Positions 1 through 43,746 of a stretch of DNA of 43,746 nt are shown piece after piece. The notes under the pieces were generated by a model, which was not told the DNA's origin, ran no database searches, and saw nothing but the letters and a program-made list of their open reading frames with translations. The position numbers and the translations under genes are program-made. Numbering within the stretch: position 1 is the first letter of the stretch; every line of letters begins with the position of its first letter. The stretch comes from Candidatus Micrarchaeaceae archaeon (GTDB lineage: Archaea > Micrarchaeota > Micrarchaeia > Micrarchaeales > Micrarchaeaceae). Location of the stretch: NCBI GenBank assembly GCA_027310755.1, contig DAIDAE010000003.1:1-43746 (forward strand). The letters run 5' to 3'.

Positions 1-22
1 TATAAAGATATAAATATTTTAT

Positions 23-928
23 TTGAGTAAACTTATTAATACTCAAGTAAATGATAACATGTTGGAAACTGTCATGCGCCCTGTTGCGGCGATCAGGACT
101 AAAGGGATGGCCCTTGCGCACGAGGCGGGGATCGACGAGGACGGGATAGGCATAAAGACCCTGCTCAGGACAAGGATAGTGGACAGCAGGTCCCTGGCCT
201 ACCTATGGATGGCGATAGAGAGCAACCTGAACGTGCTGATACTGGGTGACGGGCTCTCCGGCGGGCGACCCTTCATGTATTCGCTCTTTCCGTTAATACC
301 TCCTTACGACAGGACCATAGCTTTTGATTGCCATGCGAAAAACTCCAGATACCATGAAAACCTGATCAGCTACGTGCCATGCGGTCGGCACGAGGTGAGT
401 GGCGCACTAAAATCCGCAAGGGAGCTCCTGGCAAACAGGATAGTTGTGGCGGACCTGGAGAAATTTTCCAGGGAGGTGTTCTCCTGCGCAAACTGGGGGA
501 TCCCCTTCATCTCGACCATGGCGGGAGAGGAGCCCCGCATAGTTGACTCATTGAAGAAGAAGCGCGTTCCCGCCAATTCACTGAGCATGCTTGACGTTGT
601 CGTTTCGATGGGAAAGGCAGACGATTCCGTATGGAGGGTCAATGGCATCAGCGAATACCTTTGGTTCAGCAGGTCGGAGTATTTCATTGAGGAGGCGGTG
701 GCCTCCAAAAATTTTGAATTCAGGACGAACTGCGTGCTTGCGGGGGGCAAATTCAACAGCAAAAGCCTGCCCGTGTCAAAGGCGATGAAGGCGTACTCGG
801 ACCTCAACGTTGTAGGCAAAAAAGAGGCGGTCGAAGAGTTCGGGCGAAGGTCTGCATTTTTGGCAGGCTCTCTGGACAGCAATCTTCCAAGCAAGGAGTA
901 CATAGATTCCTATTTTGAGATAAAATAG
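23..928 (+). CDS. Degenerate archaellum/type IV pilus ATPase-like protein (FlaI/GspE/VirB11 family, probably catalytically inactive)
   Basis: LLRTRIVDSRSLAYLWMAIESNLNVLILGDGLSGGRPFMYSLFPLIPP resembles the FlaI core (AYLWMAIE...GGTASGKTTTLNAL..FIPP), but Walker A reads GDGLSGGRP. TTG start at 23; ATG at 59 is an alternative. Confidence 0.6.
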   Translation: MSKLINTQVNDNMLETVMRPVAAIRTKGMALAHEAGIDEDGIGIKTLLRTRIVDSRSLAYLWMAIESNLNVLILGDGLSGGRPFMYSLFPLIPPYDRTIAFDCHAKNSRYHENLISYVPCGRHEVSGALKSARELLANRIVVADLEKFSREVFSCANWGIPFISTMAGEEPRIVDSLKKKRVPANSLSMLDVVVSMGKADDSVWRVNGISEYLWFSRSEYFIEEAVASKNFEFRTNCVLAGGKFNSKSLPVSKAMKAYSDLNVVGKKEAVEEFGRRSAFLAGSLDSNLPSKEYIDSYFEIK

Positions 929-1003
929 CCCACCGTAAGTAATAAAGATTGATAAAGCCAAAGCATATCCGTAGTCACAGCTACGTAATTCCTATTTCTA
1001 CGT

Positions 1004-1075
1004 GGCCTTGGTGGTGTAAGGGCAGCACGGGAGGCTGTGGACCTCCAAGACCGGGTCCGATTCCCGGCCAAGGCC
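1004..1075 (+). tRNA. tRNA-His (anticodon GTG)
   Basis: Acceptor GCCTTGG/CCAAGGC with encoded G-1 and C73, anticodon arm GGAGG-CTGTGGA-CCTCC, T arm CCGGG-TCCGATT-CCCGG. CCA is not encoded. Confidence 0.95.
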
Positions 1076-1133
1076 CTTTTCAATGCAAAAGACTAACTAA
1101 TTTAAACTTTTTTTACTAGTATCAAGGGATATC

Positions 1134-2039
1134 ATGCTGAGCAGTCGGTTAGCGAAATCCCAGAGTGCCATGGAATACCTAATGACATACGGCTGGGCGA
1201 TACTCATAATTGCTGTTGTGCTTGGCGCGCTCTTTCAGCTTGGAGTATTCAGCGGGATAGGAACGCCCAGAGCACAGCCGGGTAATTGTCAGGTAGTAAA
1301 GGTTGGCAGCGGAATCACGCAGACCATCTCCCTTGTAGGGGAATGCCAAGGTCAGCAGCCCGAGTACGTGGCGCAGTTTAACAACGGCTACATATTAGTT
1401 GCAAACCCTTCCCAGAACAATGGCTTCCCGAATGGTTATACAATGGGTGCATGGGTGCAGTACGTTAATCCGGAAAGCGAATGCGGATATGCGCTTGCAA
1501 TGGAAGATAGCAGCGGGCAGCCGCGCGGCGGCGCCGTGCTCTCATGCAGCAACAGTCCAAAGCCTTATGGCGAGACTATCAATAATGTTGGCTATAACGT
1601 ATATGCGCCTGCAACCGGATCCCAGCAGACTGTGGCGTTCAATACATGGACCTTCATCACACTCTCGTGGAACCCTGCTGCGCAGACAATAACATTCTAC
1701 ATTAACGGCGCCATAGAAGGTGCCCCAGTTTCGGACGGAATCCTCCCTTCAAACATGATAATGCAAAATACACCGTATTATGTGATAGGCGGCCAACCCG
1801 GCGGAAGCTCATGGAACGGGAAAGAGGCAGATGCGCAGCTGTACAACACATCCCTTTCAGCCAGTGAGATAATGGCACTATATCAGGAAGGCATCGGGGG
1901 TGCACCCATAAGACCGCAGAACATTGTTGGCTGGTGGCCGCTCAATGGCAATTTCAATGATTATAGCGGCAATGCGAATAACGGACAGGCTTACGGTGAA
2001 GTGACTTTCAGCAGCGACTACACGGCACCACAAACATGA
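1134..2039 (+). CDS. Class III signal peptide (type IV pilin-like) protein with LamG/concanavalin A-like domain
   Basis: N-terminus KSQSAMEYLMTYGWAILIIAVVLGALFQLGVF is a class III signal. C-terminal part (NTWTFITLSWNPAAQTITFYINGAIEG...GWWPLNGNFNDYSGNANNG) is LamG-like. Confidence 0.8.
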   Translation: MLSSRLAKSQSAMEYLMTYGWAILIIAVVLGALFQLGVFSGIGTPRAQPGNCQVVKVGSGITQTISLVGECQGQQPEYVAQFNNGYILVANPSQNNGFPNGYTMGAWVQYVNPESECGYALAMEDSSGQPRGGAVLSCSNSPKPYGETINNVGYNVYAPATGSQQTVAFNTWTFITLSWNPAAQTITFYINGAIEGAPVSDGILPSNMIMQNTPYYVIGGQPGGSSWNGKEADAQLYNTSLSASEIMALYQEGIGGAPIRPQNIVGWWPLNGNFNDYSGNANNGQAYGEVTFSSDYTAPQT

Positions 2040-2044
2040 CCCCG

Positions 2045-2758
2045 CTATTTCACTGTGATGGTCATGTTTGATATATAGAGGGTGTCACCGTTGGAGCTGA
2101 AGTTGTCGGACCATCTATTGCCTCCGATCACCAGATTATATGTCTGGTTTGTCAGAACCTGGACACCATAAATTGATGCAATCAAGCTGCCGTCTGCGTA
2201 GAAATTTGCAGTTCTGTTTTCAAGCACTATCCTGTAGTTATGGCTTCTCCTGTCATTGTTGAATAGAGTCCTTTTTATTTCAGGCGTGTTGTTGCTGGGC
2301 TGTACATACGCTTTTATTATGCCATAGCCGTTGCCTCCCCTCATTTCGTCTGTGATACCTATTTCCTCTCCGTTCCATGTGTATATATTGGTGGACAAGA
2401 AGGTATACATGTCGTCAAATTCATAAGGAGCTGTGGAGTTTGTGTTCCATGTGGCGGTGAAGCTATATTCTATGACATTCGAGTAGTTGTCGATGCTGAG
2501 TGCATGGCTGTACGACGGGTAGGATCCTAGGGTGTTTGTCGGATAGGTAACCACAAGCAGGCTATTTTCAATAAAAATTGGTATAGATATTTCTGGATTG
2601 CTGCTTTCAAGTACGAATTGACCTGAGCCAAGGTTATAGGTGTTCTTGGAAGGACCCTCTGCTGCATATAGGATTATGGCCAATAGCGCTACTGCGAAAA
2701 TAATCAATGCTATATTCCTCAGCCTCCAGACCGAGCCTCTTTTTTGTTTGTTTTCCAT
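2045..2758 (-). CDS. Membrane-anchored extracellular protein, LamG-like fold possible
   Basis: One N-terminal TM (IALIIFAVALLAIILYA), then a beta-rich region (YRIVLENRTANFYADGSLIASIYG). Start taken at MENKQKRG (2758) rather than 2773. Confidence 0.6.
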   Translation of the reverse strand: MENKQKRGSVWRLRNIALIIFAVALLAIILYAAEGPSKNTYNLGSGQFVLESSNPEISIPIFIENSLLVVTYPTNTLGSYPSYSHALSIDNYSNVIEYSFTATWNTNSTAPYEFDDMYTFLSTNIYTWNGEEIGITDEMRGGNGYGIIKAYVQPSNNTPEIKRTLFNNDRRSHNYRIVLENRTANFYADGSLIASIYGVQVLTNQTYNLVIGGNRWSDNFSSNGDTLYISNMTITVK

Positions 2759-2878
2759 AAATCTCTCTTTCAAAGCGCGCGTATTTAAAACATGGTGTTT
2801 TCATCCATCGCGATCAATATCCAATCTCATCCACGACCAGCTTTGGTGAATTGTCCCCATCGTCTCCGACTGCAAAAA

Positions 2879-4438
2879 TCAGAAGACGTAGGTCCCCCAC
2901 CATCTCACGAGTCTTTTCCAGCCTACCCGCAGCGGCGACGTGTTCTTTTTTATGTCCTTGATCATGGACCTGTACAATATCTTCTCCTCCGCGTCAAGTT
3001 TGCCCTCCTTTACTATCTCCTGCTTCTTGCCGTCGACTATCTGGGTCTCGGTCTTGCTGATGACGTCCTTTTTGACCATGCTGTACCATTCGTCAAGCGA
3101 GCTTCCATTCACATCCTTGTCCTGCAGCACGGTTATCATGTCCCCCATGGTGAGCTTCCTCGGTTTTTTGTGCTCGTGCTCATGCAGGAGAGGGAGCATC
3201 ACGGCCTTGTCGCATATCCTCTCTATATCGGCGGGTGAGTAACCGGCCGTCGCGCGCGATAGCCTGCCCCACGCCAGGTGCGCCCTTGGCATGTTTCTTG
3301 TATGGTACTCGAAAAGCTTCTTCCTGGTTTTATAATTGGGGGGTGCCACATATACATGATCGCCGAACCTGCCGCTTCTCTTCAGCGCAGGGTCTATGTC
3401 CCACGGGGTGTTTGTCGCCCCTATAACGTAAATGCCCTCCGGGTTTGCTTCCACTCCGCTCATTTCAACAAGAAACTGGTTGACCGCGAGCCTCAGGGCC
3501 GAGCTCTCTCCTCCCTCCGGTCCGCCCCCGCCGCCCCTTTTCACTCCAAGAGCGTCGAGTTCGTCGAAGAATATTATACATGGCGGGTTCTTCCTCGCCT
3601 GCTCAAAGATCTGGTGCAGGTTCTTTTCCGTGTTGCCAGTGTACATGTCCACTATCTGGTTCACCCTCGCTATTATCACGTTTGCGCCAGCCTCGCCCGC
3701 TATCGCGTTGACCGTGTACGTCTTTCCGGCGCCGGGAGGGCCATACAGCAGCGTGCCCAGTCCGAGTTTCTTTCCGTACCTCTTGAAGAGGTCCGGTTTC
3801 TGTATCGCAAGCACTATGTTGTCCTTCAGGTATTTCTTGAGCTTGTCGAGCCCAATCACGCTGTCAAACTTCTGGTTTGACTTGTAAAAAGCCAGCTTCT
3901 TTATCTGTCCCTCCTCTATTCTTGTCTCCGTGTAGTCATATTTGTTGAGCTCCAGCTGCTTTGTCTTGGAATTTTTGCCATATGTAGAATCCACGTGAAT
4001 GAGAGAGTCAATGTGCTCCAGCCTGTTTTTTGCCTCGGTATAATCCGGATTGTTGGCCAGCGCCTTTTCGTACCAGAACCTTGCGCCAAGCAGGTCGTTG
4101 TTTGTCTCCGCCATATCCCCTATGAGCAACGGGGCATCCCCGCTCTTCGGCTGCAGCTCCATGACCTTGTCAAGATCCTTCTTTGCGGAGCTGAAGTTGT
4201 TCATTATCCTGTAGGTAAGGGCCCTGTTGAAATACGCGTCGGCGTACTTCTGGTCTACTTTTATCGCCTCCGTAAACTCCGCTAGCGCATCGTTGTAGTT
4301 GCCCTCCTCAAAGAGGGAGTTACCCTTCTTCCAGTGGTCCTTTGCCAGAGGGTCCACCTGCGGCTTCTGCTCTGTCTTTTCGGCCTTCTCGGCCTTTGTC
4401 GCCTTGTCGCCGCCCTGTTTCCCGCCGCTTTCAGCCAT
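2879..4438 (-). CDS. TPR-repeat AAA+ ATPase (Cdc48/Vps4-like AAA domain)
   Basis: TPR motifs (GNSLFEEGNYNDALAEFTEAIKVDQKYADAYFNRAL), Walker A GPPGAGKT, Walker B IIFFDELDAL, sensor GATNTP, arginine finger region SGRFGD. Confidence 0.9.
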   Translation of the reverse strand: MAESGGKQGGDKATKAEKAEKTEQKPQVDPLAKDHWKKGNSLFEEGNYNDALAEFTEAIKVDQKYADAYFNRALTYRIMNNFSSAKKDLDKVMELQPKSGDAPLLIGDMAETNNDLLGARFWYEKALANNPDYTEAKNRLEHIDSLIHVDSTYGKNSKTKQLELNKYDYTETRIEEGQIKKLAFYKSNQKFDSVIGLDKLKKYLKDNIVLAIQKPDLFKRYGKKLGLGTLLYGPPGAGKTYTVNAIAGEAGANVIIARVNQIVDMYTGNTEKNLHQIFEQARKNPPCIIFFDELDALGVKRGGGGGPEGGESSALRLAVNQFLVEMSGVEANPEGIYVIGATNTPWDIDPALKRSGRFGDHVYVAPPNYKTRKKLFEYHTRNMPRAHLAWGRLSRATAGYSPADIERICDKAVMLPLLHEHEHKKPRKLTMGDMITVLQDKDVNGSSLDEWYSMVKKDVISKTETQIVDGKKQEIVKEGKLDAEEKILYRSMIKDIKKNTSPLRVGWKRLVRWWGTYVF

Positions 4439-4497
4439 GTTGAACCTTCTTTCCCTTGTCTCTAAAACATGATATTAATCATATTTAATGGTTTTTG

Positions 4498-4944
4498 TCA
4501 TCTTTCCTTCTCATTTTTATTATTGTCCATTGTATCGAGCAATACGTTCAGCGCCTCATCCACCTCCTTTATGCCAGGATCGCTCCTGGGGAGGTTCTTG
4601 AGAGTACTGCTCTTGAACTTGGCCAGCAGTTGCCTTGCCTTCCCGTTCAGGTGGAGCAGGTCCCTTGATTTCACCTTGTATTCGCCCCTGAGCTGCCTTA
4701 TCATGAGCTCGCTGTCAGAGAACACGCGGAGGTCATAATCCTTGTGATCCATGATGTTCTTGGTGCACCATTCGAGGGCCAGCACCAGCGCGGTATACTC
4801 GGCGAAATTATTTGTCTTTATTCCATTGTATACCGAATTTGCCCCCACAAGCTTCCCGCCTGCGTCCCTTATCACGTATCCGGAAGCACTGGGTCCCGGA
4901 TTGCCCCTTGCTGCGCCGTCCGTATACACATTTATTACTGGCAA
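4498..4944 (-). CDS. rnhA: Ribonuclease HI
   Basis: MPVINVYTDGAARGNPGPSASGYVI...NNFAEYTALVLALEW...VFSDSELMIRQL. Confidence 0.92.
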   Translation of the reverse strand: MPVINVYTDGAARGNPGPSASGYVIRDAGGKLVGANSVYNGIKTNNFAEYTALVLALEWCTKNIMDHKDYDLRVFSDSELMIRQLRGEYKVKSRDLLHLNGKARQLLAKFKSSTLKNLPRSDPGIKEVDEALNVLLDTMDNNKNEKER

Positions 4945-5009
4945 GCATATTCACCGAACATGACCAATTATCCTTTGGCAAGCAATATTTAATAAAATCT
5001 GCACCCATA

Positions 5010-5618
5010 GTGTTATGTGATTCCCTGCCAGCCTACACCGTGGACGACGCCGGATTGCTGATAAAAGGAATAAGGAACGCCATAGAGCTCCAGATAATAA
5101 GCCCGAGATTCAGGCCAGAGATCATTGAGGAGCAGCTGCAGAAGTACGGCTCCAATGCCAGGATCCAGGTCCGGCTTTTTCACCATCCGACAAACACCCA
5201 GCGTGCTTTCTGCGCCAGGGAGGGCGTTTTGAGGAAGGCGATATCCAGCGCGGCATCGGCCATTGCGGCAGGCCAACCAGGGCAGCCTCCAATATCCGCA
5301 AAAGAATTGCCGGAACTGCTGGTAGAGATAAGCATATTCGATGATGAGGTTGCGCTCCCGGACGGCGCGGTGGGCAGGAGGAACGCCGTGGTACTTGGAA
5401 AAGACGGCCTAAAAGTGGAGTACGGGATGCACAGCGGCATGCTCATGCCTTCATATCCAGTGCGGAACGGGCTCAGCAAAACGGGGTTCCTTGAGGCGGC
5501 CTGCGAGTCTGCTGGGCTAGGAAAAGACTATTGGAAGCAGCCAAAAGTAAGAATCTATAAATTCGGGGTGCAAAGATTTATAGAAGAAACCCCCAACGGC
5601 AGGATAACAACCGGTTAA
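5010..5618 (+). CDS. AMMECR1 domain protein
   Basis: FVxxE-like beta-rich AMMECR1 pattern (CAREGVLRKAISSAASAIAAGQPGQPPISAKELPELLVEISIF). Frame open to 4812, but GTG at 5010 is the likely start. Confidence 0.8.
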   Translation: MLCDSLPAYTVDDAGLLIKGIRNAIELQIISPRFRPEIIEEQLQKYGSNARIQVRLFHHPTNTQRAFCAREGVLRKAISSAASAIAAGQPGQPPISAKELPELLVEISIFDDEVALPDGAVGRRNAVVLGKDGLKVEYGMHSGMLMPSYPVRNGLSKTGFLEAACESAGLGKDYWKQPKVRIYKFGVQRFIEETPNGRITTG

Positions 5619-5622
5619 TTCC

Positions 5623-7038
5623 ATGAAGGATCTAAGAGATTATGTAAAATACCTGTCCAGCAGGCATAGGCTGCTGGAAATAAACGAAGAGGTCGATCCA
5701 GACCTGGAGATATCGGCATTCACCGATGTTGCTGCCAGGGAAAGTGTGTATGAGAGCAAGACGCTTCTCTTCAACAATGTCAAGGGCTATAGCATCCCGG
5801 TTGTTACAAACCTTTTCGGCTCGATGTCAAGCGTGAAAGAACTCTTCAGCAACAGCTATGCCAGCGAGCTGCTCGGCAGCCTGGGCTCACTGAAATCAAA
5901 AGGCAAAATATCGCTGGTGAAGGGTTCGAAGATGTTCCTGGATTCAAAGCCAAAGCTTGTGGAATCCCAGCTGGGCAGATACAGGAGGCTCAACGGACTT
6001 GACGAACTGCCAATAACAAGGAGCTGGCCGAAGGACGGAGGCAAATTCATAACATGGCCGCTCGTCATAACCGAGAGCCCGAAGGACGGGTCTACAAACG
6101 TCGGCGTTTATCGGATGCAGGTGTATGACAGCCTGACCACTGGCATGCACTGGCAGGCCCAGAAGGGAGGCGCGATCCATGCAAAGGAGGCTGAAGAGGC
6201 AGGCAAGATTCTCAATGTCAGCGTATCCATAGGCACCGATCCGCACAACATGGTGGCTGCGGTGGCGCCATTGCCAGTCGGCTTCAGCGAATTCGCCTTT
6301 TCCGGCATAGTGAGAAGTTCCCCCACGGTGCTGATGAAGAACGGCAAATATCCATCCGTTCCGGCAAATTCAGAGATAATAATAAACGGCTACGTCGATC
6401 CCAAGGAAAAGAGGAAGGAGGGGCCCTATGGCGACCACACCGGATATTATTCATTTGTAGATCCGTACCCGGTCCTCCATGTCGATGCCATATACGCAAA
6501 GAAAGATCCTATCCTGCCAGCCAGCCTTGTGGGCCAGCCGTGGCACGAGGATGCGGTGCTCGGCCAATTCCTTTCCGATTTCCTCATGCCGGTCATAAAG
6601 GCGACAAATGAGAGCATCGTGGATATCTATCTCCCGCCGGAGGGAATATTCACCAACATGTGCTTTGTCTCGATGAAAAAAAGATTCCCCGGCGAGGCGA
6701 AGAAAGTGATGTTCTCCATACTCGGGCTGGGCCAGCTTTCATTCACCAAGATAATAGCGGTTTTCGACGATGACATAGACATAAGGGATGTCAGGAAGGT
6801 GCTTTGGGCGCTCGCCACAAGGGTAGAGCCGCAGAGGGACGTCCAGATAATAACCAATGCGCCGGCGGATTCCCTCGATCCAACGTCAAGCCTCCCCGCT
6901 TTCGGCTCAAAGATGCTGATAGATGCGACAAAGAAGACAAGGGAAGAGGGGTACAACAGGGAATGGCCTGAAACCCTTTCCATGCCAAAGGATCTTGTAG
7001 AAGAGGTTGAAAGGAAATGGCGACGCCTGAAAAGCTGA
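5623..7038 (+). CDS. ubiD: UbiD family prenyl-FMN-dependent decarboxylase (MqnL/UbiD-like)
   Basis: MKDLRDYVKYLSSRHRLLEINEEVDPDLEISAFTDVAARE; ITESPKDGSTNVGVYRMQVYD; EGPYGDHTGYYS. Confidence 0.92.
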   Translation: MKDLRDYVKYLSSRHRLLEINEEVDPDLEISAFTDVAARESVYESKTLLFNNVKGYSIPVVTNLFGSMSSVKELFSNSYASELLGSLGSLKSKGKISLVKGSKMFLDSKPKLVESQLGRYRRLNGLDELPITRSWPKDGGKFITWPLVITESPKDGSTNVGVYRMQVYDSLTTGMHWQAQKGGAIHAKEAEEAGKILNVSVSIGTDPHNMVAAVAPLPVGFSEFAFSGIVRSSPTVLMKNGKYPSVPANSEIIINGYVDPKEKRKEGPYGDHTGYYSFVDPYPVLHVDAIYAKKDPILPASLVGQPWHEDAVLGQFLSDFLMPVIKATNESIVDIYLPPEGIFTNMCFVSMKKRFPGEAKKVMFSILGLGQLSFTKIIAVFDDDIDIRDVRKVLWALATRVEPQRDVQIITNAPADSLDPTSSLPAFGSKMLIDATKKTREEGYNREWPETLSMPKDLVEEVERKWRRLKS

Positions 7039-7871
7039 TCGGAATTGCGAATCTCATCAAGCTTGAGAACACCATCTTCGTACTGCCATTCACGTACATA
7101 GGCATGCTTCTTGCCGGACAATTCGTATTTTCCACATTCATCCTGATAACGCTCGCGCTCGTATTCGCCCGTGGCGCAGCATTCACGGCAAACAGGTACA
7201 CCGGGTTTGACCTCGATGCAAAAAATCCTAAGAAAAAAGGCTTCCCGAGCGTAATTATGTACTCAAAGGCGGATCTGATGGTTATATTTGCCGCCTTTGC
7301 CATACTTTTTGAGGCGTGTGCATATCTCCTGAACACTATTTCTGCAATTTTGGCCCCGGTGGTGCTGCTGCTTGTTGTCATGGAGCCGTTGGCGAAGAAA
7401 TATACGCCGCACAGGCACCTCACAATGGCGTTTGTCATCGGACTCGGCATACTCGGAGGATATGTCGGCACATCCGGGATAATCCCGACGATATTGCCCA
7501 TATACGTGCTCCTCTTTGGTTATACCGCATTTTCCGGGGGCTCGGACGTGATACATACGCTGATGTATGTGGATTTCGATAAGAAGAACGGGCTCAGGAC
7601 GTATCCGGTAAAGTATGGGCCGGAGAAGGCAAAGCAGATATCAAAATACCTTCATTACTGGTCTTCGGCGCTTTTCATAGAGTTCGGGGCGCTCCTGGGT
7701 TCAATAGTTGTAGTGTCTGCTGGCGCAATAACTCTCGCCATCTTCTTCCTTGAGCACCGCAACCTTTCGGAGAAAAGCGACAGGTCAATATCGACTACAT
7801 TCTTCTATTACAATGCAGCGGTATCGATAATAATGTTAGTGTCAGTAATAATCTTTATCTATTCGTATTAG
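7017..7871 (+). CDS. ubiA: UbiA family polyprenyltransferase (MqnP/UbiA-like)
   Basis: LIKLENTIFVLPFTYIGMLLAG; NRYTGFDLDAKNPKKKG; second Asp motif DVIHTLMYVDFDKKNG; multiple TMs. Overlaps ubiD by 22 nt. Confidence 0.88.
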   Translation: MATPEKLIGIANLIKLENTIFVLPFTYIGMLLAGQFVFSTFILITLALVFARGAAFTANRYTGFDLDAKNPKKKGFPSVIMYSKADLMVIFAAFAILFEACAYLLNTISAILAPVVLLLVVMEPLAKKYTPHRHLTMAFVIGLGILGGYVGTSGIIPTILPIYVLLFGYTAFSGGSDVIHTLMYVDFDKKNGLRTYPVKYGPEKAKQISKYLHYWSSALFIEFGALLGSIVVVSAGAITLAIFFLEHRNLSEKSDRSISTTFFYYNAAVSIIMLVSVIIFIYSY

Positions 7872-7878
7872 AGTAGAT

Positions 7879-7940
7879 TGGGCTCATAGCTTAGAATGCG
7901 AATTTATGATTCTTTGTCTATAAAAAAATTCGCAGGCCCA
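7879..7940 (+). ncRNA. Candidate structured RNA element containing a copy of the tRNA-Ile 5' end
   Basis: TGGGCT [12-nt bulge] TGCGAATTT [20-nt loop] AAATTCGCA GGCCCA pairs as stacked 6-bp and 9-bp stems. GGGCTCATAGCTTA matches the tRNA-Ile 5' end at 13/14 positions. Confidence 0.35.
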
Positions 7941-8009
7941 GGCGGATTTATACCTGACGTTAAAGTGTCTAGTAAAAGTAAAACATATATAGGTTTAACT
8001 AAGAATAAG

Positions 8010-8028
8010 CTATTGCTTCAAGCAATAG
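8010..8028. repeat. Perfect inverted repeat immediately 5' of tRNA-Ile
   Basis: CTATTGCTT-c-AAGCAATAG. Confidence 0.8.
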
Positions 8029-8029
8029 T

Positions 8030-8142
8030 GGGCTCGTAGCTTACCTGTGGCGTGACTATTTGTTATTACGCGGGGCTAAAAGCCTGGTTGGAGCGTCCGA
8101 CTGATAATCGGAAGGTCGTGAGTTCAAATCTCATCGGGCCCA
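8030..8142 (+). tRNA. tRNA-Ile (anticodon GAT) with a 38-nt intron in the D arm
   Basis: Acceptor GGGCTCG/CGGGCCC, anticodon arm TCCGA-CTGATAA-TCGGA, T arm with TTCAAAT. Contiguous tRNA only after removing about 8043-8080. Confidence 0.93.
8043..8080 (+). other. Noncanonical tRNA intron (between tRNA positions 13 and 14)
   Basis: BHB-like: TAGC (8037-8040) pairs with GCTA (8075-8078), bulges TTA and AAA. Cutting each bulge after its second nucleotide gives GTAGCTT-AGCCTGGTTGGAGC. Confidence 0.8.
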
Positions 8143-8146
8143 CTTT
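8123..8146 (+). repeat. Direct repeat copy 1 (tRNA-Ile 3' end; candidate att site)
   Basis: TTCAAATCTCATCGGGCCCACTTT, identical to 9247-9270. Confidence 0.9.
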
Positions 8147-8222
8147 CTATTTTTACGACGACAAATCGACGACATTTCTGAGGCTAGTCTAGGCTTTTAG
8201 ATTTTAAGGTAGAGATCTTCTT

Positions 8223-8669
8223 ATGGATCGCATAGATATTCGAAAGGCAAGAAATTCTGACTTTAGTCTCATAGAAAATTACACCAATAATAATGGCGAC
8301 AGCCCATGGGATCCATTTTGTTCTGCAAAGAAGATGAAAACAATACCAAGGAATGGTTTCTTAGTTGCATTCTCTGGGACGGAGTTCGCGGGCTTCTTGT
8401 ACTGGTTTAAGGGAAGCAAACCCTGGTTTGACAAAAATGTAGATACATATGCCCACATATTAGAGGTACAAGTAGCCGAAACCTTCAGGGGCAAAGGCGT
8501 AGGAACTGAATTATTGAAAGCATGATTAAATGAAATAAAAAAGATAGGGATTAAAGCAGTATACATAGATACGATTGAAGATAATAGACCAGCGAGGCAC
8601 ATGCATGAAAAGAATGGCTTTAGAACAGTCAGGCGAACTTTGCACTATAAACTTTCTCACAAAAAGTAG
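8223..8669 (+). pseudogene. GNAT family N-acetyltransferase interrupted by an in-frame TGA
   Basis: ILEVQVAETFRGKGVGTELLKA*LNEIKKIGIKAVYIDTIEDNRPARHMHEKNGFRTVRRTLHYKL; TGA at 8523-8525, same frame continues to TAG at 8667. Confidence 0.8.
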
Positions 8670-8725
8670 TCGAACTTCAAAGCCAAAGTAATATAAATTT
8701 AAATGCACAGAAATATACTGAGAAT

Positions 8726-8959
8726 ATGGAGATGGAAGTATACGGGTTTAAGGCCCAGGTAACAGTGAGCGAAAAGACTTATTCTGGCGAGATAGGAGAT
8801 TTACACATAATCACACAGGCGAAGACACTTAAGCAGCTTAAAGCCAGGTTGGAAGAGGCGGTTGAACTTACCTTAGACAGTATAGTGAAGAACCCCAAAG
8901 AAGTAAAACACTACCCATCAGTTTCTAGAAAGCTGGGATTGAAAGTCGTTTACGCTTAA
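8726..8959 (+). CDS. hicB: HicB-like antitoxin (UPF0150 type)
   Basis: VSEKTYSGEIGDLHIITQAKTLKQLKARLEEAVELTLDSI; directly upstream of a HicA-like gene. Confidence 0.75.
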   Translation: MEMEVYGFKAQVTVSEKTYSGEIGDLHIITQAKTLKQLKARLEEAVELTLDSIVKNPKEVKHYPSVSRKLGLKVVYA

Positions 8960-8983
8960 TTAATATTTCGAACAAGTGTTGGC

Positions 8984-9202
8984 ATGCCTAAACGACCTAG
9001 GTACATGGACATAGCACGGATTCTAATCAAATATTATGGCTATCTAGCTAAGAGCAGAAAGGGCAGGCACGTATGGCTCATAGATTCAAATGGTCACAGG
9101 GTGACTATCCTAGCTACTAATGAACAAGTAAATATGCATAATTATAAGTCGATACTAAAACAGACAGAATTGAATGAAGAAGACATAGAAAAATACCTGT
9201 AA
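8984..9202 (+). CDS. hicA: HicA-like toxin (mRNA interferase)
   Basis: GRHVWLIDSNGHRVTILA...MHNYKSILKQTELNEEDIEKYL fits the HicA G-S/R-H ... LRSILKQAGLS pattern. Confidence 0.8.
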   Translation: MPKRPRYMDIARILIKYYGYLAKSRKGRHVWLIDSNGHRVTILATNEQVNMHNYKSILKQTELNEEDIEKYL

Positions 9203-9227
9203 AATAACTATAAACCTGAAATTCCGT

Positions 9228-9270
9228 AGGAGATTTGAACTCCTGTTTCAAATCTCATCGGGCCCACTTT
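9228..9270. repeat. Direct repeat copy 2 of tRNA-Ile 3' end, preceded by an inverted T-arm-like sequence
   Basis: AGGAGATTTGAACTCCTGTTTCAAATCTCATCGGGCCCACTTT; GAGATTTGAA/TTCAAATCTC is a perfect inverted repeat. Confidence 0.85.
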
Positions 9271-9317
9271 TTGAAGACAAAAGGGGAGCTTTTGTTATCT
9301 TCCGACGACAAAATATG

Positions 9318-9356
9318 TAGGAGATTTGAATTTCTATTCCAAATCTCATTGGGCCT
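9318..9356. repeat. Degenerate copy 3 of the same element
   Basis: TAGGAGATTTGAATTTCTATTCCAAATCTCATTGGGCCT. Confidence 0.75.
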
Positions 9357-9373
9357 GCCGGCGCTTATCGCGA

Positions 9374-10183
9374 TCAGCACACGTAGTTTTCTGTGAGATT
9401 CGCTACTCCAACCCCGGTATATATCGAAGTCACATTCTCGTAACAGGTACCCTTCGTGTCATACTGGCCGTTCCAATTCACTGTAACATTGTATGTGTTC
9501 AAATTTGGCACGGATGCATTGTAAATGTATTGATGAGAGGTCTGGTTTGGGTTCGTCTGGCTGGTAATGTTGTAGGTGATGATATTGCCTACGAATTTCA
9601 TGCCGTTTCCCGCCTTGAAGATGACCTGGGTTGGCGCTCTTAGCACCTGGCCAGACGGCGTTATATTGGGTGATAGCATCCTGACCCTTCCGCTTACATT
9701 TATTAAGCCGTTCGGCAGCGTAAAGTTCAGGTTGTATGTGGTATTTGTCTGATTTACTAGCCCGAGATCGAATTGCCATACCGCCGGTTTTACTGGTACA
9801 AATCCCTTCTGCCACGGATATTGCCCCGCCCAGAATACCACCACGTCATATGTATTAAGATTCGGCAGGCTTATCGCGTATGATGCAGGTCCGATTATGT
9901 TGGTTGAATAAGTCCGGTTCGGATTTGCCCTGTAAAATGAAATGCTGATAGGATGCATGCCGGATCCGGATACATTTATTTTTCCAGAAACGGTAATGTT
10001 GGCTTCGTGAATGAGGGTTGTTGTGCTATTGCCGGAAGAACCCGCGGTTGTTGTGCTGTTCTTTTGCAATATGAGTGTTGTGCTGGTAGGATTCGCCTGG
10101 TGTGCGGCTCCGCCACTGGAGAAATAGACCGCTCCGAACAGCACCAGCACCACAAATAATGCCAGCGTGGCAATGATCTTCAT
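9374..10183 (-). CDS. Secreted/membrane-anchored Thr/Ser/Asn-rich protein with two related beta domains
   Basis: N-terminal TM (MKIIATLALFVVLVLFGAVYF), low-complexity NSTTT linker, repeated pattern PNLNTYDVVVFWAGQYPW / PNLNTYNVTVNWNGQYDT. Confidence 0.65.
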   Translation of the reverse strand: MKIIATLALFVVLVLFGAVYFSSGGAAHQANPTSTTLILQKNSTTTAGSSGNSTTTLIHEANITVSGKINVSGSGMHPISISFYRANPNRTYSTNIIGPASYAISLPNLNTYDVVVFWAGQYPWQKGFVPVKPAVWQFDLGLVNQTNTTYNLNFTLPNGLINVSGRVRMLSPNITPSGQVLRAPTQVIFKAGNGMKFVGNIITYNITSQTNPNQTSHQYIYNASVPNLNTYNVTVNWNGQYDTKGTCYENVTSIYTGVGVANLTENYVC

Positions 10184-10345
10184 CGGTGGAAGGTCCATTC
10201 GATCGCCAATTCTTTATCTCTTTGAGCATAAAGGTTTTTAATTCCCATTCCCTCTTCATATTGTTTTTTGTCCGTGCTGAGCAAGTATTTATAGGAATGT
10301 TTGCAATTGACTATATGCTGTTTTAAATTTAAGAGTTGCTCCCAC

Positions 10346-11269
10346 ATGGATGAAAGAGTTGTGCTACTTGGAATGGCCATCATGGTGTTTATGCTGGTTT
10401 TTGCAGCGGATGGCGCCGCCAGCGGCACTGCAATGGCAAATGCCACAATTATAAATGGTACCTCTGGTGTTGCAGTGGCAAATTCCGCTACCGCGTCAAA
10501 TTACGTCCAGCCCGAGGTGTTGAACGCTAGCAATCAAAGCATAATGCTCGCGGGCAACATTACAATTGGCAAAGTCGGCGCAGATTATTTTCATAAGTAT
10601 ATGTCATTTAGGGACGGATACACGTACCTCTACCAGAATGGAACAAACCTTACGGTGGTTTTTTTCACATACAACATTCCGTTTATCAATGGCACTGCCA
10701 CCACCGGCGTTCTTGCTGGAGGACCTGTTATAAACAGCCTTGGAACGGTCGTGCTGTTCGACAATGGAAATCTTATAAACTATATCGGACCTGCCGCCCC
10801 ATACGTGGTGAATACGTCCACATCGGTGGCTTTCTCCGTGGCCAAGCAATTCGGATTGCAAAACGTAACCGGCAGTTATATAACTGCAGTCTGGAGCAAC
10901 AGCACAACGTACAACTCCACCGCGGGTTACAGGTTAAGCTGGGCGGTATTTGAGATGCAACTGCCGTCCAACGGCTTCCCTGATGGGAAGATAGTTGGGG
11001 TTTATGTTGATATAGGCAGGCCGGCGGTTTTAGGGGAATTTGTTTACAATCCGGCGATACTGAAGTCCCAGCCTGGCATAAACCTGAATAAAAATATAAT
11101 TGGCAACTTTACGGCATTCCAGCTCGGAAATAATGTTTCCGGCAATAACGGCGCAGTCACATCCACATTTACTGGAGCGAGCCTGTCCCAGCAATCGGTC
11201 GTGGAATATGGGATAGCTATGCTATTCATATTCCTATTCATAATCTACGCCGTAAGGAGACGTAGCTGA
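10346..11269 (+). CDS. Surface protein with N-terminal signal and C-terminal TM anchor
   Basis: Start MDERVVLLGMAIMVFMLVFA; C-terminus YGIAMLFIFLFIIYAVRRRS; many N-X-S/T sequons. Confidence 0.65.
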   Translation: MDERVVLLGMAIMVFMLVFAADGAASGTAMANATIINGTSGVAVANSATASNYVQPEVLNASNQSIMLAGNITIGKVGADYFHKYMSFRDGYTYLYQNGTNLTVVFFTYNIPFINGTATTGVLAGGPVINSLGTVVLFDNGNLINYIGPAAPYVVNTSTSVAFSVAKQFGLQNVTGSYITAVWSNSTTYNSTAGYRLSWAVFEMQLPSNGFPDGKIVGVYVDIGRPAVLGEFVYNPAILKSQPGINLNKNIIGNFTAFQLGNNVSGNNGAVTSTFTGASLSQQSVVEYGIAMLFIFLFIIYAVRRRS

Positions 11270-11854
11270 TCAGACAATATTCTCAACGGCGAGCTGCAGC
11301 GCGTTTTTGAGAATATTCTTTTCCTCATTTGTGAATGTGCCTCCCCTGAACATTTTGCTGTTGACCAGGAATCTTAGGGAGCTGGTTCGGTGCGTGTTGT
11401 TTCCGTTGGCCGTCTTCGCGAGTATTATTGATGGGTCTGTGTCCTTTATCCGCATGCTTACATCATCAAACCACTGCTCGAAGACCGTCCCGTACTCCAG
11501 CAGGGTGGTTATGTGTTCCACAGTGAGCATGAATTTCCTTGCCGATTCTATCCTTTGGATGTCCTCCGAAGTAAGCCTCTTAGAAGATTCCAGCTGGTTT
11601 ATCTGCACGGTCATAGCCCTCAGTATGGCGGGCTTTTCCTCCATAAGATGTCTTATTAAGAAGAGACCCTGTTCCATCTCCCCACTCTTTTCAATCTCCA
11701 TGGGCACGAACGACCCGTTTATCGCCATGCGCTTGGATTCTATCTCCTTGTAGAGCAGGTCTATCGCTTCCTCTACCAATACGTTCTTCGCCTTTATCAC
11801 CAGCGCCTGCGCAGTCATCCACGCCGGCACACGATCCGAAGAATCCATATTCAT
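11270..11854 (-). CDS. Hypothetical helical protein
   Basis: Long ORF with coding-like composition; no recognised motif. Confidence 0.6.
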   Translation of the reverse strand: MNMDSSDRVPAWMTAQALVIKAKNVLVEEAIDLLYKEIESKRMAINGSFVPMEIEKSGEMEQGLFLIRHLMEEKPAILRAMTVQINQLESSKRLTSEDIQRIESARKFMLTVEHITTLLEYGTVFEQWFDDVSMRIKDTDPSIILAKTANGNNTHRTSSLRFLVNSKMFRGGTFTNEEKNILKNALQLAVENIV

Positions 11855-11901
11855 TCAAATACCCTATCAATATTTTGTTGCGAAAAGAATTAAGAATAAA
11901 A

Positions 11902-12666
11902 CTATATTTTCATCCTCTTGAAAGCCCAGGTCCCGATTAATATCATTATTATGTCAAATGCGACAATGACAGCAAGATCCGTCAGCAAACCAAACGTGCC
12001 GGCCCCCAATATCACTGTTCTGAGTCCGTCCACCGCATAGCTCACCGGGTTAACTACAACGAAGGAATACAACCATGCCGGAAGGTTTTTTATGGGGAAT
12101 AATGCCCCGCTCAGGAAGAAAAGGGGGAATATGACAAAGCTCGATATGAGCCCAAATCCCTCCGGGCTGTCCATGAGAGAGCCAATCGTAAGCCCCAGGC
12201 TTATGATAGCCACCATCAGCAGCGCGACTATGACCAGACTCATTATTGCGGAAAAGAGCGTGAAGTGAATCCCAAAAAACAGCGAGCCAAGAATCATTAG
12301 CAGTATTATCTGCACCGTCCCGTCCGTGGCACCGCCGAGAACTTTTCCGAAGAATATCGTGGTCCTGCTGAGCGGTGATACAAGAACCTCCTTGAGCAGG
12401 TCGACCCTTTTGTCCATGATTATGTATAGACCGAAGAAAAGTGAGCCAAAAAGCACCGTCATGCAGAGTATCCCCGGGTATATGAATTGCTGGTAGTTTA
12501 CGCCGGCGGGCACTCCGGTCAGAGAAATTACCGATCCAAGACCGGTGCCGAATATCACCAGCCACATAAGAGGCTGGACAAGCGACGAGATGACCCTCGA
12601 AGTCTCCCTGGTAAAGACCTTGAATTCCCTGTACCACAAAGCATACAATCCACTAAATTCGCTCAT
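11902..12666 (-). CDS. ABC-2 type transporter permease
   Basis: Six-TM profile; FVIFPLFFLSGALFPIKNLPAWLYSFVVVNPVSYAVDGLR is an ABC2 signature. Confidence 0.9.
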   Translation of the reverse strand: MSEFSGLYALWYREFKVFTRETSRVISSLVQPLMWLVIFGTGLGSVISLTGVPAGVNYQQFIYPGILCMTVLFGSLFFGLYIIMDKRVDLLKEVLVSPLSRTTIFFGKVLGGATDGTVQIILLMILGSLFFGIHFTLFSAIMSLVIVALLMVAIISLGLTIGSLMDSPEGFGLISSFVIFPLFFLSGALFPIKNLPAWLYSFVVVNPVSYAVDGLRTVILGAGTFGLLTDLAVIVAFDIIMILIGTWAFKRMKI

Positions 12667-12670
12667 AAAG

Positions 12671-13636
12671 TCACCTACCGCCCTGATTACTGTGCATCAT
12701 CCTTTCGAAATAGCCGCCCTCCCCTCCCTCTTCTCGCATTTCGCTTCCGGTGAAATGCAGGAACACATCGTTGAGCGTGGGTTTTCTCGTCTCCACGCTT
12801 TCCACAATCCCTATTCTCTTGAGTATCTCCTGCAAATGCCTTCCGGAGTCATCAACGGTCATTGTCACAAAGCCGCCTTCCTGCTTTACATTTTTCACAT
12901 ATTTCAGCTTTTTAATGCCATCGAGCCTTGGTTTGTTGTTCACTTTCAGCCGTACAACATCCCCTCCGAGCCTGTCCTTGAGTTTTTGTGGTGTGTCGAG
13001 CGCAGCGATCTTTCCACGGTCTATTATTGCTACCCTATCGCACAACGAATCCGCCTCATCCATATAGTGTGTGGTGATGATGACCGTGACTTTTTTTTCC
13101 TGGGAAAGCTTCTTAATGTAGGTCCATAGGTGCTCCCTGGTCTGTGGGTCAAGCCCAAGCGTAGGCTCGTCAAGGAAGAGGATCTTTGGTTCGTGCAGCA
13201 GCCCCCTCGCGAGCTCCAACCTCCTTCGCATTCCGCCACTGTACTTTTTCATGCGCTCGTGCTGTCTTTCGGTCAGGTCAACAAGCTTGAGCACGTCGTC
13301 CATCTTCTGGTTGATATTTTTCATATCCACGCCGTACATAAGCGCATGCAAATAGAGATTCTCCCTGCCCGTCAGCATGTCATCAGAGCTGGGATCCTGA
13401 AATACAAAACCTATGCTGTGCCGCACCGCGCTCGGCTGCTTCCTTACATCAAAGCCCGCAACGGTCGCATGGCCTTCGGTCGGAATGACCAGTGTGGCCA
13501 ACATGGAAAGGGTCGTGGTCTTTCCGGCCCCGTTCGGCCCCAGGAGCCCGAATATCTCCCCCTCCTCTATCTTCAGGTTGAGCTTGTTGACCGCGGTCAG
13601 CCTGTCAAACCTTTTTGTGAGGTTTTTGGTTTCTAT
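12671..13636 (-). CDS. ABC transporter ATP-binding protein (DrrA-like)
   Basis: Walker A GPNGAGKTT, signature YSGGMRRRLELARG, Walker B ILFLDEPTLGLD. Start taken at MIETKNLTKRF. Confidence 0.93.
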   Translation of the reverse strand: METKNLTKRFDRLTAVNKLNLKIEEGEIFGLLGPNGAGKTTTLSMLATLVIPTEGHATVAGFDVRKQPSAVRHSIGFVFQDPSSDDMLTGRENLYLHALMYGVDMKNINQKMDDVLKLVDLTERQHERMKKYSGGMRRRLELARGLLHEPKILFLDEPTLGLDPQTREHLWTYIKKLSQEKKVTVIITTHYMDEADSLCDRVAIIDRGKIAALDTPQKLKDRLGGDVVRLKVNNKPRLDGIKKLKYVKNVKQEGGFVTMTVDDSGRHLQEILKRIGIVESVETRKPTLNDVFLHFTGSEMREEGGEGGYFERMMHSNQGGR

Positions 13637-13675
13637 CATTGTCAAGGTCAAACGCCCCCTTCCCAAAATTTCCCA

Positions 13676-13753
13676 TTAATTCAAGCATGCCCATAGGATT
13701 GCCAGCACGGCGAAGCCGATGGCCATATCTACACCATCCTTTAGGGATCTCAT
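13676..13753 (-). CDS. Putative 25-aa single-TM microprotein
   Basis: MRSLKDGVDMAIGFAVLAILWACLN*; between padR-like and ABC genes on the same strand. Confidence 0.5.
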   Translation of the reverse strand: MRSLKDGVDMAIGFAVLAILWACLN

Positions 13754-13775
13754 ATGTATTCCTCATTGCCGTGCT

Positions 13776-14255
13776 TTAGAGCTTTGAAAGCCTGCTTGCC
13801 AACTTCTCTATCCTTTTTTCGTATGAGGAGAATTTAGCCTTATCGCTCCTTGCCATGTCCTCAAAATATGAGGCGTACCCCTCCATGTTCGTCAGCATCT
13901 CGTCAACCTGCCCTATCGGCCCGAATGAGCTTGTGAACTTCTTTGTCACCTCGTACCTGCCATCCTGCCTTTTCTTTAGCATGTCCTCCGTTTCGAGCGT
14001 CTCAAGCAATGGGTATATGGAACCCGGGCTCGGCTTCCACCATCCATGGCTAGCCTCGTTGAATTGGTTTATTATCTCCATGCCGTTCATCGGCTTTTCC
14101 TGGAGCAGCCTCAGTATTGCCGGCCTGAGCCAGCCGCGCTGCCCGAACTGCGCCCTCATGAATCCACGGTGCCCGAACTGATGCTTCCATGGCCCTCCTG
14201 CCTCCTGCCCGCGCTTCTCATCATATTTCTCGTTTTCCTCCTCGTTCCTTTTCAT
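13776..14255 (-). CDS. PadR family transcriptional regulator
   Basis: LRPAILRLLQEKPMNGMEIINQF...WWKPSPGSIYPLLETLETEDMLKKRQDGRYEVT. Confidence 0.93.
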   Translation of the reverse strand: MKRNEEENEKYDEKRGQEAGGPWKHQFGHRGFMRAQFGQRGWLRPAILRLLQEKPMNGMEIINQFNEASHGWWKPSPGSIYPLLETLETEDMLKKRQDGRYEVTKKFTSSFGPIGQVDEMLTNMEGYASYFEDMARSDKAKFSSYEKRIEKLASRLSKL

Positions 14256-14264
14256 AAAATCACT

Positions 14265-14300
14265 TTATATCGTTTATCCGATATCTATTATGCGATATAA
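14265..14300. promoter_or_regulatory. Candidate operator in front of the PadR-ABC operon
   Basis: TTATATCG-N20-CGATATAA ending 9 nt before the PadR start codon; TATA-like ctttatatatc lies just upstream on the minus strand. Confidence 0.7.
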
Positions 14301-14413
14301 GATATATAAAGATACCGTTTTTTATGAACCAAAAATTATGCGCGGCGCTTGCGGCGGCCGAATTCAACGGAAGGAATGCGAGTCTTTAAATAAATATGAT
14401 GTTACTTCTGCAT

Positions 14414-15910
14414 ATGGCCGTTGAAAAGTACCATATGTTTATAGATGGGAAATGGGTCGATTCTTCCTCAAAGGAGACCTCTGATATAGTCAATCCTGCA
14501 ACTGAGGAGATCATTGCAAATGTGCCCCTCGGAACCAAACAGGATGCAAGGTCCGCCATAGATGCGGCACGCAAGGCATTTGATTCCGGTGTCTGGTCTG
14601 AGAAAACCCCTGCGGAGCGTTCGTCCATACTCTGGAGGATGGCAGATGTCGTTGAAAGCAACGCACTCCGCCTCGCCCAGCTTGAATCGAGGAACGTCGG
14701 CAAGACAATAAAATATGCCAGGGATTCAGACCTGCCGTTCATCATTGACAACCTCAGGTTCTTCTCCGGCGCAATACGCAACATGGACGGGAAGGCAGCC
14801 ATGAATTATTCTGGGCTCGGACTGAGCATGATAAAGAGGGAGCCGATAGGAGTTGTTGGGGCAATTGTCCCCTGGAACTATCCCCTTTACATTGCGGTCT
14901 GGAAAATCGCCCCTGCCCTTGCCGCCGGAAATACCATTGTAATAAAGCCGGCGTCGTATACTCCGCTGACCCTGCTCGAGTTCGCAAAACTTACCGAGAA
15001 ACTCCTTCCAAAGGGGGTGCTTAACGTAGTTACCGGCCCAGGAGATGTAATAGGATCTGAGCTTGCATTATCCAGCAAGGTCGACATGGTGGCGCTTACC
15101 GGCGATGTTTCCACCGGGAAGAAGATAATGCAGATGGGATCGTCCAACCTGAAAAAAGTCCATCTTGAGCTTGGAGGCAAGGCCCCTATGGTGATACTCC
15201 CCGATGCATCGGTTGACGCGGCGACGGAGGGCGCCATAGTCAGCGCATTCTGGAACACGGCGCAGGACTGCACAGCATCAACAAGGATATATGTGCACGA
15301 GTCAATGCACGACAAGTTCGTCTCTATGCTTGTAAAGAAGGCGGGCAAGATAAGGATTGGCGATCCGAGCAAGGAGAGCACGGATATGGGATCTTTAGTA
15401 TCGGCGAGGCAGCGCGATAGGACGGAGGAGTACGTTAGATCCGGCATAAAAGAGGGGGCAAAATTGGTATTCGGAGGCCACAGGCCAAGGTCAATGAAAA
15501 AGGGATTCTATTTCGAGCCGACGATCTTTGATGGCGTGACGCAGAAAATGAGGATATGCCAGGAGGAGATATTCGGTCCAGTCCTGTCAATCATCGAGTA
15601 CAAAAATGTTGACGAGGCCGTCGAAAAGGCGAACGATGTCATCTATGGCCTTGCGGCCTCGGTGTGGGGCAGGGACGTGAATCAGACCCTGGGCGTTGCC
15701 GGCAGGCTAAAGTTCGGCGAAGTCTGGATCAACGAGCATGGAATACTTGTAAGCGAAATGCCGCACGGGGGCTTCAGGCAGAGCGGATTCGGAAAGGATC
15801 TCTCCATGTATTCGCTGGAAGATTATACACAGATAAAGCACATATACGTCGACCAGACCGGGCTGGTCAGGAAGCCCTGGTATTATGTTGTCTACGGGGA
15901 CAAGGACTAG
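14414..15910 (+). CDS. Aldehyde dehydrogenase, gamma-aminobutyraldehyde dehydrogenase-like
   Basis: MAVEKYHMFIDGKWVDSSSKETSDIVNPATEE; VVGAIVPWNYPLY; LELGGKAP; catalytic Cys in NTAQDCTASTRIYV. Confidence 0.88.
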   Translation: MAVEKYHMFIDGKWVDSSSKETSDIVNPATEEIIANVPLGTKQDARSAIDAARKAFDSGVWSEKTPAERSSILWRMADVVESNALRLAQLESRNVGKTIKYARDSDLPFIIDNLRFFSGAIRNMDGKAAMNYSGLGLSMIKREPIGVVGAIVPWNYPLYIAVWKIAPALAAGNTIVIKPASYTPLTLLEFAKLTEKLLPKGVLNVVTGPGDVIGSELALSSKVDMVALTGDVSTGKKIMQMGSSNLKKVHLELGGKAPMVILPDASVDAATEGAIVSAFWNTAQDCTASTRIYVHESMHDKFVSMLVKKAGKIRIGDPSKESTDMGSLVSARQRDRTEEYVRSGIKEGAKLVFGGHRPRSMKKGFYFEPTIFDGVTQKMRICQEEIFGPVLSIIEYKNVDEAVEKANDVIYGLAASVWGRDVNQTLGVAGRLKFGEVWINEHGILVSEMPHGGFRQSGFGKDLSMYSLEDYTQIKHIYVDQTGLVRKPWYYVVYGDKD

Positions 15911-15922
15911 GCAGCCTGCGCT

Positions 15923-16213
15923 TTATCTATATTCATTCAACGCCAGGGCCAGCCTCTTAAAATTGGGCATAAATTCCTTTGTGAAGTAGGCAAGCTCAAG
16001 CTCCCCTTCATCATTTGTTTTTACAGCCAGCTTGCCGATGCAGAGGCCCTCTTCGATATACGCCCCCCTTATCTTATCCAGCCTTACCTCTATCTTTTCT
16101 TTTGCGGCGGCTACGCTAATCCCATCCCCATCAATCTCGATGAGTTCCCTTTCGAACTTGAGATTGTGGTCCAAATCCGTCCACAATCTGATTGTGGAAT
16201 TTTTCCGTTGCAT
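15923..16213 (-). CDS. Hypothetical protein
   Basis: 96-aa ORF in the gap between two ALDH genes. Confidence 0.55.
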   Translation of the reverse strand: MQRKNSTIRLWTDLDHNLKFERELIEIDGDGISVAAAKEKIEVRLDKIRGAYIEEGLCIGKLAVKTNDEGELELAYFTKEFMPNFKRLALALNEYR

Positions 16214-16296
16214 GGCTCAACACGCATTATAGTCATCACAGGTTTTAGCCCTATTAAGATATATAAAGATTTCATACCAACTAATTCTGTGTTCCA

Positions 16297-17670
16297 ATGA
16301 GGATACAGTCAATCAACCCGGCAACCGAGGAAATAAACGGGGAGTTCGAGACCCTTACCAGGGCCCAGGTCAAGAAGGTTGCCACTGACTCCAGGAAGGC
16401 ATTCCCTTCATGGAAATCCTTGGATGTATCTGAAAGGGCGGCCCTGTTATCCAAACTTTCAGGAATCCTAAAGCAAAAAAGCAAGGAATACGGCAAGCTG
16501 ATCACCCTTGAGATGGGCAAGCCGATAGGGCAAAGCATATCGGAAGTCGAGAAATGCGCATGGACCGCCGAATTTTTTTCCGAGAACGCGGAAAAATGGC
16601 TTGCAGATGAGCCAGTCCAGACCGATTACAAGAAGGCTATCGTGGCCCACCAGCCGCTCGGCGTCATACTCGGCATAATGCCATGGAATTTCCCGTTCTG
16701 GCAGGCGATGAGGTTTGCAATACCTGCTCTTGCTGCGGGCAACACTGCCATACTGCGCCATTCCAATGTATGCCCGATGTCAGCCCTTGCGATCGAGGAG
16801 TCCTTCAGGCTCTCTGGATTCCCTGACGGAGTGTTTCATACGATTGTGAGTGAGCATGATGCCGTTGACATGCTGATCAGGGGAAAGGGATTGGTGGACG
16901 GAGTTTCGCTTACGGGTTCCGTAGCGGCAGGGAAAAGGGTGGGCGCGCTTGCAGGTAAGAACATAAAGAAGCTGGTCCTCGAGCTCGGCGGCAGTGATCC
17001 GTTCATCGTTCTTGACGACGCCGACCTTTTAGTTACGTGTAAAGGCGCCTGCGACGGAAGGATGGTCAACTCCGGACAGAGCTGCATATGCTCAAAAAGA
17101 TTCATAGTTGTCGAGGAGAGAGCCGGGGAGTTTACGGACGGTCTGGTGGAGCAGATGAGGGGCCAGAGGATTGGCGATCCGCTTGATGGAAATACTGCTG
17201 TCGGTCCACTTGCAAGCGCACAGCAGTCGCAGAGCGTGGACAGGCAGGTAAAAGAATCGGTTGTCATGGGCGCAAAGATAATGTGCGGCGGGGAAAAAAA
17301 GCACATCAATGGAAAGGGATTCTTCTATGAGCCGACGGTGCTTGTGGATGTGAAGCCGGGAATGCCGGTTGCAAAAGAGGAGGTGTTCGGTCCTGTCGCA
17401 CCCATCATAATAGTGAAGAATGAGAAAGAGGCGATAAAGCTAGCGAACAGCACCAGATTCGGCCTTGGTGCAAGCGTGTGGACAAGAGACACTGAAAGGG
17501 GAGAGCGTGTTGCGCGCCAGATAGAGTCCGGCCAGGTGTTTGTCAACCATATAGTAGTGTCAGATCCAAGGATTCCTTTTGGGGGAATCAAGGATTCCGG
17601 TGTGGGCAGGGAGCTCTCCAGATATGGAATACTTGAGTTCACCAATACAAAGCCGATTCTGGTGGGCTGA
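16297..17670 (+). CDS. Aldehyde dehydrogenase, succinate-semialdehyde dehydrogenase-like
   Basis: INPATEEINGEFETLTRAQV; GVILGIMPWNFPFWQ; LELGGSDPFIVLDDADL; NSGQSCICSKRF; upstream TATA aagatatataaag. Confidence 0.9.
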   Translation: MRIQSINPATEEINGEFETLTRAQVKKVATDSRKAFPSWKSLDVSERAALLSKLSGILKQKSKEYGKLITLEMGKPIGQSISEVEKCAWTAEFFSENAEKWLADEPVQTDYKKAIVAHQPLGVILGIMPWNFPFWQAMRFAIPALAAGNTAILRHSNVCPMSALAIEESFRLSGFPDGVFHTIVSEHDAVDMLIRGKGLVDGVSLTGSVAAGKRVGALAGKNIKKLVLELGGSDPFIVLDDADLLVTCKGACDGRMVNSGQSCICSKRFIVVEERAGEFTDGLVEQMRGQRIGDPLDGNTAVGPLASAQQSQSVDRQVKESVVMGAKIMCGGEKKHINGKGFFYEPTVLVDVKPGMPVAKEEVFGPVAPIIIVKNEKEAIKLANSTRFGLGASVWTRDTERGERVARQIESGQVFVNHIVVSDPRIPFGGIKDSGVGRELSRYGILEFTNTKPILVG

Positions 17671-17728
17671 GCGTCCGATCATACCCTCTGGGTTTTTCAC
17701 GCCCGCAGAGATTCCAGTCTCTTCCATT

Positions 17729-18844
17729 TCAGCTTACAGCGATTCCATGGAAGTTGTGAATGCTGAAATTCTGTATTATGTGCGGGTAGGAATTGTTTGT
17801 GAAGTTTGCTACAATCACATTTATCCTATTTGTCGAAGGCGAAGTCACGTAGAGGTATCCCCCTGAAGGACTGATTGCCAGGTCCGTCGGATACTGGCCT
17901 ACGCGAATGTCGTATACCGCAGGGTATGGCAATTCAGATAAGATGAGCATGGTCACGGTAGCGCCGCCCGTATCTGCAATAAACGCGGCCTGCCCATCGG
18001 GGCTTATGGTTATATTTGTTGGCTCAGACCCGGCTGTCAGGTTTATTGTTGAAACCAAGGTTTCCGTGCTGGTATTTATAATTGAAATCGAGTCGGATCC
18101 AGAATTTGAGACCAGCAGATAGGCGCCAGAGGGAGTTATTGTCAAGCCCGTCGGATCGACACCGACATTTATCGTGCTTGTCAAATTGGAACCTGCTCCA
18201 TTTACATTTATTACCGTGACCGTATCGCTCCTCGGGTTCGTCACGTATATTATACCGGAAGCAGGGGACGCCACCGCCCTCCATCCCGGAGATGAAAGAT
18301 TGTATGTGCGCACCAAATCGATGCTGGAGTTTAATTCATACAATTCTGGATAGGTTTTGCTTGTTGCGAGCAATCCGGCCACGCCATCCGTAATTAATCC
18401 CGGAGCACCTACTGTTGCAACTCCCCGTACATCATATGTAGTTGTGTTTATGCCGTAGACTGCACCGGTGCTGTCGTCCGCTACAAAAAGGGTCCCATAA
18501 TCCTGTGAAAGTGCAATATTCTGTGGTGAAACGCCGCTCATCGAGAATTGCAGCGTGTTGTACCCTGTAGTGGAATTTAGTATTGTTATATTCGCTCCTG
18601 AGAGAACATAGATCCTTCCGCCAGGCGGCGGCACGGTTTTTTCGATTGGTATGGTCGTGGTCGTTGTTTTCATTATCGTCGTATTTGTTGTGTTTCCATT
18701 GCCATAGATGAATATTGTTGTTGAATTCAGTGTGGAGCTGTTATTTGTGTTCTTGCCTGCGCCAGGCTGACCGAGCGCCATGACTATCAATATGCCCATT
18801 ATTGCGATAACCGCAACTATGAATATTTGTTTTGGTGTAGCCAT
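17729..18844 (-). CDS. YVTN-family beta-propeller surface protein
   Basis: Repeats such as INVGVDPTGLTITPSGAYLLVSNSGSDSISIINTSTETLVSTINL; N-terminal TM. Confidence 0.85.
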   Translation of the reverse strand: MATPKQIFIVAVIAIMGILIVMALGQPGAGKNTNNSSTLNSTTIFIYGNGNTTNTTIMKTTTTTIPIEKTVPPPGGRIYVLSGANITILNSTTGYNTLQFSMSGVSPQNIALSQDYGTLFVADDSTGAVYGINTTTYDVRGVATVGAPGLITDGVAGLLATSKTYPELYELNSSIDLVRTYNLSSPGWRAVASPASGIIYVTNPRSDTVTVINVNGAGSNLTSTINVGVDPTGLTITPSGAYLLVSNSGSDSISIINTSTETLVSTINLTAGSEPTNITISPDGQAAFIADTGGATVTMLILSELPYPAVYDIRVGQYPTDLAISPSGGYLYVTSPSTNRINVIVANFTNNSYPHIIQNFSIHNFHGIAVS

Positions 18845-18859
18845 TTCCCTCAGTACCCT

Positions 18860-19414
18860 TCAAAAGGTGGCATATACGGCGCTAGACATGTAGAGGACGA
18901 ACGCTATGAATATGATGGCCGCGGTTATCAAATAAAGATTCCTGTTTACCGCATAAACTTTTTTCTGCTCCTGCGACATGCTTGTCCTCCTGAAATCACC
19001 CACCTTTATCTCCACGAATGCTATCTCAGCCGCAAGGGATGCCAAGATGAAAACCAGGAAACCATAAAACTGTATGTTCTCGGTCGCAATCTGTATGGTT
19101 GTGGGCTTTGCTATCTGCAGGTTGAAAAAGGCCGCAGAGGTCATGGTTGCCATGTAGCCAACAAGCAGGAGAAAGAAAATCAGCAATCCACCCATCTTGA
19201 AGACATTGTCCCTGAAGACGTAGTAGGGCAGCAGGAAGGAAGTGCCCGCTGGCACAAAGATGAGCATCCATACGAGCAAAAGGCTCTGGTAGTGTGATAT
19301 TGCAGGTAGATCGGCTATTGTAGATCCAACGGCGAATCCGAAGAGTATTAGGAAGCACTGCAGCAGCACTATAAACCCCTTGCTCTGCAGGGGATTATTC
19401 GAATATATAGCCAT
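18860..19414 (-). CDS. Polytopic membrane protein, unknown
   Basis: About five hydrophobic segments. Confidence 0.6.
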   Translation of the reverse strand: MAIYSNNPLQSKGFIVLLQCFLILFGFAVGSTIADLPAISHYQSLLLVWMLIFVPAGTSFLLPYYVFRDNVFKMGGLLIFFLLLVGYMATMTSAAFFNLQIAKPTTIQIATENIQFYGFLVFILASLAAEIAFVEIKVGDFRRTSMSQEQKKVYAVNRNLYLITAAIIFIAFVLYMSSAVYATF

Positions 19415-19535
19415 ACATTATGGATAAAAAACTATAATTTAAATTGCTTTGCATGGGCTTCAATCCCTCCCAGAATCATCGGACATGACGGAGACAAAAA
19501 TTTAAATATGCTCATTACTATTCCCTTCTGTTTAC

Positions 19536-20996
19536 ATGAACAATGTTGAAAAAAGCAAGAATGGTACGCTTGGCCCGGACAAGAAGTTCAAGATGCAAAA
19601 ATCAATGCAACTATTTTCCGACGCGCTCAAGCTCATGCCCGGCGGCGTATCCTCCAATGCAAGGCTCTGGGAGACCGCGGTCTTCTGTCCCATATATACG
19701 CCGTGCACGATTTTTGCAAAAAACGCCAGAGGCTCCTATATTTGGGATGTGGATGGCAACAAGTATGTCGACTACAGGCTCGGTTTCGGTCCAGTAATAC
19801 TCGGGCACGGATATCCGGCGGTTACGAGGGCCGTGTCTGCGGCGGCAAGAAAGGGAACCATTTTTGCGCTGGACAACGAGCTTGAGGTTGACGTTTCACG
19901 GCAGATAATCGACATGGTGCCCTGCGCCGAGCTGGTGCGCTTCTCGGTGACGGGAACTGAAGCCACCATGCATGCGATAAGGGCGGCAAGGGCATACACC
20001 AATAAAGAAGTAATAGTCAAGTTTGAGGGGCATTATCATGGCGGCCATGATTATCTGCTATGGTCGACAAGCCCTCCGTATGATACCAGGGATAGGCCCT
20101 ACAAACAATCGATGGGAATTCCGGGTGCGATCAGGGATCTTGTGATGGTTGAGACCTGGAACAATTTCGAATCCATAGAAAAGACAGTGAAGGCAAACCA
20201 CAAGAAGATTGCTGCAATAATAACCGAACCAATAATGGGCAATGCGGCCGCGATAATGCCGAAGCCGGGATACCTAAAGCATCTCAAGGAGCTCTGCGAC
20301 AGGTACGATATAGTGCTAATATTCGACGAAGTTAAGACGGGATTTAGGGTTGCCAGAGGCGGCGCCCAAGAGTTCTTTGGGGTTACGCCTCATCTTGCGA
20401 CCTTTGCAAAGTCCATGAGCAACGGTTATCCAATATCGGCCATAACGGGTCAGGAAGAAATAATGAAGCTCTTCGGCCCGGGGAAGCATAAGGTCACCCA
20501 GGGAGGCACATACGCGAGCAATCCCCTTTCCCTCACCGCGACGAAGGCGACCCTGGAAGTTTTGAAGAATAGGGAGGTCTATGAGCGCATCAACGTGTTC
20601 GGAAAAAGATTAATGCGCGGGATTGAAAAGGTGCTGGACGGGAACGGCATAGACAACGTTGTACAAGGCCATCCATCAATGTTCCAGTATATAGCCACAA
20701 ACAATAGGGACATAATCTACAATTACAGGGAATTGAAGTCCAACTACCATGCGGACCTGTATGCGAAGGTGCAGTACTGGCTCATGACAAAGGGCGTCCT
20801 TTTGGATGAGGACAATCAGGAGTGCTTCTATGTATGCCTTTCGCATTCAAAGGAGAATGTGCTGAAACCGACCCTTGCCGCATTTGAAACGGCGGTAGAG
20901 AAGGCGCTCAACTCAAAATTCAAGATGCAAAGGTTCAAGTTGCCCGGAACCGAAAAGCTTTTGGCGCCAAGTGGGGGCAATCCCAACATTCCCTGA
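19536..20996 (+). CDS. Class III aminotransferase (glutamate-1-semialdehyde aminomutase-like)
   Basis: LMPGGVSSNARLW...YIWDVDGNKYVDYRLGFGPVILGHGYP...VKFEGHYHGGHDYLL...LIFDEVKTGFRVARGG...TFAKSMSNGYPISAITG. Confidence 0.9.
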   Translation: MNNVEKSKNGTLGPDKKFKMQKSMQLFSDALKLMPGGVSSNARLWETAVFCPIYTPCTIFAKNARGSYIWDVDGNKYVDYRLGFGPVILGHGYPAVTRAVSAAARKGTIFALDNELEVDVSRQIIDMVPCAELVRFSVTGTEATMHAIRAARAYTNKEVIVKFEGHYHGGHDYLLWSTSPPYDTRDRPYKQSMGIPGAIRDLVMVETWNNFESIEKTVKANHKKIAAIITEPIMGNAAAIMPKPGYLKHLKELCDRYDIVLIFDEVKTGFRVARGGAQEFFGVTPHLATFAKSMSNGYPISAITGQEEIMKLFGPGKHKVTQGGTYASNPLSLTATKATLEVLKNREVYERINVFGKRLMRGIEKVLDGNGIDNVVQGHPSMFQYIATNNRDIIYNYRELKSNYHADLYAKVQYWLMTKGVLLDEDNQECFYVCLSHSKENVLKPTLAAFETAVEKALNSKFKMQRFKLPGTEKLLAPSGGNPNIP

Positions 20997-21072
20997 GGGC
21001 AGTCAGGATATGAATGAATTTTCCACAAAAGCCTTAAATATTGTTTGAGTTCCTCCATTTTTGGCGTTGGCG

Positions 21073-21966
21073 ATGTTGGGCACGACCTCCGGGACAAATA
21101 GCGAATTGCTGTCGCAGAGAATCGACAGGCTCACCGCGGAGTCGCACATCCAGGCAAATAAAATGGAGCTGATCGGCCTGGGTGCGAGCGATGACGCGGT
21201 AAGGATTATGCTGGATAAGCCGCAAGTCCTGAAGGTGAACATCGCGGAGTTCGTCCGAAGGAACCCAGAACCAGTTAACAGCACATCCTCCCACGGCATA
21301 CTCGCGCATCTTCTTGCCGTTCACTCCCCGGATTGGGTCAAGAGGAGGCTGCTGGAGATACCGGAAGTGGTCAGGGAGCCAAACCTTATGGGCATAACCA
21401 CCGGCAAACTTGTGCTATACAGCTGCGGGCCGGATCTCAGGCTGGAAATACTTATGCTGCCCGAACTGCGCTCCAGGGTCGGTGAAAGCGAATACCGAAT
21501 AGCAATGCAGATCATAAATGCCCAGGAGAGGGAGGGCATGTACTATATTGCAAGGCAATACAGGCTCCTTTTGACAAAGGATAGGGACGACACCCTGCCG
21601 TCCAGCAAAAAAGACAGCGAGCTCATATGGCACTTCATCAGGGTTGCGCCAAAAGAGGTACTTAAAATATTTGCAGATGAGCTTCCGGTGGAAATGCTGA
21701 AACTGGCGAAGGTAGGATATGTCGGGGTCCAGACCGCTATGCAGGTAGCCACCATCGGCGTGCCATACTGCACCATTGCACCCACAAGATTCACGGTTCT
21801 GGATGCCATGACCAGAAGGTGCATAGAGCTTGACCTCCCGGAAGTTAGGAATGCGTTGGATGAAAGGCTCTGTCGTGCCAATGGCGGCTACGATATTGAG
21901 GAGCCCTCAACAACCGGCAGGGCCCTGGACCTCAGGAAACTGAGGGCGCTAAAATCAGTGAGATGA
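21073..21966 (+). CDS. Uncharacterised helical-repeat protein
   Basis: Open from TTG 21061; ATG at 21073. No recognised motif. Confidence 0.6.
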   Translation: MLGTTSGTNSELLSQRIDRLTAESHIQANKMELIGLGASDDAVRIMLDKPQVLKVNIAEFVRRNPEPVNSTSSHGILAHLLAVHSPDWVKRRLLEIPEVVREPNLMGITTGKLVLYSCGPDLRLEILMLPELRSRVGESEYRIAMQIINAQEREGMYYIARQYRLLLTKDRDDTLPSSKKDSELIWHFIRVAPKEVLKIFADELPVEMLKLAKVGYVGVQTAMQVATIGVPYCTIAPTRFTVLDAMTRRCIELDLPEVRNALDERLCRANGGYDIEEPSTTGRALDLRKLRALKSVR

Positions 21967-22017
21967 ACATTTTGTGCATGAGAAACTCCCGCTCACCACC
22001 TGTCAGGAGGATGATGG

Positions 22018-23175
22018 CTATCCGTTCCGCGTGAAGACCTTCATTCCCCTTTTCTTCAGCGCCCTGAAGAAGAGAGCCGGTCTTATGCATTGCTCCGGCG
22101 TTATTACACCACGTCCAAGCACCTGGCCCCTTGCTATCTCCTGCGCGACCACCGACGGCGGCACGCCGGTGTCCCACGAACCTGCAGGGATGTTATGCCT
22201 TTTGTTGGCAAAGGCCTGGCAGTAAAGTATGAGCCTCTTCCTCCTTCCTCGCGCGATCCCCTTTATTTCCACTCTCAGGAATTCGGTATCGTCCACCTTT
22301 GTCTTTGGGTTTGGCAGGAACCTGTTCAGCAGCGCTATCGAGATTTCGCGCGGAATCACCTTCTTCCTGCCGAGCATTACCTGTTTCTCTGAAGCAAAAC
22401 CCATCTCTATCAGGAATCTTGTCTGCTCTATGAATCTGGGGTCCCAGCCTCCCCTAAAGCTGCATTCCCTTATGCCCTTTTTGCGGAGCACGGATGGCAG
22501 ACTTGCAAGCTCCGAATGTAGCACCGGCCTGCATAGCACCCTGCCCACTGGCTTCGGGAACTCGATATGCCTGGCATCCTCCAGCGGCTTCACAAATTTT
22601 ATCCTCCCCTTCAGCAGCATGGCAGGTTTTTTGGTGAACTCATCGAATACAGTCTGCATCGAATAAGGGACAACGAAGGGCTGTTCGTATTGCGTATAGT
22701 CCTTGTCCGCAAATGCGATGTCCAGAGAATTTATCCTGTCAAATCTCCTCGCCCCGTATTCCGCAAGAACGTTTGTTATCCCAGGAGTAGAGCCGCATCC
22801 GAGCACCGCAACAAGATCCTTTTCCTTAAATTGCCTATGCAGTTTCAACTGCCTTTTTGTCATATGATACAGGCCGCCAAGGTCCACATAATTGACGCCG
22901 TTTGCAAGCGCCTGTCTCATCACTTCGAGGTTGAAATAGTAATTTGTTGCGTTTATCAGCACCGTTGCGCCCTTCAACACACTTCTCATCTGCGCCTTGT
23001 TTGCGGAATTTGCCTGAACCCCCGTAATATTTTTCCTGTGGAATGAGCTAGCAAACTTCACCGCCTTTTCCCTGTCTCTCCCCGCCACAAGCACATCCCC
23101 CCTGAAGGTGGTGGACAGGTCTGTCACTATCACCCTTCCCATTTCGCCATAGCCGCCAAGAACAACTATCCTCAT
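22018..23175 (-). CDS. Saccharopine dehydrogenase-like NAD(P)-binding protein
   Basis: MRIVVLGGYGEMGRVIVTDL...VLVAGRDREKAVKFA...ALANGVNYVDLGGLYHMTKRQLKL. Confidence 0.85.
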   Translation of the reverse strand: MRIVVLGGYGEMGRVIVTDLSTTFRGDVLVAGRDREKAVKFASSFHRKNITGVQANSANKAQMRSVLKGATVLINATNYYFNLEVMRQALANGVNYVDLGGLYHMTKRQLKLHRQFKEKDLVAVLGCGSTPGITNVLAEYGARRFDRINSLDIAFADKDYTQYEQPFVVPYSMQTVFDEFTKKPAMLLKGRIKFVKPLEDARHIEFPKPVGRVLCRPVLHSELASLPSVLRKKGIRECSFRGGWDPRFIEQTRFLIEMGFASEKQVMLGRKKVIPREISIALLNRFLPNPKTKVDDTEFLRVEIKGIARGRRKRLILYCQAFANKRHNIPAGSWDTGVPPSVVAQEIARGQVLGRGVITPEQCIRPALFFRALKKRGMKVFTRNG

Positions 23176-23216
23176 GATGTAGACATGTCTGGGAACGCAT
23201 TAAAATCTTTCCAAGA

Positions 23217-24149
23217 TCAGGAGTAGGGCATTGCGTTATATCCTTTGTCGACAAGGTTTGCAGCCAGGTCCAATCTGTTGGAACCGTACGTAAGCACGTT
23301 TTTTGCGCCGCTTGTATCTATATAATCCATGCACTGCTTGAAATCCGCATGGTCGCTGAGCGGGAACTGGATGTCGGTATTGAACTTCATCATTTTTGCG
23401 AAACCCGTCGCCACGGCCGTATAGACTTTTTTGTTGTAGAGCTCTGAAAGTGTGATTTTCATGTTGTTTAGAAGGCTGTTTTCAACCACGCCAACAAAAT
23501 TTCCTTTCAGAAGTTTGTGGTAATCATCGTTGTTTTCGTATGCCGATGCATAATCGAGTTTTACCCCGTTCTTTTGATAAATTCTGTTGACCCTGCTTAC
23601 CTTCTTGCTGACCACTGGCAATATGCCTTTCTCATTGAGTATGGCGATAAGCTCCTGCGCCTTTCCGAGCGCGTATGTTCCGAAGAGGACTATGCCGTCG
23701 TTGAGCTTTAAGTCGGTCCAGTATTGTATCGCATCTTCAACCTCCGCCCTATCATCGAACGTCACGTCCGGCTGGTAATAAGTGGAATCCATTATGATCG
23801 TATCGGCATTTTCTATCTCAATCTTTTCGCATGTCCTGGATTTTTGCATTTGGAAATCCCCCGTATACACCATTTTGGTGCCTGCATTTTCATCATTTAT
23901 GACTATCTGTTTCGATCCAAGTATGTGCCCCGCATTTATCATCTTCAGGAAATCGGGGGTGCCAACATCCTGCTGCGGCTCTATTTCGTTGATTGCGAGG
24001 AGCAGGTCCTTCGTGGTACCACTGGCAAGCATCCTTTTTGATGATTTGGCCGCAGAGATGTGGTCCGAGTGCGCATGGGAGACAAAATCTATGTTGGATC
24101 CATTTTCACGCCTGTCCAATGAGAGGGAATACTCGCCAATCTGTATCAT
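23217..24149 (-). CDS. Metallo-beta-lactamase fold nuclease/exonuclease-like protein
   Basis: FVSHAHSDHISA; NAGHILGSKQIVI; MVYTGDFQM; FPLSDHADF. Confidence 0.82.
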   Translation of the reverse strand: MIQIGEYSLSLDRRENGSNIDFVSHAHSDHISAAKSSKRMLASGTTKDLLLAINEIEPQQDVGTPDFLKMINAGHILGSKQIVINDENAGTKMVYTGDFQMQKSRTCEKIEIENADTIIMDSTYYQPDVTFDDRAEVEDAIQYWTDLKLNDGIVLFGTYALGKAQELIAILNEKGILPVVSKKVSRVNRIYQKNGVKLDYASAYENNDDYHKLLKGNFVGVVENSLLNNMKITLSELYNKKVYTAVATGFAKMMKFNTDIQFPLSDHADFKQCMDYIDTSGAKNVLTYGSNRLDLAANLVDKGYNAMPYS

Positions 24150-24219
24150 CCAGTCGCCATTACTGCATAGAAAGGAAGTTATTTAAGGGTTAATCTTCAC
24201 TTTACTTTGTTCTGATTGC

Positions 24220-25149
24220 ATGGTGGAGAATGTAATAATAATCGGCTCGGGTCCAGCAGGACTTGGCGCGGCGATTTATACCGCAAGAGAGGACTTCAAG
24301 CCTCTTGTAATCACCGGTGTTCCTGCCGGAGGACAGCTTCTGCTCACAACTAAGGTGGAAAACATACCCGGATTCCCGGACGGCATCGATGGCCCCGAGT
24401 TCATAGACAATATGATAAAGCAGGCAGAAAAGTTCGGGGCGAGGATGGTTAATGAGAATGTAGTGGATATTGATTTCTCATCAAGACCGTACAAAGTAAA
24501 GACAGAGTCGCAGACTTTCGAAACGCATACCATGATCATAGCTACCGGAGCTAATGCAAGGCTGCTGGGAATCCCGTCTGAAATGGAACATATGGGAGTC
24601 GGGGTAAGCACATGTGCGACCTGCGACGGGGCTTTTTTCAGGGGCAAGGATGTAACAGTGGTGGGGGGCGGGGATACCGCGATGGAGGACTCATTGTTTC
24701 TCACCAGATTCTGCCCTACCGTGACAATAGTGCACAGGAGGGGAGAATTCAGGGCCAGCAAGGCCATGCAGCAAAAGGTGCTCTCGAGTCCAAAGATCAA
24801 GGTCGTATGGGATAGCGAAGTGCTGGAGATACAGGGCAAGGAAAAAGAGGGAGGAGTAACTGGTGTCAGGATAAAGAACAACAAAACCGGAGCCGAATCG
24901 GTAATACCATGCAAAGGAGTCTTCATAGCGATAGGCCATGTTCCAAATACAAAGTTCTTGGCCGGAAAACTAAAACTTGACGATCTTGGTTACATAATAA
25001 CAAAAAATGAGGTTCTCACCGATATACCTGGAGTTTTTGTGGCCGGTGACAACCAGGACAGGTATTACAGGCAGGCGGGGACGGCGTCAGCTGCCGGAAT
25101 AAAGGCCGCCCTTAGAGTAAGGGAATACTTCCAAAACCTCTCAAAATAG
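24220..25149 (+). CDS. trxB: Thioredoxin reductase
   Basis: IIGSGPAGLGAAIYTARE; CATCDGAFFRGKDVTVVGGGDTAMEDSLFL; GVFVAGDNQD. Confidence 0.93.
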   Translation: MVENVIIIGSGPAGLGAAIYTAREDFKPLVITGVPAGGQLLLTTKVENIPGFPDGIDGPEFIDNMIKQAEKFGARMVNENVVDIDFSSRPYKVKTESQTFETHTMIIATGANARLLGIPSEMEHMGVGVSTCATCDGAFFRGKDVTVVGGGDTAMEDSLFLTRFCPTVTIVHRRGEFRASKAMQQKVLSSPKIKVVWDSEVLEIQGKEKEGGVTGVRIKNNKTGAESVIPCKGVFIAIGHVPNTKFLAGKLKLDDLGYIITKNEVLTDIPGVFVAGDNQDRYYRQAGTASAAGIKAALRVREYFQNLSK

Positions 25150-26193
25150 CTTTTTCTGGGACTTGGACGGAGTAAAAGTTGAAATTCTCACACCAACCTT
25201 CCTTACCGGACTCATATTGACAAGTTCCCGAATCAACTCGTGGGACATCTTTTTCAGAACCTCCAGAGAGTCGGTGTAGCCGCTAAGGCTTTTCCCCTTT
25301 ATCTTTTCCGTGAAGTCCGGATATCTTGCCTTCACGGTAACGGTTTTGAAGGAGAAACCGTTCTTTAGGACCTCATCGATCACCTCTTCTGAAAGCTCGT
25401 CCAGCATTGCGTCTATCTTTTTCAAATCGTCAGTGCTTGCTTCCAATGTCCTCTCCCTGCCTATCGAAAGTATCTTCCATTGGTCCATCACCTTGCTTTC
25501 ATCCCTCCCATTTGCGAGCGAATGGAGCTCAAGCCCAAATGAGCCTACCGCAGCGGTTAGCGCTATCTTGTTTGCCTGCGCCAGGTCGCCTATGGTCTTT
25601 ATTCCTATTGCATTAAGCCTCTCCGCCGTCTTGTTTCCCACGCCAAGTATCCTCTGGACGTCCTTATCGGCGAGAAATTCCTTCACATTCTCCCTCTTCA
25701 CCACTTTCAAGCCATCTGGTTTTGCGTCATCGCACACCATTTTCGCCAATATTTTGCCATCGCTTATCCCCACCGTGCACGGCAGTCCGATGGCATTGTT
25801 TATCTCGCCCTTTATCCTCTCCCCGAGTGTTTCCGCCTCCTTGTAATCCATCCCGTCAAGGTCCAGGGCTGCCTCATCTATGCTTACCATCTCCATCCTG
25901 AATCCGTACGACTTCAGTTTTTGCATTATTTTTGTGGAGACAGATTCATAGTATTCATGATCGGAAGGCACATAGACGATATCCTTCTTTATCTTGAACG
26001 CCATCATGGTTGGCATGGCGCTTCTTATTCCCGCCCTCTTTGCCATGTAGCTCGCGGTCTCCACCACTCCTTTCATCCTGTTGCCTTCATCATGCGTCCC
26101 TACGATAAACGCCTTGCCCTTTAGCTCCGGTTTCCTCATCTCCTCGCACGAGGCGTAAAATGAATCCATATCCACAAATAATACAAGGCCCAC
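25141..26193 (-). CDS. dinB: DNA polymerase IV (Y family)
   Basis: VLFVDMDSFYASCEEMRKPELKGKAFIVG; VSIDEAALDLDG. Confidence 0.93.
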   Translation of the reverse strand: MGLVLFVDMDSFYASCEEMRKPELKGKAFIVGTHDEGNRMKGVVETASYMAKRAGIRSAMPTMMAFKIKKDIVYVPSDHEYYESVSTKIMQKLKSYGFRMEMVSIDEAALDLDGMDYKEAETLGERIKGEINNAIGLPCTVGISDGKILAKMVCDDAKPDGLKVVKRENVKEFLADKDVQRILGVGNKTAERLNAIGIKTIGDLAQANKIALTAAVGSFGLELHSLANGRDESKVMDQWKILSIGRERTLEASTDDLKKIDAMLDELSEEVIDEVLKNGFSFKTVTVKARYPDFTEKIKGKSLSGYTDSLEVLKKMSHELIRELVNMSPVRKVGVRISTFTPSKSQKKLF

Positions 26194-26201
26194 GAATATC
26201 C

Positions 26202-26897
26202 CTATTTGGGTTTCGTAGCGGTCAATATGAAGGCCACGCTCAGGAAAAGCTTATGCACTTTCATATCGGTGAATCCCGCCCTACTTGCCATTTTTTGCAG
26301 CTTGTCCCTGTCAAATTTCCAGACGGTCGAAACCAAATGTGCATAGGACTTTCTGCTGTACAGCATTCCTACGAACGGTATGAAAATATGGTAGTAAGGC
26401 CAAGAGATTTTGCTGATGGCAGAGTCGGGCCTTGAGACCTCCAGGAACGCAATCGATCCACCGGGTTTCAGCACCCTATACGATTCGTTGAGGAATTTTT
26501 GGAGGTCATCAAAATTTCTGAGCGCGAATCCAGATGTCACAAAATCAAACGAGTTCCCTTTCAGCCCTGTGCTGTGCGCATCCCTGAGCATTAGTTTTAT
26601 ATTTTTAAAGCCATTCCTTCTCACCTTCTGCCTGCCCACATCTAGCATCCTTTTGGTATAGTCTATCCCCACGATCTCGGCCCTTTTGCCTGATATTCTC
26701 GCCTCCTCGGTGATTATTATCGGAATATCGGCCGTTCCAGTTGCCGCATCCAGTATCCTCACGTCTCTTTTGCCGTCGAGACACATCCTCGCAAGTTTCC
26801 TCCTCCATCCAACGTCCATGCCAAGGCTTATTATGCGGTTCACCTTGTCGTAATTGTATGCTATGTCTGAAAAGATCCTCTTATTCTCCTTGCTCAT
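26202..26897 (-). CDS. ubiE: UbiE/MenG-like SAM-dependent methyltransferase
   Basis: IFSDIAYNYDKVNRIISLGMDVGWRRKL; ILDAATGTADIPI; YRVLKPGGSIAFLEVSRP. Confidence 0.9.
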   Translation of the reverse strand: MSKENKRIFSDIAYNYDKVNRIISLGMDVGWRRKLARMCLDGKRDVRILDAATGTADIPIIITEEARISGKRAEIVGIDYTKRMLDVGRQKVRRNGFKNIKLMLRDAHSTGLKGNSFDFVTSGFALRNFDDLQKFLNESYRVLKPGGSIAFLEVSRPDSAISKISWPYYHIFIPFVGMLYSRKSYAHLVSTVWKFDRDKLQKMASRAGFTDMKVHKLFLSVAFILTATKPK

Positions 26898-26915
26898 CCC
26901 AATCCCTCCAAATGC

Positions 26916-27374
26916 TCAATTCATGCTTTTGAGGAGGTTTACGATCGCTTCCGCATGTCCTTCCGCCTGGACCTTTCTGTATATCTTGAGAATTTTACCA
27001 TCCCCACCAATTATAAAGGTGGACCTTATGGTGCCCATACCAAATACCCCCCTGTTCCCGTAGGCGCCGTACTCCCTTATGGTCTTGCTTCCCTGATCGG
27101 AGAGTATCAGCACGCTTAATCCATACTTATCCTTGAACCTGCAATGCGAATCATAATCATCGGCGCTTATGCCAAGCACCACCGCATTGAGTTTCTTTAT
27201 CTCCTCATCATGCGCTGTGAACCCCTTCGCTTCTATCGTGCATCCCGGCGTGTCATCCTTGGGATAGAAATACAATACGATTCTTTTGCCGCGAAACTCC
27301 TTTAGGGAATGGCTTTTTCCATCCACTCCTTTAAGCTCGAAATCGGGTGCGACGTCGCCCTCGTTCAATGCCAA
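26916..27374 (-). CDS. Peroxiredoxin (Bcp/PrxQ-like)
   Basis: [48 protein letters not shown]. Confidence 0.92.
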
Positions 27375-27436
27375 TCAATCACATTGGTATTTTAATGTTA
27401 AAGAATAATATAACTTTGCTAGTCCGGTGCGTTTGC

Positions 27437-28105
27437 ATGGCTTTTGAACTCTTTAAGAAATCCAGGGTCAATGTCACTTCTATAAACTTGAAATGGAAAG
27501 GATCGGTGCACCAGCTTGGATCCATAAAGATAAAGGGCAGGACATTTGAAGTAAGGATACCTTTCCAGAACAAGCCACAGGACGACTTCAACATGGACTT
27601 CCTCAAGACGCAGAAGAAACCGCCAATCCCAATCAAGAAGATGGACGTAAAGGAACCATTCAAGCTGGTTGAAATTACTCCCAGGTTGCCGATTGAGGTA
27701 AATGAGGGCCAAAGGGTCGAATTCAAGGCGAAAATAGAAGCCCCCGATTATAACTATGAGGGGCCTTTGAACATAGACATGCTGTCAGACAGCAGCGACC
27801 TCGCCCACATAGAGATAACAAAAATTATGATTAGCTTCAATGGTAAAACGACAGACGTAACCAAAAATCCAATGATATCGGACCTTCAGAAGGGTCAGAT
27901 ATTCAGGCAAAACATTCACCTTCTCGGCGTAGTGGATTTCGAGACCACCATAAACAAGATAGAAATTGCGGCGCCGTTTTCATTTGTTAGTTCCAACCCG
28001 AAACTGCCATTCAAGGTGGACAGGAAGACTGGTTTCCTGATAGACCTTTTCGTCCAGGGCCCCCAACAGAATTACGGCGGGCCGCTGGAGATCAGGCTAA
28101 ATTAG
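27437..28105 (+). CDS. Hypothetical protein, beta-rich
   Basis: Start at MAFELFKKSRVNV; alternating hydrophobic pattern, no recognised family. Confidence 0.6.
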   Translation: MAFELFKKSRVNVTSINLKWKGSVHQLGSIKIKGRTFEVRIPFQNKPQDDFNMDFLKTQKKPPIPIKKMDVKEPFKLVEITPRLPIEVNEGQRVEFKAKIEAPDYNYEGPLNIDMLSDSSDLAHIEITKIMISFNGKTTDVTKNPMISDLQKGQIFRQNIHLLGVVDFETTINKIEIAAPFSFVSSNPKLPFKVDRKTGFLIDLFVQGPQQNYGGPLEIRLN

Positions 28106-29079
28106 TGGTTTTCCCTCTTTGCAAGCGCCAGCTGCGCAAGCATCGCCTCCAACTGTATCCTTTCATTCGCCCCCTCTACTATCCTGAAATTGCATTCCCC
28201 GAGCTCAACAGTTATCCTGAGCTTCAATTTTTCCTCAACATTCAGACCCTGGACCTCCCTGTAGCACTGCGTGAGGATGTCTTCCGCACTCATCCCGTGC
28301 CTGAGCATCAGGTTGTCGAGCTCCTCCCTCGCCGCATCAAAGCTTCCCGCAACCGCGGAGTTCAGCATTGCCACGATCTCTTTTGGCCTTGCCCTCGATG
28401 CAACTTCGTAAATTCCAGTGTCGGTTATCTTCTTGCTCTGCATCGCCGAGCTCTGCAGGGTGTTGGTCAACTTCCTAAGATCGCCGTCGCCAACATATAT
28501 TAGCGCATCAATTGCTTTCTGGTCTATATCAAGCCCCTCGCTTTCGACTATCCTTTCTATATATTTCTTCATGTCCTCCTCGTTGAGGGGCTTGAACCTG
28601 AAGACGACGCACCTGCTCTGTATCGGCTCTATTATCTTACTTGCATAATTGGCACTGAGTATGAACCTTGTCTCCTTTGAGTATTTCTCCATGGTCCTCC
28701 TTAGCGCATGCTGCGCGTCTCCGGTAAGGGAATCCGCCTCATCCAGGAATATTATCTTGGTTGTCACCTTTCCCATCGCCCTTGTCTTGGCGAACTCCTT
28801 GACCTCCCCGCGTATCACGTCTATGCCTCGCTGGTCAGATGCATTGAGCTCCTTGAATGCGCCGCTCAATTCTTCGCCATAAAGGTCGTTGGCCATGGCG
28901 ATAGCGCAGGTCGTCTTTCCTATCCCCGCGCTGCCCGCAAATATCATGTTTGGGAAATTCCCTTTCTCAACAAAAGAGCGCAACCTGTCCACAATAAGTT
29001 TTTGGCCTATGACTTGGTCTAGGTTCTTCGGTCTATACTTCTCAATCCACGGTAAATCTGGAACCTGCATGATCATCAA
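28102..29079 (-). CDS. rfcS: Replication factor C small subunit
   Basis: LPWIEKYRPKNLDQVIGQ; AGSAGIGKTTCAIAMANDLYGE; FLDEADSLTGDAQHALRRTME; SRCVVFRF. Confidence 0.96.
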   Translation of the reverse strand: MMIMQVPDLPWIEKYRPKNLDQVIGQKLIVDRLRSFVEKGNFPNMIFAGSAGIGKTTCAIAMANDLYGEELSGAFKELNASDQRGIDVIRGEVKEFAKTRAMGKVTTKIIFLDEADSLTGDAQHALRRTMEKYSKETRFILSANYASKIIEPIQSRCVVFRFKPLNEEDMKKYIERIVESEGLDIDQKAIDALIYVGDGDLRKLTNTLQSSAMQSKKITDTGIYEVASRARPKEIVAMLNSAVAGSFDAAREELDNLMLRHGMSAEDILTQCYREVQGLNVEEKLKLRITVELGECNFRIVEGANERIQLEAMLAQLALAKRENH

Positions 29080-29148
29080 AAAGAATTCAGCAAAGATATA
29101 TTGTGAAAAGTATTTATTAGCTTTTCCTTATATAGTAATGCTTATTCT

Positions 29149-29221
29149 GGGGCTGTACGCTAACCTGGTAGACTACTAGCTTTGGGAGCTAGTCGTCCGA
29201 GTTCAAATCTCGGCAGCCCCA
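29149..29221 (+). tRNA. tRNA-Pro (anticodon TGG)
   Basis: Acceptor GGGGCTG/CAGCCCC, anticodon arm CTAGC-TTTGGGA-GCTAG, T arm CCGAG-TTCAAAT-CTCGG, A73. D stem is poorly paired. Confidence 0.9.
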
Positions 29222-29224
29222 CCT

Positions 29225-30454
29225 TCATGGAGCCACAACAATATTTTTTTTGTAATACTTTGCTATTAGCGCCTCCAGCGCCGCTTTCTCATTTTTTCCA
29301 GAATCCTCAAGCCTTTTTATTGTATCTTCAATGTCTGTCATCTTTTTTACCCTGTTTTCCACCTCCCATGCCTTCTCTTTTGTTTTTCCTATCTCCCTTT
29401 CAAAGAACTTTATTTCCCCATCCAACACCTTTGCCTCCCTGTCAAGCAATTCCAGGCGCGACAGGTCCTCATAGATTTTTGCATCCTTTATCCTGGATAT
29501 CAATGAAAGCGTCTCCCCTGGCTTCTTCAGGTCTATCCTGCCCTTCTCGATTCCCTCTTTGAGCTCTTCCACCATTCTGCTAAACTCTCCAAAACCCTCC
29601 TCTGAAGCCAGGGACCGCACCGGATTTTCAACCATGTCAAAAAGCTTCATCTTCTTCATGGACGAGTGATCATAAACCCTCGCTGCCTTTTCAAGCGGCA
29701 GCACAAGAGACGCTATCTTGGATGATATTTTGTCCATATCACCATCTATCTTTTCAAGTTCTGCCTTTTTGCCTGTCATCTTCGCCTCAAATTCTGTTAC
29801 GCCATTTTTCCAGCCAGCATCATCCGTTGCCCCCGTCCGGAACTCCTTCAGCCGGTCTTTGAGCGCATCAATTTCTTCGCGCGTGGCTCCCAATTTCGCC
29901 GATGCCGCCATTACGTCGTTGTACTCACCGAATTCTGCGGAAACCTTTTCCAATTCCGCCCTCATGTTCGCCGCCAGCCCCTCCAGCTCTGCCTGCAGGT
30001 ATTTGAAATGATTGATATATCTCGAATATGAATGTATGACATCCCTGTTCCTACCGTTTATACCCAGCATTTCATTGATCGCGGAATCGAATGAGGCGAG
30101 CTCTGCGCTATATCTTGAGTATGAAACCTGCCCGTCTGGCTTGTCTATGGTGTCAAAAACACCTCTCAGGGCGGCCACGTATGTGCTCTTCTGGCTTTTT
30201 ATGAAATTTGGGTTTAACCATCTTTTGAACTCCAAATCAGGCTCATCCGAGACTTTCTCGAACTCGTTGCACGCCGTCACGAACTCCTTTCTTGCGTTAT
30301 CCATCCTCCTTGATATTTTAGACGCCTTCGCGGTAAACTTTTCAATCTTCCTGTCAAAAAGCGCCCCGACCTCCTTGTCAAGAATATCCATGCTTATTTC
30401 CTGGCCCCTATCATTTCCGAAAAACATTAGAATAACCCGTATATGGTATTTCAA
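29225..30454 (-). CDS. Coiled-coil protein, unknown
   Basis: Extended Glu/Lys/Leu heptad-like sequence; likely start MDILDKEV about 30394. Confidence 0.65.
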   Translation of the reverse strand: MKYHIRVILMFFGNDRGQEISMDILDKEVGALFDRKIEKFTAKASKISRRMDNARKEFVTACNEFEKVSDEPDLEFKRWLNPNFIKSQKSTYVAALRGVFDTIDKPDGQVSYSRYSAELASFDSAINEMLGINGRNRDVIHSYSRYINHFKYLQAELEGLAANMRAELEKVSAEFGEYNDVMAASAKLGATREEIDALKDRLKEFRTGATDDAGWKNGVTEFEAKMTGKKAELEKIDGDMDKISSKIASLVLPLEKAARVYDHSSMKKMKLFDMVENPVRSLASEEGFGEFSRMVEELKEGIEKGRIDLKKPGETLSLISRIKDAKIYEDLSRLELLDREAKVLDGEIKFFEREIGKTKEKAWEVENRVKKMTDIEDTIKRLEDSGKNEKAALEALIAKYYKKNIVVAP

Positions 30455-30561
30455 TCCAACAAATTTATTTGTTGCGGCAATGTCCGCTCCCTGCGCGAGC
30501 CTGCCTTGCCAGTTATATAGAGCCCTTTTATAGCTACCTCCCTATAATTATGCGATGGTAA

Positions 30562-30852
30562 ATGTTAGATGCATTTTCGCTTGTGGTCGGCGTGCTCCTC
30601 GGCTCCACCATAGACTTTATTCTTACGCTATGGATTGAATGGAAAGGCACCCAGTGGAGCAAAAAGGAATTCATAAAGCTGGAGCAGAAGATGAGCGAGC
30701 TTGAGAGGATTGAGGGAGCAAGGCTGGAACAGAAAATCGAGGCCCTGGACAAAAAGGAGTTTGAGAGGCTTGTCCAGAAACTGGACGCCCTCGAAAAGAG
30801 GCTGGAGGACATAATCCATCGCAGCGCAAAAAGACGTCGCGGCACAAATTAA
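30562..30852 (+). CDS. Small membrane-anchored coiled-coil protein
   Basis: N-terminal TM (MLDAFSLVVGVLLGSTIDFILTLW), then a charged helix. Confidence 0.6.
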   Translation: MLDAFSLVVGVLLGSTIDFILTLWIEWKGTQWSKKEFIKLEQKMSELERIEGARLEQKIEALDKKEFERLVQKLDALEKRLEDIIHRSAKRRRGTN

Positions 30853-30893
30853 TCAAACATCATATTTTAGGCGATGGTTTTGCAGGTATTGCT

Positions 30894-31331
30894 TTAGAAT
30901 ATCCTTATCCTAAATTGTGTGGGAAGCAGCTTTACCACCATACTCTCCCCGTCTTTGTAGCTGTCAATAATAAATCCGTAGGGGTCCTGTTTCCTCTGGA
31001 GTGCACTTTCGATTTTGGACCTCAGGCCCCGCAGCGTCTTCGCGTCGAGGAATTCTCCCAGCTCCATCACCTCCATCAATCTTCCCTCTTTGTCATACAC
31101 ATGGAAGACCACTATCTTGTCCAATGAATCGCTGTAGTCTACGATCGATACCCCGTTTTCGAGCTCCGTCCCTTCCAATATTATCATCTGGAATGTTCCG
31201 GCATTGTATCTGAAGGATGCGTTCACCTCTTTTAGCACGCTCGCCTCCGACAGGCTCGTGCCTCCCCTTCCGTCGAATACAATCGAGTAAACGTCCACAT
31301 CCACCATTGATAGCTTTTCCTCGATCGGCAT
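30894..31331 (-). CDS. Hypothetical protein
   Basis: 145-aa ORF, coding-like composition. Confidence 0.55.
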   Translation of the reverse strand: MPIEEKLSMVDVDVYSIVFDGRGGTSLSEASVLKEVNASFRYNAGTFQMIILEGTELENGVSIVDYSDSLDKIVVFHVYDKEGRLMEVMELGEFLDAKTLRGLRSKIESALQRKQDPYGFIIDSYKDGESMVVKLLPTQFRIRIF

Positions 31332-31404
31332 ATCCTATTCACCTCTAGCTAAGTTTTTATTTATTTGCATACAAGTTAACACATGGCAACTATCTATATG
31401 GATA

Positions 31405-32184
31405 GTGAAAAGGGTTTTCATGTTTAGCTTACTGATGGTTCTATTGCAGGTAGCCAATCCGGCCCAGGTATACGTCACCGCTGGGTCTGTATATACAGAG
31501 AACACTATTACAGTGCTCATTGAAATATTTACCATCCTCGCTATATCAATGCAGATAGCCAGAGGCTACTTCCTAAGGATACTCAGAAAATTCACCCTGA
31601 GGCTTGCCGCCGATATCTGGTGGCTACTGTTCATTCTGTTGAGGGACGCCAGCATATTCATAGTCCTGTTCCTGGGGTTTTCGCTCTTCTGGCCAGGCAC
31701 ATACCTTGATTATCCGATCGCGGTGCCATGGCAGCTTCTCGCAATAGACTTCTACGCCTTTGCCCTGGTCTTGCTGCTCGTGAAGGACACTGACGAGGAT
31801 CCCAAGTACAACAAGTTGCTCACCATATTCATTCTCATAGGTACCTTCCTGTATCTGATAGGCACGGTGTTCGTGACAGAGAGCGCCCTTGCCCTCTCAA
31901 CCCCTCCCCCAACCGTGTCAAACTCGCTGGGCAACATATGGGGTCTTTTCTATAATGTATTCGATTCACAGCAGAATCCTGCGCTCGCAATATATTCATT
32001 CTATGTCTGCTTTGCGCTTTTGTTAGGCGCCGGTGCTATAGCGATAAACTCGTCCTTCAGGAGCGGAGCCAATCTGGCCAAGCAGGATATACAGACAAGC
32101 CCCAAGCCAACCATAAAGATGCCGTCACCACCGCCGGTCGCCCCGGGTACAAAGCAGCAGCAAGGCGATGACGATGCCGTATAA
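31405..32184 (+). CDS. Polytopic membrane protein, unknown
   Basis: Several TM segments and a Pro-rich cytosolic tail; possible start ATG 31420. Confidence 0.6.
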   Translation: MKRVFMFSLLMVLLQVANPAQVYVTAGSVYTENTITVLIEIFTILAISMQIARGYFLRILRKFTLRLAADIWWLLFILLRDASIFIVLFLGFSLFWPGTYLDYPIAVPWQLLAIDFYAFALVLLLVKDTDEDPKYNKLLTIFILIGTFLYLIGTVFVTESALALSTPPPTVSNSLGNIWGLFYNVFDSQQNPALAIYSFYVCFALLLGAGAIAINSSFRSGANLAKQDIQTSPKPTIKMPSPPPVAPGTKQQQGDDDAV

Positions 32185-32617
32185 GTTTACATTCGACAAG
32201 GGGGTTTGCATACAGTGCGGGATGTGCGGGGATGTCTGCCCGGTGAATACCCTTGATTTTACCAGGCCCGCCCATAAGAATATCGAAGACGACAGATACA
32301 ATGCGGATGATGCGGTCGGGGACATGACAGAATACCCAATACAGGTGAACAGGTGCATCGGATGCATGATATGCCAAGAGGAATGTCCAGTTTCATGCAT
32401 AACAATCCTTAGCTCTGATAAAGAGCCGAATTACGCGCAGATTCAGGGCCCGATGCGCACGGAAGAGCCAACGAAAGACACATTTGAATTATCTAAATAC
32501 ACAAAATTGAGACCCACAAGGGCGAAAGTGCGGGATCCCTGGGGCCACGAATACGTATACATACCAAAAAGGAGGAAATCACAGACGGAAACTGTGGATG
32601 AAAGCGACATGAGGTAA
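32174..32617 (+). CDS. 2[4Fe-4S] ferredoxin-like protein
   Basis: CIQCGMCGDVCPVNTLDF and CIGCMICQEECPVSCITI. Confidence 0.9.
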   Translation: MPYKFTFDKGVCIQCGMCGDVCPVNTLDFTRPAHKNIEDDRYNADDAVGDMTEYPIQVNRCIGCMICQEECPVSCITILSSDKEPNYAQIQGPMRTEEPTKDTFELSKYTKLRPTRAKVRDPWGHEYVYIPKRRKSQTETVDESDMR

Positions 32618-32710
32618 CGCGCCACTAGCTTGCGATTCCCGTCCACCATTTTGCGCGCATATAAAAATATAAATAGGCAGTCATACATCCATTAATCGAG
32701 CCCCAATCTT

Positions 32711-34006
32711 GTGGTACTGATGAAAAGAAATGCGATGAAGCTCGGTGGACGATCTATAGAAAAAGCGGCGCTGTCCGAATTCAGCAAGCACAAAGGGGTG
32801 ATCCAGATTGTGGGCAAGGTCAGGGTCAAGACCCTGGGCGATCTTGCCACCTACTACACTCCGGGAGTATCGTATCCGCCACTCAGGATAAGGGAGGACA
32901 AGGCGCTAACGTATGAGTACACCGGAAAGGGAAACAGGATAGGCATCCTGTCGGACGGGTCCAGGATACTGGGGCTGGGGAACATAGGCCCGGATGCCGG
33001 ACTGCCGGTCATGGAGGGCAAATCGTTGCTCTTCAAGAAATTCGGCGACATAGACGCGCTGCCGCTTCCAATAAATGCCCACGGCGTTGACGAGATGGTC
33101 TCGTTTGCAAAGGCCATCGAGCCGGTTATAGGCGGCATAAACATAGAGGATGTGTCAAGCCCGAACTGCTTTACGCTTTATGACAGATTGCAGAAAGAGC
33201 TCGGCATCCCAGTATTTCATGATGACAGGCACGGGACCGGAGTCGTTGCAGACGCGGCACTGAGAAATGCGATGAAGCTGGTGAAAAAAGACGTGAGGAA
33301 AGCGAAAATAGTGATTAATGGGCTGGGCTCCGCCGGCATCGGTGTGGCGGAGATAATACTTGCCGCCGGATCAAGGAACCTCGTGATGTGCGATACACGG
33401 GGCATACTATATAAGGGAAGGAGGGACAACATGAACGGGCTGAAACAGAGGATCGCAGAACATACCAATCACAATGGAATGAAGGGGCAGCTCCAGGACG
33501 CGGTGAAGGATGCTGACGTGCTGATAGGGCTTTCGGTTCCCGGCGCTTTCAAATCAAGTTTCATAAAGGCGATGGCGGACAAGCCGATCGTTTTTGCGCT
33601 GTGCAATCCGTATCCGGAGATGAGATATGATGAGGCCAGGAAGGCCGGCGCATACATAGCAGCCACCGGCGAGAGCGGTGTTCCAAACCAGGTGAACAAC
33701 ATGCTAGCCTTTCCCGGGATATTCAGGGGCATTCTTGATGTGCGGGCAAGGAAAATAAATCCCACCATGCTTCTTGAGGCGAGCAGGGCCCTTGCGCACA
33801 GCGTAAAAAGGCGTGCGAGGGAGCATATAATCCCCAATTTCGTGGATGACGACATAATATCGATCACCGCCGACATAGCCGCCGCCGTTGCCGGCGCAGC
33901 GATAAAAACCGGGGTTGCAAGAAGAAAAATGGACCCGGACAGGGTCAGGAGGGATACGAAGGAAAGGCTTGAGCGCTATTCAAGGTTGGAGAAAGCGGCA
34001 ACGTGA
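32711..34006 (+). CDS. Malic enzyme (malate dehydrogenase, oxaloacetate-decarboxylating)
   Basis: YTPGVSYPPLRIREDK; ILGLGNIGPDAGLPVMEGKSLLFKKFGDIDALP; FHDDRHGTGVV; INGLGSAGIGVAEIIL. Confidence 0.94.
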   Translation: MVLMKRNAMKLGGRSIEKAALSEFSKHKGVIQIVGKVRVKTLGDLATYYTPGVSYPPLRIREDKALTYEYTGKGNRIGILSDGSRILGLGNIGPDAGLPVMEGKSLLFKKFGDIDALPLPINAHGVDEMVSFAKAIEPVIGGINIEDVSSPNCFTLYDRLQKELGIPVFHDDRHGTGVVADAALRNAMKLVKKDVRKAKIVINGLGSAGIGVAEIILAAGSRNLVMCDTRGILYKGRRDNMNGLKQRIAEHTNHNGMKGQLQDAVKDADVLIGLSVPGAFKSSFIKAMADKPIVFALCNPYPEMRYDEARKAGAYIAATGESGVPNQVNNMLAFPGIFRGILDVRARKINPTMLLEASRALAHSVKRRAREHIIPNFVDDDIISITADIAAAVAGAAIKTGVARRKMDPDRVRRDTKERLERYSRLEKAAT

Positions 34007-34485
34007 TGCCGCAGTGCAAGCGCCCTTTTTACCATTCTTATCATTTCGTTCTTTTTAACGAACTCGTTTGTGAAGCGCTCCCCCTCCTTCAGCTCGTTGA
34101 AGCTCGCCCACCGGTAATCCGCATTCTCCATGTCAAGCCTCACCGTTCTGGTTCTTGAGATGAACACGAAGACCATGTTGTTCCATCTATCGCTAGGTTT
34201 TTTTACATTGATGAGCGTCATCATCTTCGGCCTGCTGGCCAGCCTAAGATCGGATCCATCTATTCCGGTTTCCTCTCTGACTTCCCTGTATGCCGTCTCC
34301 AGGTACGTTTCCCCCTCTTCTCTCCTGCCTCCCACGAAGGTCCATATTCCGGGATTGATTATGAACGGCACATTCCTCCTCTTCAAGAGCAGTACCCTCC
34401 CCCCGTTTACGATTATGGCTTTGGCCCCGTCCCGCTTCCTGTTTTCCCAAAGCTTTTGCCCGCCATCTACCGGAATTTTCATCAA
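33976..34485 (-). CDS. NUDIX hydrolase
   Basis: Nudix box GGRREEGETYLETAYREVREETGIDG. Confidence 0.93.
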   Translation of the reverse strand: MMKIPVDGGQKLWENRKRDGAKAIIVNGGRVLLLKRRNVPFIINPGIWTFVGGRREEGETYLETAYREVREETGIDGSDLRLASRPKMMTLINVKKPSDRWNNMVFVFISRTRTVRLDMENADYRWASFNELKEGERFTNEFVKKNEMIRMVKRALALRHHVAAFSNLE

Positions 34486-34532
34486 GTCATTATAACAAAG
34501 CCTTATTAAATATTAAATGTCATTTTTCAAGC

Positions 34533-36275
34533 ATGGAGGTACTTGAGTATGACATAGTCATACTTGGAAGCGGGCTGGCGGGCATGCGCGCCGCGCTTCA
34601 GGCCGCAAAAGCATCCAACGACCAGCTTAGAATAGCCCTCGTTTCGAAACTGCACGCGATGAGGAGCCACTCCGTGTCTGCGGAGGGAGGGATTTCCGGG
34701 GTGCTCTATTCCGGCCAGCACGGAGACAGCGTAGACCTCCACGGATATGACACGGCCAAGGGCTCTGATTTTCTCGGGGACCAGGATGCGATCGAGCTTC
34801 TGGTGAACCACGCGCCAAGCGAAATAAAACTCTTTGACCATCTCGGAGTGCCGTGGAACAGGGACAAGAGCGACAAAATAACACTCAGGGCCTTTGGCGG
34901 GATGAGCGTGCCCAGGACCGCATTCGCCGGCGATAAGACCGGCTTTTTCATGCTGAGCGCCCTCTACGACAGCCTGCTCAGCTTCAGCAACATAAAGATA
35001 TTCCACGAGCACATAGCGACAAAATTGATAATTGAGAAGAAACAGTTCAGGGGGCTCGTTGCGATGGACATGGCAACCGGCGAAATGAAAGCCTTCGTCT
35101 CAAACGCAGGAATAATCGCAACCGGCGGCTTCGGGAGATCATACGGATTCACAACCACGTCATACTCAAGCACCGGGGACGGCCATGCGCTCGCGTATGA
35201 GGCCGGGCTCCCCCTAAAGGACATGGAGTTCATCCAGTTCCATCCGACGGCGCTCATACCGAGCGGGATACTTATAACCGAAGCCGCCAGGGGAGAGGGG
35301 GCATACCTCCTCAATTCGGACGGCAAGAGGTTCATGGAAAACTATGCAAAGAGCAAGATGGAGCTCGCACCCAGGGATATAGTGTCACGGTCTATCATAA
35401 CGGAGATTGAGGCGGGGAGGGGCATCAAGGACGAACGGTTCGGCGACACGGAATTCGTGTATCTGGACATGAGGCACCTTGGCGAGGCCAAGATCAATGA
35501 AAGGCTTCCAAACATAAAGGAGATAGCGATAAAGATGATCGGCATAGATCCGTCGGACGCCCCGCTTCCCGTGAAGCCGGCGTGCCATTTTACCATGGGC
35601 GGCATCCATACCAATATAGACGGCAATGTGATCTCCGGCCCGAAAGGCGTGATAGTCGGATTATGGGCTGCCGGTGAATGCGGTTGCGTGAGCGTACATG
35701 GCGCGAACAGGCTCGGGAGCAATTCGCTAAGCGAATGTGTCATATGGGGCAAGATCACGGGGAACGCCGCCGCCAGGCTTGCGTCCAAGGGGAGGCCCGT
35801 TAGCGACGAGGTGATAAAAAACACGCTCGCCGCGGAGGAGAAAAGGATCATCTCCATGATCGAAAGCGACGGGAAGGAGAACCCCTACGACATAAGGAGG
35901 GATCTTTGGCGCACTATGGACGCAAAGGTCGGGGTTTACAGGGATGCGAAGGCATTGACGGAAGCGGTCCACGAGATAGGGGCGCTGCAAAAGCGATTCG
36001 CGCACATAGGGCTTGGGGACAAAGGCAGGGTCTATAACACCAATCTCAAGGACACCCTGGAGATCTGGAACATGCTGTTGCTCTCGCGGGCGGTTGCCGA
36101 ATGCGCACTCAACCGCAGGGAGTCAAGGGGGGCGCATTCGAGGAAAGAGTACCCGAAGCGCGATGACAAGAACTGGCTGAAGCACACAATAGTGACGCTG
36201 GGCGATGACAAAAATAAAATAACCTACGGTAAGGTTAAGATCACGAAATGGCAGCCGGAAGAAAGGAAATACTAG
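34533..36275 (+). CDS. sdhA: Succinate dehydrogenase/fumarate reductase flavoprotein subunit
   Basis: YDIVILGSGLAGMRAALQA; SHSVSAEGGISG; FHPTALIPSGILITEAARGEGAYLLN; HFTMGGIHTNIDG. Confidence 0.95.
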   Translation: MEVLEYDIVILGSGLAGMRAALQAAKASNDQLRIALVSKLHAMRSHSVSAEGGISGVLYSGQHGDSVDLHGYDTAKGSDFLGDQDAIELLVNHAPSEIKLFDHLGVPWNRDKSDKITLRAFGGMSVPRTAFAGDKTGFFMLSALYDSLLSFSNIKIFHEHIATKLIIEKKQFRGLVAMDMATGEMKAFVSNAGIIATGGFGRSYGFTTTSYSSTGDGHALAYEAGLPLKDMEFIQFHPTALIPSGILITEAARGEGAYLLNSDGKRFMENYAKSKMELAPRDIVSRSIITEIEAGRGIKDERFGDTEFVYLDMRHLGEAKINERLPNIKEIAIKMIGIDPSDAPLPVKPACHFTMGGIHTNIDGNVISGPKGVIVGLWAAGECGCVSVHGANRLGSNSLSECVIWGKITGNAAARLASKGRPVSDEVIKNTLAAEEKRIISMIESDGKENPYDIRRDLWRTMDAKVGVYRDAKALTEAVHEIGALQKRFAHIGLGDKGRVYNTNLKDTLEIWNMLLLSRAVAECALNRRESRGAHSRKEYPKRDDKNWLKHTIVTLGDDKNKITYGKVKITKWQPEERKY

Positions 36276-36282
36276 TTATCCG

Positions 36283-36588
36283 TTATTTCGAATACTGTCT
36301 AGCATATGTTCCAATCACTGGCATTTCAACGTCCTTGCCCTCATACGCCTGATAGCCTATGTATAGTCCGTAGAGCCAACCGAGCAATTCGATTATCCAG
36401 CCCACGATGGGAATCCATCCTATGATAAAGAGCACCACACCAAGGAATATTGCCTGTAGTGCGTGGAACTTCGCCCTTTTATCATTCTGGCCCACGGTAA
36501 TGAACACTATCAATCCGCTTAGCCATGTCAATAGGTAGGCGAATATGTAGGCCAGACCGTTACCCCTCCTGTTTTGTTTCATTTCCAT
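36283..36588 (-). CDS. Small membrane protein (DUF4870/Tic20-like)
   Basis: TM pairs, FHALQAIFLGV and IPIVGWIIELLGWLYGLYIGYQAYEGKDVEMPVIG. Start at MEMKQN. Confidence 0.7.
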   Translation of the reverse strand: MEMKQNRRGNGLAYIFAYLLTWLSGLIVFITVGQNDKRAKFHALQAIFLGVVLFIIGWIPIVGWIIELLGWLYGLYIGYQAYEGKDVEMPVIGTYARQYSK

Positions 36589-36655
36589 AGTAACACCATG
36601 ATGGTTAGTAATGGGTAGCAAGCCTTAAAACCCTTGCCAGATATGTTTGTTTCAT

Positions 36656-37069
36656 ATGGAAAAGAAGACCTACGACATGCGGGGCAAACAGGCAAATATA
36701 GCAAGACTGTGGCGTTTCGACAAGGAAGGGTTCGTCCACATGGTCGCATACAGGGCCCTGATATTCTATTCAATACCATACGGAATCCTTCTCATCGCAT
36801 CGCTCTTTTACTCCAACCTGGCGCCGTACACCGGCCTGCTGACCGCAATATTCTGGATATTGATAACGCCGCAGCTATACGAGACAGCCAAGGCATTTTC
36901 TTTGATATCTTCAAAAGGGCTGGCTTTCGGGCACCTGAGCGAAGGATACGTTTATCTCTCAAAATCAAAGTATTCGCGGACCGGGACCCTCTATAAACCG
37001 ATACCATACATAGCCATGATCCTTTGGCTAGCCGGCTTTGTGGCATTGCTGCTCTGGTGGAGAATATGA
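36656..37069 (+). CDS. Putative SDH membrane anchor subunit (SdhC-like by position)
   Basis: About three TMs; ATGA overlap with the next gene; between sdhA and sdhB. Confidence 0.5.
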   Translation: MEKKTYDMRGKQANIARLWRFDKEGFVHMVAYRALIFYSIPYGILLIASLFYSNLAPYTGLLTAIFWILITPQLYETAKAFSLISSKGLAFGHLSEGYVYLSKSKYSRTGTLYKPIPYIAMILWLAGFVALLLWWRI

Positions 37070-37254
37070 GCGCGTTCAAGTCCATGGCATTCTTTTATGG
37101 AGCGTTGGCCGCAGTGCCGATAATGCTTTGGATGATTGCAATTACATCGCCGTATCCACAGTTCCACCTGCTCAGGGTGGCGTTCGCAGCGCTTTCCGGT
37201 GCCGGCGCGATATTGTTCGGGCTTATAGGATTCAATGAGGTATTCCATGGATAG
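37066..37254 (+). CDS. Putative SDH membrane anchor subunit (SdhD-like by position)
   Basis: MSAFKSMAFFYGALAAVPIMLWMIAIT...; two TMs; overlaps the sdhB start. Confidence 0.5.
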   Translation: MSAFKSMAFFYGALAAVPIMLWMIAITSPYPQFHLLRVAFAALSGAGAILFGLIGFNEVFHG

Positions 37255-37990
37255 CAGGAACCAGAGAAAGACCACCATAACGGTGCATTCCTTCGATGGG
37301 AGGAGCGAAAGCTTCAAGGAGAAGCGCTATGACATAGATTCCGGCAGTTTCACCACGGTCCTTGACGCGCTGATAAGGATAAAGGAGACGATCGACCCCT
37401 CGCTTTCCTTCAGGTACAGCTGCAGAATGGGGATATGCGGCTCGTGCGCCATGGTGATAGACGGGAAGCCGAGCCTTGCGTGCGAAACAAAGATATCCGA
37501 TCTCAATGTGACCGGCAAGGGGATCGACGTGCGGGCGATGCAGGGCCATCCGCTGCTTAAAGGGCTTGTTACGGACTTTGACGATTTCTTCCAGAAGCAC
37601 AAGGAGGTCTTTCCATGGATAATAAGGCACAATATCAGCGACAAATACGATGACACCGAGGCCTACCACCAGACGGACAAGCAAATAAACAAGTTCCTGC
37701 CGTTCGCCGAATGCATAAAATGCGGCCTGTGCATAGACGCGTGCCCGGTGGCGAACACCAACAAGGACTTTATGGGCCCCCAGGCCCTTTCACAGGCCTA
37801 CAGGTACATCGCGGATTCAAAGGACCAGGGAAGAAAATACAGGGTTGAGGCGCTTGACACGCTGGATGGGGCATGGGGATGCGAATTCTCCGGTTCATGC
37901 TCAAAAGTTTGCCCGAAATCCGTGGATCCCGCCCTCGCGATACAGCTCCTAAAAGTCGACATCGCCAAATATCGCTTGATAGAGAAATGA
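37247..37990 (+). CDS. sdhB: Succinate dehydrogenase/fumarate reductase iron-sulfur subunit
   Basis: YSCRMGICGSCAMVIDGKPSLAC; CIKCGLCIDACPVAN; CEFSGSCSKVCPKSVDP. Confidence 0.95.
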   Translation: MDSRNQRKTTITVHSFDGRSESFKEKRYDIDSGSFTTVLDALIRIKETIDPSLSFRYSCRMGICGSCAMVIDGKPSLACETKISDLNVTGKGIDVRAMQGHPLLKGLVTDFDDFFQKHKEVFPWIIRHNISDKYDDTEAYHQTDKQINKFLPFAECIKCGLCIDACPVANTNKDFMGPQALSQAYRYIADSKDQGRKYRVEALDTLDGAWGCEFSGSCSKVCPKSVDPALAIQLLKVDIAKYRLIEK

Positions 37991-37994
37991 TAGC

Positions 37995-39386
37995 ATGGCA
38001 AAATTCAGGATAGAAAAGGATTTCCTCGGCGGCGTGAAGATTCCCGCAGAGGCATATTACGGGGCTGAGACGCAGAGGTCCATGAACAATTACGACATCT
38101 CCGGGCAGTCGATCCCTGCCACGTTCATAAGGCATTACGCGATGATAAAAAGGTCCGCCGCGCTCGCGAACATGAAGCTAGGCAAGCTCAATGAAAGAAA
38201 AGGGCGGGCGATAGTCAGGGCATGCGATGAGATAATAAAGGGTAAGCTCGCAGAGCAGTTTAACATAGACTACTTCCAGTCCGGGGCCGGGACCAGCGTG
38301 AACATGAACCTGAATGAAGTCATAGCGAACAGGGCGCTCGAGATAATCGGGAGCAAAAAAGGGGATTATAGGGTAATACACCCGAACGATGACGTCAACA
38401 TGTCCCAGTCTACAAATGATACATACCATGCATGCATGCATCTCACGGTTTATTCCGAATTGACCGAGGCGCTCTTGCCGGCGCTCGAATCGCTGCAGAA
38501 GGCCCTGGATAAAAAGGCGCATGAATTCTCAAACGTGGTCAAGACCGGAAGGACGCACCTGCAGGATGCCGTGCCAATAACACTCGGCCAGGAATTTTCC
38601 GGATACGCATCCTCCGTGGGCAGGCAGATAAAGAACATAAAGAACAGCTCCGATAAGCTCCTCGACATATCCCTGGGGGGAACCGCGGTCGGTACCGGGA
38701 TAGAGGCATCAAAGGGCTATTCGTACGCAGTTGCAGGCGAACTCAGGAAATACACAAAATACAGGTTCAGGCTCGCAAGGAACTTTTTCGACATACAGCA
38801 GAACCAGGACGAGGAGGGATGGGTGAGCAGCTCGCTTCGCGACCTTGCCGTTGCGTTGAACAAGATATCAAACGACCTGCGGCTTATGAATTCGGGCCCG
38901 GCGTCCGGATTTGGCGACATAACGCTCCCTGCCGTGCAGCCCGGCTCATCGATAATGCCCGGCAAGGTGAATCCGAGCATGGCGGAGATGCTCAATATGG
39001 TCTGTTTCCAGGTCATCGGCATGGATACCACCGTAAGCTACTGCGCGGAGAGCGGCCAGCTGGAGCTCAATGTTTATATGCCCCTCATAGCGTACGACCT
39101 CCTGTATTCGATAAGGATACTTTCCAATGCAGTGAATACCTTTACGACAAGATGCGTAGCCGGCATCAAGGCGAACAGGGAAAGGATGGGCAGGAATGTC
39201 AGCATGGATATGTCCCTTGCGACCGCGCTCGCCCCGTTCATAGGGTATGAAAGGGCCGCGAAGATAGCGAGAAAAGCGCTAAAGGAGGGGAAAAGCGTGA
39301 AGGAGGTATGCATGGAGCTCAAGATAATGCCCGAAAGGGATCTTAACAGGATACTCAATCCCAGAAAGCTCACGAGAAGGAAATGA
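37995..39386 (+). CDS. Class II fumarase/aspartase superfamily lyase
   Basis: FRIEKDFLGGVKIPAEAYYGAETQRSMNNY; SVNMNLNEVIANRA; GSSIMPGKVNPSMAEM. Confidence 0.9.
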   Translation: MAKFRIEKDFLGGVKIPAEAYYGAETQRSMNNYDISGQSIPATFIRHYAMIKRSAALANMKLGKLNERKGRAIVRACDEIIKGKLAEQFNIDYFQSGAGTSVNMNLNEVIANRALEIIGSKKGDYRVIHPNDDVNMSQSTNDTYHACMHLTVYSELTEALLPALESLQKALDKKAHEFSNVVKTGRTHLQDAVPITLGQEFSGYASSVGRQIKNIKNSSDKLLDISLGGTAVGTGIEASKGYSYAVAGELRKYTKYRFRLARNFFDIQQNQDEEGWVSSSLRDLAVALNKISNDLRLMNSGPASGFGDITLPAVQPGSSIMPGKVNPSMAEMLNMVCFQVIGMDTTVSYCAESGQLELNVYMPLIAYDLLYSIRILSNAVNTFTTRCVAGIKANRERMGRNVSMDMSLATALAPFIGYERAAKIARKALKEGKSVKEVCMELKIMPERDLNRILNPRKLTRRK

Positions 39387-39403
39387 CCCTGCGGGGCACC
39401 AGA

Positions 39404-39715
39404 TCAGATATCTATCCAGAGCTCCCCGTCCTGCTCGGTTATTTTGTAGGTGTTCTGGCGCGGCCCCCACGATGTCCTTGGATCTCCCGCTCCAGTCCTA
39501 ACGTCATAGAGGGCGCCATGCCAGGGACATTCTACAATATAATCGGTCAGCTTTCCCTTTTCCAGCGGCCCGCCCCTGTGCGAGCAAGCGCTTTCCAGCG
39601 CGTAGATGTTGCCGTCTATCATTACAAGCATGACCTTCTTGCCATTTGCGGTAACCCCCACCGGCTTCCTGTCGGTCAAATCTGCCTTCTTCAACTCCAG
39701 CTTAACACCAGCCAT
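39404..39715 (-). CDS. Rieske-type [2Fe-2S] ferredoxin
   Basis: CSHRGGPLEKGKLTDYIVECPWHGALYD. Confidence 0.93.
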   Translation of the reverse strand: MAGVKLELKKADLTDRKPVGVTANGKKVMLVMIDGNIYALESACSHRGGPLEKGKLTDYIVECPWHGALYDVRTGAGDPRTSWGPRQNTYKITEQDGELWIDI

Positions 39716-39849
39716 GAATTACTATATTTGCTTAAATCTAAAAACTGATATGATATGATGGAACAGGCCCAAGTACGGCTTCGCACCCAATTGATAGCCG
39801 AATTTAACCCTGTGTTTATAAACCTGATCTTGCTTATCGTATTTGCTGT

Positions 39850-40407
39850 GTGATGTCCGCTTCGGGAAGCATGGAAGCAATTGAGCGTGCACACATGGCG
39901 TGCAGTCACATGATGATATGTATGCTGAAGCTCATAGTCGAATTGTTTGTCATATTGCTTGTCGTGTACGCTGTGCTGTACGCGATAGAGCCGACATGGG
40001 CACATCGCATACTAAATGCCGTCCTCGGGACGAAATTGAACATGACCACCACGACAATAACGATACCATATGCGGGGATCCAGCATGCATATGTCAATGG
40101 AACAATCCAGAGCACTAGCTATGTGTTCTCAAATGACACTGTGCTATACATAAAAGGGGAAAACAACAAAATAATAGTAATGGAGCGTCAGGCCGGCGTA
40201 AGCATACCGGTGTTGTACGTGAATATGACCGGGAGCGGCGATTCGCTGACAATAAAAAACGGGTTCGTGGTCCTTAACATATGGGGCAGCGCCGATTCAA
40301 TCATGCTCTACAATTCAACACTGCTGAGCTCCAACCTGCACGGGGGCGGCGACCACATATACAACGAGAGCGCAAGCGGCAACCAGACCATTTATAACTC
40401 CACGTAG
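39850..40407 (+). CDS. Membrane-anchored surface protein, beta-rich
   Basis: N-terminal TM (LIVELFVILLVVYAVLYAI), N-X-S/T-rich exterior. Confidence 0.55.
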   Translation: MMSASGSMEAIERAHMACSHMMICMLKLIVELFVILLVVYAVLYAIEPTWAHRILNAVLGTKLNMTTTTITIPYAGIQHAYVNGTIQSTSYVFSNDTVLYIKGENNKIIVMERQAGVSIPVLYVNMTGSGDSLTIKNGFVVLNIWGSADSIMLYNSTLLSSNLHGGGDHIYNESASGNQTIYNST

Positions 40408-40461
40408 TAAATGGGTTCGACATCCGATGCACAAAAAGGAACGCCAACTTTCAAAATATAT

Positions 40462-40497
40462 TTATATCGGACCATTTATCTATGTATACCGATATAA
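40462..40497. promoter_or_regulatory. Candidate operator in front of the copper operon
   Basis: TTATATCG-N20-CGATATAA (TTATATCGG-N18-CCGATATAA), following an AT-rich TATA-like aaatatat and ending 11 nt before ATG 40509. Confidence 0.7.
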
Positions 40498-40508
40498 CCT
40501 CTAAATTA

Positions 40509-40613
40509 ATGGGTAAGAAAATGGAAACATATACGTGTCCGATGCATCCGAAGGTGCGCTCTAAAAAACTAGGGAAATGCCCGGAATGCGGGATGGGCCT
40601 GACAAAGGCTTGA
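40509..40613 (+). CDS. 34-aa stand-alone heavy-metal-binding-domain-like microprotein
   Basis: MGKKMETYTCPMHPKVRSKKLGKCPECGMGLTKA* matches the YTCPMHP...PGKCPxCGMxL pattern usually at copper ATPase N-termini. Confidence 0.75.
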   Translation: MGKKMETYTCPMHPKVRSKKLGKCPECGMGLTKA

Positions 40614-40777
40614 TGGTACGCCAGGGGAACTATTCAAATCTAATTCCCGCGGCTTTCAATATGATGATGAGAAAATTGCGAATGGGCGCCATGCATGGCG
40701 CACCGCACATAAAGCTGCAACCTGCCGGTAACCAGGAAATATATGGAAAGGAAATGCGAATGACCTATTCGGGTTGA
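40613..40777 (+). CDS. 54-aa Met-rich putative microprotein
   Basis: TGATG overlap with the upstream gene; MVRQGNYSNLIPAAFNMMMRKLRMGAMHGAPHIKLQPAG...; ends 4 nt before the ATPase start. Confidence 0.45.
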   Translation: MVRQGNYSNLIPAAFNMMMRKLRMGAMHGAPHIKLQPAGNQEIYGKEMRMTYSG

Positions 40778-40781
40778 TGAG

Positions 40782-42848
40782 ATGGCAACCGATCCTGTAT
40801 GCGGAATGAATGTCGATGAGAAAACGGCAACGCTGATAAGCGGGAGGCAGGGCGAAAAATACTACTTCTGCAGCAAAAGTTGCAAGCTCCAATTTGAAAG
40901 GCCGGAGAAGGAGCTAGAGGCGATCAGAAATGCGCTGTTTGTATCGGTGCCGCTTACCGCAATAATCGTGCTGCTTACCTACCTACTCAATCTTCAATAC
41001 GACAATTACATAATGTTTGTCCTCGCCACCATAGTGCAGCTTTACTCCGGGAGGAGGTTTTATGAAGGGACGCTCGATGCAATAAAAAACAGGTCGGCAA
41101 ACATGGATATGCTTATAGCCATAGGCACAACAGCCGCGTGGATGTACAGCACGGTGGTAACATTTGCGCCGAACGCATTCCCAACGGGCGGGGTCTACTT
41201 TGATACGTCAACGATAATAATAACGCTGATACTTTTGGGCACGTACATGCAGAGGCTGGCAGAAACCAGGGCATCAGACGCGGTTTCTGCGCTGATAGCG
41301 CTGCAGCCCAAAATAGCCAATGTAATAAGGGACGGCGAAATAACGGACAAGCCGATCGGGGAGATAAAGCCCGGGGAAATACTGCTGGTAAAAATAGGGG
41401 AGAAGATACCGACAGATTCGGTGGTCGTTGAGGGGCGAAGCTCTGTCGATGAATCCATGATTACGGGTGAGAGCATGCCCGTCACAAAAAAGACCGGGGG
41501 CAAGGTGATAGGGGGTACGATTAACATGACCGGCTTTTTAAAGATAAAAGCGACAAAAGTCGGGAAGGACACGGCGCTGTCCCAGATAATAAAGATTGTA
41601 CAAGATGCCGCATCCAGCAAAGTTCCAATACAAAAACTAGCCGACCAAATAGCTTCCTATTTTGTTCCGTTGGTTGTGCTCGTAGGGATAATTTCTGCCA
41701 TGGCGTGGTACCTGATCGGAAATGTTGGATCCAACACCGCCATGCTCATATTTGTAAGCGTGCTAATCATAGCGTGCCCCTGTGCGCTTGGCATAGCAAC
41801 TCCGGCCGCGTTGTTGGTCTCTTCAGGAAGGGCAGCCAAGGAGGGGATATTGATAAAAAGCGGGGAATCCCTCCAAATCGCCAGCAAGATCGATGTTGTA
41901 GTGCTTGATAAGACGGGAACGCTGACAAAGGGCAGGCCGGAAGTAACAGACATCGTTCAAATATCAAATTATAAGCAAAAGGATATTCTCAGGTTTGCGG
42001 CCATCGCAGAGCTGAACTCGGAGCATGTTTTGGGCAGGGCGATAGTCGAAAAGGCGAAGAATGCAAAAATAAAAATGGAGTTCCCCAAGAAATTCACATA
42101 TAAACAAGGGAGCGGCATAATTGCAGTTGATAGGAGCGGCAGGAGAATTGAAATAGGAAACAGGGACCTGTTCGACCGGAGACAACTCGCCGTGGTGGAA
42201 AGGCAACTCCAAATGCTTGAATCTGAGGGCAAAACTAGCCTCATCATAGGTTTGAACAATAAGGTAATAGGGATTGTTGCGCTTGCAGATGTGCTGAAAA
42301 AAGACAGCAAAAAGGCAATCGTGGCGTTTCAGGACTCCGGAAAAGAGGTATGGCTGATTACGGGGGATAACGATAGGGCTGCACACGCGATAGCAAAAGA
42401 ACTTGGGATAAAGAACGTTATTGCGCATGCCAAACCCAAAGATAAATTGAGGAAGATAATCGAGCTGCAAAAAACGGGAAAGAGGGTAGCCATGGTCGGT
42501 GATGGCGTAAATGATGCGCCCGCACTTACAAAGGCCGATTTGGGCATAGCGATCGCAGCAGGCACTGATGTGGCAATACAAGCCGGTGGAATAATTTTGG
42601 TCAGGAACAGCATATACGATGCCGCAGCCGCGCTTGAACTGGGAAAAAGGACAATGACAAAGATAAAGCAGAATCTTTTCTGGGCGTTTGGTTACAACAT
42701 AGTGTTAATTCCGATCGCTGCCGGAGCTCTGATTCCCTTCTACACCGTGAGTATATATAATTTCCTGCCAGCATTGGCGGCATTTGCAATGGCTTTCAGC
42801 TCAGTCACAGTGGTTACAAATTCTCTTTTGCTAGCCAGGAAAATATAG
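40782..42848 (+). CDS. copA: Copper-translocating P-type ATPase (P1B) with N-terminal YHS domain
   Basis: DPVCGMNVDEKTA...YYFCSKSCKLQFE; ACPCALG; DKTGTLTKG; MVGDGVNDAPAL. Confidence 0.94.
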   Translation: MATDPVCGMNVDEKTATLISGRQGEKYYFCSKSCKLQFERPEKELEAIRNALFVSVPLTAIIVLLTYLLNLQYDNYIMFVLATIVQLYSGRRFYEGTLDAIKNRSANMDMLIAIGTTAAWMYSTVVTFAPNAFPTGGVYFDTSTIIITLILLGTYMQRLAETRASDAVSALIALQPKIANVIRDGEITDKPIGEIKPGEILLVKIGEKIPTDSVVVEGRSSVDESMITGESMPVTKKTGGKVIGGTINMTGFLKIKATKVGKDTALSQIIKIVQDAASSKVPIQKLADQIASYFVPLVVLVGIISAMAWYLIGNVGSNTAMLIFVSVLIIACPCALGIATPAALLVSSGRAAKEGILIKSGESLQIASKIDVVVLDKTGTLTKGRPEVTDIVQISNYKQKDILRFAAIAELNSEHVLGRAIVEKAKNAKIKMEFPKKFTYKQGSGIIAVDRSGRRIEIGNRDLFDRRQLAVVERQLQMLESEGKTSLIIGLNNKVIGIVALADVLKKDSKKAIVAFQDSGKEVWLITGDNDRAAHAIAKELGIKNVIAHAKPKDKLRKIIELQKTGKRVAMVGDGVNDAPALTKADLGIAIAAGTDVAIQAGGIILVRNSIYDAAAALELGKRTMTKIKQNLFWAFGYNIVLIPIAAGALIPFYTVSIYNFLPALAAFAMAFSSVTVVTNSLLLARKI

Positions 42849-42986
42849 CATAGTGAAACACCATTTCTGTCGTTCTTTTGCCACTTGAAAATTAGACGCG
42901 ACTGTATTCAGCCCACCTCAAGCGATGTGGACTTTATGTGCATCTATATACATGGGAGTATATCTGTGCATATCCGTATAACTAGA

Positions 42987-43097
42987 TTATTTTTGTTTCT
43001 GCATCGCGTGCGCTAGCCTTTCCGAAGCAAGATTCTTTACGAGTCCCTGCCATATCACTAGCTCTTTTTCAAAAGCCCTTTTCACGAATACTCTCAT
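42987..43097 (-). CDS. Putative 36-aa ORF coupled to VapC
   Basis: MRVFVKRAFEKELVIWQGLVKNLASERLAHAMQKQK*; ATGA overlap with the vapC stop. Confidence 0.35.
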   Translation of the reverse strand: MRVFVKRAFEKELVIWQGLVKNLASERLAHAMQKQK

Positions 43098-43480
43098 TCT
43101 ATCACTACAAAATTATTGTATCCTAATTTTTTAATCTCTTTAAAATCTTTGTCGTTTGTGACTAGTTTTTCATTATTTGCTACGGTTATTCCTGCGATTA
43201 GAATATCAAATTCATCTATCAACTTGCCTTTAATTTTAAGAGCTCTGTAAATCTCTGTGCTTACTTCTATTTCACTATTCCCAAGTCCATATAAATTAAG
43301 GTTATCAATCAGTTTGTCTAGCGTGTGTTGTTCTGTGAACTTTCTACCTCTAAGTAATTCGTATTTGCTCAATATTGTAATAGCGGCGCTTTCCTTACCT
43401 TTATAAGATTCTATTGCATCTATGGCTTTCTGCTCCCCGACGAGTGCATCTATTAACAGATTTGTGTCAAAAATTACCAA
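43094..43480 (-). CDS. vapC: PIN domain toxin (VapC)
   Basis: MVIFDTNLLIDALVGEQKAID...YELLRGR...FDILIAGITVANNEKLVTNDKDFKEI. Confidence 0.92.
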   Translation of the reverse strand: MVIFDTNLLIDALVGEQKAIDAIESYKGKESAAITILSKYELLRGRKFTEQHTLDKLIDNLNLYGLGNSEIEVSTEIYRALKIKGKLIDEFDILIAGITVANNEKLVTNDKDFKEIKKLGYNNFVVIE

Positions 43481-43726
43481 TTAATCACTCGATAATCTAA
43501 TCTTACCAAAAGCACGTCTACTACGATTAACTTCTCCCTTCCAAGATGAGCCATCTTTCTTATTCAATATACCAAAGAAACTCTCAAGCTGAGCTATGTC
43601 GCCTTTCTGTGTTTTGCCCTTGATTAATTCTTCTATTGCTTTAGAGAAAGACTCCTTCTTTTTAATTTTTTGCAATTCACTATATACTGTTTCGGATACT
43701 ACTATTACTCTGGACATGTTTATCAT
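43481..43726 (-). CDS. vapB: VapB-type antitoxin
   Basis: MSRVIVVSETVYSELQKIKKKESFSKAIEELI; directly upstream of vapC. Start may be MSRVIV. Confidence 0.85.
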   Translation of the reverse strand: MINMSRVIVVSETVYSELQKIKKKESFSKAIEELIKGKTQKGDIAQLESFFGILNKKDGSSWKGEVNRSRRAFGKIRLSSD

Positions 43727-43746
43727 CTATATATATTTCTATATAT

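Follow-up and report, generated by a model that had tools for sequence, protein, structure and literature searches.

YqjI-type PadR proteins are metal-sensing and carry an extended His-rich N-terminus. For LmrR and PadR the motif ATGT-N8-10-ACAT, with a spacing of 8-10 bp, has been described (PMC3506622), and archaeal copper ATPase operons are regulated by CopR/CopT, in which an Lrp-type HTH is combined with a TRASH domain (PMC7830388). The promoter of the padR gene analysed here likewise fits this layout of inverted 4-bp half-sites, TATC-N8-GATA occurring twice. An earlier note on the window, by which the whole 43.7-kb stretch of DNA is meant (contig C33 of an assembly of 869,511 bp in 62 contigs, ~90% complete), had proposed that this PadR autorepresses its ABC exporter operon and, through the same operator, also controls a copper export operon. 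Autorepression is strongly supported by comparative footprinting, and it is likely that 14268-14297 is the PadR auto-operator and that the dyad of the copper promoter is a different element with common outer half-sites.

The padR-ABC operon and its probable operator

The padR gene (13776..14255, minus strand) encodes a protein of 159 aa with a PadR winged helix and a charged N-terminal extension, which at 50.5 bits against a PF03551 cut-off of 27 (E 2.1e-13) belongs to the PadR family and in which no TRASH domain was found. On the same strand lie the genes of a DrrA-like ABC transporter ATPase (12671..13666; PF00005, PF13732) and an ABC-2 type membrane protein (11902..12666; PF01061). The closest PadR relatives are up to 72% identical, and the nearest named ones belong to metagenome assemblies of Candidatus Micrarchaeota (three in one named-genome scan). 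Few His residues occur in the N-terminal extension of the PadR encoded here, its His/Met signal being weak compared with relatives. Strongly His/Met/Gly-rich PadR N-termini were observed at L020, L110, L113, L115 and L116, most of them with the same operator type, and such N-termini suggest metal sensing by these relatives.

The exact pattern TTATATCG-N20-CGATATAA was confirmed at 14265-14300 and 40462-40497, with no other copy in the window, and forms the only exact pair in the 0.87-Mb genome. As had been noted, each site directly follows a TATA-like stretch, and the distance from its end to the ATG is 9 nt in one case and 11 nt in the other. At up to three mismatches the shuffled window gave 0.17 matches. 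The genome scan with the full pattern that the earlier note had suggested returned these two sites alone at 0-2 mismatches, the next best match in the whole assembly having 3, and the reversed control gave 0 matches at up to one mismatch; all genome-wide counts in the assembly are from pattern searches. Allowing none or one mismatch, the 36-bp pattern was found in none of 59 relatives.

The predicted PadR auto-operator TATCGCATAATAGATATCGGATAAACGATA (14268..14297, minus strand), delimited by comparative evidence, reads TATC-N8-GATATC-N8-GATA and consists of two TATC-N8-GATA dyads that are offset by 14 bp and so overlap, the central GATATC being common to both. No further TATC-N8-GATA dyad occurs in the window, and the full operator was found once in this genome. 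It is adjoined by a TATA-box-like element, TTTATATAT (14303..14311, minus strand), recognised from its sequence and similar in relatives. The extra internal CCGATATC half-site that had been attributed to the PadR copy does exist, but it represents the operator's conserved centre and is missing from the copper copy. Weak PadR-type matches occur on C31 and C10, and none of the stretches seen upstream of the other PadR-type genes (C1, C22, C31, C10) contained the operator.

Conservation of the operator among PadR relatives

PadR relatives were gathered by protein similarity alone and their upstream DNA was then read. A recurring architecture, TATCG-nATAATA-GATATC-GnATAAn-CGATA, was found, and there too a TATA-like stretch stands directly before the operator. 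Among 16 such genes 13 had 0-2 of the 14 fixed positions mismatched, against a shuffle mean of ~5, at distances of about 10-110 nt upstream, the 13 including L020 with a doubtful site at 215 nt; the other three, among the more diverged, lacked the pattern. The arms described earlier are thus conserved in part, the TATCG/CGATA core being kept at orthologous PadR promoters but the outer TTA/TAA ends not.

Of the 164 genomes of the order that were searched by DNA alone, 24, from 16 of 54 genera, contained the exact operator pattern; some of the 24 are closely related and not all are independent, and the reversed control gave no match in the 164 genomes. A PadR-family gene lies directly downstream at 24 of 24 fetched operator loci and at a second site in G061, and in the 164 genomes the operator in full was found only ahead of padR genes. 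The exact occurrence, the empty control and the constant PadR gene downstream together strongly support autorepression of the padR-ABC operon. Three genomes (G107, G108 and G145; loci L100, L101 and L108) have a third dyad at the 14-bp period, which supports TATC-N8-GATA as the unit. Many operator loci, though not all, have an ABC ATPase gene after PadR, and in relatives an ABC-2 type membrane protein follows the ATPase; in some relatives other genes are found downstream of PadR in place of the ABC ATPase. A methyltransferase-like gene, not an ABC exporter, was seen downstream of PadR in L013, L023 and L113.

That the operator is conserved and goes together with PadR is established by comparison of genomes; the steps of repression are modelled on what is known of the PadR family. 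A PadR dimer would recognise TATC-N8-GATA, and at the two dyads, which overlap by the TA of the common GATATC, two dimers would probably lie side by side. They would cover the transcription start just 3' of the TATA box and so block transcription of padR and of the genes for the ABC exporter, which would resume once a ligand frees the dimers. The operator sequence and its tandem layout are worth recording: they provide PadR regulators of an uncultured DPANN lineage with an operator code that is defined at the level of sequence and can be tested.

The copper promoter and its possible regulators

The copper operon (plus strand) encodes a heavy-metal-binding-domain protein (HMBD) of 34 aa (40509..40613; PF19335, E 4.6e-12) and a YHS-domain P1B-type ATPase (40782..42848). 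CPC, YN and MxxSS motifs are the Cu+ signature of P1B ATPases, and they are found here at 332, 638 and 670, which places the enzyme in the P1B-1 Cu+ type. Downstream of the ATPase, at 43094-43746 on the minus strand, a PIN-domain protein and a small upstream ORF look like a toxin-antitoxin pair of the VapBC type.

The dyad TATCG-N20-CGATA of the copper promoter (40465..40494, plus strand; 9-bp arms at 40462-40470 and 40489-40497) has only the outer arms in common with the PadR operator. TATCTA replaces the central GATATC, the interior TA steps are absent, and there is no complete TATC-N8-GATA, one TATC-N10-GATA being present inside; the claim that the same operator stands at both sites therefore fails. 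A weight matrix made from the relatives' operators, this genome's own operator left out, gave the PadR site a score of 38.4 and the copper site one of 1.2, with -0.3 for the best unrelated site, so that the copper site does not fit the PadR operator model as a member of one regulon. Equivalent arms were not found upstream of copA in the relatives' fetched loci (copA 67-74% identical), a set in which no very close relative shares the HMBD-copA operon and its promoter, nor was the copper-side site found in relatives with both PadR and copA (G011, G048, G049, G054 and others). Control of the copper operon by this PadR is consequently not supported, yet it is unproven and not refuted; the case shows that a regulon claim can fail even where two 36-bp sites look exactly alike. 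In L040 (G011, same genus) a different repeat, GTTCATT...AATGAA-like, lies upstream of copA, which suggests yet another regulator there.

A second PadR group, seen in a neighbourhood scan near copA in relatives, joins the PadR helix to a C-terminal CxCEIYKGG...CC..C segment that resembles the metal-binding TRASH domain (PadR-TRASH), PF03551 scoring above its cut-off and TRASH PF24273 below (E ~1e-4). Thirty of these genes were fetched (L141-L170). For 25 of them the flanking DNA contains a match to copA, two (G059, G023) have copA 1.5-2 kb away on the same contig and three lie at loci cut by contig ends. In most fetched loci the gene is directly upstream of copA (in L141, for example, at ~1501-1920). 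Most PadR-TRASH promoters have TATATCAT-N3-ATGATATA in common, and the 16 exact occurrences of this pattern in the order all coincide by coordinates with PadR-TRASH genes. A PadR-type copper regulator thus probably exists in these archaea, as another protein with another operator. In the genome studied (~90% complete) neither a PadR-TRASH gene nor this pattern was found.

That the arm match is a coincidence in AT-rich promoter DNA, with the TATA box supplying TTATAT, appears somewhat unlikely. The core TATCG-N20-CGATA has 3 exact matches in the genome, 1 of them within an ORF, and at up to one mismatch its 18 matches against 25 in the control are at background. The third exact match, at C7:12824, was rejected on account of its overlap with an open frame of 239 codons. 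Among 139 promoter-like upstream regions, 15 contain exact dyads whose arms measure at least 8 bp, and the 9-bp inverted repeat of the copper site is unusual among the promoters of these genomes without being extreme. Against coincidence, 8+8-bp arms are expected at any promoter of the genome at ~1e-4 and the conserved 5+5 core at ~0.02, by Markov models of TATA-bearing upstream regions with ~700 promoters assumed; these figures are after the fact, the match having been picked on reading the window and its left arm overlapping the TATA element. The 7+7 form TATATCG-N20-CGATATA has only 4 matches in 301 genomes of the phylum, two here, one over open reading frames and one in an ambiguous setting. 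The arm resemblance is probably not pure accident, yet not a PadR operator, and the improbability of an exact 8+8-bp coincidence makes a weak or different operator at the copper site conceivable.

An operator of this kind could be weak and belong to PadR itself, which would then repress the copper ATPase operon from this weaker site in addition to its ABC operon. The identical arms, spacing and promoter position, with their low chance expectation, and the rarity of the 7+7 form speak for this, as do the lack of the PadR-TRASH regulator and its operator in this genome and the N-termini of several PadR relatives, whose His/Met residues could bind metal; the TATC-N10-GATA within the site has a spacing reported for some PadRs (PMC3506622). 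The missing N8 dyad, centre and interior TA steps, a matrix score at background, the absence of the site at relatives' copA even where both genes are present, and the restriction of the full operator to padR genes stand against it, and a single regulon is considered unlikely; copper export under this PadR is possible but unproven. A tentative alternative, to be taken with some reserve, is that the copper dyad serves as operator for a different regulator, one with TATC/GATA-like half-sites that functionally replaces the PadR-TRASH sensor. Relatives do have a separate copper regulator with its own operator beside copA, the 9-bp arms here lie over the expected transcription start, and at least two further PadR-type proteins (C1, C22) are encoded in the genome; but no TRASH-domain regulator above cut-off was found in this ~90% complete genome, no regulator gene was seen beside copA, and the dyad is not conserved. 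Distinctly improbable is a wider scheme in which PadR-type helices with TATC/GATA half-sites would be general metal-efflux controllers of Micrarchaeota, many relatives having PadR-TRASH at copA, and in which the ABC-exporter PadR would here have taken over the copper operon by a re-spaced site after loss of PadR-TRASH. The preferred reading, a PadR operator at 14268-14297 and a different element at the copper promoter, does not account for the improbable exact arm match.

Comparison with known systems

The PadR-TRASH proteins are the more interesting lead and, if their role at copA is true, would represent an architecture for copper sensing that differs from the Lrp-based CopR. The TRASH metal sensor of CopR/CopT is like that of the relatives' PadR-TRASH fusions, but their HTH is of the Lrp/AsnC type, unlike PadR, and searches of this genome found neither CopR nor PadR-TRASH. 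In the literature searched, no paper contained both 'PadR' and 'TRASH domain', and nothing relevant was found on copper-responsive PadR proteins. The likeness to YqjI-type regulators lies in the extended His/Met-rich N-terminus of several relatives, whereas in the window's own PadR this extension contains few His residues.

With LmrR, PadR and bcPadR1 the present system has in common the PadR winged helix and the position of the gene beside an efflux operon that it probably controls. As here, PadR-family autorepressors have an inverted repeat spaced by ~8 bp in their own promoter (PMC3506622), and the 4-N8-4 geometry is equal. The half-sites differ, being TATC/GATA here and ATGT/ACAT in LmrR, PadR and bcPadR1, and the Micrarchaeota operator is further set apart by its archaeal TATA promoter, in which two or three dyads overlap with a period of 14 bp.
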